Positions 1 to 64,000 of a DNA stretch of 64,000 bases are shown in pieces. Under the pieces are notes generated by a model that worked only from the letters and a program-made list of their open reading frames with translations, ran no database searches and was not told where the DNA came from. Positions within the stretch are counted from its first letter, which is position 1; each line of letters begins with the position of its first letter. The translations under genes and the position numbers were made by a program. The stretch spans positions 620,001 through 684,000 of the forward strand of contig NZ_CP099402.1 of the NCBI RefSeq assembly GCF_024721175.1, written 5' to 3'. The stretch comes from Rhizobium sp. Pop5 (GTDB lineage Bacteria; Pseudomonadota; Alphaproteobacteria; Rhizobiales; Rhizobiaceae).

Positions 1-239
1 AGGATCGAGGCCTTGTCCGCCACTTCGCTTGCATCGACCGTTCCCTCTTCGGACAGCACGCGGATGACCCGCCACTGCTGCTCCGTCACGTTATGCGCCG
101 CCAGGATCGGCCGAAAATGGCTCATCACCGCTTCACGCGCACGCAAAAGTCCGATCGCAAGGGACCTCCGACGTTCCTGTGGCGAACGGCGCTCCTGCGC
201 GGAGGGCATTTCGACTTTATCCTGCTCTGAATTCTTCAT
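1..239 (-). CDS. MarR-family regulator, HpaR-like (partial, 3' end outside window)
   Basis: Only the first 79 codons are present; the gene runs leftward off the window. The protein starts MKNSEQDKVEMPS, then has a basic stretch and a helix (LAIGLLRAREAV), followed by HFRPILAAHNVTEQQWRVIR and EEGTVDASEVADKA. This is the start of the winged-helix DNA-binding domain of MarR proteins. The phrase around VTEQQWRVIRVL resembles the homoprotocatechuate-operon regulator HpaR/HpcR group. Such proteins repress aromatic catabolic genes and respond to phenolic ligands. The target is not visible here because the downstream neighbours lie outside the window. The family call is firm; the HpaR subgroup is an inference from about half of the protein. 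Confidence 0.75.
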   Translation of the reverse strand, partial: MKNSEQDKVEMPSAQERRSPQERRRSLAIGLLRAREAVMSHFRPILAAHNVTEQQWRVIRVLSEEGTVDASEVADKASI

Positions 240-676
240 GCGGGTCCCGATTACGCAATCGTTCAATATGATTCTTCGCGAAGCTGAAGCAGCGACGAAA
301 ATCATAGGACAACTAGTTAACACGGCAACGACCAAGCACAAGCCTTTCCCCTCCTCGAACCACGAAGCTTACGCCTCTCGTCGAAAGCGATTGAGGATCC
401 GTTCGAAGAATTCGCCGCTCATCCGTTCGGAGAAAGAAATGACGCGCCGAACCGTTTTCGCCTTTAGTGCCCCTTCGCTGCTTAATGGGTCCTGAGCTGA
501 AAGAGCGCTATGTCTGACATACTTATTGTCCTTCGCCTTGATGGGGATCGATCCGTCGGCCCAGCGTTTCCGATCGAGTGGTACTCATGGTAACTTTATT
601 CGGCAGGTAGGCTTTCGCTTTTGGCCTGAATACGTCTTGATCGCTGTTCTAAGTGCTCCTGCTTCTCCAGACCAGG
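240..676. other. Intergenic region, no gene seen
   Basis: No open frame here resembles a protein. It contains the promoter side of the MarR-type gene. A perfect 8-bp palindrome AACTAGTT at 311-318, overlapping GTTAAC at 316-321, is the only operator-like element noticed, about 70 bases upstream of that gene's start. Nothing else was recognised. Confidence 0.4.
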
Positions 677-1696
677 TTACAACGATCGCACCGAAGTTCG
701 CTCCACCAGTTTACAGGGCACAACACGACTGCTCGGACGTGGCTTGTTTCCCGCCGCCACGCTATTCAGCAATTCCGCCCCTTCCCGACCTAAATCGTAG
801 TACGGCAAGGCGGCAGTGGTCAGTTGCGGCTTCAGCGCGAGGGAAACCGTCCGGAAATCGTCAAAGCCGACAATGCTGACATCCTCAGGGATGCGGAGAC
901 CCAATGCCATTGCCGCGATGTAGATTTGGATCGTCATCTCGTCATTGCCGCCCATAATCGCGGTCGGTCGATCCTTTTGTTTTAACATCTCGGTCGCAAC
1001 CGCAAAAACGTAGTTCTTCTCCGCTCCAACCGAGCCTTCCATGCCGAGACGGATACTCAGGTCGCTTTCAGCAACGCCAAAGTCTCCAGCGGTTTTACGG
1101 AAGGCATCGAGGCGAAGTCGCGCACCCATCAAAACGGGATTGAGGCGGATGTAGCCGATCTTTCGATGACCCCTGTCAAGCAGATAGCGCGTAAGATCTT
1201 GCGCGCCCTGATAGTCATCAGGCTCGATCGACGGGAACAGTTCGTTCGTACGAGGCCCGCAGTTGATCATCACGGTCGGAATGTGGACATCGGCTGCCTC
1301 AGGATCCACGGTGCGACGGTACATTGTCACATAAAGAACCCCGTCAATCCGGTGGGACTGGAACATCTTCCAGACTTCGGCCTCTCTCTCGGAAGAGCCG
1401 CCAGTATTTGCCATGAGGATGGTCTTGCCGTTCGCATTTGCCCAATCTTGTATCCCCCGCACGATGTCGACCGAATAGGGTGTGGTAGACACATAATCGG
1501 TGATAATGCCGAAGGTGTTGGAGCGGCTCGAACGGATGAGGCGCGCTGCCATGTTTGGGATATAACCGAGGTCGCGGATAGCCTTTTCCACTCTCTCCCG
1601 GGTTTCCTCAGTCACATAAGGCTCACCGTTGATGACCCGTGAAACTGTCTTGTTGGAAACCCCGGCCGCTTTCGCGACGCTGACAATGCTGACCAT
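677..1696 (-). CDS. LacI-family transcriptional repressor of the fructan/sugar locus
   Basis: A 339-residue protein of standard LacI length. Residues 1-60 form the helix-turn-helix and hinge (VSVAKAAGVSNKTVSRVING), and the rest is a periplasmic-binding-protein-like effector domain (DGVLYVTMYRR, MGGNDEMTIQIYIAA, VGFDDF). The reading frame stays open 110 codons further upstream, but that part would overlap the divergent transporter gene. The ATG at 1696 is preceded by AGGGAG at about 9 bases and places the helix-turn-helix at the N-terminus as usual. It is divergent from the ABC importer, with three operator-like repeats between them, so it most likely represses that operon and itself until a sugar binds. 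The ligand is inferred from neighbours only. Confidence 0.9.
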   Translation of the reverse strand: MVSIVSVAKAAGVSNKTVSRVINGEPYVTEETRERVEKAIRDLGYIPNMAARLIRSSRSNTFGIITDYVSTTPYSVDIVRGIQDWANANGKTILMANTGGSSEREAEVWKMFQSHRIDGVLYVTMYRRTVDPEAADVHIPTVMINCGPRTNELFPSIEPDDYQGAQDLTRYLLDRGHRKIGYIRLNPVLMGARLRLDAFRKTAGDFGVAESDLSIRLGMEGSVGAEKNYVFAVATEMLKQKDRPTAIMGGNDEMTIQIYIAAMALGLRIPEDVSIVGFDDFRTVSLALKPQLTTAALPYYDLGREGAELLNSVAAGNKPRPSSRVVPCKLVERTSVRSL

Positions 1697-1742
1697 GGCC
1701 CCGCCCATCTCCCTGCTCGGCATCTCTTCTAAACAAGTTATA

Positions 1743-1800
1743 TGACAACGTCGACATATTTTTCTGACAACGTCGACAATGCGCATTGACAACGTCGTCA
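1743..1800. promoter_or_regulatory. Triple LacI-type operator array in the divergent promoter region
   Basis: Three copies of TGACAACGTCGWCA lie at 1743-1756, 1765-1778 and 1787-1800. Each starts exactly 22 bases after the previous one, about two helical turns. The motif is an imperfect palindrome (ideal TGACAACGTTGTCA), typical of LacI-family sites. The third copy overlaps a TTGACA at 1786-1791, a plausible -35 box for the importer operon, with TATGGT 18 bases downstream. Binding by the neighbouring LacI protein would block this promoter. The repeat is directly visible; its use as operator is inferred. Confidence 0.75.
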
Positions 1801-1865
1801 TACGGCGATTATGGTCCTTCCGATCAAGGCGCTGGCGCAAGCGCCCGTCAGCAAGGGAGGAATCG

Positions 1866-3125
1866 ATGACGAAACTGGTTTGTGCTAGCGCGCTTGCGCT
1901 TGTTCTCATGGCGGCCCCTACCAAAGCCGAGACCATCAATATTTTGGTGGAAGGCGGCGGCGAGATGCTGCAAAAGGCAGTCGCCGAAAAGTTCACCGCG
2001 GAGACCGGAGTAGAGGTGAACTTCACCGTCGTTCCCTACCAAGGTGTCTTTGATAAGTTCTCGGCCGAAATCGCCTCCGGCTCCTCGGCGTTCGATGTCG
2101 TCACTATCGATGTCGTCTGGAACGCGAAATTTGCGAGCCACGTCGAAGACATCTCATCTCTTTACACCGATGCAATTCGGGCGGACTTGCCGCCGGCCCT
2201 GCTGGCAGACGCGAAAGTCGGTGGCAAAGTGATTGGCATGCCAGCCTGGGCGAATGCCGAGATCGTCTTCTATCGCAAAGATCTCTTTGATAAGCCGGAG
2301 GAGAAGGAAGCGTTTCAGGCGAAGTATGGCTACCCGCTCGCTCCTCCCAAGACATGGCAGCAGTGGCGCGACATCGCGAAATTCTTCACGCGTGACACGG
2401 ATGGTGACGGCAAGATCGATTTCTGGGGTACCGACACCATTGGCACCTTCTCAGAGGAATGGATGACGCACGTGCTCCAAGCGGGCTCGCCCGGCGTAAT
2501 ACTCGACAAGGACGGCAAGGTCATCATCGACAATGATGCCCATAAGAAGGCGCTCGAATTCTACATTGCGCCGCACTGCACCGATCATTCCGTTCCTGAA
2601 AACGTCAATGAAATCGGCTGGGGTGAGGCGCAGAACCTATTCTACCAGGGCAAGACGGCCATGATGAAGTTCTGGGCGCACGCCTATAAGATGACGCCCG
2701 CAGATTCGAAGGTCAGCGGCAAGGTCGGCGTCGTGCCGATGCTGGCCGGCGACGCCGGAATCGCTGCTATTCCAGGCCCCTGGTACAACGTCGTCCCCTT
2801 CAACTCCCAGCACAAGGATGCGGCAAAGAAATTCATCGCTTTCGCGATCGCGAACAACGCCCTGGGTATCGAAGCCCCACTCGGCCTTGCCGCAACGAAT
2901 TCCGCCTATCGCGGCTATTCCGGCAAGCCTGGTTATGAGCACTTCGCCCCGCTTCTCGAGACGCTGGGCGCGCCGGCGACACAAGGCCGGCCGGCCGCCG
3001 AGAAATATCAGGAAATCGTCGACGAAGCCGTTCTGCCCGCTGTGCAAGAAGCGCTGACCTGCAAGGCAGACGTCGGAGAACTGCTGCAGGAAGCCAAGGA
3101 GACGATTGAGGACATTCTCAACTAA
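1866..3125 (+). CDS. CUT1 ABC transporter, periplasmic sugar-binding protein
   Basis: A 419-residue extracellular solute-binding protein of family 1. The start ATG at 1866 follows AAGGGAGG by about 5 bases. Residues 1-21 are a signal peptide ending near APTKAE. The mature protein begins TINILVEGGGEML and shows the family features FDVVTIDVVW, a helix KTWQQWRDIAKFF, and GKTAMMKFWAHAY. A stretch TRDTDGDGKIDFWG (around residues 176-189) resembles a calcium-binding loop, seen in some sugar-binding proteins. It captures substrate in the periplasm for the two permeases and ATPase that follow in the same operon. GH91 and GH32 enzymes downstream suggest a fructose-containing disaccharide or oligosaccharide as ligand. 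Confidence 0.88.
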   Translation: MTKLVCASALALVLMAAPTKAETINILVEGGGEMLQKAVAEKFTAETGVEVNFTVVPYQGVFDKFSAEIASGSSAFDVVTIDVVWNAKFASHVEDISSLYTDAIRADLPPALLADAKVGGKVIGMPAWANAEIVFYRKDLFDKPEEKEAFQAKYGYPLAPPKTWQQWRDIAKFFTRDTDGDGKIDFWGTDTIGTFSEEWMTHVLQAGSPGVILDKDGKVIIDNDAHKKALEFYIAPHCTDHSVPENVNEIGWGEAQNLFYQGKTAMMKFWAHAYKMTPADSKVSGKVGVVPMLAGDAGIAAIPGPWYNVVPFNSQHKDAAKKFIAFAIANNALGIEAPLGLAATNSAYRGYSGKPGYEHFAPLLETLGAPATQGRPAAEKYQEIVDEAVLPAVQEALTCKADVGELLQEAKETIEDILN

Positions 3126-3193
3126 TCCGATATTTACCTCAACATCGCGGGAGGATGAACTGTCGCCCGCGATATCATCTCTTGGAGACGGCC

Positions 3194-4075
3194 ATGTCGG
3201 GCGAAGACCGATTTGTGCTTTGCATGCTTGCGCCCGCGGCGGCGATCCTCGGGTTGCTGGTCGCATACCCGGTGGGACTCTTGATATTCGATTCCTTTTT
3301 CAAGGTCGATACGATTACGCCCCATATACGCGAGTGGGTCGGGATGCAGAACTATGTCGACGCGTTGACGTCGGCACGGGTCGCGGAGAGCGCGTTGAGA
3401 ACCGCTCAGTATTCGGTCTTTGCGTTGTTCTTCGAGTTCACTTTCGGTTTTTGTGCCGCGCTATTGTTTTCGGCCATGGCTGGAGAGTCGCGGTGGCACC
3501 GCACGCTCTTCGCCCTGCCGTTGATGGTCCCGCCCATCGTCGCTGGTCTGCTTTGGCGGTTTCTGCTGGTCGGCAACATCGGCATCCTGAATTATGGGCT
3601 CGCTCGCCTGGGGGTCATCAGCGATCCTAGCGCTATCGCCTGGTTGTCCAACGAAGATATCGTCATTTACTCCGTTTCCTTCGCCGACATCTGGCTGACC
3701 ACCTCTTTTGTCGCCCTCGTGTCCTATGCCGGGTTGACGAACATTCCGAAGGATCTACTGGAAGCGGCAACGATCGACGGTGCGAACGCGTTCAGGCGCT
3801 TCTGGCATGTGACATTGCCGCTGATGCGCCCGGTGATCGCCGTGGTGGTCATCGTCCGCGGCGTGGATGCCGCCAAGACTTTCGATCTGATCTGGATACA
3901 GACCCAGGGTGGTCCCCGCCATGCCTCGGAAGTGTTCTCGATGAACATCTACCAGCGCATGGTTCGTTTCGGTGATCTCGGGGAAGCGTCCGCGTCCGGC
4001 ACCCTGTTCCTCATCGTCATGATGCTTCTGGCCGCCCTCGCCTATTGGAAAATCTGGAGGCCGGTCCATGCATAA
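3194..4075 (+). CDS. CUT1 ABC transporter permease (MalF/UgpA type)
   Basis: A 293-residue inner-membrane protein with about six hydrophobic segments, the first at residues 9-32. The start ATG at 3194 has GGAGA seven bases upstream. The EAA loop that contacts the ATPase is LLEAATIDGANAFRRFWHVT, ending in the expected LPL. The stop codon lies inside the start of the second permease (8-base overlap), indicating translational coupling. It forms the membrane channel with that protein. Confidence 0.9.
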   Translation: MSGEDRFVLCMLAPAAAILGLLVAYPVGLLIFDSFFKVDTITPHIREWVGMQNYVDALTSARVAESALRTAQYSVFALFFEFTFGFCAALLFSAMAGESRWHRTLFALPLMVPPIVAGLLWRFLLVGNIGILNYGLARLGVISDPSAIAWLSNEDIVIYSVSFADIWLTTSFVALVSYAGLTNIPKDLLEAATIDGANAFRRFWHVTLPLMRPVIAVVVIVRGVDAAKTFDLIWIQTQGGPRHASEVFSMNIYQRMVRFGDLGEASASGTLFLIVMMLLAALAYWKIWRPVHA

Positions 4076-4904
4076 CGCCCGCCCCCTCAATTTCAGTGGG
4101 GTATTGATAAACGCGGCGGCTCTCGTGCTCGTGCTGTCGTACGCCCTGCCTTACCTGTATTTGCTCATGACCTCCCTCAAACCGGCGGCCGATGTCCAGC
4201 AGATCCCGCCGAGCTTCTTTCCGGCCGTTCTGTCGTTCGAAAATTTTCGCGAGGTCCTGCGGTCATCGACCTTGCCGAAAGCCTTCTTCAACTCTCTCAC
4301 CGTGGCAGTGCTGACCACGGCACTTTCGCTGGTGGTCGCTGTTCCCGCCGCTTATGTCGCAACACAGTACCGGCGCAGAATCACGACCCTCTTCCTGCTC
4401 TTTGCACTGGTCACACGCATGGTGCCATCGGTGTCATTGGGTGTGCCATTGTTCCAGCTTTTAAAGTCTCTGGGCCTACTCGATACGGTCCCCGGCCTGG
4501 TTCTCGCCCATACGTCGGCCGCGGTGCCACTTGCACTATTGCTGATGTCGGCCTTCTTCGAAGGTGTGCCTAGGGAACTCGAAGAAGCAGCACGCATGGA
4601 TGGCTGCACACGTTTCCAGGCATTCTGGAAGATCATCCTTCCGGTGATGACCGGTGGGATCGCGGTGACTGCGCTCTTTACCTTCATCACGAGCTGGAAC
4701 GAGTTCCTCTATGCATTGCTGCTGACATCGGAGGCCACGAAAACGGCGCCGATCGTCATCGCGGAATACAATTCGGTCTACGGGCTTGCCTGGGGTGCGA
4801 TGACCGCAGCCGCGGTGCTCTATTCGCTCCCCGTGATCGTCGTAACGCTCGCACTTCAAAAGCAGATCGTCGGCGGCCTGACATTCGGCGCCGTAAAGGG
4901 ATGA
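4068..4904 (+). CDS. CUT1 ABC transporter permease (MalG/UgpE type)
   Basis: A 278-residue membrane protein with six predicted transmembrane segments and the EAA loop ELEEAARMDGCTRFQAFWKI followed by ILPV. The N-terminal part (ALPYLYLLMTSLKP) is typical of MalG-type permeases. Its start overlaps the upstream permease by 8 bases, and the ATPase gene begins 13 bases after its stop. It is the second half of the transmembrane channel of the presumed fructo-saccharide importer. Confidence 0.9.
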   Translation: MHNARPLNFSGVLINAAALVLVLSYALPYLYLLMTSLKPAADVQQIPPSFFPAVLSFENFREVLRSSTLPKAFFNSLTVAVLTTALSLVVAVPAAYVATQYRRRITTLFLLFALVTRMVPSVSLGVPLFQLLKSLGLLDTVPGLVLAHTSAAVPLALLLMSAFFEGVPRELEEAARMDGCTRFQAFWKIILPVMTGGIAVTALFTFITSWNEFLYALLLTSEATKTAPIVIAEYNSVYGLAWGAMTAAAVLYSLPVIVVTLALQKQIVGGLTFGAVKG

Positions 4905-4917
4905 GGGAGACAGAAGC

Positions 4918-6060
4918 ATGGCCGGCATAGAGCTGCGGAATATCAATAAGGTCTACGGCAACAACTTTCACGCCCTCCACGACCTTAACTTCGATATCAG
5001 GGACGGCGAGTTCATGGTGTTCGTCGGCCCGTCGGGTTGCGGAAAGTCGACGGCGCTCCGGATGATCGCCGGCCTGGAGAGTATTTCCAGCGGCGAACTC
5101 AGGATCGGCGACAGGGTTGTCAATCATGTCGATCCCAAGGATCGCGACATCGCCATGGTGTTCCAATCCTACGCGCTTTATCCTCATAAGACGGTCCGAG
5201 AAAATATAGCCTTCCCCCTGCAGATGGCCAGGCTGCCCAACGCCGAGATTGCCGGCCGCGTAGACGAAGCCGCACGCATCCTCGAATTGACGACTTTGCT
5301 CGACCGCAGGCCGGCACTCCTTTCAGGAGGCCAGCGTCAGCGTGTCGCGATGGGACGAGCGATCGTCCGCAAACCAGCGGCCTTCCTGATGGATGAACCG
5401 TTGTCGAATCTGGATGCCAAGCTGCGAGTGCAAATGCGCGCCGAGATCGCCAGCCTGCAAAGAAAACTGAATGTCACGACGATCTATGTGACCCACGACC
5501 AGGTCGAGGCGATGACGATGGGGGACCGCGTAGCCGTCATGAAGGGCGGCGTGCTGCAGCAGGTCGACACGCCGCAAAACCTCTACAATCGCCCTGACAA
5601 TGTCTTTGTCGCTGCCTTCATCGGGTCGCCTTCGATGAACTTGTACGAGGCGGCCCTGAACGGAAGGACACTGACCCTCGGCAGCAACAGTTTCGAGATC
5701 CCCGATCGGGTTTTCGAATACCGCCCGTCGCTGAAGGGTGCGTCTAACCGTCAGATCATTGTCGGTATCCGGCCTGAGCACATGAACGATGCCGCAATCC
5801 GGCCCTCTTCGGCAGAGTTCTCGGCCCCGGCCACTCTTGTCGAGGCGCTAGGTTCTGAATCCATGGTGCATCTGAATATCGATGCACCATGGGTGGATGC
5901 TGGCGACCCGGACGCCATCGCCGACATCGGCGACGAAAAAGCGGCTGTGGCCCGCTTCTCTCCGAAGAGCACAGTGCGCGCCGGTGACATCGCGCGCATC
6001 GCTGTCGATGCCGAAGAACTTCACTTCTTTGAACCGGACACCCGCACCAGCATCTGGTGA
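4918..6060 (+). CDS. CUT1 ABC transporter ATPase (MalK/UgpC type)
   Basis: A 380-residue ATPase. Walker A is GPSGCGKST (residues 38-46), the Q-loop is in VFQSYALYPH, the ABC signature is LSGGQRQRV, and Walker B is AAFLMDEPLSNLDAKLR with the switch histidine in YVTHDQ. Residues from about 240 onward are the TOBE/regulatory domain (IVGIRPEHM). It energises the preceding permeases. ATPases of this subfamily are sometimes shared between sugar importers, but this one sits inside a complete operon. The gene is preceded by GGGAGA, and the GH91 gene follows after 24 bases, so the enzymes are probably cotranscribed with the importer. Confidence 0.93.
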   Translation: MAGIELRNINKVYGNNFHALHDLNFDIRDGEFMVFVGPSGCGKSTALRMIAGLESISSGELRIGDRVVNHVDPKDRDIAMVFQSYALYPHKTVRENIAFPLQMARLPNAEIAGRVDEAARILELTTLLDRRPALLSGGQRQRVAMGRAIVRKPAAFLMDEPLSNLDAKLRVQMRAEIASLQRKLNVTTIYVTHDQVEAMTMGDRVAVMKGGVLQQVDTPQNLYNRPDNVFVAAFIGSPSMNLYEAALNGRTLTLGSNSFEIPDRVFEYRPSLKGASNRQIIVGIRPEHMNDAAIRPSSAEFSAPATLVEALGSESMVHLNIDAPWVDAGDPDAIADIGDEKAAVARFSPKSTVRAGDIARIAVDAEELHFFEPDTRTSIW

Positions 6061-6084
6061 TGGCATAGCCAGGAGAAAACAAGA

Positions 6085-7482
6085 ATGACCAGCCGATCCA
6101 TCGCCCCCAGTCGCCTCCAACGAACGATAGTTAGCGAAAACTATTACGACGTAACGAACTTTCCCGTCGGGAGCCCCTATGAGGATATCGGCGCGGTCAT
6201 CAACAGCATCATTGCGGATATAAAAAGCAGGCAACCGGCTGCCGATCTAAATGACGGCGGAAAACCTGGAGCAGTGATCTATATACCGCCAGGCGATTAT
6301 CGTCTGGTCACGCAAGTCGTCATAGACGTCAGCTACCTGAAAATTGTTGGCTCTGGACATGGTTTTACGTCTTCGAGCATCCGTTTCAACACACCCGAAG
6401 CCGAGCTCGCACACTGGCACGAGCGGTGGCCGGGGGGAAGTCGCGTCCTTGTGGACACTTCTTCAACTGGCGCCGACGATGAGGGAGCTGGAGCCGCGTT
6501 TTATGTCAAGCGCAGCGGAAATCCTCGTCTAAGCTCAGTGGAATTCGCTGACTTTTGCATCGATGGCCTGCATTTCGTTGACGATGACTTGGGGTCGAAT
6601 GAACCAGAAAATACATACGTGAATGGCAAGACGGGGATCTATGTCGGTAGCGCCAGTGACTCATTCCGAATTAGCGGGATGGGCCTCATCTATCTGGAAC
6701 ATGGAGTTACTGTTCACGATGCAGATGCGCTCGCGATAGATAGCAATTTCATCGCGGAGTGCGGCAACTGTATCGAATTGAAAGGCATGGGGCAGGCATC
6801 GAGAATCGCGAATAATTTCGTCGGAGCTGGATATAAAGGCCATTCCATTTATGCCGAAAACTATGCGGGCATTCTAATATCCTCAAATAACGTATTCCCT
6901 CGAGGAGCAAGCAGTGTCTATTTTTCCGGCGTGGTGCGTTCCTCGGTCACGGGAAATAGATTTCACTCCTTTTATCCCGGAATGTTGGTTTTTGATGCGA
7001 ACTGCTGCGAGAATTTGGTCTCCTCAAATCACTTTCTGCGCGATCACGAACCATGGGCGCCCATGCAGAAGTACGACAACGGCCTGGATGATCTGTTCGG
7101 ACTCTTGCGAATTGACGGCAGCAACAATTCACTCATCGCGAACCACATTTCGGAAACAATAGATACGCAATATATTAGGCCGTCCGCAGTCAATCCCGTG
7201 ATAATCAACGTGGTTTCCGGCAGCGGCAATTACATTGCCAATAATCACATTGTGGCGACAACCGAAATATCGCAAGTCGATGATGCGCCGAACAGTGCCT
7301 GCTTTTCAACACAAGTGAGCGCGTTGCTTTCCACAAGCAATTTGAAGCCGCTCGCAGTAACGGCAGTATTGGTGCAAGAGCGATCGATGGGGAACACGAT
7401 CCTGGATTCAGGTTATGACCACCAGGTTGAGATGAACAGAGCTTTGAATGCCTTTAGGGCCACGCCGTCTTTTGAACAGTAA
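6085..7482 (+). CDS. GH91 enzyme: difructose anhydride hydrolase or inulin fructotransferase, cytoplasmic
   Basis: A 465-residue right-handed beta-helix protein strongly resembling inulin fructotransferases of Arthrobacter and Bacillus as I recall them: YDVTNFPVGSPYEDIG, GAVIYIPPGDY, SGHGFTSSSIRF, NVFPRGASSVYF, NHFLRDHEPW. The catalytic Asp and Glu known in this family, 11 residues apart, match D214 and E225 (DALAIDSNFIAE). Inulin fructotransferases split inulin to difructose anhydride I or III and are secreted; the related DFA-III hydrolase opens DFA III to inulobiose and is intracellular. This protein has no signal peptide and sits downstream of an importer, so the intracellular hydrolase role is favoured, though sequence alone cannot separate the two. 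Base composition looks visibly less GC-rich than in the flanking genes, suggesting transfer. Confidence 0.85.
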   Translation: MTSRSIAPSRLQRTIVSENYYDVTNFPVGSPYEDIGAVINSIIADIKSRQPAADLNDGGKPGAVIYIPPGDYRLVTQVVIDVSYLKIVGSGHGFTSSSIRFNTPEAELAHWHERWPGGSRVLVDTSSTGADDEGAGAAFYVKRSGNPRLSSVEFADFCIDGLHFVDDDLGSNEPENTYVNGKTGIYVGSASDSFRISGMGLIYLEHGVTVHDADALAIDSNFIAECGNCIELKGMGQASRIANNFVGAGYKGHSIYAENYAGILISSNNVFPRGASSVYFSGVVRSSVTGNRFHSFYPGMLVFDANCCENLVSSNHFLRDHEPWAPMQKYDNGLDDLFGLLRIDGSNNSLIANHISETIDTQYIRPSAVNPVIINVVSGSGNYIANNHIVATTEISQVDDAPNSACFSTQVSALLSTSNLKPLAVTAVLVQERSMGNTILDSGYDHQVEMNRALNAFRATPSFEQ

Positions 7483-7649
7483 TATCAAAGCTCAACACAT
7501 GTCAGCCAGCCCTTCCGGGACCCTTCGAGTTGGCGTTTGCACTGACTCCAATGGAAAGCGAGCTCGCTCGGGAGAGCAATGCCGTCGCCAGACGAAGTGT
7601 TTCGATTGATTTTCATTGACTTCGAAAATTCACTGCAAGGAGAGACAGT

Positions 7650-9338
7650 GTGCGTACACAACGACGGCTGCTTGAGCTGGGCACTCGCATTGAGTTTTGG
7701 GCACGAGCGGTCGACAGAAATGCGGACGAATTCCCGTTCCTGATTCGGCAAGGCGAGCAGGTCCTATGGGCGGTGAAACGCTTCTCGGAGTTTTCGGAGT
7801 TCTACAGCTACCATCATCGTGAGACGTGCGAGGTGGAGTTCGAATGGGATGAAGGCGTAACGGAATTCACCTGGGCCTATGCTTACAATCCGCTGTCAGT
7901 CTCGGATACCGGAATCACCGTTCTGGAATTCGGAGAACAACTCATCGAGCGCACAGGACCCGAGATTGATGCCTGGTGCGCTTCCGACCCGCGACGCCCG
8001 CGTCTGCATTTCTCCCCACCGAAAAACTGGATGAATGACCCCAACGGGTTGTGCAAGATCGGCGATATCTGGCATCTGTTCTATCAGTTCCATCCAGGCG
8101 GGCCGGATTGGGGGCCGATGCATTGGGGGCATGCCACCAGCCGCGACCTATGTGCGTGGCTACATATGCCGGTCTTCTTACAACCTGAACAGAACCTCGC
8201 GCGCCTCGGTGCGACCGGTGGCGCGTTCTCAGGGAGCGCGTTCAGCGATCGGGGCGGGAAGGTAAAGTTCTATTACACGGAGCGCTTGCCCGCCTACGAT
8301 CTCTTCAGCGGTTATCGCGAAGTCCAGAAGATCGCCGAACCCGGCCACGACCTTATAAAGGCCGAGCGGATCACAACCGTGCTGGAGATTCGTCCGGAAG
8401 GTGTGGAGCATGATTTCCGAGATCCCAAAGTCTGGTGGGACGAAACAGCCAATGCCTATCGGATGATCCTTGGCGCATCAGTTGATGGTGACCCGGCGGT
8501 GCTGCTTTATGGCTCAAACGATGGACTTGAATGGCACTATCTGGGGCCGCTCTACCGTGCGTCCACCAATTTCCGCGAAGAAGGCGCCCGTGCAGTGGAA
8601 TGCCCTGACTTCTTCCGCTTGGGGGATAAGTGGGTGTTGGTCATGGGCTTTGTGGGCCATGTCGAACCAACGACACGGCGCCACAATCTCCTCTACGCCC
8701 TGATCGGCGAGTTTGTCGACGATCGTTTCGCGCCAGATACACCCGAGCTGCAATTGCTGGATTTCGGGACGGACTATTACGCAATGCAGAGTTTCGAAGC
8801 GGAAGGGCGTCAGATCGCCTTTGCATGGCTTTTCAACTGGGAATACCGCAAGCCGGACGGTTCAGCCTATTCCGGCGAAATGTCTCTGCCCCGTGTTCTA
8901 AGTCTCAGTGAAGACAAGAAGAAGATGTGCATGCTGCCGGCGATCGAGGTCGACGAGCACTATGCCGCCATCCCCGTCGCCCAGAACCAAAGTGGTGTTT
9001 ATTCGCTGCCGAGCGGTCCGTTCGAAATTCGGCTTTCCGGACTGTTGCAGGGCAGCAAGCTTGTTGCGACGAATAGTGGCGAACTTGCCTTCGCGGTGAG
9101 CATCGCCGATGGCGTCCTTTCGATCCGGCTCGCCCAGGACGATGGCTCCATTCAATACGTGGCGGATCTCAGCGGCGGGAAGGACCTTCGTCTGTTTCAT
9201 GACCGCGGAATCGTCGAGATTTTCGCCGACGGTGGAGCAGTCTGCGGAACCCGCCGCGGTTACGCAAATATCGAACCCGATCGACTGGAGATCTCAACCT
9301 CTGCATTTGCGCAGGTATTTGAAAGGCATTCGAAATGA
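7650..9338 (+). CDS. GH32 beta-fructosidase (levanase/inulinase/invertase family), cytoplasmic
   Basis: A 562-residue glycoside hydrolase. The GTG start at 7650 has AAGGAGAG six bases upstream. The GH32 triad is intact: nucleophile D130 in WMNDPNG (127-133), transition-state stabiliser in FRDPK (256-260), acid/base E317 in ECPDFF. The C-terminal part (VEIFADGG) is the usual beta-sandwich. About 105 residues precede the catalytic domain and contain no signal peptide; this extra N-terminal domain is not one I recognise. The enzyme likely releases fructose from inulobiose or other imported fructosides. Its stop codon coincides with the first bases of an adjoining IS terminal repeat, so the original C-terminus may have been slightly altered. 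Confidence 0.9.
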   Translation: MRTQRRLLELGTRIEFWARAVDRNADEFPFLIRQGEQVLWAVKRFSEFSEFYSYHHRETCEVEFEWDEGVTEFTWAYAYNPLSVSDTGITVLEFGEQLIERTGPEIDAWCASDPRRPRLHFSPPKNWMNDPNGLCKIGDIWHLFYQFHPGGPDWGPMHWGHATSRDLCAWLHMPVFLQPEQNLARLGATGGAFSGSAFSDRGGKVKFYYTERLPAYDLFSGYREVQKIAEPGHDLIKAERITTVLEIRPEGVEHDFRDPKVWWDETANAYRMILGASVDGDPAVLLYGSNDGLEWHYLGPLYRASTNFREEGARAVECPDFFRLGDKWVLVMGFVGHVEPTTRRHNLLYALIGEFVDDRFAPDTPELQLLDFGTDYYAMQSFEAEGRQIAFAWLFNWEYRKPDGSAYSGEMSLPRVLSLSEDKKKMCMLPAIEVDEHYAAIPVAQNQSGVYSLPSGPFEIRLSGLLQGSKLVATNSGELAFAVSIADGVLSIRLAQDDGSIQYVADLSGGKDLRLFHDRGIVEIFADGGAVCGTRRGYANIEPDRLEISTSAFAQVFERHSK

Positions 9339-9663
9339 ACCGCGCCAGGTTTGCCGGAGGCCGTTTGGTTTAAGTTATGCAGCCATGGCTGGTTCGTCCA
9401 GCATGGCGTAATACTGCTCCTAGGCTTCGGCTGGCGGAATGTTTCCGATGGGCTCCAGGAGCCGTCGATGGTTGAACCAATCGACCCATTCGAGGGTGGC
9501 GAATTCAACCGCTTCGAAGCTCCGCCATGGTCCGCGCCGATGAATGACCTCGGCCTTGGAGAGACCGTTCATCGTTTCGGCGAGCGCGTTGTCGTAAGAA
9601 TCGCCAACGCTTCCGACCGAAGGCTCGATGCCTGCCTCGGCCAGTCGCTCCGAATACTTGATC
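9336..9663 (-). mobile_element. IS3-family element fragment (3' end of transposase orfB plus terminal repeat)
   Basis: Reading leftward, the fragment encodes the C-terminal end of an IS3-family transposase: YSERLAEAGIEPSVGSVGD, SYDNALAETMNGL and WVDWFNHRRLLEPIG. An in-frame TAG after IPPAEA splits it; the frame resumes EQYYAMLDEPAMAA and stops at 9375. The outer end at 9336 onward reads TGAACCGCGCCAGG, like the terminal repeat of such elements. The rest of the element is missing because a second IS3 element begins at 9664. It cannot make transposase. Confidence 0.8.
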
Positions 9664-9696
9664 TGAATAGCCCCGAGTTTCGTAGACACTCTCGGG

Positions 9697-10219
9697 TTAG
9701 ATTTTCTGCTGCTTCTCGAACTCGACGGGTGACAGCATCCGGTTCCTGACGTGTTTGCGTTTCGGGTTGTAGAACATTTCTATGTAGTCGAACACGTCCT
9801 GGCGAGCTTCATCGCGTGAACGGTAGACCTTGCGACGTATCCGCTCTCGCTTCAGAAGATTGAAGAAGCTCTCGGCCACCGCATTGTCATGGCAGTTGCC
9901 GCGTCGGCTCATCGAGTGAACCAGATTGTGGTGTTTCAGGAACGAAGCCCAATCCATGCTGGTGAACTGCGAGCCCTGGTCCGAGTGGATCAGCACCTGG
10001 TTCTTCGGCTTGCGCCTCCAGCTTGCGATAACCGTAGACCTTGCCGCTCTCTTCCCACGCCTTCAGGAGCAGATCGGTCTGTCGCTTGTCCTCGTTGGCT
10101 CGCCTGCTCAGCGGGTTCTTCAGCCAGGTGTAAAATCCACCGGGATGAACCCGCAGAAGACGGCACATCGTCCGCACCGAGAATTGCAAGCGATGCAGGG
10201 CAATGAACGCGTACTTCAC
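9697..10219 (-). pseudogene. IS3-family transposase orfB, internally deleted and frameshifted
   Basis: The 5' part encodes MKYAFIALHRLQFSVRTMCR and WLKNPLSRRANEDKRQ up to VYGYRKL. The 3' part, in another frame, encodes RRKPKNQVLIHSDQGSQF, GNCHDNAVAESFFNLLKRE and YIEMFYNPKRKH. In intact relatives about 120 residues separate GYRKL from the RRKPK segment and include the first Asp of the DDE triad. Here the two are joined directly near 10020, out of frame. The product would be inactive. Confidence 0.85.
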
Positions 10220-10488
10220 TTTGCATCCCTGGCAAAATACGCGGCGGCTTTTTTTACGATATCTCGCTCCTCGGTGACGCGAGCCAGTTCCTTCTTCAGC
10301 CGCCTGATCTCATCGGCCTCGTCGTTGCCCTTGGCGTTCGACCCAACAAACTTCTTCTTCCATTCGTAGAGCGAATGCTGGCTGACGCCGAGACGCTGCG
10401 AAACCTCCGCAACCGGTTAGCCTCGCTCCGTGATCTGGCGCACCACCGCGTCACGCTTAAACTCTTCGCTGAAATTCGATTTGCTCAT
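10216..10488 (-). pseudogene. IS3-family transposase orfA with nonsense codon
   Basis: A 90-codon frame starting MSKSNFSEEFKRDAVV and ending AAAYFARDAK, with the helix-turn-helix VAEVSQRLGVSQHSLYEWKKK and a leucine-zipper-like tail. A TAA at 10417-10419 interrupts it after ERG, where relatives have a tyrosine (GYPVAEV), a single-base change. Its end overlaps the orfB start as usual in this family. Confidence 0.8.
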
Positions 10489-10547
10489 GATGCTCTTCTT
10501 GCCTCAAAATTAGGAAAGAAGGCGTCTACAAATCTCGGGGCTATTCA

Positions 10548-10876
10548 AGGGACCGGCAGCGCCGATCAAGGACAGAGCTAAAGTAAGCCGCCTTAAGCGA
10601 CGCATAATCGAGCCTTGAAGAGAATCGAACCGGCGATCCTTCAATTTCACTCTATTTGAAATCCCGCGTCTTCACCCTGATCTCATCGTGGGTCCACGCC
10701 TGTCGCTCAGGGCAATTCGCAAACGTTCGGCGACGCGTTTTTGCAGGGCCGACTGCACTCCATCAAAACTTCGTCTGACCCCATCAGCCTGCGCCTCGTG
10801 CTACGGAAAATCACGACACCGGGCGACGTGAAACTTCAGGTCTGCGCGGTGGAATTTTGAAATTCCGAGCACGCAC
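10548..10876. other. Intergenic region with an orphan C-terminal reading frame
   Basis: No complete gene. One plus-strand frame, open from 10681 to the TGA at 10858-10860, encodes 59 residues with natural-looking composition: TFGDAFLQGRLHSIK, DPISLRLVLRKI, GDVKLQVCAVEF. It has no start codon with a ribosome site, and its upstream part may have been removed when the IS elements arrived. I do not recognise the family. The promoter of the following biotin-carrier operon should also lie here. Confidence 0.3.
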
Positions 10877-11308
10877 ATGGACCTCTCGAAGATCAAGACG
10901 CTGATCGACTTTGTCGGACGATCGAATATTACCGAGCTGACCGTGACGGAAAAGGACGTGACGGTTCGGATTTTCCGCAGGTCGCCGGCAGACGCGGCTG
11001 TTGCCGTGCCCCCGCAAAAGCCGGAATCGACGACAGATCCCGTCTCCGATGCACCTTCGAGCATCGAGAAAACCGCCCATGCGGTGAAGGCGCCCGTCTT
11101 CGGCGTTCTGCACCGGGCGCCTGCGCCCGGCGAGCCGCCGTTCGTCGCGATCGGCGACGCGGTGGAGGAGGGGCAGACCCTTTTCATCATCGAGGCGATG
11201 AAGGTCTACAATACGATCGCCGCGCCGCGGTCCGGGCGCATCACGCGCCTGACCGAAATCGACAATGGCGAGGTCGAGACCGGCGATCTGCTCGCGGAGA
11301 TCGCCTGA
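10877..11308 (+). CDS. Biotin carboxyl carrier protein (AccB-like)
   Basis: A 143-residue protein with the biotinyl domain at residues 70-143. The attachment site is EAMKV, with the biotin lysine at K109. A Pro/Ala-rich linker (about 36-65) separates it from an N-terminal segment like that of AccB. It carries the carboxyl group made by the adjacent biotin carboxylase, whose start overlaps its stop by one base. Because the cluster also encodes PxpB/PxpC and no carboxyltransferase of acetyl-CoA type, it probably serves a dedicated catabolic carboxylase rather than fatty-acid synthesis. Confidence 0.88.
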   Translation: MDLSKIKTLIDFVGRSNITELTVTEKDVTVRIFRRSPADAAVAVPPQKPESTTDPVSDAPSSIEKTAHAVKAPVFGVLHRAPAPGEPPFVAIGDAVEEGQTLFIIEAMKVYNTIAAPRSGRITRLTEIDNGEVETGDLLAEIA

Positions 11309-12702
11309 TGCCGAAAACATTGGAACAATCCGCTGCCTCAGGACGCCGTTTCGATACGGTCCTCATCGCCAATCGCGGCGAGATCGCCGCCCGGGTTCAG
11401 CGCGCCTGCCGCGAACTCGGCCTGAAGACGGTCGCCGTCTGCTCCGAGGCGGACAGGCAAGCGTCTTATATCAAGACCGCAGACAATTTTCTCTGCATCG
11501 GCCCAGCGGCTGCGGGCAAGAGCTATCTCAATCAGGATGCCATTCTTCTCGCCGCACGCCTGACCGGCGCGGGCGCCATCCATCCCGGCTACGGTTTTCT
11601 GTCTGAGAACGCCGCATTCGCCGACGCCGTTGAGAAGGCCGAGCTGGTCTTCATCGGCCCGACGGCTTCATCGATCGCGACCATGGGCGACAAGATCGCG
11701 GCGAAGCGGGCGATGATGGCAGCCGGCGTCCCCTGCGTTCCCGGTCCCGATAGCGCGCTGCCCGACGACCCGGCCACAATCGAGCACATCGCGTTGGAAA
11801 TCGGCTATCCCGTCATCGTCAAGGCGTCCAGCGGCGGTGGCGGACGCGGCATGCGCGTCGTGCTGAGGGCCGATCAGCTGCATGAAGCGATCGCAATGAC
11901 GCGAGAAGAGGCGCGCAAGGCCTTCGGCTCACGCGCCGTCTACATAGAGAAATTCCTGGAGCATCCGCGCCATATCGAAATCCAGGTTCTTTGCGACGAT
12001 CACGGCAACGCCGTGTGGCTCGGACATCGGGATTGCTCGATGCAGCGCCGCCATCAGAAAGTGGTGGAGGAGGCGCCGGCCCCGGGAATCGCGCCCGATA
12101 TCATCCAGCCGGTCGGCCTGGCTTGCATCGAGGCCTGCCGTCAGATCGGCTACCGCGGCGTCGGCACCTTCGAATTCCTCTATGAGAACGGCGCTTTCTA
12201 TTTCATCGAAATGAACACGCGGCTTCAGGTGGAACATCCCGTCACCGAACTGACGAGCGGGGTCGATATCGTCCAGGCGCAGATAAAGGCGGCCCAAGGC
12301 AACGTTCTGGATCTCGCCCAGGGCGATGTGGCCTGCGAAGGCCACTCTTTCGAATGCCGCATCAATGCCGAAGATCCCGACACATTCCTGCCATCGGCAG
12401 GTGTCGTCACCCATCTGACTTTGCCGCGGGGGCCGGGCATCCGGGTCGATACGCATATTCATCCCGGCTACAGGGTCTCACCCTATTACGACTCGCTGAT
12501 CGCCAAGCTGATCGTTCATGCGCCGACGCGGGCGAAAGCGATGGCAAGAATGTGCGAGGCGCTTGCCGGCACCGAGATCGAGGGCATCGCCACCAACATC
12601 CCCTTCCTGCGCGCCCTGTTCGAGGACCACGCATTCGCGCGCGGTGAGACCGATATCCATTATCTCGAGCAGTGGCTGAAGCTGCGGAGGGCGGCGGCAT
12701 GA
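11308..12702 (+). CDS. Biotin carboxylase (AccC-like)
   Basis: A 464-residue ATP-grasp enzyme that carboxylates the biotin carrier with bicarbonate and ATP. Motifs: ANRGEIA (21-27), GYGFLSEN (94-101), the glycine loop SGGGGRGM (175-182), CSMQRRHQKVVEEAP, and FIEMNTRLQVEHPVTE in the active site. Length is normal for stand-alone AccC. It overlaps the carrier gene by one base and the next gene by four (ATGA), so the set is one translationally coupled operon. In this context it probably feeds the PxpC-type carboxyltransferase-like subunit rather than acetyl-CoA carboxylase. Confidence 0.92.
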   Translation: MPKTLEQSAASGRRFDTVLIANRGEIAARVQRACRELGLKTVAVCSEADRQASYIKTADNFLCIGPAAAGKSYLNQDAILLAARLTGAGAIHPGYGFLSENAAFADAVEKAELVFIGPTASSIATMGDKIAAKRAMMAAGVPCVPGPDSALPDDPATIEHIALEIGYPVIVKASSGGGGRGMRVVLRADQLHEAIAMTREEARKAFGSRAVYIEKFLEHPRHIEIQVLCDDHGNAVWLGHRDCSMQRRHQKVVEEAPAPGIAPDIIQPVGLACIEACRQIGYRGVGTFEFLYENGAFYFIEMNTRLQVEHPVTELTSGVDIVQAQIKAAQGNVLDLAQGDVACEGHSFECRINAEDPDTFLPSAGVVTHLTLPRGPGIRVDTHIHPGYRVSPYYDSLIAKLIVHAPTRAKAMARMCEALAGTEIEGIATNIPFLRALFEDHAFARGETDIHYLEQWLKLRRAAA

Positions 12703-13121
12703 GCGCGATCGATTTCAGCGATCCCGCAATCATCGCATTCCTCACCGACGCACTGACGGCGGCCGGCGTGGCGGGCATCGAAATCTCCCGGCCGGACGGG
12801 CAGATTCGCATCGTCATTTCAGTGGCGCCCGGCGCCCCGATCAACGCGCAGGTCGCCACACCTCGCGCTTCCGGCTCCGCGCCGGCCGTCGTGAAGGCGC
12901 CGCTGGCGGGGCATTTCTGCGCCGAACATCCCGCCGCCGCCACGCCCCAAACTCTGCCGCGCTCCGTATCAGACGCGGATACTCTCGGCTTCATCAGGGT
13001 AGGACATGTCCTTCTTCCCCTTCGCGCCGATCTTTCCGGTGTTTTGACCAGGCTGCTTGCCGAGCCCGGCGCCCTGGTCGGCTTCGGCGACCCTCTGTTC
13101 GAAATCGAGCTGCCATCATGA
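12699..13121 (+). CDS. Second biotinyl/lipoyl-like carrier, biotin site absent
   Basis: A 140-residue protein with the overall plan of a biotin carrier: an N-terminal helical part, a linker (around 48-66), and a C-terminal beta-barrel ending VGFGDPLFEIELP. When its SG turn (RADLSGVL) is aligned with that of the neighbour (AAPRSGRI), the EAMK site is replaced by a stretch around IRVGHVLLPL, with no lysine. It therefore cannot be biotinylated in the usual way and may be a structural or docking subunit. It starts by ATGA overlap with the carboxylase and ends by ATGA overlap with pxpB. Confidence 0.72.
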   Translation: MSAIDFSDPAIIAFLTDALTAAGVAGIEISRPDGQIRIVISVAPGAPINAQVATPRASGSAPAVVKAPLAGHFCAEHPAAATPQTLPRSVSDADTLGFIRVGHVLLPLRADLSGVLTRLLAEPGALVGFGDPLFEIELPS

Positions 13122-13825
13122 TCGTCACGACGAACAGACATGCCTCGCAACGCGAAATCATTCCGGCCACGCAAAGCCGGGCTCGGGTTTCCGCGATCGG
13201 CTCCAGATCCTTCCTGCTCGAAGCGCCCGGCGATTTCGATCTCATCGCGCAACGGCGGATCTGGGCTCTGTCCCGAACGGTGAAAGGCTGGCCGGATATC
13301 GCCGAAGACATTCCCGGAATGACCAACCTGCTGGTGATATTCAAGGAGACACCCGAATATCCAGATGCGGTGGTCGCCAGGCTGCTGGAAGCATGGGAGG
13401 ATGCGCAAAGCATCGACCTCAACGGCAAGACCATCGAAATCCCCGTCCATTACGGCGGCGAACATGCGACCGATCTTCCCGCTCTTTGCGATCTCTCGGG
13501 TTTAAGCGACCGCGAAGCCGTCCGCATTCACCACGAAGCGACCTACCGTGTCTTCGCCTTGGGCAGTGCGCCAGGTTTCGGCTATCTGCATGGGCTCGAT
13601 CCGCGCATCTACATGCCGCGAAAGACCGTGCCGTCGCTGAAGATGCCGAAGGGCTGCGTCACCATCGGCGGCATGCAGACCGGCGTCGCCATGCTTACTG
13701 GCCCGAACGGCTGGAATTCCATCGGTTTTGCGACGCTTGACATGTTCGACCCGACGTCGCCGACCCCCGCCATGATGGCGCCCGGAGATACGGTGCGGTT
13801 CCTGCCGGCAAGGATCGAGCTATGA
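13118..13825 (+). CDS. pxpB: 5-oxoprolinase subunit PxpB (KipI/allophanate hydrolase subunit 1 family)
   Basis: A 235-residue member of the carboxyltransferase C/D family (KipI, allophanate hydrolase subunit 1). Typical segments: IWALSRTVKGWPDI, IPVHYGGEHATDLPALC, VFALGSAPGFGYLHGLDPRIYMPRK and GGMQTGVAMLTGPNGWNSIG. PxpB with PxpC and PxpA forms the ATP-dependent 5-oxoprolinase of many bacteria, which opens pyroglutamate to glutamate. It overlaps its neighbours by four bases on both sides. The presence of biotin genes in the same operon leaves open a carboxylating variant acting on a related cyclic amide. Confidence 0.87.
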   Translation: MIVTTNRHASQREIIPATQSRARVSAIGSRSFLLEAPGDFDLIAQRRIWALSRTVKGWPDIAEDIPGMTNLLVIFKETPEYPDAVVARLLEAWEDAQSIDLNGKTIEIPVHYGGEHATDLPALCDLSGLSDREAVRIHHEATYRVFALGSAPGFGYLHGLDPRIYMPRKTVPSLKMPKGCVTIGGMQTGVAMLTGPNGWNSIGFATLDMFDPTSPTPAMMAPGDTVRFLPARIEL

Positions 13826-14817
13826 TCGAGATTTGCGAAAGCGGCCCTTTCAACACGGTGCAGGATCTCGGACGTCCCGGCTATCGCGATATCGGCGTGT
13901 CGGCGAGCGGCGCGATGGATCCACTCGCGGTCAGGATCGGCAATATTCTCGTCGGCAATGACGAGAATGCCGCGGCGATCGAAGTGCAGACATTCCCGTT
14001 CAGGTTGCGCTTCGAACAGCCCACCGTTTTTGCCGTGACCGGCGCCGACGGCAATCCTCGTCTCGATGGATCGGAACTCATGCCCTGGTGCGCCTATGCA
14101 GCAGAGCCCGGCCAGGTTCTCGAACTGAAGCAGCCCCCGCTGCTGGCGCGCGCCTATATTTCGTTCGGCGGCGGGCTGGACATTCCAGTTGTCATGGGGT
14201 CGCGCAGCACGTCGCTGCGCGGCGGCTTTGGCGGTAATGCCGGCCGGCCGCTGGCGAAGGATGATCGGATCGCGGTCGGCGAGGACTTGGAGATTACCAT
14301 GCTGCCGGCCATGGGCCTCGCGGTCCTCGAGCCGGCCGTGGCACTGCGCGACGTCTTCCCGGCGCCCGTCGATGGGGCGCTGCCGATCCGCGCCTTGCCT
14401 GCCGGCGAGAACGATCTTTTTGCCGGAGACGGCGAAGCCTTCTGGGGCCAGACCTGGCGGATTTCCTCGCGCAGCGACCGGACGGGCTACCGCCTGTCCG
14501 GCGAGCCGATCACGCCGACCGCCTCCATCGAGATGCGCTCTCACGGCGTCGTGCCCGGCGTGATCCAGGTTCCGCCCGGCGGCGAACCGATCGTGCAGAT
14601 GAGCGATGCGAATACGGCCGGCGGCTATCCGAAGATCGCCGGCGTGATCGAATGCGACCTCTGGCGGCTCGGCCAAGCCCGCATCGGCGCGCGCCTGAAA
14701 TTCATCCGCTCGACGCATGCGCAAGCGCGCGCGGTGGAACAGGCCGTCGCCCGCTATGTCGACGATGTGAGGGAGACATGCGGGCTGGTCAAGCGCGCCC
14801 TGAAGGCGATGGCCTAG
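13822..14817 (+). CDS. pxpC: 5-oxoprolinase subunit PxpC (biotin-dependent carboxyltransferase family, KipA-like)
   Basis: A 331-residue protein of the allophanate hydrolase subunit 2 / urea amidolyase carboxyltransferase family. Recognisable parts: FNTVQDLGRPGYRDIGVSASGAMDP near the N-terminus (residues 9-33), ISFGGGLDIPVVMGSRST, DRTGYRLSGEPI and PGVIQVPPGGEPIVQMSD. The family name reflects its relation to biotin-dependent carboxyltransferase domains; in PxpABC it acts with PxpB. The biotin carrier and carboxylase directly upstream make a real biotin-dependent role more plausible than usual. The gene overlaps pxpB by ATGA. Confidence 0.87.
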   Translation: MIEICESGPFNTVQDLGRPGYRDIGVSASGAMDPLAVRIGNILVGNDENAAAIEVQTFPFRLRFEQPTVFAVTGADGNPRLDGSELMPWCAYAAEPGQVLELKQPPLLARAYISFGGGLDIPVVMGSRSTSLRGGFGGNAGRPLAKDDRIAVGEDLEITMLPAMGLAVLEPAVALRDVFPAPVDGALPIRALPAGENDLFAGDGEAFWGQTWRISSRSDRTGYRLSGEPITPTASIEMRSHGVVPGVIQVPPGGEPIVQMSDANTAGGYPKIAGVIECDLWRLGQARIGARLKFIRSTHAQARAVEQAVARYVDDVRETCGLVKRALKAMA

Positions 14818-14855
14818 ATCGGCCAGAAGATAGCGGCCGTCAAAAGGAGGAACTG

Positions 14856-15623
14856 ATGAAGATCGATCTGAATTCCGACATGGGCGAAGGATTTGGTCCC
14901 TATCGGCTCTGCGACGACGAAGCGATGATGAAAATCGTCTCCTCGGCCAATATCGCCTGCGGGTTCCATGGTGGCGACCCCGATACCATGGGGCGCATGG
15001 TGCGGCTGGCGAAACTGAACGGTGTCGGCATCGGCGCCCATCCCGGCCTACCCGACCGGCTGGGCTTCGGCCGGCGCGAAATACCCTTCCAAGCGGACGA
15101 GCTTCGCCAGCAGATGCTCTACCAGCTTGGCGCGTTGATGGCGATCGCCAGCGCCGAACGGGTCGCCGTCTCCCATATCAGCTTCCATGCGGCGATGGGC
15201 AATATGGTCAACCGCGATCCTCTCCTCGCCGACCTGATGATGGATGCGATCGCCACCGTCGACGCCAATCTCGTCGTCTTCGTCACGTCAGGCAGCGAGA
15301 TCGAGCAGGCGGCGAAACGTGCGCGCCTGAAGACACTGGCGCTTTTCCTTGCCGACCGGGCCTATGACGCCGGCGGCAGGCTTGTCGCACGTGGGCTTTC
15401 CGGGGCCGTCATCAAGGATGATGCTGCGGTGCGCGCCCGTGTCCGAAAATTCCTCGTCGACGGAAGCGTCGAGACGATCGACGGCGCCGTGATCGCCATG
15501 CCGGCGCGCTCAATTCTCGTCCACAGCGACACGCCGGGCGCCCTGGAGCTTGCCGGCATCGTGCGCGGCGAGATCGAAGCCATGGGCGCGACACTCGCCC
15601 CCGCCGCCGAACTCGCCGACTGA
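14856..15623 (+). CDS. pxpA: 5-oxoprolinase subunit PxpA (LamB/YcsF family)
   Basis: A 255-residue protein beginning MKIDLNSDMGEGFGPYRLC, the hallmark of LamB/YcsF proteins, followed by SANIACGFHGGDP and GIGAHPGLPDRLGFGRR. These hold the conserved Asp/His residues of the fold. The start at 14856 has a near-perfect AAAGGAGG six bases upstream; the frame is open further upstream, but that part overlaps pxpC. It completes the PxpABC set, which hydrolyses 5-oxoproline with ATP. Confidence 0.9.
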   Translation: MKIDLNSDMGEGFGPYRLCDDEAMMKIVSSANIACGFHGGDPDTMGRMVRLAKLNGVGIGAHPGLPDRLGFGRREIPFQADELRQQMLYQLGALMAIASAERVAVSHISFHAAMGNMVNRDPLLADLMMDAIATVDANLVVFVTSGSEIEQAAKRARLKTLALFLADRAYDAGGRLVARGLSGAVIKDDAAVRARVRKFLVDGSVETIDGAVIAMPARSILVHSDTPGALELAGIVRGEIEAMGATLAPAAELAD

Positions 15624-15684
15624 TAGAATCCCGATCGCTCGCGGGCGGTCTCCCACTTCAATCCCTCATCGAAGGACCATGTCG

Positions 15685-16887
15685 ATGTCCGTCATCGCAG
15701 ATCGCCTGAAAAACGTCTCCATATCCGCATCAGCCGCCATGACGCAGCGCGCCCGGGAATTGGCCTCCAAGGGGGTCAAGGTCGTCAGCCTCTCCTCCGG
15801 CGAGCCGGATTTTCCGACGCCGGCACACGCGATCGAGGCAGCCCACGCCGCAGCGCTGGCCGGCGATACGAAATATCCGCCGATGGACGGCACGCCTGCG
15901 CTGAAAGCCGCCATCACCCGGAAGTTCAAGCGCGACAACAATCTCGACTACGATGCCAGCCAGATCATCGTCTCGGGCGGCGGCAAACAGGTGATCTTCA
16001 ACGCCATGCTGGCGACCTGCAATCCGGGCGACGAGGTTGTCATCCCGACGCCTTCCTGGGTGAGCTATGCCGACATCGTCAAATTCGCCGGTGGTGTGCC
16101 GGTCGCCGTCCCGTGCCACGAACAGACCGGCTTCAAGCTGCGCGCGGAGGATCTGGAGGCGGCGATCACCCCGCGCACCAAATGGCTCTTCCTGAATTTC
16201 CCGAACAATCCGACCGGAGCAGCCTGCTCCCGGGCGGAAATGACCGCCATTGCCGAGGTCATGTTGCGTCATCCCAATGTCTGGATCATGACCGACGATA
16301 TTTACGAACACCTGGTCTATGACGACTTCCAGTTCTGCACGATCGCGGAAATCGAACCCAGACTGTACGACCGCGTCCTGACGATGAACGGCGTCTCCAA
16401 GGCCTATGCGATGACCGGCTGGCGGCTCGGTTTCTGCGCCGGGCCGAAAGAGCTGATCTCCGCCGTCAGCAACGTCAATGGCCAGAATGGCGGCGGCATT
16501 ACGACGCTGACCCAGGCAGCAGCGACCGCGGCGCTTGACGGACCGCAGGATCTTCTGAAGGAGCGGGCGGCGATCTACAAGACGCGACGCGACTTCGTCC
16601 TCGACAGATTGTCTGATGTGGAAGGGCTATGCTGCCACCGGCCGGAAGGCGCCTTCTATATCTATCCCAACATATCGGGGCTGATCGGCAAGACCAGCAA
16701 GGGTGGACGAAAGATCGAAAGCGACGTCGACTTCGTCATGGGCCTGGTGGAGGAACATCATGTCGCGACGGTGCAAGGCGCGGCTTACGGAATGAGCCCC
16801 TTCTTCCGCATTTCCTACGCGACAAGCATGGAAAAACTCGATGAAGGCTGCGCGCGCATCGCCCAGTTCTGCAAGGATATGCGCTGA
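15685..16887 (+). CDS. Class I/II PLP aminotransferase (aspartate aminotransferase-like)
   Basis: A 400-residue fold-type I enzyme. Motifs: SSGEPDFPTP (about 33-42), YPPMDGTPALKAA, FLNFPNNPTGAACSRAEM, DDIYEHLVYDD, the PLP lysine in NGVSKAYAMTGWRLGF, and the substrate-carboxylate arginine in FFRISYA. The start at 15685 is preferred over the ATG six bases upstream because GAAGGA is then eight bases away. It follows pxpA, so it may transaminate glutamate-like product of the oxoprolinase, or the substrate before or after ring opening. The substrate is not evident from sequence. Confidence 0.88.
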   Translation: MSVIADRLKNVSISASAAMTQRARELASKGVKVVSLSSGEPDFPTPAHAIEAAHAAALAGDTKYPPMDGTPALKAAITRKFKRDNNLDYDASQIIVSGGGKQVIFNAMLATCNPGDEVVIPTPSWVSYADIVKFAGGVPVAVPCHEQTGFKLRAEDLEAAITPRTKWLFLNFPNNPTGAACSRAEMTAIAEVMLRHPNVWIMTDDIYEHLVYDDFQFCTIAEIEPRLYDRVLTMNGVSKAYAMTGWRLGFCAGPKELISAVSNVNGQNGGGITTLTQAAATAALDGPQDLLKERAAIYKTRRDFVLDRLSDVEGLCCHRPEGAFYIYPNISGLIGKTSKGGRKIESDVDFVMGLVEEHHVATVQGAAYGMSPFFRISYATSMEKLDEGCARIAQFCKDMR

Positions 16888-16893
16888 CTGCTT

Positions 16894-17799
16894 TTAACCC
16901 TTCAGCCGCGCCGTCAATTCGAGAAGGATGTCGCGGACGGCAAGGGCGGGTTCCGACAGCGGGTTCTGGTCGGAAACGCACAGCGACAGGGTTTCCTCGA
17001 TCCGCGGCGAGACGAGCCGGCAGATCAGCGGCTCGCTCGATTCCGAGATGATGCGATCGGCAATCGCCTTCGGCATGATCGTGGCGCCGAGGCCGCTGCC
17101 GACCGCGCGGGCGAGCGTGCGCACGATTTCGACTTCTGCCACGACCCTCAAATTGGTGCGCGTGCGGGTGAAGGCGGTATCGACCGCGCGGCGGACAAAA
17201 TTATAGGCCGGCGGCAGGAGCAGCGGCATGCCGTCGAGAGCGTTGAGCGGAACGGGTTTCGCATCCGCTTCGATGGCAAAGTCGCGGTGGGCGACAAGGA
17301 AAAACTCTTCGCTAAGGATCGGTTCGAAGCGCACGCCCTTGATCGGTCCGGTTCCATGGAGAAGCGCCATCTCCAGCCGGCCGTTCATGATCATCTGGCT
17401 GTAGGTCTGGCCAACGCTTTCTGTCAGGTGCAGCAGAATGCCGGGATGCCGTTTCCGGGTTTCCGCCAGGAGATCGACGGAGAGCGTCGCCGCGCTGCTG
17501 AACGGCACGAGGCCGACGGACACGCGCCCGGCAAGCGAATTGCCGGCGGCGGACGCATCGGCCTGTGCCTGCTCCATCTGCCGAAGGATGATCTGCGCAT
17601 GGCGATAAACCGCATGTCCGGCATCGGTCATGCTGACGCCCTGCTGGCTGCGGATCAGCAGCTTGTGGCCGAAATGCTCTTCCAGCGCCGCGAGTTGCTG
17701 GCTGAGAGCCGGCTGGGCGATATGCAAAAGATCCGCCGCTCGCGTGATGCTGCCGCTGTCGACGATCACGATGAAAGATTTGAGGCGTCTGATGTCCAT
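16894..17799 (-). CDS. LysR-family transcriptional regulator
   Basis: A 301-residue LysR protein. The helix-turn-helix is at residues 1-60 (FIVIVDSGSITRAADLLHIAQPALSQQLAALE) and the effector domain begins near 90 (GRVSVGLVPFSSAATL), with a terminal segment ILLELTARLKG. The NAC/CynR-like N-terminus MDIRRLKSF marks the start; longer frames upstream have no better ribosome site. It is convergent with the aminotransferase gene (6 bases between stops) and divergent from the SDR/ABC-transporter operon at 18032. The likely targets are that operon and perhaps the whole biotin/pxp cluster. The inducer is unknown. Confidence 0.88.
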   Translation of the reverse strand: MDIRRLKSFIVIVDSGSITRAADLLHIAQPALSQQLAALEEHFGHKLLIRSQQGVSMTDAGHAVYRHAQIILRQMEQAQADASAAGNSLAGRVSVGLVPFSSAATLSVDLLAETRKRHPGILLHLTESVGQTYSQMIMNGRLEMALLHGTGPIKGVRFEPILSEEFFLVAHRDFAIEADAKPVPLNALDGMPLLLPPAYNFVRRAVDTAFTRTRTNLRVVAEVEIVRTLARAVGSGLGATIMPKAIADRIISESSEPLICRLVSPRIEETLSLCVSDQNPLSEPALAVRDILLELTARLKG

Positions 17800-18031
17800 G
17801 GGGATCGGGGTACCATTCTGATCTGCGGATGGCATGTTTGCAGAGGCGCATTGCTTTTGCAACGCGACGCGGCCTGAAGCGAGGCCCCGGGAGAATACCG
17901 GCATCGCCGCTTTCTCTTCTTCGGCATGCCGTGCCTGCTCCATAACCGTTGCTTATTGCTCCAGAGATAATCGGTCTTAGGCAAGGGGTTAAAGCTTCGC
18001 TACTGTCTCCATCAACAACAAGGGAACGACA

Positions 18032-18805
18032 ATGCCATTCTCCGACTACAAGACCGCACTGGTGACCGGCGCTTCCTCCGGTATCGGCGCAGCCGTGGTT
18101 GAGCGGCTCCGCCGGGAGAATATCGAGGTCCATGCCGTTGCCCGCAGTGCCCAAATGCTTCAGCAGTTGGCAGAACGCACGGGCTGCATTGCCCACGCCA
18201 TCGATGTGACCGACCGCCAGGCGATCGCCGAGCTCGCGGGCCGAGTGGAATTCGACATTCTCGTCAACAATGCCGGCGTCGACCGGCCGAAGAAGTTCCT
18301 GGAAGCCGACGAGGGCGACATCGATCTGATCGTCGACGTTAATCTCCGGGCAGTATTGCACATCTGCCGCCTGGTCGTGCCAGGCATGGTGGCGCGCGAC
18401 CGCGGCCACGTCATCAACATCTCGTCGATCGCCGGTGCCTATAATTTCGGCGGCAACTCCTCCTATCACGCCACCAAGGCCGGCGTGAGCATGCTCTCCA
18501 ACCAGCTGCGCATCGACGCCTTCGGCAAGCGGGTGCGGGTCACCGAAATCTGCCCCGGCCGGGTTGCCACCGATATCTTCAATCACGTCCACGGCGATGA
18601 TCCTAGCATCCGTGAACGCTTCATCGACGGTTTCGAACTGCCGCAAGCAGCCGATATTGCCGACGCCATCGCCTTCGCCATATCGGCTCCCGTCGCCGTC
18701 AACATCGGACATATGGAGATCACGCCGACACTGCAGGTCATGGGCGGCCTGCAGACCGCAAGGCCGCAGCCGAAGACGGATCCATCCGGGGAGCCAAATC
18801 CGTGA
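18032..18805 (+). CDS. Short-chain dehydrogenase/reductase (SDR)
   Basis: A 257-residue classical SDR. Cofactor motif TGASSGIG (11-18), NNAG (around 84-87), and active-site S...YHATK. The ribosome site AAGGGA lies seven bases before the ATG. It oxidises or reduces a hydroxyl/ketone with NAD(P). It is the first gene of an operon continuing with the amino acid ABC importer (the next start overlaps by GTGA), so its substrate is probably the imported compound or a derivative. The C-terminal 20 residues, rich in Pro and Lys, extend beyond the usual fold. Confidence 0.87.
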   Translation: MPFSDYKTALVTGASSGIGAAVVERLRRENIEVHAVARSAQMLQQLAERTGCIAHAIDVTDRQAIAELAGRVEFDILVNNAGVDRPKKFLEADEGDIDLIVDVNLRAVLHICRLVVPGMVARDRGHVINISSIAGAYNFGGNSSYHATKAGVSMLSNQLRIDAFGKRVRVTEICPGRVATDIFNHVHGDDPSIRERFIDGFELPQAADIADAIAFAISAPVAVNIGHMEITPTLQVMGGLQTARPQPKTDPSGEPNP

Positions 18806-19509
18806 GTGGGTTCGACCTTTCGGCAATCCTTGGAAATCCCGAATATGCCGCCATGTTGCTGCATGGCATCGAGATGACCTTCATCATCTATGCCGGGTCC
18901 TGGTCGCTGGCGATGGCGCTCGCGCTTCTGCTTTTGGCTGTGCGCCTGTCGCCCTTTCGCTTCGGCGATCCGTTGGTCGCCGCTTACGTATCCTACCACC
19001 GCAACGTCCCCACGCTGGTGCAGCTGATGCTGTGGTATTTCGGGATTTTCACCCTGATGCCGAACGGGCTCGCGACATGGCTCGCAAGCCACAATGCCGA
19101 GGCGATCTTCGCGGTGATCGGGCTCGGGCTCTGCCAGGCCGCCTATTTCAGCGAGGATCTCCGATCGGGCGTGCGCTCGGTCGGTCCCGGGCAGATGCAG
19201 GCGGCCCGTGCGCTGGGCCATGGCTATGTCTCGGCGATGCGTTTCGTCATCATGCCGCAGGGCGTGCGCAACGCGCTGCCGCCGCTCATCAATCACAGCG
19301 TCTCCCTGTTCAAGAACAGCAGTCTCGCCGTCGTCATCGGCGCGTCGGAACTGACGCATGCCGTCAAGGAAATCGAAAACCTCAGCTTCCGCACCTTCGA
19401 GATCTATCTGATCGGCACGGTTCTCTACCTCTTCTTCTCGCTCGTGATCATGAGCATCGGCGCCTATCTCGCAATGCGCGCGGATCCTGCCAGGAGTGCG
19501 CGCGCATGA
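18802..19509 (+). CDS. Polar amino acid ABC transporter permease 1 (HisQM type)
   Basis: A 235-residue membrane protein starting GTG at 18802, overlapping the SDR stop. Shows the HisMQ permease pattern: [14 protein letters not shown], the EAA-like loop [32 protein letters not shown], and [21 protein letters not shown]. About five hydrophobic segments. It forms the channel with the next gene product; the pair overlaps by four bases. The transporter class takes amino acids, opines and related amides, fitting a 5-oxoproline-like or amino-acid-derivative substrate. Confidence 0.9.
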
Positions 19510-20261
19510 TCCAGGATATGATCGCCATCGTCCGCGACTACTGGTTGCTGCTCCTGATCGGCCAATATCCGAACGGACCACTCGGCGGGCTCGCCAATAC
19601 GCTGATCCTTTCGGCGCTCAGCATCACTCTCGCCTTTCCCGCCAGCATCCTGTTTGCAATGGCGCGGCTCTCCAGGTCGCCGCTGCTGCGCTGGCCGGTC
19701 ACTGCCCTTGTCTATTTCACCCGGGGCGTGCCGCTCTTGATGCTCATCCTGTGGAGCTATTTCCTGGTTCCACTGCTGACCGGCGCCGACGTGCCAAGCT
19801 TCGTCACCATGTTGACGACGCTGGTGGTTTATCAGAGCGCGTTTTTGAGCGAAGTCGTTCGTGCCGGCATCGTCGCACTCGGACCGGGCCAGATGGATGC
19901 GGCGCGCGCACTTGGCCACGGCTATATCGGCGCGATGCGCTACATCATCCTGCCGCAGGCGCTCTACAACATGATCCCGAGCATCCTCTCCACCTTCGTC
20001 TCGACGATCAAGGACACCACGCTCGGCTATGTGATCAACGTGCCGGACCTGACCTTTGCCGCAAGCCAGGTCAACAATCAGCTCCTGACGCAGCCCTTCC
20101 AGGTCTTCCTCATCCTGGCGATCGTCTATTTCGCCATCTGCTGGACGCTGACCTACTTCGCAAATCGCCTCGAGCGGCGCATCACCCGGCGACGTGCGGG
20201 ACTTCTCGTGCCCGCCGCTGCCGTGGTCACGCCGTCGAAAATCGTATCGGAGCAGCTATGA
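19506..20261 (+). CDS. Polar amino acid ABC transporter permease 2 (HisQM type)
   Basis: A 251-residue membrane protein with the pattern [42 protein letters not shown] and [19 protein letters not shown]. The C-terminal 25 residues are basic and cytoplasmic ([12 protein letters not shown]). Start by ATGA overlap with permease 1, end by ATGA overlap with the ATPase, so stoichiometric expression is likely. The two permeases share the [13 protein letters not shown] loop and arose from a duplication typical of this family. Confidence 0.9.
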
Positions 20262-21022
20262 CCATGTCCGTTTCAACGCAGGAATCGCAGACGATCCGGC
20301 TTTCACGGGTCTGCAAGAGCTACGGCGACTATCCGGTTCTGAAGGACATCGATGCGCAGGTGGCGCGCGGCGAAGTCGTGGTCATCTGCGGACCGTCCGG
20401 GTCGGGAAAATCCACGCTGATCCGCACGATCAATCGTCTCGAGGAGATCAACAGCGGATCGATCACGCTCGACGGGCAAGATATTCATGCCTCGATGCGG
20501 GCAAAGGCGCTCAACGCGATGCGCAGCCGGATCGGCTTCGTATTTCAGAACTTCAACCTGTTTCCGCATCTGTCGGTCGCCGAAAACGTATCGATGTCGC
20601 CGATCCGGGTGAAGGGCGTGGCGCCCGATATCGCGCATGAAAAGGCCCTCAAGCTCCTCGACCGGGTCGGCCTTGCCGACAAGGCCCGCGCCTATCCCGG
20701 TCAGCTGTCGGGCGGCCAGCAGCAGCGGGTGGCGATCGCCCGCGCGCTTGCCATGGAACCGCCGGTGATGCTGTTTGACGAACCGACGAGCGCGCTCGAT
20801 CCCGAGATGGTCGGCGAGGTGCTCGCCGTCATGAAGAGCCTGGCCTCCGAAGGCATGACCATGCTCTGCGTCACCCACGAAATGGGTTTCGCACGCGATG
20901 TCGCCGACCGAATCTGGTTCATCGATGCGGGCCAGATCATCGAAACGGCGACGCCCGACGACTTCTTCAGCAGTCCGCGCCATCCCCGGGCCCAGCGCTT
21001 CCTCGCGGATCTCAGGCACTGA
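20258..21022 (+). CDS. Polar amino acid ABC transporter ATPase (GlnQ/HisP type)
   Basis: A 254-residue ATPase. Walker [10 protein letters not shown] (about 44-52), [15 protein letters not shown]-loop, [15 protein letters not shown] signature, [18 protein letters not shown]alker B and D-loop, [15 protein letters not shown] switch histidine. Length and motifs are typical of GlnQ. It powers the two permeases encoded upstream and is followed by the substrate-binding protein gene after 32 bases. Confidence 0.93.
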
Positions 21023-21054
21023 ATACCAATCACCAAAAACAAAGGAGAACAGCA

Positions 21055-21891
21055 ATGAACTGGAAATATCTAAGCCTCACCGTCGCTTTTGCCGGCATGG
21101 CAGCCGCCTTGCCCGCGAAAGCCGATCAGCTCGACACCATCATGTCGGCCAAGACCCTGCGCTGCGCGACGTTCGCCGACGTTCCCCCTTTCGCTTCGCC
21201 TGATCCGAAGACCCGCGAAATGGCCGGCTTCGACGTCGATCTGTGCGGCGCCATCGCCAAGGAATTAGGCGTCAAGGCCGAGATCAAGCCGGTTTCTGTC
21301 GAAGCGCGCGTGCCCGAAGTCAAGCTCGGCCGCGTCGACATTACCGTTGCCAATCTTGCCTATACGCTGAGCCGTGCGGAGCAGATCCAGTTCAGCGATC
21401 CCTATTATCTCGCCAAGGAAATGCTGATCGTGCCGGCCGACGATGCCGGCAAGAAAAAGGCCGATTATGCCGGCCAGCGCATCGCTTCGACCAAGGGCTC
21501 GACGTCGGAAATGTCGATCAAACTCAACAAATCCGATCCTCTGACATTCCAGGATACCGCCTCGGCCTATCTCGCCGTCCAGCAGGGCAAGGCGCGCGGC
21601 ATGGTCGCCAACACCATGACGACGACCAAGTTCGTCAATGAATCGAAGAGCAAGGGCAAGGAAATGAGGATGATCGAGGAGCCGATGCTCTACCAGCCGA
21701 TCGGCATCGGCATGGCCAAGGATCAGCCGGCGCTGACCGCCAAGATCAACGAAATCCTCCACAAGCTCGACGCATCCGGCGAGATCAACAAGATCTGGGA
21801 CAAGTGGCTCGGCCCGGATACCGAATACAAGATGACCCGCACCGACAAGGTCGTGCCGCTCTCCGAGCTGAAGTTCGACCCGATCCCGTGA
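21055..21891 (+). CDS. Amino acid-type ABC transporter, periplasmic binding protein
   Basis: A 278-residue family 3 solute-binding protein. Signal peptide at residues 1-23 ending PAKADQ. Mature part: LRCATFADVPPFASPDP, MAGFDVDLCGAIAKELG, KLGRVDITVANLAYTLSRAEQIQFSDPY. The last two are the family signature, although the arginine-containing substrate loop differs from common amino-acid binders. A ribosome site AAAGGAG precedes the ATG. It supplies the ligand to the importer encoded just upstream. Confidence 0.9.
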   Translation: MNWKYLSLTVAFAGMAAALPAKADQLDTIMSAKTLRCATFADVPPFASPDPKTREMAGFDVDLCGAIAKELGVKAEIKPVSVEARVPEVKLGRVDITVANLAYTLSRAEQIQFSDPYYLAKEMLIVPADDAGKKKADYAGQRIASTKGSTSEMSIKLNKSDPLTFQDTASAYLAVQQGKARGMVANTMTTTKFVNESKSKGKEMRMIEEPMLYQPIGIGMAKDQPALTAKINEILHKLDASGEINKIWDKWLGPDTEYKMTRTDKVVPLSELKFDPIP

Positions 21892-21982
21892 GGCCAGCCG
21901 GCCTCAACGTCCTCAAATGACGATTTCCAAAGAAATTAGGCGGCGGGGCATGCCCGCCGTCGACCAACGATGTGAGGCATCC

Positions 21983-22657
21983 ATGATCCATATTAAAGAT
22001 ATCCCCGAACGCCCTGCTAAAGCCGATATCGACGCCGTTTCCAAATTTTCGCCGGCGACGATCCACGAAGCCCAGGGCCGCCGCGGGGCGCTTTCCTCCC
22101 GCCTCAAGCCGGTCGATTACCGCATGAAAGTCTGCGGTCCGGCCTTTACCGTCAAATGTGCACCGCGCGACAACATCATGCTCCAGCTCGCCATCAACTA
22201 TGCCAAGCCCGGCGATATCATCGTCGTCTCGGCGGGCGAATATGAGGAGGCCGGATCCTTCGGCGATGTGCTTGCCAATGCCTGCCTTGCCAAGGGCATC
22301 GGCGGCCTCGTCACCGATACCGGCGTGCGCGACACGCTGCAACTGAGGGAACTCGGCTTCCCGGTCTTCTCGCTCAGCGTCTGCATCAAGGGCACGGTGA
22401 AGGAAACCATCGCGGCCGTGAACGACCCGATCATCGTCGGCGGCGAAACCATCAATCCCGGCGATATCATCGTCGGCGATGCCGACGGACTGGTGGTCGT
22501 GCGCAGGCAGGAAGCGCAGGAAGCCGCCCGGCTTTCGCAGGCTCGCGAAGATGCCGAAGCCGGCTATATCGCCGCCTACAAGGCGGGTAAATCGGTCATT
22601 GAGGTCAGCAATCTGGCACCGGTGCTGAAGGCCAAGGGCCTGGTCGTCGACATCTGA
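21983..22657 (+). CDS. RraA-family protein (4-hydroxy-4-methyl-2-oxoglutarate aldolase-like)
   Basis: A 224-residue member of the RraA/HMG aldolase family. Motifs: KFSPATIHEAQGRRGALSSR, FTVKCAPRDNIMLQLAI, VTDTGVRDTLQLRELGFPVF with the conserved GxxRD metal-site pattern, and GDADGLVVV. True RraA binds RNase E; many longer homologues in catabolic clusters are class II aldolases for 4-carboxy-4-hydroxy-2-oxoacids. The context favours an aldolase or decarboxylase. The start at 21983, behind GTGAGG, is preferred to the 22-codon longer frame. It is the last gene before a hairpin terminator. Confidence 0.82.
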   Translation: MIHIKDIPERPAKADIDAVSKFSPATIHEAQGRRGALSSRLKPVDYRMKVCGPAFTVKCAPRDNIMLQLAINYAKPGDIIVVSAGEYEEAGSFGDVLANACLAKGIGGLVTDTGVRDTLQLRELGFPVFSLSVCIKGTVKETIAAVNDPIIVGGETINPGDIIVGDADGLVVVRRQEAQEAARLSQAREDAEAGYIAAYKAGKSVIEVSNLAPVLKAKGLVVDI

Positions 22658-22683
22658 GACGACGTGCGGATCGCCTCATTGCA

Positions 22684-22713
22684 GCCCGCGCCGGCTTTCC
22701 GGTTGCGGGCTTT
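22684..22713 (+). terminator. Hairpin terminator after the RraA-like gene
   Basis: A strong stem: GCCCGC (22684-22689) pairs with GCGGGC (22705-22710), with CCGG/CCGG pairing inside and a CTTT loop, followed by TTT. It lies 26 bases after the stop codon and closes the SDR/importer/aldolase operon. The T-run is short, so efficiency is uncertain. Confidence 0.65.
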
Positions 22714-23268
22714 GCCCGTCGCGGTTCGGTCGCGGCGACCGGGGGCACTCAGATATTCTCGGGCGTCACGATTTCAAAGGTAATGGTCCGCTGAATTGTG
22801 CTGTCCGACGCACCCTGTGTGATCGTTTCGATCATGGTCCCGACCAGCACTGCGGAAGTCTGCTCCAGCGAATGACAGAGGGCGGCGGTAATCATCCTCT
22901 CTGACGGGCCTATTCGCGTCTCGGACCAATGTCCCGGCACTGAGAAAACCTAGCGATTTCCATGCGTCGATTGGCATTGGCACAAAGACCTGCCGCCTTG
23001 ATGGGAATAGACCCGATTGCCCTGCCATTGCAGCAATCAGCGAGAGCAAATCTTGAGTGATTTCCGGCTCCTGATCTTCGACGAACTGAAGTGAAGAGCC
23101 GGCACGAGCAAATCCCTCGCTTGGACGGAGGCGCTGTTTCGCGTGACTGAACGGCCGCTGGAGAAGAAGTGCCCACCAATAGGCTGACGAGAAGCGAGAT
23201 TGAAAAGCTCCGCCGGTGTTTACGAAGGACGTCACCTTCATTATATATTCTCCACAAGGAGAATGATT
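22714..23268. other. Region without a confident gene; possible decayed minus-strand gene
   Basis: Two minus-strand frames look partly natural: one encodes QEPEITQDLLSLIAAMAGQS and VFVPMPIDAWKSLGFL (near 22920-23100), and the other, in a different frame, encodes RMITAALCHSLEQTSAV and IQRTITFEIVTPENI, ending at 22749. They could be pieces of one gene broken by a frameshift near 22930, but I recognise no family. The right part carries the promoter of the antitoxin-like gene, with an AT-rich TTATATATTC at 23240-23249. Confidence 0.3.
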
Positions 23269-23901
23269 ATGATCAACACATCACACGCCTACACGCCCGC
23301 AGAGGCGGCGGCTGTCAGCGAGATCGCCGTGAAGTCGGTGCACAATGCGATCGACAAGCGCATCATCGAGACTCATCTCGTTGGTAGCAGGGGTCGAGCA
23401 CTCACCGATGAGGATCTGCTTCGGTTGAAGCTCTGGTACGGCGTCGGATCGATCTTGTCTGCCGAGCGCCGCAAGCGCTTGTTCGATACGATCGACCAAA
23501 ACCCCGATGCCGAAACTGTTAGGGCAGACGACTATCTCATTATCGACGTTGCGCGGGCACGAGAACAACTGGCCGCGCGCGCCGAGGCGCTTCGAGAAGC
23601 CGAACGAATGATTGAAAGCGTGAAAGGGGTCGCGGGCGGCGAGCCGGTTTTCAAGCGAACCCGTGTTCCCGTGCGGACGATTGCCGCGATGAAGACCCAG
23701 GGCGCAAGCACAGCGGAAATCGTCGAGGGCTATCCTTCACTCACCGAGCGCATGGTGGAACTTGCCGAGATCTGGGTTGCGGCCCATCCCGCCAGAGGAC
23801 GTCCGAGGAAGCTTTCGGAGCAGGGCCTGAAGGTGAAATCCGTGAAGCGCCTGATCCTTCGGAACGAGAACGTCCCGAAAACGTCTGGCTCGACCTCGTG
23901 A
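23269..23901 (+). CDS. DUF433-type antitoxin (toxin-antitoxin module)
   Basis: A 210-residue protein starting MINTSHAYTPAEAAAVSEI. The ATG at 23269 is seven bases after AAGGAG; another in-frame ATG six bases earlier is too close to that site. The N-terminal half has a DNA-binding-like segment (SEIAVKSVHNAIDKRII, SRGRALTDEDLLRLK). The C-terminal half (GGEPVFKRTRVPVRTIAAMKTQGASTAEIVEGYPSLTERMVELA) is the DUF433 domain seen in antitoxins. Its last codons overlap the GTG start of a DUF5615 toxin by four bases, the standard order for these modules. It would neutralise the toxin and repress its own promoter. The toxin copy is broken here. Confidence 0.8.
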   Translation: MINTSHAYTPAEAAAVSEIAVKSVHNAIDKRIIETHLVGSRGRALTDEDLLRLKLWYGVGSILSAERRKRLFDTIDQNPDAETVRADDYLIIDVARAREQLAARAEALREAERMIESVKGVAGGEPVFKRTRVPVRTIAAMKTQGASTAEIVEGYPSLTERMVELAEIWVAAHPARGRPRKLSEQGLKVKSVKRLILRNENVPKTSGSTS

Positions 23902-24338
23902 AATTTCTTATCGATGAATGCCTTCACACGTCTCTCGTGGCCGTGGCTCAAGCGCACGGCCACGATTGCTTCCATGTGAACTGGCTGGGACTGAGTGGCG
24001 AAACCGATTAGGATCTGATGCCGCCGATCGTCGAGCAAGATTTCACTTTCATGACGAACAATGCCCGCGACTTCCGGAAGCTTTACGCCAAAGAAGAGCT
24101 GCATGCGGGCCTGGTGATTATCGTCCCCCAGGTGCTGCCTGTGCTGCAACGAGAATTGTTTGCCCTCATATTGCAGGATCTGGCAGGCGCGCAGGATATG
24201 GTCAATGAAGTCATCGAAGTGACCCTCGCCGGAGAGGACGCGGTTCTCACGCGCTATTCGCTTCCGGAGGCTTGGTCGCGTCCCCCGCCCCCGACATCCT
24301 TAACTAATTTTCGGCTGCTCATCCTAACATTCGGGTGA
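23898..24338 (+). pseudogene. DUF5615 PIN-like toxin interrupted by a premature TAG
   Basis: The frame starts GTG at 23898 with MKFLIDECLHTSLVAVAQAHGHD, the typical DUF5615 beginning with its acidic residues (FLIDE). It meets TAG at 24009-24011 and continues in the same frame as DLMPPIVEQDFTFMTNNARDF and HAGLVIIVPQVLP. The position of TAG is tryptophan in relatives (a KDWNLM-like motif), so a single TGG to TAG change explains it. The remaining 37-residue product should be inactive. The part after about codon 130 differs from relatives and may be altered too. Confidence 0.82.
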
Positions 24339-24471
24339 CTTTGATCTGCTCCAACCGGCCCTGGTTGGATCGGAGGAATTCGGTTAGCCAGGCCACGCAT
24401 TATGGCGAACACTCGAGAGCTCTGCTTCAATGCATTGACCTGTATGGTCTGACGATCTGTGAGCAGGCCGC

Positions 24472-24669
24472 GTGGTTTTATGCACAGAGCCGGTTGCAGC
24501 GCCGATCGGATTGAGTGGCCCTCTCGCGTTCGTCGTGGTTCTGAGCGTAGTCGTCTGTTTCGCTTATGTAACCGCTCGTCTCGTGGACAAAGCTATGGCT
24601 GTACGGCTTCGCCGGCCGGATACCCCACCCACCGCACCCGCATCGAACGAGGTGGATGCAACGCAATGA
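24472..24669 (+). CDS. Possible small membrane protein
   Basis: A 65-residue frame beginning at GTG 24472. It has one clear hydrophobic helix, LAFVVVLSVVVCFAYVTARLV (about residues 18-38), followed by a basic stretch (AMAVRLRRPD) and a Pro/Ala-rich tail, the plan of a single-span inner-membrane protein with a cytoplasmic C-terminus. No strong ribosome site was found and I know no family for it. It stands alone between the broken toxin gene and pdxA. It may be a chance frame. Confidence 0.3.
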   Translation: MVLCTEPVAAPIGLSGPLAFVVVLSVVVCFAYVTARLVDKAMAVRLRRPDTPPTAPASNEVDATQ

Positions 24670-24776
24670 GCCGGGCCGCGGCGCGAACTGAGATATTGGC
24701 GAAGCGTTATTGACGTCGTCGCTGCTTCTTTAGCGCCCGGATCAGCCAATCGGTGGCGTAAACAGATATCGCAAAT

Positions 24777-25766
24777 TCACCCCTTCTGGCGTGGAGATCG
24801 GGCCATCAGCCGGGCATACGCGATGGCCGACAGCATGTTGACGTGGTTGGCCTTTCCCGTGCCTGCAATGTCGAAAGCCGTGCCATGATCGACCGAGACG
24901 CGGTCGATCGGCAGGCCAAGCGAGACGTTCACGGCGGTTTCGAAGGCAACGAGCTTGATCGGGATGTGGCCCTGGTCGTGATACTGGGCGATGACGAGAT
25001 CGAAGGCGCCGTTATAGGCGCGGGCAAACACCGTATCGGCCGAGATCGGCCCGGCGACATCGATGCCCTTGGCCTGCGCCTGCCTGACGGCGGGCGCCAG
25101 GAATTCCGTGTCTTCGGTGCCGAACAGGCCGTTTTCGCCGCAATGCGGGTTAAGGCCGGCAACGGCGATGCGGGCCTTCTTGCCGAGGCGCAGGAAATGT
25201 TTGTGCCCGGCTTCGATGGTTGCCAGCACCCGCTCCGTCTTGGCGCGTTCGATCGCGCCTCTCAGCGAAATATGGGTCGAGACATGGATGGTGTTCAGAC
25301 GCTCGGAGGCAAGCAGCATGAAGGAACTCTTCGAGCCGGTCAGATGCGCGAGGAGCCCGGTATGGCCGTCATGGTGATGGCCGGCAAGGTTCATCGCCTC
25401 CTTGTTGATCGGCGCGGTGACGATGACATCGGCTTCGCCAGACATGGCGAGGTCGACGGCGCGGGTGATATAGCGCACCGAAGCGTCGCCCGCGACCGGG
25501 CTGACCTTGCCGATCTCTGGGAGGGCCGCGCCGAGCGGAACCTCGTCGACGGCGATCCTGCCATTGCCGGCGGCGTCGGCAGGCGCAAATTTCAGGCCAG
25601 TGCCGCTGACGCGGTCGGCCCGCTCCAGCGCTTCCACATTGCCGACGATGACGAAATCGCGGCGCTCTTCACTCGGAAGGGCGGCCAGGGCCTTGACGAT
25701 CACTTCGGGGCCGACGCCAGCGGGATCACCGAGCGTCACGGCGACTTTTGCATTCCTGTCCATCAT
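24777..25766 (-). CDS. PdxA-family dehydrogenase (4-phospho-threonate/erythronate type, PdxA2-like)
   Basis: A 329-residue protein of the PdxA family: [18 protein letters not shown] near the N-terminus, [25 protein letters not shown] with metal histidines, and [16 protein letters not shown] near the C-terminus. PdxA itself oxidises 4-phosphohydroxythreonine for vitamin B6. Family members next to a DUF1537 kinase oxidise and decarboxylate 4-phospho-D-threonate or erythronate to dihydroxyacetone phosphate. A DUF1537 kinase gene lies at 35506 in the same locus, so the catabolic role is favoured. The start at 25766 has AGAAGGGA about six bases upstream. It is the last gene of the minus-strand group and is separated from the alcohol dehydrogenase by a RIME-like repeat. 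Confidence 0.85.
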
Positions 25767-25795
25767 CAAAGTCCCTTCTGAAAACCGTGTCGCCT

Positions 25796-25909
25796 AGAGC
25801 ATGATGCCGAAAAGTGTAGGCGGTTTTCGGGCGACATCATGCTCTAACTCTTTAATTTAGAACAGGATTCAGATTTTTAGGCCGAACGGGCCTAAAATCA
25901 TCCTGTTCT
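25796..25909. repeat. RIME-like double palindromic repeat
   Basis: Two adjacent palindromes. The first (25796-25845) runs from AGAGCATGATG to CATCATGCTCT. The second (25859-25909) runs from AGAACAGGAT to ATCCTGTTCT with an inner TTAGGCC/GGCCTAA pair. Two large palindromes in about 110 bases match the description of RIME elements, short intergenic repeats of Rhizobium. The stop codon of the alcohol dehydrogenase (25908-25910) overlaps its edge. Transcripts would form strong hairpins that could affect mRNA stability. Confidence 0.8.
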
Positions 25910-27041
25910 AGAAAGCCGCCGCGTAAATCGAGCGAATGTCGGCGCGGGTGAGATCGCGCGGATTGTTATCAAGCAGCCGGCGAATGGCAAAAGCGTCGTC
26001 GGCCATGGCGTCGAGATCGCTTTCCGGCACGCCGAGGCCGGAGAGTTTCATCTCGATGCCGAGATCGGCGCAGAAAGCGTAAGCCGGATCGAAGACGGAT
26101 GCTGTATCGTCTGAGGCCTCATAACCGAGGGCCGCCATCACCGCCTTCGTCTTCTCCTGAGCCGACGGTGTGTTGAAGGCGAGAACATGCGGGAAGATCA
26201 GGGCGTTCGCCGCGCCATGCGCCACATGCCAGCGCGTACCGAGGGGATAGGCGAGCGCATGGCCGCCGGCGGTGTTGACCGGGCCGAGACAGAAGCCGCC
26301 GTAGAGCGAGGCGAGTGACAGGCCGGCGCGCGCTTCCGCGTCGCTGCCGTCCTTGACGGCGCGGGCGAGATATCTGCCGACCAGCCGTGTTCCCTCGATT
26401 GCATAGATATCGACCATCGGGTGGGCCTTGCGGTTGGTGAAGGCCTCGACGCAATGGGCCATTGCGTCGACGCCGGTGGCGGCCGTCGTGCGGGCCGGCA
26501 CGGTGAAGGTCAGGGCCGGATCGATGACGGCGATGTCGGCCAGCATATGCAGGCTTTCGACGGCAAGCTTCGCCATCGTCTTGGGATCGGTGACCAGCGC
26601 GCGGATGCCGGCTTCGCTGCCGGTGCCCGAGGTTGTCGGCACCTGGGCAAGGCCGGCCTTGCGCGGCCCGTGCACCTTGTTCGGGCCGACGACCTCATGC
26701 AGCGTCTGCACCGAGCCGGCAAGCACGGCGGCAAGCTTTGCCAGATCCATGGCGCTGCCGCCGCCGAAGCCGACGATCAGCTCGGCATCGGCTTCATTGG
26801 CCGCAGCCAGCACCTTATCGAGGTTGGCCGTATCCGGCTCGGGTGTCACTTCGGAGAAGACCGTCACCTCGCCCTTCAGCTCCAGCACGTCGATGCGCGA
26901 AGCGTTGAAAGCATCGGAGATGACAAGCATGCGCCGATAGCCTCTTTCGCTGGCCCATTTGCCGAGCTTCCCTGCCGTGCCGATGCCGAATTCGATCTGA
27001 TGCGGCCGAATTATCGTGATTGGCGAACCCAAGCTGGCCAT
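25908..27041 (-). CDS. Iron-containing alcohol dehydrogenase
   Basis: A 377-residue group III (Fe-dependent) alcohol dehydrogenase. Nucleotide-binding GGGSAMDLAK, TSGTGSEAGIRALVTD, and the metal ligands around D-x-x-x-H (GVDAMAHCVEAF) with GHALAYPLGTRWHVAHGAANALIFPHVLAF. The start at 27041 has GGGAGGA seven bases upstream; 25 further upstream codons are open but lack support. Family members reduce or oxidise small alcohols, lactaldehyde or maleylacetate. Within the sugar-acid locus it may oxidise a hydroxyl of the imported compound or interconvert an aldehyde product. It precedes pdxA on the same strand, with the RIME-like repeat between. Confidence 0.87.
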   Translation of the reverse strand: MASLGSPITIIRPHQIEFGIGTAGKLGKWASERGYRRMLVISDAFNASRIDVLELKGEVTVFSEVTPEPDTANLDKVLAAANEADAELIVGFGGGSAMDLAKLAAVLAGSVQTLHEVVGPNKVHGPRKAGLAQVPTTSGTGSEAGIRALVTDPKTMAKLAVESLHMLADIAVIDPALTFTVPARTTAATGVDAMAHCVEAFTNRKAHPMVDIYAIEGTRLVGRYLARAVKDGSDAEARAGLSLASLYGGFCLGPVNTAGGHALAYPLGTRWHVAHGAANALIFPHVLAFNTPSAQEKTKAVMAALGYEASDDTASVFDPAYAFCADLGIEMKLSGLGVPESDLDAMADDAFAIRRLLDNNPRDLTRADIRSIYAAAF

Positions 27042-27085
27042 GAACCAGTCCTCCCTGCAGGATCTTGCGGCAATAGTGTCGCTCT

Positions 27086-27101
27086 CTTTATTGTAAAGTT
27101 G
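27086..27101 (-). promoter_or_regulatory. Candidate operator upstream of the alcohol dehydrogenase
   Basis: CTTTATTGTAAAG (27086-27098) is a palindrome with 5-base arms, about 45 bases before the alcohol dehydrogenase start. The 10-mer TTTACAATAA, read in the gene's direction, recurs upstream of the divergent peptide-type importer (29735-29744). The locus has one GntR/FCD regulator gene, whose likely sites these are. An alternative is that TACAAT is simply a -10 box. Confidence 0.45.
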
Positions 27102-27396
27102 TAATGTCAAAGTCAAGCCGACATTCCCGAGAGCCTGAAATTTTGTCGCTCGATATCTGTCTGAGCAGGTTCTGAGATCAAGTCTTGGCGATTATTTTTC
27201 AGATAAAACAATGAGATATATGGATTTCGCCGACTGGGCGGGCATTTGGCCTGGGAAAAGCGGAGTCCATCGCGCCGGCAGTCAACCAGCCGGGCTTGTT
27301 GTCAATTCGCAGCTGTTCAGTCCGTCAAAACCAATCCACCTGCGTCCTTTCGGTGTTGATCGAACGCAGGTTTACAATTGATTGCCGCTGCTTTGC

Positions 27397-28584
27397 TTAC
27401 GGCAGGGTGGCCGGGTCGAGGCGCATATATTTGATGGCGCGCCGATAGTAGGTATAGGCGACATGGAGCGTGCGGTCGCCGCTTTGGATGACAGAGGGAT
27501 AGGAGAATTCGCGGTTCAGCGAATCCTTGGAATTGTTGCTGAGGCAGTGGCCGTCGCCGGTATCGAGGTCGATCCGATACGGGAAGCTCCTGCCGCCATC
27601 CCTCGATATTGCGAGGCTCAGCGGCGCACGCGGAACACCCCAGATCGCTTTCCGGCGGATATCGGCAACGGCGGCAGCCGTCTCTCCGGCGTCGTCGCCC
27701 TCGATTTCGTCATAGAGAGACAGGCGCCGCGCATCCGACATAGCGGCGTTCGAATGGTTGTAAACCATTGCGATTCCTCCATCATTCAGAACCGTGGCCT
27801 GAATGGAGGAGTTGTTGTTCGGAAGTTCGGTGGGCTCGGGCGCGCTCCACGTCCTGCCGCCATCGCTCGATCGGCTGGAAAGAATGCTTTCGGCGAAACG
27901 GTTGCGGTAGAAGGCAATCATCTCGTCGCCGCCGAGCGGCAGGATGTTCATATGCACGGCGCCGATGCTGTCGGCAATGTCGTGCATCTGCCAGCTTGCG
28001 CCGCCGTCGCGTGAGATCAGCACGGCCGCCGTATCGGCGTCGCCGCTCCAGCGCTGGCCGTTGAGGCCGACGCAGCGGAACACCGGAAGCAGCCATTCGC
28101 CCCTGCCGTTGACGACGATCTGCTGGCGAACGAATGTGCCGGGGCTGTCGCAGAGGATGCGGACCGGGCCGAAGCTTCGGCCGCCATCATCGGATATCCG
28201 GCATTTGACAACGGAACCGTCCTGATTGCCCGAGGTCTGCGAGGTATAGAGCAGCCATGTCTTCCCGTCAGGAGCATTGAAAATCAATGGGTTTTGCTCG
28301 GATTTCTGCGGATCGTCGGTCATCTTTTCAGGCTCGGACCAGCGCTTCGACCCCGGCGCCAGCCGCGACATGTAAATCGAGATGTCGCCCATGCCCTCCA
28401 TCGTGCCGCCGAACCAGACGCAGGTCAGCGTGCCATCGGGCAAAAAGGCGAGATTGGCCGCATGGTTCTGGATACAGGGGGAAGGCAGATAAGCATCGGC
28501 TCGGCCCGCAACATTGGGGTGAGGTGTGATAGTCCCGGTCATCAAGGCGGGGACGGCTTCGGGGGAAAGGCCGGTAAAGGTCAT
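27397..28584 (-). CDS. BNR/Asp-box (sialidase-fold) hydrolase-like protein
   Basis: A 395-residue six-bladed propeller protein of the exo-alpha-sialidase superfamily. Four Asp boxes are visible: SDDGGRSFG, SRDGGASWQ, SSDGGRTWS, SRDGGRSFP. N-terminal SPCIQNHAANLAFLPDGTLTCVWFGG is the typical first blade. There is no signal peptide, so it acts in the cytoplasm, presumably on a compound brought in by the importer encoded nearby. True sialidase activity should not be assumed; many such proteins in catabolic clusters have unassigned substrates. The start at 28584 follows GAGGAG by seven bases. It lies 11 bases downstream of the DHDPS-family gene, which points to a common operon. Confidence 0.83.
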   Translation of the reverse strand: MTFTGLSPEAVPALMTGTITPHPNVAGRADAYLPSPCIQNHAANLAFLPDGTLTCVWFGGTMEGMGDISIYMSRLAPGSKRWSEPEKMTDDPQKSEQNPLIFNAPDGKTWLLYTSQTSGNQDGSVVKCRISDDGGRSFGPVRILCDSPGTFVRQQIVVNGRGEWLLPVFRCVGLNGQRWSGDADTAAVLISRDGGASWQMHDIADSIGAVHMNILPLGGDEMIAFYRNRFAESILSSRSSDGGRTWSAPEPTELPNNNSSIQATVLNDGGIAMVYNHSNAAMSDARRLSLYDEIEGDDAGETAAAVADIRRKAIWGVPRAPLSLAISRDGGRSFPYRIDLDTGDGHCLSNNSKDSLNREFSYPSVIQSGDRTLHVAYTYYRRAIKYMRLDPATLP

Positions 28585-28595
28585 GGCGGATCTCC

Positions 28596-29501
28596 TCAAG
28601 GCAGCTTGGCGTAGCTTTCGGCGAGCGCAGCATAGTCCGCATCGCCGAGCGGCATCAGCGGCGCGCGTGTGCGCCTCCAGGCGGGATTGCCTGTCTTCAG
28701 GCCCACCATTGCCTTGATGGTCGGGATCTGGACGTAAGAGTTGGAGAGCGTGCGATAGGCGTTGATGCGCGCCTGCGCCGCCTCGACATCGGCGGCGCGC
28801 GCCTCGTCATGGACATGATCGTAAACAGTGCGCAGCGAATCCGCCACGAGATTGGAGGTTGCGGTGATGCAGCCAGCGCCGCCGGCCTTCATGAGCGGCA
28901 GCAGCAGCGGATCGGCGCCGGCCAGAACGGAAAAGCTGGGATAGGCGGCGATGATCGCCTGCATGTTATTGAAATCGCCAGCGGATTCCTTGATGCCGAC
29001 GATGGTTTCGGGGAAGGCGGCGATGAGCCGGCCGATCAGCGGAATAGAGAGCGGCACGCCCGAGACCTGCGGGATGTGGTAGAGGATGACCTGCAGGCGC
29101 GTGTCGGCGATCTTTTCCAGCACTTGCGAATAGGCGGCAAAGAGCCCGTCGTCGGAAACGCCCTTGTAGTAGAAGGGCGGTAGCATCACCACTTGGGTCA
29201 CGCCGACCGACAGCGCATGCCGAGTCAGTTCCACCGTTTCTGGAATGGCGACGACGCCCGTGCCCGGCAGCAGCTTGTCGGCAGGAATGCCGGCCTTCAG
29301 CGCTGCTTCCAGAATGGCACGCCGCTCCGCCCCGGAAAAGGAATTGGCCTCGCCGGTCGTGCCGAGCAGAGCTACCCCATGGCATCCCTCGGCCAGCAGC
29401 CGCCGGCAATGATCGGTGAATAGGGCGAAATCCGGCGTATTGTCCGCGGTCAGCGGCGTTGCTGCCGCGCTGAAAACGCCTGTAATCCTGTGATGGCTCA
29501 T
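28596..29501 (-). CDS. DHDPS/N-acetylneuraminate lyase family aldolase
   Basis: A 301-residue class I aldolase of the DapA/NanA superfamily. GTTGE at 47-51, the catalytic tyrosine Y141 in ILYHIP, and the Schiff-base lysine K171 in VGIKESAGD are all in place. Start at 29501 behind GAGGAGGGC. The superfamily cleaves or condenses 2-keto acids such as pyruvate with aldehydes. As a partner of a sialidase-fold protein it invites comparison with N-acetylneuraminate lyase, but the neighbours encode sugar-acid enzymes, not amino-sugar ones, so a 2-keto-3-deoxy sugar acid is at least as likely. Confidence 0.86.
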   Translation of the reverse strand: MSHHRITGVFSAAATPLTADNTPDFALFTDHCRRLLAEGCHGVALLGTTGEANSFSGAERRAILEAALKAGIPADKLLPGTGVVAIPETVELTRHALSVGVTQVVMLPPFYYKGVSDDGLFAAYSQVLEKIADTRLQVILYHIPQVSGVPLSIPLIGRLIAAFPETIVGIKESAGDFNNMQAIIAAYPSFSVLAGADPLLLPLMKAGGAGCITATSNLVADSLRTVYDHVHDEARAADVEAAQARINAYRTLSNSYVQIPTIKAMVGLKTGNPAWRRTRAPLMPLGDADYAALAESYAKLP

Positions 29502-29726
29502 CCCGCCCTCCTCGGCGCGTCCCTCTTGCCGATCGGTGTTCAAACCGTTCGGCTGCGCATGCAATCATCACTCGTCTGTCGCGATGGAGTGCCAAGAACT
29601 TTTCCATTGCGGCGATTTTGTCAAGAAGACAAAGTGGCCTCGTGGAAAACCAAAAAACTATCTATTTGTTTTTACATGTATATTTTTTGTGATAATTTTT
29701 GTTCGACTGAAAAACGCGATTTTTTG

Positions 29727-29744
29727 TTGACATATTTACAATAA
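29727..29744 (+). promoter_or_regulatory. Candidate promoter/operator of the Opp-type importer operon
   Basis: In an AT-rich divergent region, TTGACA (29727-29732) is followed by TTTACAATAA (29735-29744), the same 10-mer found upstream of the alcohol dehydrogenase gene. TTGT...ACAA arms surround it (29724-29741). It lies about 80 bases before the binding-protein start. A GntR/FCD regulator from this locus is the likely binder. Confidence 0.45.
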
Positions 29745-29826
29745 CGGGAGAACGATACGGAACGGATTGTGCTGCGCCTGGCAAGGGGCAGGGAGAGCGC
29801 TGCCGAATTTACCGTGGGAGGAACGC

Positions 29827-31464
29827 ATGTCTTTTGATCAATCTGATAAAACCAATATCTCGCGTCGCAATGCGCTGAAGCTTGGCCTTGCTGCCGGCGT
29901 CGGCCTCACCGTGTTCGGAATGAATGCCCGTATCGTGATGGCCGATGAAGGCCAGGTCCTGAAGGTCGCCCATCCGGCCTTCGACCAGGATTGGTCGCCG
30001 CTGCGCGGCGGCGGCAGGACCTTCCGCTGGAATTCGATCTGGTGGGCTTCGCCGATGTATTTCGACAGCGAAGGCAATATCAAGCCTTATGTCTTCACCA
30101 GCTGGGAATCGGCCGACAACACGGTCTGGACCTTCAAGATCGATCCCAAGGCCGTCTTCTCCGACGGCAGCAAGATCACCTCGGCCGATGTCAAGGGATC
30201 GTGGGAAGTCGCCTCGATGCCGAACACCAAGAGCCAGCGCGCCGACCAGGTGCTGAGCAAGGTCAAGGGTTACGCCGAAATCGCCGCCGGCTCCGGCAAC
30301 GAGCTGACCGGTGTCGCGACACCCGACGAGGGCACGGTCATCGTGACGCTCGCCGCCGCCGATCCGATCTTCTTCATGCGTCTCGCAAACCATATCGCGC
30401 CGATCACCAAGGCGTCGCAGTCCCGCGGCAGCGACGGCGAGGAAATCATCGACTGGTACAAGCCGGAGAACAAGCCGGTCTTCTCCGGCCCCTTCAAGCT
30501 GACGAGCATCGATATCGATGCCGGCAAGATCACCTTCGAGCCGAACGAGAACTTCTTTGGGCAGAAGCCGAAGCTTGCCCGCATCGACATTACCTCGATC
30601 GAGGACAATGTCACCGCGACGTCGCTGATCAAGTCGGGCGAGTTCAACGCCCATACCGAGCTCGTGACGTCGACGATCATTCAGGATCTCGGCCCGGAAT
30701 TCTCGGCCGGCCCGCTGATCCCGACCAGTCAGCATTTCTGGTTCAACATCTCGCGCGCGCCGATGGACGATCCGAAGGTACGCCAGGCGCTGATCATGGC
30801 GGTCGATCGCGACGGCCTGTTCAAGGCCTCCTATCCGGATGGACCGCACAAGAAGGCCGACCAGATCCTCAATTCGGTTCCCGGCGCCGACAATTCCGGC
30901 TTCGAGCCCTTTCCCTATGATCCGGCTGCCGCCAAGAAGCTGCTCGCCGAATCGAGCTATGGCGGCCCCGAGCGCCTGCCGAAGCTCCTGTTCGTCGGCA
31001 TCTCGGCGCCGGCCATTCAGGCCGCCGCCCAGTTCATCGCCGAGCAGTGGCGCCAGAACCTCGGCATCACTGCCGTCGACATGAAGCCGCAGCAGGACGC
31101 CTATGCCGGCCCGGATCAGAACTCGGTCCAGATCTTCCGCGACGATGTCGGCACCCGTGTTCCCGACGCCGTTTCCTATCTGGCGGGCAGCATCGCCTCG
31201 ACCTCGTCGAACGCGCAGAACAAGCTCGGCGGATACAAGAACGACAAGGTCGACAGCGCCCTTGCCGAAGCGGCGACCAAGGCTGCGGACGATCCGCAAC
31301 GCGTTACTCTCGCCCAGGAAGCCCAGAAGGCGTTCCGTGAGGATTGGGCCTTCATTCCATGGTATTCTCAGGCGATGTCGCGCTGGGCCACCAAGGAGGT
31401 CAAGGGCATGGAGAAGAACCTCGACTGGCAGATCGCCGAACCCTGGAACATCTCCATCGGCTGA
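29827..31464 (+). CDS. Peptide/oligosaccharide-type ABC binding protein (SBP family 5), Tat-exported
   Basis: A 545-residue family 5 solute-binding protein. The N-terminus has a twin-arginine signal, SRRNALKLG (residues 12-20, RR at 13-14), a hydrophobic stretch, and cleavage near MADEG. Later: PYVFTSWESADNTVWTFKI, FSDGSKITSADVKGSWE, APMDDPKVRQALIMAVDRD, all family features. GGGAGG precedes the ATG by five bases. Family 5 proteins bind peptides, but rhizobial members also take oligosaccharides, opines and glycosides. It heads the operon with two permeases, two ATPases and a kinase. Tat export suggests folding before secretion. Confidence 0.9.
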   Translation: MSFDQSDKTNISRRNALKLGLAAGVGLTVFGMNARIVMADEGQVLKVAHPAFDQDWSPLRGGGRTFRWNSIWWASPMYFDSEGNIKPYVFTSWESADNTVWTFKIDPKAVFSDGSKITSADVKGSWEVASMPNTKSQRADQVLSKVKGYAEIAAGSGNELTGVATPDEGTVIVTLAAADPIFFMRLANHIAPITKASQSRGSDGEEIIDWYKPENKPVFSGPFKLTSIDIDAGKITFEPNENFFGQKPKLARIDITSIEDNVTATSLIKSGEFNAHTELVTSTIIQDLGPEFSAGPLIPTSQHFWFNISRAPMDDPKVRQALIMAVDRDGLFKASYPDGPHKKADQILNSVPGADNSGFEPFPYDPAAAKKLLAESSYGGPERLPKLLFVGISAPAIQAAAQFIAEQWRQNLGITAVDMKPQQDAYAGPDQNSVQIFRDDVGTRVPDAVSYLAGSIASTSSNAQNKLGGYKNDKVDSALAEAATKAADDPQRVTLAQEAQKAFREDWAFIPWYSQAMSRWATKEVKGMEKNLDWQIAEPWNISIG

Positions 31465-31594
31465 TCCGCAACGATAGTCTCCTGGCAATAAGCGCGCGAA
31501 GGCCGCAAGGCCTTCGCGCAAGTTTCAAGAAGAGATGCGATCCGCCGCTTCTGCAAAGAGCGGGAACGCGTCGTACAACAGGTGGGAGGTGGCC

Positions 31595-32551
31595 TTGCTG
31601 CGCTACGTGCTAACCCGGTTCGCCATCTGGATTCCGTCCGTTCTCGTGGTGATGCTGGCCGTCTACGCGCTGGCTTTCTATGGCGCCGGTGATCCGATCA
31701 AGCTCATCTTTCTGCGCGCGCCGGGCGACGTCGCCTATAATCCGCAGCGCATCGAGGCCATCCGCGAAAGTGCGGGTCTCAACAGGCCCTTCATCGAGCA
31801 GTTCGGCCTTTATATATGGAACCTGCTGCACGGCCAGTTCGGCAATTCGCTGACATCGGGCCGCGCCGTCTGGGCGATGGTCGCGGCCGCCGCCCCGGTC
31901 TCGTTCCAGCTTGCCCTCTGTGCCATCATCCTGACGGCCGTCGTCGCAATCCCGCTCGGCATGATCGCTGCGCTGAACCAGAATTCCCGCCTCGACTATG
32001 CCATTCTTGGCTCGGCGCTCTTCCTTTGGGCGATCCCTGCCTATGTCGCCGGTCCGCTGCTGATGGTCGGCCTCATCGTGCTCTTGCCGGGGGCGAGCGT
32101 GCCTTATGGCTGGGGCGGCGTCTTCGATGTCCGCATCCTGCTGCCGCTGATCGTGCTTTCCTTCCAGCCGATCGCGCTGATCGTGCGCCAGACGCGCGCC
32201 GCCGTCATCGAGGTGCTCTCGGAGGATTTCGTCCGCACCGCGCGCGCCAAGGGCGTGCCCGAAATCATCGTGGCGCTGCGCCATATCCTGCGCCCGGTGC
32301 TGACGCCTGTCGTCACGCAGCTCGGCCTGATCATGATCACCATCGTCAACGGCGCCATCTTCGTCGAGCTTGTCTTCGGCCTGCCGGGTCTCGGCCGCCT
32401 GACGGTGCAGGCGCTGATCAATTCCGATTATCCCGTCATCCTGGCGATCACGCTGATCGGATCGTTCCTGGTGATGGTGTCGAACCTCCTGGTGGACGTG
32501 CTCTATCCGCTGCTCGATCCGCGCGCCAACGATTCAAGAAGGAGCCGCTGA
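31595..32551 (+). CDS. Opp/Dpp-type ABC permease (DppB-like)
   Basis: A 318-residue membrane protein starting LRYVLTRFAIWIPSV, the standard DppB beginning. The TTG at 31595 is chosen because GGGAGG ends five bases before it; a GTG two codons earlier overlaps that site. The BPD domain contains VLSEDFVRTARAKGVPEI (EAA-type loop) and FVELVFGLPGLGRLTVQAL. Six transmembrane segments are expected. It pairs with the following permease. Confidence 0.88.
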   Translation: MLRYVLTRFAIWIPSVLVVMLAVYALAFYGAGDPIKLIFLRAPGDVAYNPQRIEAIRESAGLNRPFIEQFGLYIWNLLHGQFGNSLTSGRAVWAMVAAAAPVSFQLALCAIILTAVVAIPLGMIAALNQNSRLDYAILGSALFLWAIPAYVAGPLLMVGLIVLLPGASVPYGWGGVFDVRILLPLIVLSFQPIALIVRQTRAAVIEVLSEDFVRTARAKGVPEIIVALRHILRPVLTPVVTQLGLIMITIVNGAIFVELVFGLPGLGRLTVQALINSDYPVILAITLIGSFLVMVSNLLVDVLYPLLDPRANDSRRSR

Positions 32552-32553
32552 CC

Positions 32554-33513
32554 ATGTCCGCAATCCCTCTTTCCACCACCGAGACCATCGAGGAGCCGCC
32601 AGTCAGCCTGTGGCGCGACGCCTGGCATCGGCTGTGGCGCAACAAGCTCGCCGTCTTCGGCCTCGTCGTCGTCCTGATCCTCGCCTTCACCGCGATCTTC
32701 GGGCCTTACCTCACGCCCTATGATTATCTCAGTCAGGACCTCAACGCCCGCAACGCACTGCCGTCGATGAGCCACCTCTTCGGAACCGATGATCTCGGCC
32801 GCGACGTCTTCAGCCGCGTCGTCTTCGGCACGCGCACCGCCTTCCTCGTCGCCGTCATCGTCACCTTCTTCGCCGTGCTGATCGGCCTCACCCTCGGCGC
32901 GGTGGCCGGTTTCTTCGGCAATCCCTTCGACCGCGCCATCATGTGGCTGACCGACGTCACGATGTCGGTCCCCAACCTGCTGCTCGTCGTCGTCATCAAC
33001 GCCTCGCTGAAATCGCCGATCACCCGATGGATGGAGGCGCGTTATCTCGAGACCCTCAATCCCTTCTACCGCCAGACCATATGGGTCGACTTCATCCTCG
33101 TCTTCGGCTCGATGGCGCTGATCTCCTGGCCGCCTTATGCCCGTCTCGTGCGCGCTCAGGTGCTGTCGATCCGCAGCCGCCCCTATATTACCGCCGCCCA
33201 GGCGCTCGGGCTGTCGAACTGGGTCATCATCAAGCGCTATGTCGTGCCGAATGCGCTCGGGCCGCTGATCGTCTCGGTCAGCGCCGGTCTCGGCACGGCG
33301 ATGGTGCTGGAAAGCGCCTTCAGCTTCCTCGGCGTCGGCGTCAACCCGCCGACGCCGAGCTGGGGCAACATGATCTCGGACGGCCTTCGCGTCTGGCAGC
33401 ATTATCCGCATCTTCTCGCCGCTCCGGCGGCCGTGCTCGGCCTTGCCTCGGTTGCCTTCAGCTTCCTCGGCGACGGCCTCAACGACGCGCTCAATCCGCG
33501 GGGCAGCAAATGA
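32554..33513 (+). CDS. Opp/Dpp-type ABC permease (DppC-like)
   Basis: A 319-residue membrane protein. N-terminal cytoplasmic helix [18 protein letters not shown], then a transmembrane segment and [21 protein letters not shown], the DppC signature. The coupling loop includes [22 protein letters not shown]. The region around residues 150-185 ([20 protein letters not shown]) is longer than in classic DppC. AAGAAGGAG lies nine bases before the ATG. It completes the importer channel. Confidence 0.88.
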
Positions 33514-34517
33514 TGAACACGCAAAACAGAGAACGCCTGCTCGATGTCAGGAACCTCACCGTCGAAATCGACGGCCGCAACGGCCCGGCCGTCGTCGTCG
33601 ACGGCATCGATCTCCACGTCGACAAGGGCGAGACGCTCGGCGTCGTCGGCGAATCCGGCTGCGGCAAGAGCCTCACCATGCTGAGCCTGATGCGGCTCCT
33701 GCCGAACAAGATCAAGGTCGCCAGGGGAACGGCCAGCTTCGCCGGCCGCGACCTGCAGACGATGTCGAATGCCGAACTGCGCAAGGTGCGCGGCGGCGAT
33801 ATCGGCTTCGTCTTCCAGGACCCGATGACCTCACTCAATCCGGTCATGCGCGTCGGCGACCAGATCTGCGAACCGCTGATCTATCACCGCAAAATGAAAA
33901 AGGCGGAGGCTCGCGTCCGCGCTGTCGAGCTTCTGCGCCTCGTCGGCATTCCCGGCCCGGAAGAGCGGCTGCAGGCCTTTCCGCATGAACTATCAGGCGG
34001 CATGCGCCAGCGCGTGATGATCGCGATCGGTCTTGCCTGCAACCCCAAGCTACTGATCGCCGACGAGCCGACGACGGCGCTCGACGTCACCATCCAGGCC
34101 CAGATCGTCGATCTGGTGAAGGACCTGCGTGCCAAGCTCGGCATGTCCGTCGTCTGGATCACCCATGATCTGGCGCTGATTGCCGGCCTCGTCGATCGCG
34201 TCGCCGTGCTCTATGCGGGCACGGTCGTTGAGGACGCCCCGGTCGACGAGCTCTATGCCTGCCCAAGCCATCCCTATACGCGCGGCCTGCTCTCCTCGAT
34301 CCCGAAACTGTCCGATCCGCCGGCAAGCCGGCTCTCCTCGATCGGCGGCACGCCGCCGGAGCCGGGGCGCCGCCCGAAGGGCTGTCCGTTTGCGCCGCGC
34401 TGCCCGCTCGTCGAGGCGATCTGTCACGAGAAGGTGCCGCGGCTCGAACCCTTGAGCGGCAGCAGCAACCATCGCGCCGCCTGTTTCGTCGTCCAGAGAA
34501 TGCAGGAGGCCGCGTGA
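33510..34517 (+). CDS. Opp/Dpp-type ABC ATPase (DppD-like)
   Basis: A 335-residue ATPase with Walker [11 protein letters not shown]-loop [14 protein letters not shown], signature [16 protein letters not shown], Walker [17 protein letters not shown] and [15 protein letters not shown]. The C-terminal oligopeptide-transporter tail (CPFAPRCP...C) carries the cysteine pattern of this family, which can hold an iron-sulfur cluster. Starts by ATGATG overlap with the permease stop and abuts the second ATPase. Confidence 0.92.
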
Positions 34518-35509
34518 TGGCTGCTCAACCGCTGCTCAAGGTCGAAAACCTGGTCAAGCATTTCCACGTCAAGCTCGGTGCCTTCGGCGAACGCTCGGCC
34601 ACGGTCTATGCCCTCGACAATGTCGATCTCGACATCATGGAAGGCGAGACGCTGAGCCTCGTCGGTGAATCCGGCTGCGGTAAATCGACGACCGGCTTTA
34701 CCATCCTCAATCTCTACAAGGCGACCAGCGGCAGGGTCGTCTACAAGGGACAGGATCTCGCCACACTCGACGAGAAGCAGATGCGGCCTTTCCGCCGCGA
34801 CCTGCAGATCGTCTTCCAGGACCCCTATTCGACGCTCAATCCGCGCATGACGGTGGGCGAGGCGATCGGCGAGCCGATCCTCTTCCACAAGCTTTGCACC
34901 AAGGCCGAGCTGAAGGAGAGGGTGGCGACGCTGCTCACCGATGTCGGCCTGCCGACCCGATTTGCCCAGCGTTACCCGCACGAGCTTTCCGGCGGCCAGC
35001 GTCAGCGCGTCGTCATCGCCCGGGCGCTCGCCTGCCAGCCGAAATTCATCGTCTGCGACGAGGCGATCTCCGCACTCGACGTATCGATCCAGGCGCAGAT
35101 CATCAACCTGCTGCTCGATCTGCAGGAGAAATACGGGCTGACCTATCTGTTTATCGCTCATGACCTGGCGGTGGTGCGCCATATCAGCACCCGTGTCGGC
35201 GTGATGTATCTCGGGCGCCTTGCCGAACTGGCCACCCGTGAAGAGCTCTTCGACAATCCACTGCATCCCTATACCAGGGCGCTGTTGTCGGCTGTTCCGG
35301 AAACCGATCCGGAACTTGAGCGCACGCGCCAGCGCCAGATCCTGCAGGGCGACGTGCCGAGCCCGCTGAATCCGCCCGCCGGCTGCCGTTTCCACACGCG
35401 CTGCCCGATCGCCATGGATGTCTGCAGCAAGGTCATCCCTGCCTGGAAGGAGGCCAAGCCTGGCCACCTCGTCGCCTGCCATGCCGTCAATACGGGTGAG
35501 ATGGGATGA
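34517..35509 (+). CDS. Opp/Dpp-type ABC ATPase (DppF-like)
   Basis: A 330-residue ATPase: [63 protein letters not shown], and the oligopeptide tail [14 protein letters not shown]. An ATG at 34517 is used here; an in-frame GTG one codon earlier is also possible. It forms the heterodimeric motor with the preceding ATPase. Its stop overlaps the start of the kinase gene, so transport and phosphorylation of the substrate are co-expressed. Confidence 0.92.
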
Positions 35510-36570
35510 CGCTGAAGGCCGCGATCATCGCCGACGATCTGACCGGCGCACTCGATACCGGCACGCCCTTCGTTGCGGCCGGCCTGTCGGTCGCGGTCGC
35601 GATCGACGTCGAGGCGGCGCAAGCAGCGATCGCCACCGGCTGCGATGTCGTTGTCGTCAATACGGCATCCCGTGCCCTTGGCGAGCATGAAGCCGCCGAC
35701 AGGGTCCGCTCGGCGACGGAGGCGCTCGGCGGCGCAAAACCCGCCGTCGTCATGAAGAAGATCGATTCCCGGCTGAAGGGCAATGTCGCGGCGGAAAGCT
35801 TTGCACTGGCGGAAGCGCTCGGTCTGAAGACCATCCTCGTGGCGCCCGCCATTCCCGATCAGGAGCGTTTGACCTATCGGGGCTGTGTCGTCGGCCGAGG
35901 CGTCAGCAGGCCGCTGCCGATCGCCAAGCTTTTCGAAAGCCTCGCAGACAGTGTTGTCGTCGCCGATGCCGAGGACGATAATGATCTCGATCAGATCGCC
36001 GAGGGTCATGACTGGCTGACGACGCTTGCGGTCGGCGCGCGTGGTCTCGGTGCGGCGCTCGCTCGCCGTCTCCGCGAATCAGAACGGCGACCGTTGACCG
36101 AATTTGTGGCAACCCCGCGCACGCTGTTTGCCTTCGGCTCGCGCGATCCGATCACCGTCGCCCAGATGAATCGGCTCGAGGCCTCGGGCGCCTTGCGTGT
36201 GGTGGTGGACGCGCCGATGGGCGAAATCGAATGCGGTGAGAGTCTGGCGCTGCCGGTGTTGCTGCGCTGTATCGGCGAGACGGACACCGACGCGGAATTC
36301 GTCGCCCGCCGCTTTGCCGCTGGCGTCAGGACCGTTATCGACGATACGAGGCCGGATATGCTGATGGTCGGTGGCGGCGACACGGCACTGGCCGTTTTCC
36401 GGGCACTCGGGGTCAGCGTGCTGGCGCCGAAGGGGGAGATCGAAGCGGGAATTCCGTGGTTCGATGTGGCGGCCGCTGACGGGCGGCATTTTCGGTGTGC
36501 CGTCAAGTCGGGGGGCTTCGGCCATCCCGATAGTTTGCTAAGACTGGTTCTTCGGAATCAGGCGGCCTAG
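35506..36570 (+). CDS. Four-carbon acid sugar kinase family protein (DUF1537)
   Basis: A 354-residue DUF1537 protein. N-terminal IIADDLTGALDTG (7-19) is the family hallmark; KKIDSRLKGNV follows, and the C-terminal nucleotide-binding part has MVGGGDTALAVFRALG and AVKSGGFGHPDSLL. Known members phosphorylate D-threonate, D- or L-erythronate or related acids using ATP, and a PdxA-family dehydrogenase then makes dihydroxyacetone phosphate; such a PdxA gene is at 24777 in this locus. The protein is about 60 residues shorter than common members. Overlap of ATGA type with the ATPase gene shows operon membership. Confidence 0.87.
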   Translation: MTLKAAIIADDLTGALDTGTPFVAAGLSVAVAIDVEAAQAAIATGCDVVVVNTASRALGEHEAADRVRSATEALGGAKPAVVMKKIDSRLKGNVAAESFALAEALGLKTILVAPAIPDQERLTYRGCVVGRGVSRPLPIAKLFESLADSVVVADAEDDNDLDQIAEGHDWLTTLAVGARGLGAALARRLRESERRPLTEFVATPRTLFAFGSRDPITVAQMNRLEASGALRVVVDAPMGEIECGESLALPVLLRCIGETDTDAEFVARRFAAGVRTVIDDTRPDMLMVGGGDTALAVFRALGVSVLAPKGEIEAGIPWFDVAAADGRHFRCAVKSGGFGHPDSLLRLVLRNQAA

Positions 36571-36578
36571 AAAGAGTT

Positions 36579-36628
36579 AGAGCATGATGTCACCCGAAAA
36601 CCGCTCACACTTTTCGGCATCATGCTCT
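36579..36628. repeat. RIME-like single palindrome
   Basis: A 50-base palindrome from AGAGCATGATG to CATCATGCTCT, nearly identical to the first half of the repeat at 25796-25845 but in the opposite orientation, including the flanking AAGAGTT. It lies between the kinase stop and the GntR gene and could act as a transcription-attenuating hairpin. Confidence 0.8.
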
Positions 36629-36654
36629 AGTAAGATACCGTCGGGGAGAATGAC

Positions 36655-37419
36655 GTGGTTGAAGCGAATGGCGAATCTTTGAACGCGGAAGCCGGCCCAC
36701 CGGGCAAGCCCGAACGCGGCAAGGCCGTCAAGCTGGTCGATCGCGTCTTCGACCAGTTGCTGGAACGCATCCGCGGCGGAAACTACCCGCCGGATTCCCG
36801 CCTTCCTGGCGAACATGAGCTGGCCTCGATGCTGGGTGTGTCCCGGCCGATCGTCCGCGACGCGCTGGCGCGCCTGCGCGATCAAGGCATGGTCTATGCC
36901 CGGCAAGGCGCCGGCACTTTCGTCAGCGCCCATGGATCGCCTACGACGCAGCTTGCCTATTCGCCGGTCAAAACGATCGCCGACATTCAGCGCTGCTACG
37001 AATTCCGCCTGACGATCGAGCCGGCTGCCGCCTATTTTGCCGCCAAGCGGCGCAATGAGCAGGCGATCCAGAAGATCGCCAACGCCCTTGCGGATCTGCG
37101 CGAGGCGACCAGCCATCAGCTTCACCGCGCCGACGCGGATTTCACCTTCCATCGCGCGGTGACGGAAGCTGCCAACAATCACTATTACACGGCCTCGATC
37201 GATGCGCTGAAAGCCCATATCGCCGTCGGCATGCATCTGCACGGCCTGTCGCTGCTTGGGCCCCGCCAGGGGCTGGAACAGGTCTACGAAGAGCACAACG
37301 CCATCTACAAGGCGATCGCCGATGGCCGGGCCGACGACGCACAAAGGCTGATGAAGGCGCATCTCGAAGGCTCAAGGGACCGGCTGTTCGAGGGCAGGGT
37401 GCTCGACCTGTCCTTCTGA
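36655..37419 (+). CDS. GntR/FadR-type regulator (FCD domain)
   Basis: A 254-residue regulator starting GTG at 36655 behind GGGGAG. The winged helix is at about 24-95: LVDRVFDQLLERIRGGNYPPDSRLPGEHELASMLGVSRPIVRDALARLRDQGMV. The C-terminal FCD domain (YEFRLTIEPAAAYFAAKR, DFTFHRAVTEAANN, EEHNAIYKAIADGRADDAQRLM) has the Asp/His metal ligands that bind carboxylic acids. It lies directly after the sugar-acid operon, so it probably represses it until a sugar acid binds. Candidate sites are the TTTACAATAA elements near 27090 and 29740. Confidence 0.9.
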   Translation: MVEANGESLNAEAGPPGKPERGKAVKLVDRVFDQLLERIRGGNYPPDSRLPGEHELASMLGVSRPIVRDALARLRDQGMVYARQGAGTFVSAHGSPTTQLAYSPVKTIADIQRCYEFRLTIEPAAAYFAAKRRNEQAIQKIANALADLREATSHQLHRADADFTFHRAVTEAANNHYYTASIDALKAHIAVGMHLHGLSLLGPRQGLEQVYEEHNAIYKAIADGRADDAQRLMKAHLEGSRDRLFEGRVLDLSF

Positions 37420-37539
37420 GGGCATCCTCCGGAAGATAAGTGCAGCATTGCCCAGGCTGCCTGGTCCATTAGAGACCGCGGCGTCTGCTATTACCTGAGG
37501 CGACCCCAAGACGGATCCCATCGGACGTCTTCGACAAGG

Positions 37540-37860
37540 TCGATAAAGACCGCGCCGCCACATCGTAGAAGCCGCATCGATTGCCATGCCGCGCCGGCAT
37601 CGCCGGGCGACGACCGACCGCATCGACGGCGAGACGCTGATCCGCGCTTTGATTGCATGGAAACGTAGCGAGCCTCGTGCGTGCTCAATGGTCAGGCTTC
37701 TCACACCCGAGGAAGACGACAACCGACGAATCGGGCGGGAGCGGAAAACTCTGATTGCCGAGCGCGTCTTCCACGTCAATTGCATAAAGGGACTGCTCTT
37801 CACACAGGGAATTCGGGAATACGAACCTGTCAATCGAGATCGCCCCGAAGCCGCGCACAA
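37540..37860 (+). mobile_element. IS110-family transposase remnant
   Basis: A plus-strand frame (from about 37540) reads EAASIAMPRRHRRATTDRIDG, then LIRALIAWKRSEPRACSMV, EEDDNRRIGRERKTLIAERV and HVNCIKGLLFTQGIREYEPVNRDR. This is the middle of the DEDD domain of IS110 transposases. The N-terminal part before a TAA near 37546 and the whole C-terminal serine domain are missing. No ends are recognisable. The DNA from the GntR stop (37419) to here has no gene. Confidence 0.8.
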
Positions 37861-37932
37861 AGCCGTTGGTCTGTCCCGCGACGGTGAGAGCCAGCGCGAG
37901 CCTTGTCGGTATCAGGCCCAGCACGCGCTATC

Positions 37933-38313
37933 CTATTTTTCAGCGCGGTTGAGAAGAATGCGCATTTCGTCGAAGCGGCGCTTGCGGTCACCGTCATCGA
38001 CGTTCGGTGAATAGCACGTGCTCGACACGCAGAAGCGCGCCAGATTGTGCGGCTTGTCCGCCTTGTCGAACTCGCATTCGAATATGTCCGTCATTTCGGC
38101 CGGCGCCGTTCCCTGCCGCGTCGAATACGACATGCGGACACCCGGCGGCTTCAATTCGGGAAAGGATTGCACGGTGCCGATAGCGAGCTGATCGGTCATG
38201 AAGAAGCTCTTTGCCACGGATTTGCAGGTATCCTCGAGCTCAGGCGACTGTGCCATCGCATTTGCCGAGAAGGCGAACGCGGCAAAGGCAAATAATATGA
38301 TCGGGTTACGCAA
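37933..38313 (-). CDS. Small secreted protein of unknown function
   Basis: A 126-residue protein. The TTG at 38313 is taken as start because GGAGGAA lies about eight bases upstream; a GTG five codons earlier overlaps that site. Residues 1-22 form a signal peptide (RNPIILFAFAAFAFSANAMA, cleavage at AMAQ). The mature part of about 104 residues has four cysteines (DTCKSVAK, FECEFDK, RFCVSSTCYS), possibly two disulfides in the periplasm. No family is recognised. It lies alone between two transposase remnants. Confidence 0.6.
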   Translation of the reverse strand: MRNPIILFAFAAFAFSANAMAQSPELEDTCKSVAKSFFMTDQLAIGTVQSFPELKPPGVRMSYSTRQGTAPAEMTDIFECEFDKADKPHNLARFCVSSTCYSPNVDDGDRKRRFDEMRILLNRAEK

Positions 38314-38470
38314 TGCTACTTCCTCCACTGCCTCTGTCGATTGAGGTAGAGCGGTGAGACCAAAAGCAAATGGCGGCCTGAAATCCTAAAACCCAGCCAC
38401 ACGCCACCGGCAATTCTTCTGCCGGGCAGTATACCGGAACCGGCAGTCGGGATCATCGATATCGACGCCG

Positions 38471-38948
38471 GCAAGCAAGCCGAGCGGGCACTACAACGGG
38501 GGTTTGTTCGCCACGCTCGATGTTGCTACGGGTGCGTCAGTGCTACAAGCGTCACCGGGCTACCGAATTCCTCGACTTCCTGAAGCGGATCGACACCGAG
38601 ATGCCCAAGGAGCCGGAGGTGGTGTGATGGACAGCTATGCGACCCACAAAACGCCGATGGTCAAGGCCTGGCTGGCGCGCCGCCACACTGGCATGTTCAT
38701 TTCACGCCAACGTCGGCATCCTGGATCAATCAGGTCGAGCGGTGGTTCGCAGAGCTGACACGAAAGCAGTTGCAGCATGGCGTACACCGTTCCGCCGCAG
38801 AACTGGAAGCCGACATCGACGCATTCATCGAACCCACAACGAAAATCCCATCCCATATAAGTGGGTCAAATCCGCCGACCGGATCCTCGCCTCGGTCAAG
38901 TGCTTTTGCCAGAAGACAATGAACCGAACTTCAGATTCAGGTGACTAG
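38471..38948 (+). mobile_element. IS630-family transposase remnant, frameshifted
   Basis: Pieces of an IS630-type DDE transposase in three frames: HYNGGLFATLDVATGA (from 38471), a frame with EFLDFLKRIDTEMP, then DSYATHKTPMVKAWLARR, then WINQVERWFAELTRKQLQHG, and finally ADRILASVKCFCQKT to the stop at 38948. In intact relatives these run in one frame, so at least three small indels have occurred. Only the C-terminal half is present. Confidence 0.82.
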
Positions 38949-39204
38949 TCGATCAACACTCAATCCAGCGTTCGAACGCATTTTCGGGATACCCGTTGCG
39001 AAGGCAATCGGACCCATGGCAAGCGACATTTTCCCAGAGCACGAAGAGTGGTCGCCCGTTGCGCGCGCACCCATCCTACAAGAGCTCCGTGAGGTCCAAG
39101 ATGATGCCGCAGTCCTCGACACAAGCGAGCGGCCGATCAGCTGACGCAGGAGCGTTCATCCGTCAGCAGTACAGCAGTCGCACGAACCCGCAGCTGAGCG
39201 ATGA
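38949..39204. other. Spacer with a possible PAS-like fragment
   Basis: From ATG 38941, overlapping the IS630 end, a 67-codon frame contains LNPAFERIFGIPVAKAIG, PEHEEWSPVARAP and VLDTSERPI. The first part resembles the start of a PAS domain (NPAFERIFG), so it may be a leftover of a sensor gene cut by the insertion sequence. Evidence is weak. No other coding sequence was seen before the chemoreceptor gene end. Confidence 0.25.
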
Positions 39205-41040
39205 TTATGCCGCCCTGCCCCTGACATCATTTCTCATCGCAGCGACGCGGCTGGGGAGATCGTCGAGACGAAACTGATTGACCAGATCGCGAAGTCTGGC
39301 CGCCTCGCTCGACAAGGACGCGGCCGCTGCCGTTGACTGTTCGACCATTGCCGCATTCTGCTGAGTCGACTGATCCATGTGGTTGACCGCGGTATTGATC
39401 TCGGCGAGTCCGGTGGACTGCTCGCGGGCGGATGTCGCAATCGACGACATCAGCTGATTGATCTGAGCCACTTGATCGCCAATCGACTTAAGCGACTGGC
39501 CGGTCTCGAGGACTAGTTTCACGCCGGTGCCGACCTCAACAGACGACTTTTCGATGAGCCCTTTGATCTCTTTCGCAGCAGTCGCCGCGCGTTGCGCTAG
39601 CTCGCGAACCTCCTGAGCGACGACGGCAAAGCCTTTGCCGGCTTCTCCGGCCCGGGCTGCCTCGACGCCTGCGTTCAGCGCCAGGAGGTTCGTCTGGAAA
39701 GCGATTTCGTCGATCACACCAATGATATTGGAGATTTGCTCCGAGCTGTCCTCAATACGCCTCATGGCCTGTTCGGCTTCAGACACAACGGCAGCGGAGC
39801 GTTCGGCGCTGACATTCGCCTCCTGCGCCACATTGCGAGCCTCGTCGGTTCGCTTCGAGGCGATGATAACGTTGGTGGTAATCTCATCGAGAGCGGCTGC
39901 CGTCTCTTCCAGCGAGGCGGCCTGCTGTTCCGTGCGCTTGGAAAGATCTTGCGCACCGGACGCGATTTCGCGCGTTCCATTGTCGATGCTGTGCACCGTT
40001 TGCAAAACAGCGCCGATCGCCGTACCGAGCTGTTTGAGTGACGTATTGAAGTCCTCGCGCAATTGCTCGTATTCCGCGGCGAAGGGCTCCGCCAGCTGAA
40101 AAGAGACGTCGCCGCCAGCCAACCGTCTCAGCCCGTCGCCCAGGCTGGTTGTCGCAAAGCGCAATTGTTGCGCTTCTCGCTCAGCACGCTCCTGTGCTGC
40201 TGCACGAGCGGCCTCTGATTGACTTCGCGATGCGGACGCCTCCTGCTCCAGGCGAAGCACATTTATCGCGTTCTGCCGGAACACTTCAACCGCTGCCGCC
40301 ATCGCGCCGATCTCGTCGGCGCGGCCGGCATAGGGGATCTCGCTTTGTAGATCGCCGTCGGACAAGATCTTCATGGCGGAGGCGATGCGTCGGATCGGGT
40401 TTGCGATGCCGAGCACGGCAAATGTCGTTCCGGCCAAGGCGACAAGAACTGCAAGAGTTGCAATTATTGCTGTAATTATGAACGCACTGCTTGCGGCGGC
40501 GCCGCTTGCCGCCACATAGGTCTCGGTCTGACTCAAAATGAAGGCCACAAGCTCTGCGATCTTCTGGCTGACGAGATCGGATTGCGGCTCCATATTCTCG
40601 CGGAAGAAGCTGACCGCCTCGACGCCCTTTCCGCTGTCCTGCAGTTGAACCATGTGTTCGGCGAGCTCGCCGTATTTTTTCAGTTCCGAGCTGACCTGAT
40701 TGATTAGCTCGCGGCCCCGCTCGGTACGGACGCCTTTCACATATTCATCGATCGCGCCCTTGACCGTGGAAGTCGCGTCGTCGACCAGCTTCGCTTCCGC
40801 GGCTCGCTTTTCTGTTGACGCCTCCAACAGGTAGCGCGCGTAAGCCAGCTTCAAATCGGAGAAATTCCCTTTGATATCCCTGGCCGTGATCAGCCGTTTC
40901 ACCCAGAAGCCGCCAATTTGCTGCGTATTCTCGTTCAGCGTCGAGATCGTGCTGAGGGAACTGTAGGATAAGACGACAAGGAAGGCGCAGATGACGGACA
41001 AAACGGCAATAAGGGCCTGCTTGACACTCGGGCGCTTCAT
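39205..41040 (-). CDS. Methyl-accepting chemotaxis protein
   Basis: A 611-residue chemoreceptor. TM1 is at about 8-30 ([21 protein letters not shown]) and a four-helix ligand domain spans about 35-185. TM2 is near 190-215, followed by a HAMP domain ([20 protein letters not shown]), a second HAMP-like segment ([17 protein letters not shown]), and the signalling hairpin with tip [40 protein letters not shown]. It relays periplasmic stimuli to CheA/CheW. No CheR-binding pentapeptide is visible at the C-terminus (ends RGRAA). The ligand is unknown. The start at 41040 leaves TM1 near the N-terminus; ten upstream codons are open but add nothing. Confidence 0.92.
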
Positions 41041-41511
41041 TCTGGTCTCCAGCTCCTGAGGAGTGACCACGCGGGTCGGGCACCCCCAAGAGTTTGCTGG
41101 ATTTGCTAATTTTGACTTAACTTTATTCGTTTCTGCCCTCCCCCGTTCCGAGATTTGCCTTGCTTACAAACGACACATAGAAACGTCGCTGCGACATACT
41201 ATCCAGGGTGTGCATCCGGCGCTCGGCAAATCGATGCAGCAGACGCGGTGGCGGCGAATCATTCGTTCGACGCGGCAGGATCGAGTCACGATCGACGACG
41301 AGGCCAAGCTCGCGGAGATTTTAATAGGTCCTCCGATAGCGGGCAATTTCGTTTTGATGCAAGGGAGATACCTTCGACTTCCTGGCGGCGCGGCGCTTTG
41401 CAAACAAACACGCCGAGATGAGAAGTCCGCGAGAGCGGGCTTCTCGCGAACTCGATCGCGAGTTCTTATGGCTCTGCTGACCAGCTTTGACATGCAGTTC
41501 GCGCCCAATGC
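41041..41511. other. Intergenic region, no gene seen
   Basis: About 470 bases between the chemoreceptor start and the NRAMP-like stop. Open frames here have no natural protein character. It must hold the chemoreceptor promoter (AT-rich part at 41100-41130) and contains a hairpin listed separately. Confidence 0.4.
41420..41445 (-). terminator. Hairpin downstream of the NRAMP-like gene
   Basis: GAGAAG (41420-41425) pairs with CTTCTC (41440-41445), extended by CCGC/GCGG around a GAGA loop. It lies about 65 bases beyond the NRAMP-like stop codon in that gene's direction. No T-run follows, so termination is plausible but not certain. Confidence 0.45.
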
Positions 41512-42810
41512 TCAGAGGAGTGCAGTCACGGCCATGCCGATCACGGCGGCGAACATCGCAAGGCAAGAGGCCCAGCCAAATGCTTTCAAGGCGCCTCCGA
41601 TGACAAACTGCTTCATGACCTTCCGATTAGACGCGATCAGTATCAGGATCACCATGACGGGAACCGAGACGATCCCATTGATGACGGCGCTCCAGAACAA
41701 GGCCTTCATTGGCGCGATCGGCGTAAAATTCAAAAGCATTCCGACAGCCGTCGCCAGCCCCAGTGTTGTGTAGAAGGCCTTCGCCTCGCTAGGCTCGCGC
41801 GACAGTCCGACCTTCCAGCGTGCCGCCTCGCCGATCGCATAGGCTGCCGAACCGGCAAGAACGGGGACCGCCAACAAACCGGTTCCGATTATGCCGGTCG
41901 CAAAGATGATCTTGGCAAAGTGCCCGGCGAGCGGCTCGATCGCTTTCGCAGCATCGACGGAGCTCTCGATATTGGTCGCACCCGCCTCGTTGAGGGTCGC
42001 CGCAGTCGTCGTCATGATCGCAAGCGCGACGATATTGGAGGCGGCCATGCCGATCAGCGTATCCAGGGTGATCCGCGTCTCGGCCCGTTTTGCCTCTTGC
42101 GGATGCTTCACCAGCGCTTCCTCGCGGGGCTTCTCCTTCAGGTCTTCGGCCTCCTGGGAGGCTTGCCAGAAGAAAAGATAGGGGCTGATGGTCGTACCGA
42201 AGATGGCGACGATCATCGACCAATAATTCGGATCCGCCTTAAATGTCGGCAGCAGGAGCCCGCGCGTGAAGTTCGACCAGTCGACATGTACGACAAACAG
42301 AGTCGCAATGTAGGAGAGTAGCGCCAGACTCAGCCATTTCAGGACCGCGACGTAGCGCTTATACTTCAATAGGACCTGGAAGAGGACGCAGATGACACCG
42401 AAGGCAGCGACATAGATCAACGGGTTGCCGTTGATCAGCAAATGAGCCGCGTCTCCCATCGCCCCAAGATCGGCGCCGAGATTGATGACATTGGCGAGTA
42501 GAAGCGGGACGGTGACGCTCACGCCGACCCAGCGCGGATAACACTGGGCCATGCTGCCCGCCAACCCCCGACCGGTGGTCCGGCCGATGCGGGCACTGAT
42601 CATCTGCACGGCGACCATCAGCGGATACGTCAGTATCAGCGTCCAACTCACAATGTAGCCGAATTGCGATCCCGCCTGAGAATAGGTCGCGATCCCGCTC
42701 GGATCGTCGTCCGAGGCACCGGTGACCAGGCCAGGCCCCAGTATCTCCAGCAGTCGCGGTTTCGAAGGTTCAACGACCGCACTTCTGTCGTCCAAATGGT
42801 CGCCGCTCAT
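41512..42810 (-). CDS. NRAMP-family transporter with non-canonical metal motifs
   Basis: A 432-residue membrane protein with about 11 transmembrane segments. GPGLVTGASDDDPSGIATYSQ in TM1 corresponds to the NRAMP segment with DPGN, here DPSG. TM6 IFGTTISPYLFFWQAS replaces the usual MPH with SPY, so the Met and His of the transition-metal site are absent. A charged loop QEAEDLKEKPREEALVKHPQEAKRAETR follows TM6. NRAMP proteins import Mn or Fe; members lacking the Met may carry Mg or another cation. The start at 42810 has GGGAGA six bases upstream. There is no linked regulator. Confidence 0.85.
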   Translation of the reverse strand: MSGDHLDDRSAVVEPSKPRLLEILGPGLVTGASDDDPSGIATYSQAGSQFGYIVSWTLILTYPLMVAVQMISARIGRTTGRGLAGSMAQCYPRWVGVSVTVPLLLANVINLGADLGAMGDAAHLLINGNPLIYVAAFGVICVLFQVLLKYKRYVAVLKWLSLALLSYIATLFVVHVDWSNFTRGLLLPTFKADPNYWSMIVAIFGTTISPYLFFWQASQEAEDLKEKPREEALVKHPQEAKRAETRITLDTLIGMAASNIVALAIMTTTAATLNEAGATNIESSVDAAKAIEPLAGHFAKIIFATGIIGTGLLAVPVLAGSAAYAIGEAARWKVGLSREPSEAKAFYTTLGLATAVGMLLNFTPIAPMKALFWSAVINGIVSVPVMVILILIASNRKVMKQFVIGGALKAFGWASCLAMFAAVIGMAVTALL

Positions 42811-43758
42811 CACTATCTCCCAGCACATCCCGATACGGCGCGTTTCCACCGCTCTCGGTGCGAATGAATCGCCGATGTCGACTGTTTGTTCCGGAGGGGC
42901 AGGAGAGCTAAAAATGATTCAACTTCAAATACTTCAAGGCAACCATTCTCAATCGCTGTGTGCTCCTTCGCGATGACTTGCCCACGAAGAAACTTTCCAG
43001 CCTCGTCTCGATTTGACTGGTCGAAATGAAGGGATCATAGATTGCCCTCGCAGCGACGGTTCGAACGGCGCGCCGAGGGATCAGGGGTGCCCTATTCTCT
43101 GGCGGACTTCAAGAAAACATGATCCGGATGTCATTGCGGCTAAAGACCTTTTCATTCGCTTCGGTCCCGCTTCGATGGCACTCGATCTGCTCCTCCGCAG
43201 ACGACCTAACCGGGCACCGCCGGTTACCCGCCGGACCGATGGCGAGGCCGATCGAAACAGCTGCCATAAAGCCCATACCGTCCCCTTTGCCGGCCACACG
43301 GTGGCCACAAGCCCCTGTTTCTGACCCCGCTGTCTTTGCTATCAAGTTTGCGGGATTTGGGAAGCGGTCGCGCTTATACGGCAGGGCCATCCACGCTTCT
43401 CAGCCCGATGTTCGAGGTAACCTTTGCAAATAAAAAAATATCACGGAAGTCAATTGGATCGGTGGCGCCAGATCCATCCGTTTGCACGCCTTGAGGGGAT
43501 ACGAAGCACCGACCCCGCCATTCCACAATCGTGCAGTCGAACCCGCGCGCCTGCAGTTTTTGGTTTCAGGGGTGCGACGTCGACACATATCGCTGGCGAG
43601 GCCGCACTTGCCCTAAGCTGGGGGGCGCCCGCGACCGCGCAATATACCATGTTGCCGGATTTGCATCATCCGACGGCGGACGTATTGTAGTGGAGATAAG
43701 GCATATATTTCATCACCAAATGGTGCTATTTGTAAGACCAAAATGAGGAAGCCAAAAG
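42811..43758. other. Long region without a recognisable gene
   Basis: About 950 bases. Frames on both strands around 43010-43390 are open for up to 100 codons but look unnatural and lack ribosome sites. No repeat, IS end or RNA structure was identified. The right end carries the VapBC promoter, with ATATATTTCATCACC near 43702 and a CACCAAATGGTG element at 43715-43726 that may be its operator. Confidence 0.4.
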
Positions 43759-43959
43759 ATGCGATCAACTATTAATCTCGACGATATCCTCATGGAAAGG
43801 GCTAGGTCCCTAACCGGCACGAAAGAAACCGCCACTCTGGTCCGCCAAGCGTTAGAGACGCTTGTTCGCGTGGAATCAGGAAAACGCCTCATCGCGCTCG
43901 GCGGAACTATGCCGGATGCGGAGGCAGCCCCACGCCGCCGGAGCGCAGTTGCCAAGTGA
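43759..43959 (+). CDS. vapB: VapB-family antitoxin
   Basis: A 66-residue protein: MRSTINLDDILMERARSLTG (ribbon-helix-helix-like DNA-binding part), ETATLVRQALETLVRVES, and a flexible Ala/Pro/Arg-rich tail that would wrap the toxin. The family is the short VapB type with MRSTINLDD starts. AGGAAG lies about eight bases before the ATG. It overlaps the toxin gene by four bases. It neutralises VapC and, with it, represses the promoter. Confidence 0.87.
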   Translation: MRSTINLDDILMERARSLTGTKETATLVRQALETLVRVESGKRLIALGGTMPDAEAAPRRRSAVAK

Positions 43960-44339
43960 TACTTGCCGACACTTCCATCTGGATCGATCATTTCCGACAT
44001 GCCGATTCAGAGTTGCGTAGGATTATTGAGGACGATCGTCTCTTATGCCATCCAGCCGTAATCGGAGAGCTCGCACTTGGCGGCCTTCGGGATCGCAGTA
44101 GCGTGATAGCCTTCCTAGCGGCCCAGCGCGAAGCGTTCGTCGCGACTCACGACGAAGTCATGATGATGATTGATCGCCACTCCATTTTCAGCATGGGCAT
44201 TGGCTACACAGATGCCCACTTGATGGCCTCAGTTCTCCTCGACCAACGAGCGGCCCTGTGGACCAGAGACAAGCGTCTGCGGGCAGCGGCCGAAAAGGCG
44301 GGGGCTTCACTGCACACCCCTGACAACCCGCGAAACTAA
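43956..44339 (+). CDS. vapC: VapC toxin, PIN-domain ribonuclease
   Basis: A 127-residue PIN domain protein starting GTG in GTGA overlap with vapB. The four acidic metal ligands are present: D5 (ADTSIW), E38 (IGELALGG), D86 (GYTDAHL), D105 (TRDKRL). VapC cleaves RNA, often initiator tRNA, when the antitoxin is degraded. Unlike the DUF433/DUF5615 pair at 23269, this module looks intact. It often stabilises plasmids or genomic islands. Confidence 0.9.
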   Translation: MILADTSIWIDHFRHADSELRRIIEDDRLLCHPAVIGELALGGLRDRSSVIAFLAAQREAFVATHDEVMMMIDRHSIFSMGIGYTDAHLMASVLLDQRAALWTRDKRLRAAAEKAGASLHTPDNPRN

Positions 44340-44480
44340 ATGCTATATCGAAGCGCTCATGCTGGTCGCGAGCCGCCTGAGTGCAGAGTTCCGATCGATC
44401 CATTATGCGATCTTTTTGGCCAAGAACATGAACACCCTAGCAACAAGCCGTCCGCCGCGCTCATGAGAAGGCTACAATAC

Positions 44481-45110
44481 TCAGCCGACAATACGGGCCT
44501 CGGTCGCTGCCAGAACATCACTCTCTGACGTTCCCGGCGCCAATTCCACTACCTTCAATCCGCCTGGGACCACATCAAATACGCAGAGATTGGTGATGAC
44601 CCGGTTCGCTACGCCCTTTCCAGTCAAGGGTAGACTGCATTTCTTCAGAATCTTCGATTCGCCTGCTTTGTTCGCATGCTCCATGAGGACAACCACACGT
44701 CCAACCCCGGCGACTAGATCCATAGCGCCGCCCATCCCCTTCACAAGCTTACCGGGGATCATCCAGTTGGCGAGATCTCCTTCCTCGGACACCTCCATCG
44801 CGCCGAGGATGGCCATTGCGATCTTTCCACCACGGATCATTGCAAAGGAAGTCGCGCTATCGAAGTAGGCCGTCTGCGGCAATTCCGTGATCGTCTGTTT
44901 CCCGGCGTTGATCAGATCTGGGTCCTCCTCACCTTCGTAGGGGAAGGGGCCCATACCCAGCATCCCGTTTTCAGATTGCAAGGTGACATTGACCCCGTCC
45001 GGAATATAGTTCGATACGAGGGTCGGAATGCCGATGCCAAGATTTACATACCAGCCGTCCTGTAGTTCCAGCGCTGCGCGGGCGGCCATCTGATTGCGGT
45101 CCCAAGCCAT
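44481..45110 (-). CDS. 3-oxoacid CoA-transferase, subunit B
   Basis: A 209-residue CoA-transferase family I beta subunit. N-terminal [21 protein letters not shown], then [14 protein letters not shown] with the catalytic glutamate in SENG, and [19 protein letters not shown]. It moves CoA from succinyl- or acetyl-CoA to a 3-keto acid. It follows subunit A without a gap (stop and start adjacent) and is the last gene of the leftward branch of the TetR-linked locus. The acceptor may be a 3-keto acid formed by the BKACE/dehydrogenase steps. Confidence 0.92.
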
Positions 45111-45815
45111 TTATTGAGCCTCCCGTTTACGAACCGTTCGTTGCTCGATCTGTTTCACTTGCTGCCCTTGTATCAGGCGATGAACATAGATTCCCGGAAG
45201 GTGAATGTGGTCAGGATCGAGCGAGCCTAGAGGGACAATCTCCTCAACCTCCGCAACGCAAATCTTTCCGCATGTGGCAGCAGGGGGATTGAAGTTGCGC
45301 GCTGTCTTTCGGAACAGCAGATTGCCTGCGGGGTCGGCCTTCCAGGCCTTCACGATGGAAACGTCTGCGACGATCGCACGTTCGAGGACAAAGGTCCTGC
45401 CGTCGAATTCCTTATGCTCTTTGCCTTCGGCGATCACTGTGCCCACGCCAGTGGGGGTGTAGAAAGCGGGAATGCCTGCGCCACCGGCGCGCATGCGCTC
45501 GGCAAGAGTGCCTTGCGGATTGAACTCGAGCTCCAACTCCCCGCTCAGATATTGCCGCATGAACTCAGCGTTCTCACCGACGTAGGACGAGATCATCTTG
45601 CTGATCTGCCTCGTTTTCAGAAGAATACCGAGTCCAAAATCATCGACGCCGCAATTGTTGGAGGCGATGGTCATGTTCTTCGTTCCGGCGTCCCTTATCG
45701 CGGTAATCAAGAGTTCCGGGATTCCGCACAGCCCAAAGCCGCCCGACGCGATTGTCATGCCATCATAAAGGAGACCGGCGAGTGCGGCCTCGGCTGTTGG
45801 ATAGGTCTTGTTCAT
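45111..45815 (-). CDS. 3-oxoacid CoA-transferase, subunit A
   Basis: A 234-residue alpha subunit: [20 protein letters not shown] near the N-terminus (18-37), then [29 protein letters not shown] and [25 protein letters not shown] is five bases before the start. It forms the heterotetramer with subunit B. Its promoter is shared with the saccharopine-dehydrogenase-like gene 120 bases upstream, which lies behind the TetR-type site at 47084. Confidence 0.92.
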
Positions 45816-45934
45816 GGCTCTCCCTTAACCATTGGTTTGGCCTGCATGGCGTGCATCGCCTCACCCGGCCCATCGCATGACAGTTGCCCTAAGGGCCACT
45901 CAGCAGTGTGCTCGTGCCCGAGCCGAGCGCTTAT

Positions 45935-47071
45935 TCAGAAGCGGGTGGTCACGACGCCGTCGGCGAAACACTCCGCGTCGCTGGCAAGACGCAGGAAACG
46001 GTCGATGCCACTCTGATAGGGGATCGCCTCCACTCCGTTGGCTCCCGCTGGAACACCGCCCTCAAGAAGTGATAGCGCCGCGGCGGAGATGCCGAGTCCC
46101 GTGCCACGGCTCATGTCTCCCGCATCCGTGATCGACTTCATAACGATCGGCTTGTTCCCTCGCGTGCCGATGACGTTGACCTGGGTCGCCGAGATTCGTT
46201 GCGCGCTCGGCTTCAATTCATGTCTCTTCCAGAGCAACTTCCACAAAACCTCGATCGGCTGTACGTCCTTGCCGTCAATTTCGACCACCATGTCGGAATG
46301 GCCGAAACCAATTCGTCCGAGTGTCGAGAAGGCGGCATTCGCCCAATTCGGGAAGAGCGAGCCCTTGCACTGAACCAGCGAAAGATCGGGACGAAAGCGC
46401 CCTAACGTGACTGGCTCCGGATGGGCAGTGTCGTAGGCCTCGATCCGATGAAAGGGGGGCGGTACATCGAAGCTTTCGGCGGTTTCCGGAACAAAGCCCT
46501 TGGTGAATTCCATACCGCCGTTTCGCCACGTCGGACACGGCGCTACCGCCATGTGCAACATGTGCCGCAATACAGCGAGGCCGCCCGGATCCGGCTCGCG
46601 CGTGATCCAGACAATTTTGACGCCGTCGAGGTCCGGGTGACTTTCAAGCAAGCTGCAGGCAAGCCAATTTGATACGCCCGGCGAGAGTCCGGCACCCGTT
46701 ATCACCGGCACATTTCCGGATTTGGCCGACTCGTCCAGAGCGAGAATTGTCGTCGTGCCTTCGGCATCGTCCCCTACATCGATGTAGGCCGCACCTGCGG
46801 CGATGGCCGCGCGTGCCGCTCCATCCGAGCCGAGAAAAAACGGGCCGGCCAAGTTCACCACCAGATCCATACCTGATGCGTCGAGGCCGTCACTCGAAAT
46901 ATCAAATTGACGGCTTGCTATTCTTTCAGGGGCGATCGCTTCACCCAGACGCAGGCTTTCTGCGGACCGGTCGACGACGACGAACCTTGCGTTGGGCAGT
47001 GACCGCGCGAGGATTGCGAGCGCGCTCCTTCCCATGTGGCCCGCGCCCACGAGCATAATTGTTGGGCTCAT
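45935..47071 (-). CDS. Saccharopine dehydrogenase-like NAD(P)-binding protein 1
   Basis: A 378-residue oxidoreductase with a Rossmann start IMLVGAGHMGRSALAIL (5-21), NLAGPFFLGSDGAARAAIAAGAAYIDVGDD, and GAGLSPGVSNWLACSL. The family includes saccharopine dehydrogenase and related enzymes forming or splitting secondary amines. It is a distant paralogue of the gene at 56151 in the same locus (shared SPG-N segment and HPEPVT/HPEPLT). AGGAGGAGAC precedes the start. Divergent from the BKACE gene; the 175-base space contains two TetR-type palindromes. Substrate unknown. Confidence 0.83.
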   Translation of the reverse strand: MSPTIMLVGAGHMGRSALAILARSLPNARFVVVDRSAESLRLGEAIAPERIASRQFDISSDGLDASGMDLVVNLAGPFFLGSDGAARAAIAAGAAYIDVGDDAEGTTTILALDESAKSGNVPVITGAGLSPGVSNWLACSLLESHPDLDGVKIVWITREPDPGGLAVLRHMLHMAVAPCPTWRNGGMEFTKGFVPETAESFDVPPPFHRIEAYDTAHPEPVTLGRFRPDLSLVQCKGSLFPNWANAAFSTLGRIGFGHSDMVVEIDGKDVQPIEVLWKLLWKRHELKPSAQRISATQVNVIGTRGNKPIVMKSITDAGDMSRGTGLGISAAALSLLEGGVPAGANGVEAIPYQSGIDRFLRLASDAECFADGVVTTRF

Positions 47072-47083
47072 CGTCTCCTCCTA

Positions 47084-47103
47084 AAGAATGAACGTTAATT
47101 CAT
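47084..47103 (-). promoter_or_regulatory. TetR-type operator site 1 (saccharopine dehydrogenase-like/CoA-transferase operon)
   Basis: AAGAATGAACGTTAATTCAT matches the palindrome consensus ATTAATGAACGTTCATTAAT at 16 of 20 positions. Read on the minus strand, it follows TTGACG (47130-47125) by about 20 bases and overlaps the likely -10 (CTAATG). Binding would block the leftward operon. Confidence 0.75.
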
Positions 47104-47205
47104 TAGGCGCCCAATTTTTTTATTCGTCAAGAGCGTCGGCGGCTGTTGGATGGGCTTGTGCGCAACATGGCATCCAACGGATTGGGTCTTTACACCTTTG
47201 TCAAT

Positions 47206-47225
47206 ATGCATTAACGTTCATTCAT
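47206..47225 (+). promoter_or_regulatory. TetR-type operator site 2 (BKACE operon)
   Basis: ATGCATTAACGTTCATTCAT; its complement matches the consensus at 16 of 20 positions and site 1 at 17 of 18 core bases. It lies 22 bases before the BKACE start and just downstream of TTTACA/TTGTCA -35 candidates at 47189-47203. Binding would repress the rightward operon. Confidence 0.75.
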
Positions 47226-47246
47226 ATTGCTGCAAGGGAGGTTCTA

Positions 47247-48260
47247 ATGTCACGCAGACCGAACACGGTAAATTGGGAGCAGGTAAACAAATGGGTATCC
47301 CGGGAGGGAGCCCAGGCGAGTTGGAAAGTTTTCGGTTTCCCGTCGATTATGTCGATCGACCGAACTGCCTTTTCGGACGCCGAGCCGATGCCGAAATGGG
47401 AGGCTCCGCCCAAGCTCATCCTGTCGACCGCGATCAATGGCGCCTTCTATACGAAGAACGAGAACCCCAACCAGGCGATTACGCCTGAGGAGATCATCCG
47501 CTCCGCTGAGGAATGCATCGCCGCAGGAGCGCAGATCATCCATATTCATGCGAGAGACGAACGCGGCTACAACGTGCTCGACACTGGTCTTTTCCGCGAA
47601 ACGCTGACGCATCTGCGCACCAACCATCAGCATGTCGCACTGGACGCCTGCCTCGTTGCAGTGAACGCGGATGAAGAGCGAATGATGGCCGAAATGATGA
47701 AGCTCGGCCTTATGGAGGGCGTGCCGGTCAACACGACGGCCCTCATTCTCGGCGACAATCACTTCGTCAAATCTCCCGCGACAATCATCGAGAAAACCAA
47801 GCGCGCCCTCGACGCCGGCCTCACGCCGCAGATTGCGGTTTACTCCGATGCCGACATCGACAATGCCCGCCGGTATCTGATCGACAGTGGCCTCATTCAG
47901 GGCCCTCTGAACTGGCTGGTTCTGCCCGGTCTTCCGGGCTGCAGCCCGATGTACTCGCCCGAAACGATGGTCGACGGCTTCCTTCGGCTCGTTCGGCTCA
48001 TCCGCCACATCGACGCAGACTCTACCATCATCGCCTGCACCGGCGGTCGTACCAGCAGTTACCTTGCGACCCTGGCAATCCTGCTCGGCGTTCATGTGCG
48101 GGTCGGCATGGAAGACACGGTTTGGAAGTGGCCTCACCGTGACGACAAGATTCAGTCGAACGTCGAGGTATTCCAGCAGATTTCTGGAATAGCGGGTGCA
48201 CTAGGCCGCGATCTGATGACCGCCGATGAGTATCGCGATCTTATGACGCTGCGCGCGTGA
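47247..48260 (+). CDS. BKACE family enzyme (DUF849, beta-keto acid cleavage)
   Basis: A 337-residue TIM-barrel enzyme. Core starts KLILSTAINGAFYTKNENP (57-75); metal histidines are in IIHIHARDERG (97-107); later WLVLPGLPGC and LGVHVRVGMEDTVW, the DUF849 signature. BKACE enzymes exchange a beta-keto acid with acetyl-CoA to give acetoacetate and a new acyl-CoA; members act on 3-keto-5-aminohexanoate, dehydrocarnitine and other substrates. About 55 residues precede the usual start. The ATG at 47247 has AAGGGAGG seven bases upstream. Acetoacetate made here could feed the CoA-transferase encoded next door, and the acyl-CoA could come from or go to the ligase gene that follows. Confidence 0.9.
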   Translation: MSRRPNTVNWEQVNKWVSREGAQASWKVFGFPSIMSIDRTAFSDAEPMPKWEAPPKLILSTAINGAFYTKNENPNQAITPEEIIRSAEECIAAGAQIIHIHARDERGYNVLDTGLFRETLTHLRTNHQHVALDACLVAVNADEERMMAEMMKLGLMEGVPVNTTALILGDNHFVKSPATIIEKTKRALDAGLTPQIAVYSDADIDNARRYLIDSGLIQGPLNWLVLPGLPGCSPMYSPETMVDGFLRLVRLIRHIDADSTIIACTGGRTSSYLATLAILLGVHVRVGMEDTVWKWPHRDDKIQSNVEVFQQISGIAGALGRDLMTADEYRDLMTLRA

Positions 48261-48266
48261 CCCTCT

Positions 48267-48293
48267 GAGGCGACACTGACACGGTGTCGCCTC
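48267..48293 (+). terminator. Hairpin after the BKACE gene
   Basis: GAGGCGACAC (48267-48276) is perfectly complementary to GTGTCGCCTC (48284-48293) around a 7-base loop, six bases after the stop codon. No T-run follows, so it may be a partial terminator or mRNA-stabilising hairpin before the ligase gene. Confidence 0.55.
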
Positions 48294-48433
48294 CCGCAAA
48301 GGCGCGGTCTCGACACGCGTTGTGTGGTAGCATCGATCGCAGGACCGCTTAGCCGAACAGACCAGCTGTCTGGAAGCGACGATCTCTCAATCCGGCCAGC
48401 GATCGGATTTATTTCGAACCAGGAGAGAAGTCA

Positions 48434-49951
48434 GTGGCTTACCGCAACTATCGGACGATTCTTCATGCCTTGCTCGACTGGGGCGAGCGCACACCCGACG
48501 CTGCCGCAGTCACCGATGGGGATACGGAGATTTCGTACGCTTCATTGGCTTCCCTGGTGGAAGCAGCGTCCAGGCGGCTGGTCTCACTCGGTGTACAAAG
48601 GCGGGACCGGGTGGTCCTTGTCGGTAACAATACTTGGCAGTGGGTCATATGCTATCTGGCGACGATGCGCATCGGCGCAATCTCCGTGCCAATGAACAAT
48701 CGGCTGGCGCCCGCGCAAGTCGGCGAATTGCTGGAGATACTCGAGGCACGTATTGTTCTAGCGGACGACCTCCATTTGGGCATGTTTAAGGAATGCGCCG
48801 GAGTCGAAGTGTTCTCGATCACCGGCTCTGCCGGCAGGTCCTTCTTCTCGCTTGAAACAGCCACGGAACTCCCTGCCCTGCCGGAGGCGTCGGAAGACGC
48901 TTTGATTAGCTTCACCTCCGGCACCACAGGAGTTCCAAAGGGTGCAGTCATCACTCATAAGGCCCTGCGGCAGAACGCGGAGGTATTCGCTGACCTAATA
49001 GGCGATGACCAGTCACCCTCGACGTTGATTGTTGCCCCCTTGTTTCACAATACCGGCTTTGTCGATCAACTCTGCACCATGCTCTTTCTCGGCGGCCGCT
49101 CCGATCTTCTGCCACGATATCGGACGCAAGGGGCCATTGAGGCATGCAAGCGCCGTCCCGTCAGCTTCGTCACGGCGGTCCCGAGCGTTTTGCGGATGAT
49201 GATGACAGCCGAAGGTGCCGAGGCGATTTACGGGCCGGCGCGGTTGGTTCTGTTCGGCGGTTCGCCGATGCCTGCGCCATGGTCCTTGGAAATGCATCAG
49301 CGCTGGCCAAACCTGCGGTTGGTGCATGGCTATGGCCTGACCGAATTCACGTCGTGTTGCACTCTTCTTCCGCCTGAATTCATCCTAAGCCACGGCGACT
49401 CGATCGGCTATCCGGCCAAAGGCGTGGAGTTGCGGCTGGTGGATGAGAATGGTCAAGATGTGCCGGATGGGGTTCCGGGGGAGATTTGGGTGCGTGGCGA
49501 AACGCGCATGCGCGAATACTGGCGCCGCCCCGACGTCACCGCCGAGAAAATCCAAGGCGAATGGCTTCGGACCGGCGATCTCGGGGAACGTCGCGAGCTT
49601 GGCCTTCTATATCACGTCGGCCGCCGGGATGACGTGATCAACAGGGGTGGGGAAAAGATTCTTCCCTCCTTTATCGAGGCGGCAATGGCAAAGATCCCCG
49701 AAGTCGCTCAAGCTGTGGTATTTGGCATTCCTCACCCAGTGCTGCAGAACAGCATCGTCGCCGCGCTCGAGCCTCGTCCAGAGACAAAGGTAAATGTCCC
49801 GGCGCTCCTGGATTTCCTGCGTACGCAACTTCCGGGCTATGCCGTGCCGGAAACGATTATCGTCGGCAACGACCTTCCGCGCACGGCCTCAGGAAAGCTT
49901 GACAGACGTGCCGTGCGCGCCGCCTACCTCTCATCCGCGCAAGGTCACTAG
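48434..49951 (+). CDS. AMP-forming acyl-CoA synthetase/ligase
   Basis: A 505-residue ANL-superfamily ligase. ATP loop TSGTTGVPKGAV (about 158-169), VHGYGLTEFT (A5), RTGDLG (A7), GGEKILPSFIEAA (A8 region) and the catalytic lysine in RTASGKLDRRAV (A10). The GTG start at 48434 follows AGGAGAG. It activates a carboxylic acid to acyl-AMP and acyl-CoA. The acid is probably the product of the aldehyde dehydrogenase in the same locus. It is similar in plan to crotonobetaine/carnitine or short-chain CoA ligases, but the substrate pocket cannot be assigned. Confidence 0.9.
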   Translation: MAYRNYRTILHALLDWGERTPDAAAVTDGDTEISYASLASLVEAASRRLVSLGVQRRDRVVLVGNNTWQWVICYLATMRIGAISVPMNNRLAPAQVGELLEILEARIVLADDLHLGMFKECAGVEVFSITGSAGRSFFSLETATELPALPEASEDALISFTSGTTGVPKGAVITHKALRQNAEVFADLIGDDQSPSTLIVAPLFHNTGFVDQLCTMLFLGGRSDLLPRYRTQGAIEACKRRPVSFVTAVPSVLRMMMTAEGAEAIYGPARLVLFGGSPMPAPWSLEMHQRWPNLRLVHGYGLTEFTSCCTLLPPEFILSHGDSIGYPAKGVELRLVDENGQDVPDGVPGEIWVRGETRMREYWRRPDVTAEKIQGEWLRTGDLGERRELGLLYHVGRRDDVINRGGEKILPSFIEAAMAKIPEVAQAVVFGIPHPVLQNSIVAALEPRPETKVNVPALLDFLRTQLPGYAVPETIIVGNDLPRTASGKLDRRAVRAAYLSSAQGH

Positions 49952-49994
49952 GAAAGCCGCCGCCTCTTCTCGGCGACAGCAGCAGGAACAAGCC

Positions 49995-50363
49995 ATGCAT
50001 AGAGAACCAACGGTATTCCGCAAGGATACGACTGAATTTGCCGCATACGGTGAAGGGCCTGGTGAGGCATCGATTGCGCGCCTCGTCGGGCCCCAGGAAA
50101 GTGAGACGATGGGCGCCTATCTCGCCCGCTTCAACGGTCGGTCTGTGCCTTGGACAGTGCGCTATGATGAGCTCATCACGTGTATCGAGGGCGCGTTCCG
50201 CCTTCGCGTCGGCCTGATCCTTCACACTCTCCACCCCGGCGATGTGATCTGGATCCCAAAGGACACCGAACTCGCTTACGACGGCGCAGACAGTCTCGTC
50301 TTTATCGCGATCGCTCCAGTCGATTGGCGCAACCGGCTCAGTCAAGACGCGACGCAAGTGTGA
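49995..50363 (+). CDS. Cupin-domain protein, EutQ-like
   Basis: A 122-residue single-cupin protein: TMGAYLARFNGRSVPWTVRYDELITCIEGAFRLRVG and LHPGDVIWIPKDTELAYDGADSLVFIAIAPVDWR. The order fits ethanolamine-utilisation EutQ-type cupins, one of which is a kinase for acetate in Salmonella. AGGAA lies about six bases before the ATG, which is 43 bases after the ligase gene. It could bind or modify a small intermediate. Metal-binding histidines are few, so a dioxygenase role is unlikely. Confidence 0.72.
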   Translation: MHREPTVFRKDTTEFAAYGEGPGEASIARLVGPQESETMGAYLARFNGRSVPWTVRYDELITCIEGAFRLRVGLILHTLHPGDVIWIPKDTELAYDGADSLVFIAIAPVDWRNRLSQDATQV

Positions 50364-50423
50364 AAGCGATCGACCCGACGGCATCGAGATCAATGCCGGT
50401 CGAGGGCAACGCGAAGTCGATTG

Positions 50424-51122
50424 CTAATTCTCAAGCGCACCTGTCCGAGCGAGAAGCATATTCTGCGCAAGATGATAGAAGTGTTTGCAGATCTTTTCTG
50501 GGGTATAGGGTCCGCTTGGTCGATACCAATTGAGCACGTTGTCGCACATCGTGATGATTGCAAGGGCTGTTAGCCGCGCCTCGGGTGGCGAGCCTGTCGC
50601 CGGCGAGGGTATTGCCTCGACGATCTTGGTCAGTCGGTCAAGATGTTCTCTCATCATGCCCTTCACCTTGTGTCTGACACTCGGATCCAGCTTGCTCAGA
50701 ATACCGGACTCGAGGAGACGATCGTTGGCCTGCGCTATCCTAGAATGGTTGATCTGGTAGAGGATGTGAGCGGTAGTGATGCTTTGCAGACGTTCAAGTG
50801 GAGCGGCCCCGGCGGAATCGGCGGCTGCGATCGCCGCGTTGAAGGCGCCTAGCGCTTCCGTCACCGCCCCGGCCAGAAGTTCTTCCTTGGACTTATAGTG
50901 ATTGTAGACGGCCGGTGCCTTGATGCCGACCTCGTTTGCAATGTCCTTCATCGAGGTAGCGTCAAAACCCCTTGACCCAAAAAGTTCGATCGCTGCGCCG
51001 AGCAGTCGCTCTCGTGTGTCCGACCGACTCGCCGACACTTTGCTGGCCTGGTTGTTACGACGGGGTGACCGCTCTGCCTCATCAGGAGCGGCCTCCTGAT
51101 AGTTGCGTGCGAGTTCGTTCAC
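50424..51122 (-). CDS. TetR-family regulator
   Basis: A 232-residue regulator. The helix-turn-helix is at about 40-75: GFDATSMKDIANEVGIKAPAVYNHYKSKEELL. The C-terminal domain (LERLQSITTAHILYQINHSR, PEARLTALAIITMCDNVLNWY) is the ligand/dimer domain, with a tail ICKHFYHLAQNMLLARTGAL like acyl-CoA-responsive members. The GTG at 51122 (VNELARNYQ) is preferred: GAGGA lies eight bases upstream, though five more codons to an ATG are open. It is transcribed leftward, alone, against the rightward permease operon. Four 20-base palindromes near the promoters of this locus are its probable targets. A CoA thioester may be the inducer. Confidence 0.88.
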   Translation of the reverse strand: MNELARNYQEAAPDEAERSPRRNNQASKVSASRSDTRERLLGAAIELFGSRGFDATSMKDIANEVGIKAPAVYNHYKSKEELLAGAVTEALGAFNAAIAAADSAGAAPLERLQSITTAHILYQINHSRIAQANDRLLESGILSKLDPSVRHKVKGMMREHLDRLTKIVEAIPSPATGSPPEARLTALAIITMCDNVLNWYRPSGPYTPEKICKHFYHLAQNMLLARTGALEN

Positions 51123-51293
51123 AATAATGATCCTCATGAATATCTGTTCACATAATGCGTCACCAATGCCGATCTGTCAAAGGAACATGGTCAAAATTCG
51201 CCGCTTGCTCGGAATTACTTTTCGGGTGCATTTAGAGGGTTTTCAACTGCGTTTGTGGGCTTTTCAGATCGGCATGGGCCGCGACGGAAGCGC

Positions 51294-51340
51294 TTGACAT
51301 ATTGGCGTTATGGGAGGAATATTAATGATCGTTCATTCAT
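51294..51340 (+). promoter_or_regulatory. Promoter with TetR-type operator site 3 (permease operon)
   Basis: TTGACA at 51294-51299 is followed by -10 candidates GAATAT (17-base spacer) or TATTAA (20-base spacer), and the palindrome ATTAATGATCGTTCATTCAT at 51321-51340 overlaps the latter. The complement of the palindrome matches the consensus ATTAATGAACGTTCATTAAT at 18 of 20 bases. Binding would block initiation of the small-protein/NCS1 operon. Confidence 0.8.
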
Positions 51341-51448
51341 TGTTGCTCTTGTTGGAAAGGGCATGTGGCGAACGAGGCGGCGCCGCTGGTGCGGCCAAAT
51401 AGTAAAGAGCCGGCAACCGGCCGGGAACGTCCAGAAAAGGGAACGACG

Positions 51449-51664
51449 ATGTCAATTGAATTGGAACGGGCGCACCTGCCCGAAGCCCGCGGGTTCGAGG
51501 TTGCTCTGGATGCGGAGCTCGCCAGACGAATCCAATCCTTGGAAGAGGCTCCGCATATCGACTCCGAATGCTACGCGCCGACGCGCGCCTGCTTCGTCGA
51601 AGCCACGAGTTGGGCAATTCTCGGGGTCGCGATCTGGATCGCGACACTGTTCTATTTTGGTTAA
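51449..51664 (+). CDS. Small single-span membrane protein upstream of the NCS1 permease
   Basis: A 71-residue protein starting MSIELERAHLPEARG. Residues 1-50 are polar and helical, with two cysteines (SECYAPTRACF, 43-53), and a C-terminal hydrophobic helix SWAILGVAIWIATLFYFG ends the protein. AAAGGGA is seven bases before the ATG. It stops 12 bases before the NCS1 permease start, so the two are cotranscribed. A role as small accessory or stabilising partner of the permease is a guess from position. No family name is known to me. Confidence 0.7.
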   Translation: MSIELERAHLPEARGFEVALDAELARRIQSLEEAPHIDSECYAPTRACFVEATSWAILGVAIWIATLFYFG

Positions 51665-51676
51665 GGAGGAGAACCC

Positions 51677-53152
51677 ATGAGCAGCGATATCAAACTCACC
51701 CAATCAAGAGTCACGGAGGAGGCTCTATCAGGGCGACTTCCGTTGCGCAGCAGCGAACGAGTGTACAACGGCTACGGCTCGTTTCTTTGGACATGCACGG
51801 CATTCAGCGCCGCGACCTGGGCGTTCCTCATTGGAGGGTTCCTTCCCTATGTTGGCGATGTTCGTGTAGGTGTGCTCGGTTACCTGGCCGGCATGCTGAT
51901 TGGAATGGCCGTCGTCGTGTTGGCGTCGGGCTTGCCGTCTTTCAAATATGGCGTTGAGCCGATCGATGCGGCCAAGGCGTCTTTCGGTCCCTATGGCATT
52001 GTCCTGCCACTGTTTGGATTGCTGGCAACTTGTGTCGGCTGGACATATGTGGTGGTCGCGTTGACTGCCAGAGGAGCAGCCAACGTCTTGCAGACAGTGG
52101 AGCAATCGGAGGTGGCGACGGCCGAGCCTGTAGTAATCGGCTTGGCGCTGTTTACAATGTTCGCCGTCTGGTTGGTCGCGAGCAAAGGACCATGGTTGTT
52201 CGAACGCATCAGCAACTACATTGCGCCCGGCCACATTCTGGTGACCGTCGTGATGTTCGCCATCCTGCTCTATCATTATGGCGCCGGCCTCTGGACGCTG
52301 CAGGTTCCGGCGGATCAGCGCCTCGCGTCCACGCCAGGACAGGGTTTCGCGCTCGCAGTCGAATTCGGCATCTCGAACTCGCTGACATGGTGGCCCATTA
52401 TGGGTGGCCTGACACGATTGGTGAAACGCCGTTCGCATATCGTCGGTCCGTCCGTCGTCGGCGTCGGCGTTCTGGGCGCCGCCTTCATATCGATGGTCGC
52501 CGCCTTTGCCGCTCTGTCTGCGGGAACGCCCGATCCGACGATCTGGATGATCAAACTCGCCGGCCCCGCATTGGGTTCGCTGATCATGACCTTCGTTCTC
52601 GCGGCCAACATCGCGACGATGGTGATCATGCTTTATCTGGCAGGAGTTTCGATTCAACAAATAAAACCGCTGACGCGCGTTCGTTGGGATATCCTGATCG
52701 CTCTGATGCTGCTGCCCGGGGTCTATGTGGCATTTCGAACCGAGTGGACTCTCTCGATCGTCATGAGCTGGCTTTCCTATAACGGCGTGATGTTCGTCGG
52801 CATCACGGGCGTTACCTTTGTCGACTACTTCATCCTTCGCAAAGAGACGCTCGCACCGGCACATTTGTTCTCGCGTGATCCGTCGAGCAAGTACTGGTTC
52901 TGGGGCGGCGTCAATTGGGTCGCGGTAATCATATCGGTGCTTTCGGTCGCGCTGTACCTTTACCTGTACAATCCCGTCACGACTGCGATGCATCCGTTGG
53001 CCCACACGCTGGGCGCCGGCATTCCGACTGTGGTCGTTTCCGGTATCGCATATTACCTGATTATGAGGATGTTCGTCATTCCCAGCGGCAAGGGCGGATA
53101 TAAGCAGGCTGGTGCCGCGACTACTTCGCCGGAAGTCATACCTACCCTCTAA
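51677..53152 (+). CDS. NCS1-family permease (nucleobase/hydantoin/vitamin-like)
   Basis: A 491-residue transporter with about 12 transmembrane helices. NCS1 features: WAFLIGGFLPYVGDVRVGVLGYLAGMLIGM, FGISNSLTWWPIMGGLTRLVKRRSH, and the late NGVMFVGITGVTFVDYFIL with the D-Y-F pattern of TM10. NCS1 proteins import cytosine, allantoin, hydantoins, thiamine or pyridoxine by cation symport. AAGGAGGAG precedes the ATG. As the only transporter in this locus it should bring in the starting substrate, which suggests a nitrogen heterocycle or other small nitrogenous compound. The C-terminal 20 residues are hydrophilic. Confidence 0.9.
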   Translation: MSSDIKLTQSRVTEEALSGRLPLRSSERVYNGYGSFLWTCTAFSAATWAFLIGGFLPYVGDVRVGVLGYLAGMLIGMAVVVLASGLPSFKYGVEPIDAAKASFGPYGIVLPLFGLLATCVGWTYVVVALTARGAANVLQTVEQSEVATAEPVVIGLALFTMFAVWLVASKGPWLFERISNYIAPGHILVTVVMFAILLYHYGAGLWTLQVPADQRLASTPGQGFALAVEFGISNSLTWWPIMGGLTRLVKRRSHIVGPSVVGVGVLGAAFISMVAAFAALSAGTPDPTIWMIKLAGPALGSLIMTFVLAANIATMVIMLYLAGVSIQQIKPLTRVRWDILIALMLLPGVYVAFRTEWTLSIVMSWLSYNGVMFVGITGVTFVDYFILRKETLAPAHLFSRDPSSKYWFWGGVNWVAVIISVLSVALYLYLYNPVTTAMHPLAHTLGAGIPTVVVSGIAYYLIMRMFVIPSGKGGYKQAGAATTSPEVIPTL

Positions 53153-53281
53153 TCAGACAGTTCTGACGAGAAATCGCGGCGGCGGTGGAGCATCCATCGG
53201 CGCCGTTAACGTTCGCGCTCTAAATCGGCGAACGCAGATTTGCGATCCCGTCAGTTTGATGACGCAACTCAAAAAGATTCA

Positions 53282-53324
53282 TTGACTACCGCCTGAATAC
53301 GTGGATTAATGAGCGTTAATTAAT
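53282..53324 (+). promoter_or_regulatory. Promoter with TetR-type operator site 4 (aldehyde dehydrogenase operon)
   Basis: TTGACT (53282-53287), a 17-base spacer and ATTAAT (53305-53310) make a good promoter. The palindrome ATTAATGAGCGTTAATTAAT (53305-53324) starts on the -10 box; its complement matches the consensus ATTAATGAACGTTCATTAAT at 18 of 20 bases. The 168 bases from here to the aldehyde dehydrogenase start show no gene. Confidence 0.82.
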
Positions 53325-53492
53325 ATCGAGATGACGACCAGCTGTCTGGCGCTCCCGAATACCGGGAACCGACCAAGCCGCCGAGCACGACGAACCACGT
53401 TTTCGCCGAGATCCAGCGGACCGCGCGGAGAAGCGACAGAACCAGCGGTGACAAGCCACAACCGGCTCCACGCGATTAAACAGGAGGGAAAA

Positions 53493-54932
53493 ATGACAAT
53501 CAGGGAACTACGTCCGCTTATCGGCGGATCTTTCTGGTCGAAGGGAAACGACTTCGACGTTTTCGAACCGGCGACTGGAAATGTGATCGCTCGCGTGCCG
53601 AATGTCGGACCAGAAGGGGTGGATGCTGCCGTAGCCGCCGCCAAGGAAGCCTTCGGAACCTGGTCGTCGACGCCGCCCAAGGACAGGGCCGCCGCGTTGC
53701 TTGCGTTTACCGATGAAATCATGGCCCGCGTCGACGAGTTTGCCGAACTCGAAGCACGTGACGTTGGCAAGCCGCTCGAAAAGGCGCGCGCCGAGATGGC
53801 CTCTGCCGCAGACAAATATCGTTTCTTCGCTGGTGCGTGCCGGACCATGCTGGTGCCGGCCATGGGTGAGTACAAACCCGGCATCACGAGCATGGTGCGA
53901 CGCGAGCCAATCGGAGTCGTCGGCGCAATTGCTCCCTGGAACTACCCGATGGGCATGACCGCCTGGCGTATCGGCCCTGCGTTGGCAGCCGGCAACACTG
54001 TCGTTTTGAAGCCCACGCAGGTGACGCCGCTCACTGCCCTTCTCCTGGGCGAAGTAGCGCAGAAGTATTTTCCACCGGGCGTCGTCAACATTGTCACCGG
54101 TTTTGGTAGCACGACCGGCACGCATCTGGTTCGGCACCCGGATGTTGCCATGGTTTCGCTCACCGGTGGCACGGACACTGGGCGCTCCGTGATGCGGGAC
54201 GCAGCTGAGAGCATCAAGGTCGTTCATCTCGAACTCGGCGGCAAGGCGCCGGTTATTGTCTTCGACGATGCGAATATCGACCGCTTGGCGACAACGCTGA
54301 GAAGCGCGGCCTTTGGAAATTCCGGACAGGACTGCACAGCCGCCTGCCGTGTCTACGTCTCGAAAAAGCGCGAAAAGGACGTCGTCGAGGCCTTGGCATC
54401 GATGGCCAAGGGGATCAAGGTCGGCAATGGTCATGCTGAGCGCGGGATCGACATGGGCCCCGTGGTGTCTGCAAAACACCATGAATTCGTCTCGGGCTTC
54501 GTCGATCGAGCTGTGAAGAACGCGTCCGGGCGCGTCGTTGCTGGTGGACCTATCGCTGGGCCAGGATACTTCTACGCGCCGACCGTTGTCGACGGTGTCG
54601 AGCACGGCGCCGAGATCATCCAGAAGGAGATTTTCGGGCCCGTTGTAGCCGTCACCACGTTTGAAGACGAGGCTGATGCCATTGCCAAGGCAAATGACCT
54701 TGAGGTCGGGTTGGCCGCTTCGATCTGGACGTCCGATATCGAGCGGGCGATCGTCGCCGCGGGCCGGGTCAAGGCCGGCAGCGTCTGGATCAATGATCAC
54801 GGACCGACGGCGGCTGAGATGCCGTTCGGCGGCTACAAGCAGTCCGGCATCGGCCGCGATCTGTCGATCTACGCGATCGAAGCGCACACCGAACTGAAGC
54901 ACATAGCCATCACACACCGGGAGCGAATCTGA
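53493..54932 (+). CDS. NAD(P)-dependent aldehyde dehydrogenase (aminoaldehyde/betaine-aldehyde type)
   Basis: A 479-residue aldehyde dehydrogenase. Catalytic Glu E247 in HLELGGKAP, catalytic Cys C281 in GNSGQDCTAAC, PWNYP (around 148-152) and FGGYKQSGIGRD at the C-terminal end. The GQDCTA context is frequent in gamma-aminobutyraldehyde and betaine-aldehyde dehydrogenases, which act on amino or trimethylammonium aldehydes. AGGAGGGA is about six bases before the ATG. It is the first gene of a 10-kb operon behind TetR-type site 4. The acid it forms could be the substrate of the acyl-CoA ligase at 48434. Confidence 0.92.
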   Translation: MTIRELRPLIGGSFWSKGNDFDVFEPATGNVIARVPNVGPEGVDAAVAAAKEAFGTWSSTPPKDRAAALLAFTDEIMARVDEFAELEARDVGKPLEKARAEMASAADKYRFFAGACRTMLVPAMGEYKPGITSMVRREPIGVVGAIAPWNYPMGMTAWRIGPALAAGNTVVLKPTQVTPLTALLLGEVAQKYFPPGVVNIVTGFGSTTGTHLVRHPDVAMVSLTGGTDTGRSVMRDAAESIKVVHLELGGKAPVIVFDDANIDRLATTLRSAAFGNSGQDCTAACRVYVSKKREKDVVEALASMAKGIKVGNGHAERGIDMGPVVSAKHHEFVSGFVDRAVKNASGRVVAGGPIAGPGYFYAPTVVDGVEHGAEIIQKEIFGPVVAVTTFEDEADAIAKANDLEVGLAASIWTSDIERAIVAAGRVKAGSVWINDHGPTAAEMPFGGYKQSGIGRDLSIYAIEAHTELKHIAITHRERI

Positions 54933-55960
54933 TGATCCCGGCTGCAAGCTCGACGAACTCAGGATCCGGTGACCTTCAGGCTCGATGTGTATTCGAGGAC
55001 GACGTGCCCGACCTTGTGCGGAACACCGCTGTCAATCTTCTCGATCAATGGCGTTTCCTGCCCGGCGAAAGCGACATACGCTTCTCGATCCTGCCGGGCG
55101 GCGCAAACAATATCAACCTCGTGCTCAGACAAGCCGACAGGAAATGGGCGCTGAAGATTCGTGAGCCCGATGCATCGTTTGCGGGCACATCAGTGACCGC
55201 CGCTGTCGAGGCCCAAGCCATGGCGGCGAGTTTCGGGTTGGCGCCCGCCGTCATAGCCAAATGTCTGCCCGAAGGACACTTCATGTCCGAATTCGTGGAG
55301 GGGGAAACGTTGCGCCCGCAGCACATCCGACATCCTTCCATGGCGCCGAGGATCGTCGATACGCTGAAGCAACTTCACGCGCATCACTTCTCGCCCAGAA
55401 AATTTGACATTTTCGACGATCTGCGAGGCTTCATGGCGGGAGCCGCCAAGCTGGGAGGCTCCTATCCCGCATCCTACGCGGCGCTTTGGGAAATTGCCCA
55501 ACGCTTCGAATCCATTCTCGCTGGAGCGAACGCGCCTGTCGGCTTCGGCCACAACGATCTCGTGCCGCAGAACTTCATCGCATGTTCGGACCGCGTGAAG
55601 ATGGTCGATTTCGACTACGCTGGCGAAGCCCTGCTCGCGATAGATCTTGCAAGCGTAACCTCGCAAGCGGAAATGTCCGACGACGAAACCACGACGTTTC
55701 TGCGGCTCTATGACCCGAACCTCGATAGGAACCAGATCGCCCGCGTACAGGTCCTTCGTTTTGTGAACGCGTTGCGGGAGGTGGCTTGGGCCGCGATGGC
55801 GGAGCCGTTCATGGCAGCGAAGACGACTCTGCTGGACGGTTGGAGCTATCGCTCCCATGCGGATGTGAACATTCGGCTGGCCGAGGCTCTCATTCGCGAA
55901 AACCCCGCCGACGAACTTGCTTCCAAGGCAGGATTTGTCAGGCCCGGGGCTTTGTTCTGA
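54932..55960 (+). CDS. APH/choline kinase-family phosphotransferase
   Basis: A 342-residue small-molecule kinase. N-lobe: ILPGGANNINLVLRQADRKWALKIREP (nucleotide lysine in ALKI). Catalytic loop GFGHNDLVPQNFI (Brenner-type HND...N) and metal aspartate in VDFDYAGEALLAIDLA. Family members phosphorylate choline, ethanolamine, aminoglycosides, homoserine or hydroxylysine on a hydroxyl. It overlaps the aldehyde dehydrogenase stop by one base (TGATG), so it belongs to the same pathway. An amino-alcohol substrate would fit the family. A SurE phosphatase is encoded in the same operon. Confidence 0.85.
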   Translation: MIPAASSTNSGSGDLQARCVFEDDVPDLVRNTAVNLLDQWRFLPGESDIRFSILPGGANNINLVLRQADRKWALKIREPDASFAGTSVTAAVEAQAMAASFGLAPAVIAKCLPEGHFMSEFVEGETLRPQHIRHPSMAPRIVDTLKQLHAHHFSPRKFDIFDDLRGFMAGAAKLGGSYPASYAALWEIAQRFESILAGANAPVGFGHNDLVPQNFIACSDRVKMVDFDYAGEALLAIDLASVTSQAEMSDDETTTFLRLYDPNLDRNQIARVQVLRFVNALREVAWAAMAEPFMAAKTTLLDGWSYRSHADVNIRLAEALIRENPADELASKAGFVRPGALF

Positions 55961-55971
55961 CGGAGGGACCA

Positions 55972-56151
55972 ATGTCCGCTGTTCCTTTCCCGACGGTCGC
56001 CGACCCGCATCAGATGCACCCCGCGTCAATGTCGGTACGCGGTGCTGGATACTGGTCGCCTGCCACTCAATTGCCCTTGCTCATTGAAGAGGGCGTTCAC
56101 CCAACTGCAACGGCTTTTGTCAAAGCCGCTAAAATGAAGGAGTGCCGCTAA
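55972..56151 (+). CDS. Short conserved-looking protein of unknown function
   Basis: A 59-residue protein, MSAVPFPTVADPHQMHPASMSVRG...KAAKMKECR. CGGAGGGACC, a strong ribosome site, precedes the ATG, and the stop overlaps the next start (TAATG), so translation is probable. The middle GYWSPATQLPLLIEEGVHP has the look of a substrate-binding or docking peptide rather than a domain. No family is recognised. It could be a small subunit of the following dehydrogenase-like protein or a remnant of a longer gene. Confidence 0.55.
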   Translation: MSAVPFPTVADPHQMHPASMSVRGAGYWSPATQLPLLIEEGVHPTATAFVKAAKMKECR

Positions 56152-57326
56152 TGGCCCGGCAGTGGAAGACAATTGTAATCGGTGCAGGCGGGTCGCAGGC
56201 ACAAGCGATGTTGCGCGGTATCGCACGTGCCGACGCGACTGAGGGCTGGCTTGCGATCGATCGCGCTTGGCGGCCGCAGACACGTGCTGCAACTGAAGAG
56301 ATGGGCTTTGCCGTTCAGGAACTGAACCCGCTCGAACAACCGGAAACTCTGCACAGGCTGTTAGAAACGACCCGCCTTGTGGTGAACATGGCTGGACCTT
56401 ACTACAAGACCGGCTTTGCCATCCTCGACGCCGCCATCGAAACCGGGACCGACTATCTCGATATCTGCGACGATGCGGACATTACCCTCCCTATGCTCGA
56501 GCGGGACGCCCGCGCCAAACAGGCCGGCATTTCCGCCCTCATCGGAATGGGCTCCTCCCCCGGAACGACGAACATCCTGATCCGAAGTGCTGTCGACCAT
56601 CTCGGCCCAGTCGACGACGTTGACATCTACTGGACGGTCGACGTCGCGGATCTGACCGAGGCCGCAATCCGGCACTTCTGGCATTGCTTCAATCTGGTTG
56701 ATGCGGACGGCACAATACATGAAGTGACGGGCTGGGATGGCCTGGAGCGTCGGCAGGTCGAGTTCCCGGCGCCGGTCGGCCTGCAGACGGTCGTCAGGCT
56801 CGCCCATCCGGAGCCGTTGACGGTGCCGCGTTTTCTTCCGGTCAAGCGTGCCTCCAATTTCGGTAGCCTCAATCCGGAAGAGGCGCTCGTCACCGCCTGG
56901 GCGCTCGCACATATTGCCGATGAACAACGCTCCAATGGAGAACTGACCGATCCCGCGGCCAGCCTTTTCCGCTATTACAGGGAAAGGCGCGTTGGAGCAC
57001 CACGGATTGGCAGCGGCATGATTATCGACGTGCACACGGCTGGCTCCGGTCTGAGGTTTGCAGCCGGCAGCGACGGTGGGATGGACGATTCCACGGGAAT
57101 TCCGGCCGCAGCCGGCGCGTTGTTGATGCTCGATGGAAAGATCAACCGCCGGGGCGCCTTTGCGCCGGAAGTGGTGCACCCCGCCGACTTTTTTGAAGTG
57201 CTGCGACGCGTGAGCACGGGCGGCGGCGGCTTGTCTCTGTTCAGACTTGAGGGCGGCGTCGCGACGGAACGGTTGAGAATCCGCGATCTGGTGGCGGGAG
57301 AAATTGGCCAGAGGGAGGTAGCATGA
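56151..57326 (+). CDS. Saccharopine dehydrogenase-like NAD(P)-binding protein 2
   Basis: A 391-residue oxidoreductase. Rossmann start TIVIGAGGSQAQAMLRGIA (about 7-25), NMAGPYYKTGFAILDAAIETGTDYLDICDDAD, GMGSSPGTTNILI and HPEPLTVPRF. The start ATG at 56151 has AAGGAG ten bases upstream. It overlaps the next SDR by four bases. It is the second member of this family in the locus; the two differ clearly in sequence, so they may act at successive steps or on different forms of the substrate. Saccharopine dehydrogenases join or split amino acids through secondary amines, again pointing to a nitrogenous substrate. Confidence 0.84.
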   Translation: MARQWKTIVIGAGGSQAQAMLRGIARADATEGWLAIDRAWRPQTRAATEEMGFAVQELNPLEQPETLHRLLETTRLVVNMAGPYYKTGFAILDAAIETGTDYLDICDDADITLPMLERDARAKQAGISALIGMGSSPGTTNILIRSAVDHLGPVDDVDIYWTVDVADLTEAAIRHFWHCFNLVDADGTIHEVTGWDGLERRQVEFPAPVGLQTVVRLAHPEPLTVPRFLPVKRASNFGSLNPEEALVTAWALAHIADEQRSNGELTDPAASLFRYYRERRVGAPRIGSGMIIDVHTAGSGLRFAAGSDGGMDDSTGIPAAAGALLMLDGKINRRGAFAPEVVHPADFFEVLRRVSTGGGGLSLFRLEGGVATERLRIRDLVAGEIGQREVA

Positions 57327-58117
57327 TGCGAGAGCTTGAAGGAAAGGTTGCCCTTGTTACCGGCGGCGGCCGGGGAATTGGCGCCGGCATTGCTGGGGGC
57401 CTGGCTCAGGCCGGTGCAACGGTGGCCCTCATGGGACGCACCCGAGCTCCGCTTGACGAGACTGCCGCGCATATTCAGGCGGGCGGCGGGAGAGCTTCCG
57501 TTCATATCGGAAGCGTCAGTAATCCCGACGAAGTCGAACGCGTGCTTGATGATGTACTGGCCGCACATGGTAGGCTGGAGATCATTGTCAACAATGCCGG
57601 CATCGTTGACGAAGCGGATTTCCTCGATATCTCGCTCGAGGGCTGGAACAAGACCATCGGCACAGATCTGACCGGAGCGTTCCTGGTGACCCAGCGGGCC
57701 GCACGCAGGATGCGCGGCACAGGCGGCGGTTCCGTGGTCAACATCGCCTCGATTGACGCCAATGGCTACGACGGTCCTCAGGGTTCGTATGTCGCCGCGA
57801 AGGCGGGCCTTGTGGGCTTGACGAAGAATGCTGCGGTCGAGCTCGCGCAACACGGTATCCGGGTGAATTCAGTCAGCCCGGGCTGGACGCGCACTCCAAT
57901 GGTCGAGGAATTCGTGTCTGAGAAGGCACTTCAGCACATGATGACCGACTTTCAGCGCGTGCCCATGAAGCGGCTTGTCGAAATCCCTGAGCTCGCCAAC
58001 GCTGTCGTCTTTCTTGTCTCTGACAAGGCTTCCGCGATTACCGGAATCGACTTGCCGGTCGACTGCGGAACGCTGGCGACGCTCTACGTCCACGAAACCA
58101 TCCGGCCCTTGTTCTGA
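57323..58117 (+). CDS. Short-chain dehydrogenase/reductase A
   Basis: A 264-residue classical SDR. TGGGRGIG at 14-21, NNAGI (around 90-94), IASIDANGYDGPQGSYVAAKAG with the Ser...Tyr-x-x-x-Lys active site, and PGWTRTPMV. It follows the saccharopine-dehydrogenase-like gene with a four-base overlap and precedes the FAD oxidoreductase by 12 bases. It should oxidise a hydroxyl of an intermediate, for example to the beta-keto acid needed by the BKACE enzyme. One of three SDRs in the operon. Confidence 0.88.
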   Translation: MMRELEGKVALVTGGGRGIGAGIAGGLAQAGATVALMGRTRAPLDETAAHIQAGGGRASVHIGSVSNPDEVERVLDDVLAAHGRLEIIVNNAGIVDEADFLDISLEGWNKTIGTDLTGAFLVTQRAARRMRGTGGGSVVNIASIDANGYDGPQGSYVAAKAGLVGLTKNAAVELAQHGIRVNSVSPGWTRTPMVEEFVSEKALQHMMTDFQRVPMKRLVEIPELANAVVFLVSDKASAITGIDLPVDCGTLATLYVHETIRPLF

Positions 58118-58129
58118 AGGAGGACGACG

Positions 58130-59284
58130 ATGTCGCCACGTATCGCCATTATTGGAGCGGGTGTCGCAGGCTGCGGAGCCGCGCTGAGAGCTGCACAACT
58201 GCATGCCAAGGACGTCGTCGTTCTGGAAAAAGGCACGCCGGCCTCCGGATCCTCTGGCCGCTCGGCAGGGGTTTACAACACACAGACGCTCGATCCTTTG
58301 CAGATCGAGATCCGCATCCGTTCGAGGGAAATTCTGTTCCAGCTGGAACGCAACCGCGGTCTGCCGCTGGCCCGCATCGGCAATATCCGCATTGCGACGA
58401 CGGAAGCCGACATTCCCAAACTCGAATCCGCACTCGCCGCGATCAAGAGCTTCGGCGCGGACGATACGCGGATCTTGTCGCAAAAGGAGCTGCAGGCTCT
58501 CGTTCCCGACCTGCGCTGCGATGACGTCGTCGCCGGCCTTTACGGCGTCAACGACGGTCATCTCGACGGTCATCTCCTTTGCTCCGCGCTGATCGATGAA
58601 GCACGCGATCTCGGCGCGAAGGTAATGAACAATGCGGAGGTGCTTGCCTATGAAAAGCGTGGATCGACCCATGTACTGTCAACCACGCGCGGGAAGATCG
58701 AATGCGACGTGGTGATCAATGCCGCAGGCGCCTGGGCGGGGCACGTTGGCAATTTGCTGGGACATGCAGCACCTATCAAGCCCGAGGTGCACGAGGTGAT
58801 CATCGTCAAGCTGCCGCGTAAGCTCGATTACGTCGTTCCCATGTGCAACTTCTATATGCCTGGCCAGAACGGCGCCGGTATCTATTTCAGGCAAGACGGC
58901 GAGGATTCGCTGATTGCCGGGCTTCACACCTACTATTCGGTCGAAGGCCACGAAGTCAGTGACCCCGACTCCTATAGCCCGCCGGATGGCGACGACTATT
59001 TTCTCGAGGTAGCGCAACTCGTCAGCGATCGGCTGCGGATCGACGACCTCGGCTTCAAAAACGGCTGGCATGGCCTCTATCCCTTGAGCGCCGACGGGGA
59101 GTTCCAAATCGGTCCCTACGCAGCCGATCCCTCCGTCATCGTCGTCGCCGGCATGGGTGGCACGGGAGTAACGAGCGGTGCGCTGACCGGAGCCCTTGCT
59201 GCCGAGTGGGCGATACTCGGCAAGCCGGCCACCGTTCCCGATGCCGTGAAGCTTCTGCCCGACAGGCTGTCGCGGGCCGCTTGA
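58130..59284 (+). CDS. FAD-dependent oxidoreductase (DAO family, amine-type)
   Basis: A 384-residue flavoprotein with GAGVAGCGAALRAAQ (9-23) as dinucleotide motif, VLEKG binding adenosine ribose, SSGRSAGVYNTQTL as flavin loop, and the closing GMGGTGVTSGALTGALAAEW. The DAO family oxidises amino acids and N-methyl amines (glycine, sarcosine, dimethylglycine). ETF genes are encoded at the end of the same gene run, so electrons may go to ETF rather than oxygen. AAGGAGGAC precedes the start. Substrate not assignable. Confidence 0.85.
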   Translation: MSPRIAIIGAGVAGCGAALRAAQLHAKDVVVLEKGTPASGSSGRSAGVYNTQTLDPLQIEIRIRSREILFQLERNRGLPLARIGNIRIATTEADIPKLESALAAIKSFGADDTRILSQKELQALVPDLRCDDVVAGLYGVNDGHLDGHLLCSALIDEARDLGAKVMNNAEVLAYEKRGSTHVLSTTRGKIECDVVINAAGAWAGHVGNLLGHAAPIKPEVHEVIIVKLPRKLDYVVPMCNFYMPGQNGAGIYFRQDGEDSLIAGLHTYYSVEGHEVSDPDSYSPPDGDDYFLEVAQLVSDRLRIDDLGFKNGWHGLYPLSADGEFQIGPYAADPSVIVVAGMGGTGVTSGALTGALAAEWAILGKPATVPDAVKLLPDRLSRAA

Positions 59285-59312
59285 AACAGATCATTCCAAG
59301 AAAGGCGCCGAC

Positions 59313-60167
59313 GTGAAAGTCCTGCTTACAAATGACGATGGTTACCAATCCCCCGGAGTTGCAGCGGCACGCGACGCGCTGATCGCCTGCGGCCTTCAGG
59401 TGCTGACGGTTGCGCCCGACGGCCCGCGGAGCGGTACGTCGAGATCCGCCTCGTTTCGCAAGGCGATTACGATGACCAAGGCCGGCGGTGACGACGTCAA
59501 TCCGATTTATGTCACCAATGGTACCCCAACCGATTGCGTTCGCGTCGCGGTTCTTTCCGGCCTTGCTTCGGAAGTCGACGCCGTTGTGTCCGGCATCAAC
59601 GAAGGTGCGAACCTCGGCGACGACGCCACCTATTCCAGCACGCTCGGATCTGCAATCGAAGGCGCCTTATTGGGCTTTCCAGCACTTGCCGCATCCCAGC
59701 AGTCCCGGGACGGCCGTTTCCGGCTGGTCGATCTGACCGACTACGATTTCAGCTGCGGCGCCCGGATCATGGCGGAACTTACCAGGCTGATGATCCGGGA
59801 CCGGTCGAAGCTGCCGCCCCGATCGGTTTTGAACTTCAATGCGCCAGCCCTGCCAGCCGGCGAGATCAAGATCGCAAGTCTCGATCGCCGCGTCTGGGAT
59901 CCATCTCGCATCCACTCGATCGAGACAGAGAACGGCCCCGGATGGCTGCTTTTCGGCACGCATCCTGAACGCGATCCGATTTTTGAGCATCGACCGGGAT
60001 CCGATTCCTGGGTGCTGTCACAGGGCCATGCGGCGCTGACGCCCCTCAACTTCGAATGGACCTTGCCCGGCGCGCGACGCGGGTTCGCCAGATGGACGCG
60101 CTCCGCTGTTGCTGAGCTCAATGAAGCGCTCGCTTCCGAGCAATCGGGAAAGGAGCTGGGATCATGA
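59313..60167 (+). CDS. SurE-family phosphatase
   Basis: A 284-residue SurE homologue: LLTNDDGYQSPGV with the metal-binding Asp pair (DD at 8-9), the serine in PRSGTSRSASF, VTNGTPTDCVRVAVL, and SGINEGANLGDDATYSSTLGSAIEG. SurE proteins are metal-dependent 5'/3'-nucleotidases that also act on polyphosphate; in stationary-phase loci they sit beside pcm. Here it lies inside a catabolic operon with a small-molecule kinase, which suggests dephosphorylation of a pathway intermediate. The GTG start follows AAAGG. It overlaps the next SDR by four bases. Confidence 0.86.
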   Translation: MKVLLTNDDGYQSPGVAAARDALIACGLQVLTVAPDGPRSGTSRSASFRKAITMTKAGGDDVNPIYVTNGTPTDCVRVAVLSGLASEVDAVVSGINEGANLGDDATYSSTLGSAIEGALLGFPALAASQQSRDGRFRLVDLTDYDFSCGARIMAELTRLMIRDRSKLPPRSVLNFNAPALPAGEIKIASLDRRVWDPSRIHSIETENGPGWLLFGTHPERDPIFEHRPGSDSWVLSQGHAALTPLNFEWTLPGARRGFARWTRSAVAELNEALASEQSGKELGS

Positions 60168-60997
60168 ACGACAATTTCTGCGTGGTGATCAGCGGTGCCG
60201 GCGGCGAGATGGGCCGGGCGCTGGCCAGCCGATTTGCTCGCGACGGACATGATATCGTCTTGATCGATCGTGATGTCGCCGAATTTGGTCCAATCGAGGA
60301 GGAGTTGCGTCGAGCCGGCGCCGCAAGGGTTTTTTCCTTGGCTGCCGATCAGACGGATCCGGACGCGCTCGAAAAAGCCGTTTCTGAGATCGGCGATTGT
60401 TTCGGGGCCATAGGAACTTTTGTCGCAAATGCTGGCTTCGCGAGATTTGGCGGGTTCCTCGAAACATCCAGAAAGGTGTGGGATCTCCATGTCGACATCA
60501 ATCTCAACGGCACCTTTCATCTCTGCCAGTCAGTCGCACGCAATATGGTCGCAGGGGGCAAGGGAGGGAGCATAACTCTGATTTCATCCTGCCTTGCTCA
60601 GTTCCACGCGGACCAGACCGGCGCATACAGCGCGACCAAGGCTGCGCTCCTGATGTTGACCAGGACCATGGCAGCGGAGCTCGGGATCTACCGCATTAGG
60701 ACGAACTCCGTCCTTCCCGGCGTCGTGGAAACCGCGATGACCCGTCCGATGCTGGATGTTCCCGGCTGCCGGGAAACATTGCTGCAGGAGACGCCGGCAG
60801 GGCGCCTCGGTAGACCGGAAGACGTTGCGGAGGCCGTCGCGTTTCTGGCAAGCCCAGCCGCTGGTTTCATAACGGGGGCATCGCTGCTCGTTGACGGCGG
60901 GCAGTCCATTTATGGCCAACCGCAATGGGTTCGCCAGGATCGTTCGACGCCGGGAGAGCCAAAATGGCTGTCCACTGCAGACGGTTCGCCAGCATGA
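60164..60997 (+). CDS. Short-chain dehydrogenase/reductase B
   Basis: A 277-residue SDR. Cofactor loop SGAGGEMG (10-17, in place of the usual TGxxxGIG), VANAGFARFG, SSCLAQFHADQTGAYSATKAA with Tyr-x-x-x-Lys, and ITGASLLVDGGQS, the usual ending, followed by an atypical tail of about 25 residues. The altered cofactor loop (E-M instead of G-I) is mild and seen in active members. It is coupled by ATGA overlap to the third SDR. Confidence 0.85.
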   Translation: MNDNFCVVISGAGGEMGRALASRFARDGHDIVLIDRDVAEFGPIEEELRRAGAARVFSLAADQTDPDALEKAVSEIGDCFGAIGTFVANAGFARFGGFLETSRKVWDLHVDINLNGTFHLCQSVARNMVAGGKGGSITLISSCLAQFHADQTGAYSATKAALLMLTRTMAAELGIYRIRTNSVLPGVVETAMTRPMLDVPGCRETLLQETPAGRLGRPEDVAEAVAFLASPAAGFITGASLLVDGGQSIYGQPQWVRQDRSTPGEPKWLSTADGSPA

Positions 60998-61776
60998 GCG
61001 ACGGCGAGAACAAGAAAGCTTCACCGCGCGAAACCGCTGTCGTCACAGGTGCCGCGTCGGGCATTGGTGCTGCTGTGGCACGGCGGTTTTTGGAACGCGG
61101 GGCGAACGTTTTCATGCTCGACCGAAACCTCGACGGCCTTCGAACCGTGTCGTCAGATGCGGATGGCTGCGGCGGAACGGTGAACACATTCCAGGCGGAT
61201 GTCATCGACGGCGCAAGGCTCGGAGAGATCTTTGCCGAGATTAACCGCCTCGGGGGCATCGACCACGTCGTTCATTGTGCCGGTGTGGCGCGGCTCGGAA
61301 CCGTCACCGAAATGGATGAGTCGACCTTTGACCTCGTAATGAACGTCAATCTCAAGGGTACTTTCTTGCTGGCCAAGCATGCGATGCCCTGTCTCGTGAG
61401 CCGAAAAGGAAGCTTCACCGCGATCGCATCCGACGCGGGCACACAGGGCGCATCGGGCTATGCCGCATATTGCGCAAGCAAGCACGGCATGGTGGGCTTG
61501 ATCAAGTCGATGGCATTGGACCATGGGCCGCAGGGTGTCCGGTGCAACGCGATCTGCCCGGGTTTCGTTCAAACTCCGATGCTGGATCAACTGTTTGCCG
61601 ACAGCCCTTCCGATCGCGGCTTCTACAAAAGAAGCGTCCCGTTGGGACGATTTGCGCGACCCGAGGATGTTGCCGAACTGGCGGGATTCATTGCATCGCC
61701 AGCTGGCGCCTATCTGAACGGGGCGGTCATCGCGCTGGATGGAGGCTCCACAGCGGGATATTTCAGCGGCGCTTGA
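60994..61776 (+). CDS. Short-chain dehydrogenase/reductase C
   Basis: A 260-residue SDR: TGAASGIG (17-24), a CAGVARLG loop in place of NNAG (CAG), DAGTQGASGYAAYCASKHG with Tyr-x-x-x-Lys, and VIALDGGSTAGYF at the end. The start by ATGA overlap with SDR B is preferred to a 23-codon longer frame. It is the last catabolic enzyme before the ETF genes. The pattern of three consecutive-type SDRs suggests several hydroxyl oxidations, or one substrate with different stereochemistry. Confidence 0.86.
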   Translation: MSDGENKKASPRETAVVTGAASGIGAAVARRFLERGANVFMLDRNLDGLRTVSSDADGCGGTVNTFQADVIDGARLGEIFAEINRLGGIDHVVHCAGVARLGTVTEMDESTFDLVMNVNLKGTFLLAKHAMPCLVSRKGSFTAIASDAGTQGASGYAAYCASKHGMVGLIKSMALDHGPQGVRCNAICPGFVQTPMLDQLFADSPSDRGFYKRSVPLGRFARPEDVAELAGFIASPAGAYLNGAVIALDGGSTAGYFSGA

Positions 61777-61872
61777 ACCGTGCAATATGCGTTGGACCGC
61801 GGTTTGCCAACCCTGCCCAGCAGGCTCATTACGCACCATTTCCCCAAACCATTCGAAACGGAGACTGCGAAG

Positions 61873-62622
61873 GTGAAAGTTCTCGTCACAGTAAAGCGCG
61901 TCGTCGACTACAACGTGAAGATCCGCGTGAAGTCTGATGGCACAGGCGTCGAGCTCGCGAACGTCAAGATGTCGATGAACCCGTTCGACGAGATCTCGGT
62001 GGAAGAGGCGCTGCGGCTGAAGGAAGCCGGCAAGGCCGAGGAAGTGGTGGTCGTCTCGATCGGCCCGGCCAAGGCCGAGGAGACGCTGAGGACCGCACTT
62101 GCCATGGGTGCCGACCGGGCGGTGCTGGTCGAGACCGACGATCAAGTCGAGCCGCTGGCCGTCGCCAAGATCCTCAAGGGTGTGGCCGATGCCGAGCAGC
62201 CGGGCCTGATCATCGTCGGCAAGCAGGCGATCGACGACGATTCGAACCAGACCGGCCAGATGCTGGCGGCATTGCTCGGTTCGGCGCAGGCGACCTTCGC
62301 CTCGAAGATCGAGATCGGTGAGGGAAGCGCCAAGGTCACCCGCGAGGTCGACGGCGGCCTGCAGACGATCGAGATCAAGCTGCCGGCGGTGGTGACCACC
62401 GATCTCAGGCTCAATGAGCCGCGTTATGCCTCGCTGCCGAACATCATGAAGGCGAAGAAGAAGCCGCTCGACAAGAAGTCGCCTGATGATTTCGGCGTCT
62501 CCACCACGCCGCGGCTGAAGGTGCTGAAGACCGAGGAACCCAGCGGCCGCAAGGCCGGCGTCAAGGTCAAGTCGGTCGCCGAACTGGTCGACAGACTGAA
62601 GAACGAAGCCGACGTGCTGTAA
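61873..62622 (+). CDS. etfB: Electron transfer flavoprotein, beta subunit
   Basis: A 249-residue ETF beta subunit starting [22 protein letters not shown], with the family features [56 protein letters not shown] and [17 protein letters not shown] frame 31 codons longer upstream is not supported; GGAG lies nine bases before the GTG and the length is then exactly typical. It binds AMP and, with EtfA, carries electrons from flavin dehydrogenases to the quinone pool. Its composition looks more like core genome than the preceding genes. The partner dehydrogenase could be the FAD oxidoreductase at 58130. Confidence 0.94.
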
Positions 62623-62647
62623 TCGGACTGGAACAGGAGCAATTATC

Positions 62648-63580
62648 ATGACCATTCTTCTTCTGGCCGACCATGACGGCCATCATCTCTCCGACCAGAC
62701 CGCCAAGGCGCTGACGGCGGCCTCCCAGATCGGCGGCGACGTGCATGTGCTGGTCGCCGGCAAGGCCGCCAAGGCGGCGGCCGATCAGGCGGCAAAACTC
62801 TCCGGCGTCTCCAAGGTGCTGCTCGCCGAAAGCGACGCGCTTGCCAACAATCTCGCCGAGCCGCTCGCCGATCTGATCGTCTCGCTCGCCGGCTCCTATG
62901 ATACGATCGTCTCTGCCGCCACCTCGGTCGGCAAGACCGTGCTGCCGCGGGTCGCCGCCCTGCTCGACGTCGCCCAGGTCTCCGAGATCATCGAAGTCAT
63001 CTCCCCCGACACTTTTAAACGGCCGATCTATGCCGGCAACGCCATCCAGACCGTGCAGGTGACCGATGCCAAGAAGGTCATCACCGTGCGCACCGCATCC
63101 TTTTCCCCCGCCTCCCAAGGCGTATCTGCTGCCGTTGAGGAGATCTCAACGGCAGCCTTTTCTTCTGATCTTTCGGCGTTTGTCTCCAACGCGCTGTCGT
63201 CGTCGGACCGTCCGGAACTGACCTCGGCGAAGATCATCATCTCCGGCGGCCGGGCGCTCGGCTCTGCCGAGAAGTTCAGGGAAGTCATCCTGCCGGTCGC
63301 CGACAAGCTCGGTGCTGCCGTCGGCGCAAGCCGTGCGGCCGTCGATGCTGGTTACGCCCCGAATGACTGGCAGGTCGGTCAGACTGGCAAGGTGGTCGCC
63401 CCCGATCTCTACATCGCCGCCGGCATCTCAGGCGCCATCCAGCATCTGGCCGGCATGAAGGATTCGAAAGTGATCGTCGCGATCAACAAGGACGAGGAGG
63501 CGCCGATCTTCCAGGTCGCCGACTACGGCCTCGTCGCCGATCTCTTCGACGCCCTGCCGGAACTCGAGCGTGCGCTTTAG
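62648..63580 (+). CDS. etfA: Electron transfer flavoprotein, alpha subunit
   Basis: A 310-residue ETF alpha subunit. N-terminal domain [26 protein letters not shown] domain [55 protein letters not shown] and [20 protein letters not shown]. All signature segments are intact. It begins 25 bases after etfB with AACAGGAGC as ribosome site. It forms the ETF heterodimer. Confidence 0.94.
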
Positions 63581-63633
63581 GTACCTGCGGATGTCCATCC
63601 AACGGACCAAGATCTGCATGAATGGAGTGAAGA

Positions 63634-64000
63634 ATGCGTGAGGACGTGACTTTCTGGTCAGAGGGAGACAGACTACAGGGCTGGTTCTACAGGCCAACGA
63701 AAGACGCCTCTTCCTTTCCGACGGTCATCTTAAGTCACGGGTTTTCGGCCGTGAAAGAGCAATATCTCGACAGATACGCCGAGGTATTTGCCGCACACGG
63801 GTTGGGAGCCCTGGTTTATGATCACGGATGCTTCGGCGAGAGCGAAGGTGAACCGCGATACGAAGTTGATCCGGAACGACAGCGGCGGGGCTATCGCGAC
63901 GCCATAACCTTTGTCCAAACTCTGGACGGCCCAGACCCAGAGCGTGTCGGCCTATGGGGTACGAGCTACAGCGGCGGACATGTCCTGGTGGTCGCGGCTC
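63634..64000 (+). CDS. Alpha/beta hydrolase (partial, cut by window end)
   Basis: The first 122 codons of an alpha/beta-hydrolase. MREDVTFWSEGDRLQGWFYRP, the oxyanion strand VILSHGFSAVKEQYLDRYAEVFAAHG, YDHGCFGESEGEPRYE, and the nucleophile elbow GLWGTSYSGGHVLVVAA with Ser in TSYSGG. It resembles the dienelactone-hydrolase/peptidase S15-type group that cleaves esters or amides of small acids. GGAG precedes the ATG by about seven bases. It lies 53 bases after etfA on the same strand and may belong to the same unit. Confidence 0.85.
   Translation, partial: MREDVTFWSEGDRLQGWFYRPTKDASSFPTVILSHGFSAVKEQYLDRYAEVFAAHGLGALVYDHGCFGESEGEPRYEVDPERQRRGYRDAITFVQTLDGPDPERVGLWGTSYSGGHVLVVAA

Follow-up and report, generated by a model that had tools for sequence, protein, structure and literature searches.

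A gene block in Rhizobium sp. Pop5 that may form a single TetR-controlled regulon for catabolism of a hydroxylated amine

Do the diverse catabolic genes that lie together in Rhizobium sp. Pop5 serve one pathway, and if so, for which compound? We analysed a window of 64,000 nt (GCF_024721175.1, NZ_CP099402.1, positions 620,001-684,000 of the forward strand; coordinates below are those of the window), in which an initial annotation had placed a catabolic locus at 44481-63580. All of the families named there are present and intact with strong profile scores, and the span correctly runs from CoATB to the end of ETFA. As the full extent of the unit it falls short: alignment to the Rhizobium plasmid pRetKim5d revealed a 22.6 kb homologous block at 44387-67003, of which 44387-64000 lies inside the window. 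The alignment is single and unbroken over 22,665 columns at 94.06% identity, while the flanks of the block do not align with those on pRetKim5d. The block holds ~21 genes, among them a EutQ-like cupin, a TetR regulator, an alpha/beta hydrolase and a chemoreceptor, which were outside the title and reasoning of the initial annotation, and a small hydrophobic protein that we also added.

The sequence itself shows which genes are present, that they are intact, that the set recurs and that operator-like sites are shared. All 21 block genes are open, with omega values of 0.01-0.31 against Kim5 and 0.02-0.17 against S. americanum (rough values, with dS above 1 for many genes). The unbroken alignment with differing flanks, the open frames and the low omega together suggest an arrangement that exceeds chance. 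Named carriers are R. phaseoli, Rhizobium sp. Kim5, S. americanum CCGM7, Sphingobium TomTYG73 and Gordonia asplenii, and plasmids of bean rhizobia carry the block beside differing neighbours. Related, partly rearranged sets were found in Sinorhizobium, Sphingobium, Mesorhizobium, Gordonia and three actinobacterial MAGs. The starts used for BKACE, ALDH, SDH2, SDR3 and ETFB are likely ones, picked from the annotated lengths in relatives.

The proposed controller is a TetR-family regulator (50424-51137, -; PF00440, PF17932). A near-palindromic operator-like motif, AATGAACGTTMATTCATT, lies upstream of every inferred transcription unit, giving five sites in the block (O1-O5). O1 (47087-47103, before SDH1-CoATA-CoATB), O3 (51324-51340, between TetR and the transporter unit) and O4 (53308-53324, before ALDH and the genes downstream) match AATGADCGTTMATTMAT without mismatch and O2 (47206-47222, before BKACE) with one; each of these four has a counterpart in the related sets L024, L025 and L027. 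At up to one mismatch the 6.7 Mb genome contains five matches (four places) and none outside the block, as would be expected of a single TetR regulon, and 59 congeners together contain four; the pattern was derived from the window's own sites, and only its absence elsewhere is informative. A wider pattern with two mismatches gave 14 matches outside the block in the same genome versus 11 for the control. This sequence evidence suggests that the inferred units are co-regulated by the shared motif. It favours the earlier proposal that the genes form one pathway and points away from the counter-case raised with it, that they are expressed under different conditions.

Relatives of the TetR regulator lie beside the sets of Sphingobium, Mesorhizobium, Gordonia, the groundwater MAG and Microbacteriaceae (36-49%) and of SZAS-15 (31%). 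With a pattern built from Rhizobium only, all three matches in Mesorhizobium at up to two mismatches (two places) fall in the cluster contig, with one for the control. At two mismatches, one of five Gordonia matches is in the cluster contig and three precede a MenB/BadI-like gene, the one SZAS-15 match is in another contig, and the Sphingobium record and Microbacteriaceae gave none; in the groundwater MAG the pattern is partial. Another motif search, whose pattern was partly circular, found more sites in distant sets. Operator evidence outside Rhizobiales is therefore weak.

That a nitrogen compound is handled, as had been suggested, is supported by DAO, the ALDH and the fold of SDH2. DAO (58130-59284, +; PF01266, 211 bits) is an FAD amine oxidoreductase near dimethylglycine dehydrogenase, with 5l46 and 4p9s as best solved relatives. 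Dimethylglycine dehydrogenases are ETF-linked, and the block encodes both ETF subunits (ETFB, 61873-62622, +, likely start, PF01012 143.2 bits on a longer ORF; ETFA, 62648-63580, +, PF01012 132.7 and PF00766 116.1 bits). The DAO domain and ETF are thus common to the block and to dimethylglycine/sarcosine oxidation, but DAO has that domain only, without the folate-binding GCV_T, and was rejected as a dimethylglycine dehydrogenase proper. The ALDH (53493-54932, +, likely start) shares its family with the gamma-aminobutyraldehyde dehydrogenase of polyamine breakdown, the type to which its nearest solved chains, 6c43 and 1wnb, both belong; it scores just under one curated cut-off (NF010000, PRK13473; 605.1 versus 615 bits) and below another (ABALDH; 497.4 versus 909.3), and its partner genes differ.

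Two saccharopine-dehydrogenase-type oxidoreductases are present. SDH1 (45935-47071, -; PF03435, 43.3 bits) has relatives in the Mesorhizobium (65%), SZAS-15 (48%) and Gordonia (46%) loci. The model of SDH2 (56151-57326, +, likely start; PF03435, 50.8 bits; pLDDT 88.8) is nearest in fold to carboxyspermidine dehydrogenase (TM 0.70 to 8deb); lysine dehydrogenase and homospermidine synthase are near as well, and all three act on amines. Despite the similar fold, SDH2 was rejected as a carboxyspermidine/carboxynorspermidine dehydrogenase equivalog (38.7 versus 800 bits). Three SDRs match PF13561: SDR1 (57323-58117, +; 204.5 bits), SDR2 (60164-60997, +; 195.5 bits) and SDR3 (60994-61776, +, likely start; 203.6 bits on a longer ORF).

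KIN (54932-55960, +; PF01633, 56.1 bits) is a choline-kinase/APH-type small-molecule kinase, and the residues that we take to be its kinase motifs are retained in all four aligned sequences, including the window copy. The SurE-type phosphatase (59313-60167, +) belongs to the SurE nucleotidase/phosphatase family by its equivalog score (TIGR00087, 155.3 bits, cut-off 135.1) and by retained, presumably active-site, motifs. Kinase and SurE, noted earlier as not fitting carnitine-like degradation, are no strays in the set: both recur alongside DAO and ALDH in Sphingobium and two actinobacterial MAGs. Moreover, DAO adjoins SurE in all nine sets containing both (the window, L024, L025, L026, L027, L028, L029, L033 and L084), six to seven of which are close rhizobial relatives. 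The pairing of kinase and SurE suggests a phosphorylated intermediate in the pathway.

On the CoA side, both subunits of a 3-oxoacid CoA-transferase exceed their subfamily cut-offs (CoATB, 44481-45110, -, TIGR02428 324.2 bits, cut-off 243.55; CoATA, 45111-45815, -, TIGR02429 242 bits, cut-off 128.5). BKACE (47247-48260, +) belongs to its superfamily by profile (PF05853, 165.5 bits, cut-off 24.8) and by HxH, Arg and Glu motifs, which we take to be those of the metal site, in all eight aligned members, and represents a divergent subfamily. Its start is likelier at ~47247 than at 47088, with two operator-like sites falling between, and its N-terminal extension is conserved across the eight members. 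The substrate-side Glu of Kce, which we assume lies near the substrate, is replaced by Phe in all eight, so this BKACE may not see an amine. It was rejected as a Kce itself (NF052387, 138.6 bits versus a cut-off of 382). Relatives of BKACE at 62% and 44% come from loci that have neither DAO nor SDH genes. An AMP-forming acyl-CoA ligase follows (48434-49951, +; PF00501, 255.4 bits).

The remaining genes include those for uptake and sensing. An NCS1-type permease (51677-53152, +; PF02133, 77.9 bits; 51.6 bits for TIGR00800, below the cut-off of 353.1) is directly preceded by a 71-aa protein (51449-51664, +) with one hydrophobic stretch by eye and no Pfam match, annotated in all three relatives read; a 141-aa ORF at 51255-51680, in another frame, is probably not the gene at this place. 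The EutQ-like cupin (49995-50363, +; PF06249, 40.7 bits on a longer ORF) is 62% identical to the Sphingobium copy. The alpha/beta hydrolase (63634-64542, +; PF02129, 48.1 bits for the full gene) leaves the window at 64000, and a relative at L032:7111-8076 (45%) has an operator-like site in its upstream gap. The chemoreceptor (64753-66972) lies beyond the window end.

Considering these results together, we give roughly even odds (about 0.5) to the reading that the whole block forms one catabolic regulon under TetR control. Its target would be a hydroxylated secondary amine from plants or soil, probably cyclic or N-alkylated and probably derived from plant roots. We infer the substrate class and the order of steps as follows. 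The chemoreceptor would detect the amine, NCS1 with the 71-aa protein would take it up and KIN would phosphorylate one of its hydroxyls. DAO would then oxidise a C-N bond, with electrons passing to the co-encoded ETF, and the imine would open to an aminoaldehyde that ALDH converts to an amino acid, after which SurE would strip the phosphate. A further C-N bond would be oxidised by SDH1 and SDH2, and hydroxyls by the SDRs, yielding a beta-keto acid that BKACE and acetyl-CoA would convert to acetoacetate and an acyl-CoA, with acetoacetate activated by the CoA-transferase. The ligase and alpha/beta hydrolase may handle a side acid or an ester or lactone form.

The SDH2 fold and the ALDH both also indicate diamine chemistry, and an acyclic hydroxylated diamine or polyamine-like substrate (of the hydroxyputrescine or hypusine type) is conceivable, if unlikely; the SDHs and ALDH would cut and oxidise the chain, and the hydroxyl would give first a 3-hydroxy acid and from it the 3-keto acid on which BKACE acts. 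Such a route would suit the flavin amine oxidases of Gordonia (one by Pfam, a second alike by eye, ~5 kb beyond SDH2) and a Mesorhizobium ALDH (46%, on another contig) beside ABC-transporter genes of polyamine type by eye. However, the profile scan found no polyamine transporter in the block, we know of no place for kinase and SurE in such a route, and a lactam-type enzyme in Mesorhizobium suits a ring better. There, one operator-like place immediately precedes a unit of binding-protein/hydantoinase type. The A subunit of this unit has caprolactamase as its nearest family, at half the cut-off (512.9 versus 1000); such an arrangement would be predicted if a lactam were opened to an amino acid like the one proposed for the block. 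Slightly less probable is a juxtaposition of two or more unrelated pathways, for instance one for an amine, spanning NCS1 to ETF, and one for an acid, made up of BKACE, ligase and CoA-transferase. BKACE and ligase do occur on Agrobacterium pAtl-11a and Arthrobacter pNicSoilB8 with neither DAO nor SDH genes; the Agrobacterium plasmid also has a relative of the alpha/beta hydrolase, and a primary-amine oxidase at a distance of 13 kb. In the block, however, one operator-like motif precedes every unit, and the halves co-occur in several taxa.

The best NCBIfam match of KIN is a biosynthetic N-oxide kinase, far below the cut-off (106.9 versus 357 bits), which would fit a detoxification or biosynthetic set in which KIN inactivates, SurE releases and the others modify. 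This is very unlikely, as BKACE, CoA-transferase, ETF and the chemoreceptor suit food use, and no export pump or assembly-line enzyme was found among the block proteins profile-scanned. Least probable of all is a pathway for carnitine or a closely related compound (gamma-butyrobetaine, dehydrocarnitine), which the initial annotation had already judged a poor fit. Carnitine degradation via BKACE has acetoacetate as product, and BKACE, the SDRs, the betaine-aldehyde-like ALDH and the demethylase-like DAO would be in keeping with it. Yet no carnitine dehydrogenase was found among the block proteins scanned; the genome holds a separate carnitine locus, in which another BKACE adjoins a carnitine 3-dehydrogenase (926.3 bits, cut-off 592; G000:C4), and the block BKACE differs in its N-terminal extension and other substrate-side residues.

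Consistent with the earlier view that no known pathway has this gene content, our literature searches found no described equivalent. Lysine fermentation has in Kce a member of the same BKACE family, whose HxH, Arg and Glu motifs the block's enzyme shares, and no other gene known to us from that pathway is among the block's family matches. In deoxyribonate oxidation, a dehydrogenase reportedly yields a beta-keto acid on which BKACE then acts, with sugar enzymes where the block has amine enzymes. Deoxyribonate oxidation with BKACE is the subject of PMC6365646. Caprolactam degradation by an ATP-dependent caprolactamase is the subject of PMC6061476 and PMC8453981; likeness to it is confined to the Mesorhizobium relative, where it is the nearest family for both A and B subunits at scores far under the cut-off, and the window's block has no such enzyme.

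The amine regulon proposed here is a bounded, testable unit, with a single regulator gene, five operator-like sites and carriers known by name. Its inducer, if found, would point to a compound of roots or soil that is not known to be consumed by such a route. It would also give functions to the pair of saccharopine-type dehydrogenases, to a subfamily of BKACE and to a SurE with a catabolic role, and would account for the presence of the block on plasmids of bean rhizobia in differing surroundings. A broader, speculative and on balance doubtful idea is of a mobile pathway common to Alphaproteobacteria and Actinobacteria, with phosphate as a temporary handle. In this view the choline-kinase-like enzyme would phosphorylate a hydroxylated ring amine of plant origin, and ETF-linked amine dehydrogenase and aminoaldehyde dehydrogenase would oxidise and open the ring with the phosphate still in place. 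A SurE recruited from nucleotide metabolism would then remove the phosphate, and the product would be converted to a beta-keto acid, the substrate of a new BKACE subfamily, with one operator kept across both phyla.

The related sets vary in content. The Mesorhizobium and groundwater loci are without DAO, ALDH, KIN and SurE, the 41 kb Sphingobium stretch is without SDH1, CoA-transferase, NCS1 and ETF, and SurE and BKACE were not found near the Gordonia set. The groundwater MAG has another ETF pair (38 and 40% identical), a permease, a GGDEF gene and a DAO-GCV_T fusion in one row, with a two-mismatch operator-like site ahead.

The block, a 22.6-kb gene set that runs past the end of the window (44387-67003), is a probable catabolic operon system whose parts stand in an unfamiliar combination. 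Profile matches located in it all the gene families that the initial annotation had listed for a candidate undescribed pathway, and all 21 open reading frames are intact. On the minus strand lies an SDH1-CoATA-CoATB unit, which encodes a saccharopine-dehydrogenase-type protein and both subunits of a 3-oxoacid CoA-transferase, while a plus-strand unit comprises BKACE, a CoA ligase and a cupin, followed by tetR on the minus strand. Beyond tetR, the plus strand encodes a 71-aa protein, the permease NCS1, an aldehyde dehydrogenase (ALDH), a choline-kinase/APH-type kinase (KIN), a second saccharopine-dehydrogenase-type protein (SDH2), SDR1, an FAD amine oxidoreductase (DAO), SurE, SDR2, SDR3, ETF beta, ETF alpha, an alpha/beta hydrolase and a chemoreceptor; overlaps of 1 or 4 bases occur between several block genes. 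The 71-aa protein (51449-51664), located upstream of NCS1 in the window and in all three relatives read, combines a hydrophobic stretch at its C-terminal end with the motif APTRACF and is possibly a small transporter subunit. The chemoreceptor contains a dCache-like domain, in which the amino-acid motif was not matched.

The families were indeed present within 44481-63580, the span originally proposed, but the unit itself is larger. The Kim5 plasmid pRetKim5d matches 44387-67003 in one alignment of 94.06% identity that ends just outside CoATB and the chemoreceptor, with the flanks unaligned; the natural unit is therefore 22.6 kb and holds two genes more than that span. Among 72,556 plasmid records searched by megablast, 387 had any match and 15 covered at least 80% of 44481-63580, namely 14 from Rhizobium and one from Sinorhizobium chiapasense; coverage in S. 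americanum CCGM7 was 67%. In S. chiapasense an IS5-type element separates the cupin gene from tetR; the adjacent chemoreceptor gene lies in the opposite orientation there, and its identity is only 45%. Omega values of the block genes were 0.02-0.17 against S. americanum CCGM7, with many dS values above 1, and 0.01-0.31 against Kim5. The ETF pair (61873-63580) is about 90% identical, by megablast, to ETF genes of further Rhizobium plasmids whose match is confined to this pair, and its dS against S. americanum is lower than that of the other block genes; a recent recruitment is possible.

When the window's intergenic regions were compared, three of them proved to contain an 18-base near-palindrome, at four sites in all (O1-O4), and Kim5, S. 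americanum and S. chiapasense carry counterparts. A matrix built on 16 sites from these four genomes recovered, at 10 bits or more in the 64-kb window, the four sites and nothing further, and the reversed window used as a control yielded one match (14.7). A fifth, weaker site (15.5 bits; L023:1688) precedes the chemoreceptor gene. With at most one mismatch, the window-derived pattern gave five matches at four places in the own genome, one being read on both strands, and none outside the block; since this pattern finds its own sites by construction, the informative part is their absence elsewhere. The 59 congeners together (36 also searched for SDH2, 23 not) had four such matches. A wider pattern, partly circular in that it was composed after matrix matches in other loci whereas the narrow scans used the window's own sites, placed six of six own-genome matches inside the block at up to one mismatch; at two mismatches, the 14 matches outside the block were about equal to the 11 in the control.

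Related gene sets occur well beyond the rhizobia. A protein search with SDH2 returned 229 matches, with identities of 50-92% among the 120 listed and of 52-69% among those listed with an organism name; the named carriers listed were Mesorhizobium, Pararhizobium, Streptomyces, Rhodococcus, Phycicoccus, Gordonia, Nocardia, Sphingobium and actinobacterial MAGs. In Sphingobium TomTYG73 the set consists of ALDH, KIN, ligase, SDH2, SDR1, DAO, SurE and SDR2, after which come cupin, EutH and TetR, another SurE-like gene and BKACE; no SDH1, CoA-transferase, NCS1 or ETF was seen within the 41 kb read. The second SurE-like gene (L026:28523-29377, before BKACE) carries an altered motif, NAEG, where other SurE copies have NDDG. 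Mesorhizobium Root102 has SDR2, SDH1, BKACE, SDR1, ligase, SDH2 and TetR; a Microbacteriaceae MAG has ALDH, KIN, ligase, SDH2, SDR1, DAO, SurE, SDR3, SDR2, BKACE and TetR; and MAG SZAS-15 has TetR, SDH2, SDH1, ALDH, DAO, SurE, a distant ligase (24%), KIN, BKACE, SDR3 and SDR1. Shorter sets were seen in Gordonia asplenii (DAO, SDH1, KIN, SDR1, TetR, SDH2) and a groundwater MAG (TetR, SDH2, SDR2, BKACE, SDR3, CoATA, CoATB). The transporter varies, being NCS1 in the window, EutH in Sphingobium and an ABC system in Mesorhizobium, and an amino-acid permease lies near the Gordonia set. BKACE genes of the block's subfamily are also carried by Agrobacterium pAtl-11a (L068, 62%) and Arthrobacter pNicSoilB8 (L069, 44%) beside genes for a CoA ligase, a flavin reductase and hydrolases, neither locus having DAO or SDH genes; pAtl-11a additionally encodes a protein related to the alpha/beta hydrolase at 47%.

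The operator-like motif accompanies some of these sets. In Mesorhizobium, all three narrow-pattern matches with at most two mismatches (control, one) fell in the cluster contig at two places, before SDH1/BKACE and directly upstream of a unit encoding an ABC binding protein, hydantoinase-type A and B subunits and the ABC transporter (L030:15644-20832). In the groundwater MAG, five of eight narrow-pattern matches (control, none) lay in the cluster contig at three places: the TetR/SDH2 gap, the gap before a 45% alpha/beta hydrolase relative, and upstream of a 712-aa OYE/FadH-type flavoprotein gene (L032:15582-19197) that adjoins a third saccharopine-dehydrogenase-type gene. One match on another contig precedes genes for a permease, both ETF subunits, a GGDEF protein and a DAO-GCV_T protein of 815 aa. 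For Gordonia, one of five narrow-pattern matches was in the cluster contig; on contig C110, overlapping two-mismatch sites (L085 near 9302-9343) precede a MenB/BadI-like gene that is accompanied by SDR and CoA ligase genes, and these sites may be those of a different TetR whose operator is similar. The cluster contigs of Sphingobium, the Microbacteriaceae MAG and SZAS-15 contained no narrow-pattern match, and sites were found there with the wider, partly circular pattern.

Close relatives are rare in sampled genomes. Only eight of the 40 loci in the genome scan reached at least 47% identity, among them a Gemmatimonadota locus (L035, 47%) with SDH2 alone, where blastp over 14.6 kb revealed no further gene of the cluster. 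The remaining 32, at 28-35%, were assigned to other families, with neighbours examined in L055, L057, L060 and L061; four plasmid records matched DAO at 32-35%, and the two that were read both contain other gene sets. When the best four to six first-look candidates per genome were scored, DAO at E 1e-60 was found in two of 398 genomes from the phylum, namely the own genome and G114 (36%, within the 4.1 kb seen), and SDH2 at 1e-60 in one of 396 actinobacterial genomes, the central Gordonia itself. Once the own genome is set aside, the top SDH2 match among 60 relatives has 36% identity. None of 295 Streptomyces genomes, again with the best four to six candidates scored in each, matched at 1e-80, an empty answer that is not proof of absence; the protein search did find Streptomyces carriers at 60-62%, and the genome samples therefore miss some carriers.

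The enzymes point towards amine chemistry. The solved proteins nearest to DAO are dimethylglycine dehydrogenases, which carry a folate domain that the block's DAO lacks. Because profile scans identified no acyl-CoA dehydrogenase among the block's proteins, DAO probably supplies ETF with electrons. The nearest relatives of ALDH are gamma-aminobutyraldehyde dehydrogenases. An SDH2 model built from 23 sequences (pLDDT 88.8) had carboxyspermidine dehydrogenase, saccharopine dehydrogenase, lysine dehydrogenase and homospermidine synthase as its nearest solved folds, so that the predicted structure is closest to amine-chemistry enzymes. All eight aligned members of the BKACE subfamily are extended at the N terminus by about 50 residues, and the subfamily has Phe in place of the Glu of Kce, the 3-keto-5-aminohexanoate cleavage enzyme. 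Alignment indicated that KIN and SurE keep their catalytic motifs. The pairing of kinase and phosphatase implies a phosphorylated stage, whose place among the steps can be guessed at from neighbouring genes (SurE beside DAO, KIN beside ALDH). KIN-like genes (27-30%) also adjoin 850-870-aa DAO-GCV_T genes in two unrelated genomes, Mesorhizobium C17 and SZAS-15 C242 (L090:14668-18149; L091:4401-7809), with no operator-like site at up to three mismatches, which suggests a wider link between a kinase and amine dehydrogenases of this class.

Acetoacetate released by BKACE would explain the presence of the CoA-transferase. The Mesorhizobium hydantoinase-type A subunit is nearest to caprolactamase, with a score half of the caprolactamase cut-off. 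An amino acid could be delivered from a ring amine both by this lactam-type enzyme, in one relative, and by the DAO-ALDH pair, in others, and it is mainly on this indirect ground that we favour a cyclic amine over a chain. Candidate substrates of suitable chemistry, on paper, are 4-hydroxypipecolate and ring amines of the fagomine type; among the hydroxypipecolic acid papers listed, no title or abstract opening describes such a route. Carnitine is not supported, as the genome has a separate carnitine locus. Tomatine or tomatidine, an idea taken from the tomato Sphingobium plasmids, is not supported either, as bean rhizobia carry the set too; the passages on strains and plasmids in the paper describing that material do not mention the cluster. 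Tropane compounds likewise lack support, the literature search having found no paper. The main text of an R. phaseoli root-exudate RNA-seq study (PMC8581550), whose strain might carry the block, leaves SurE, cytosine, 3-keto, flavoprotein and amine unmentioned. No described pathway equivalent to the block was found in the open full-text literature, which excludes most subscription papers.

The window is part of a 952-kb contig in a 6.74-Mb genome, which near-identical named relatives would place in Rhizobium. To the left of the block, 27397-28599 and 31816-36570 encode a BNR-repeat protein, an oligopeptide-type ABC transporter and a four-carbon acid sugar kinase, and R. phaseoli plasmids match about half of 20001-44000 at 90%. 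Nearer the block, 39205-42849 encodes a chemoreceptor whose sensor is a four-helix bundle, as well as a metal transporter of the Nramp type.
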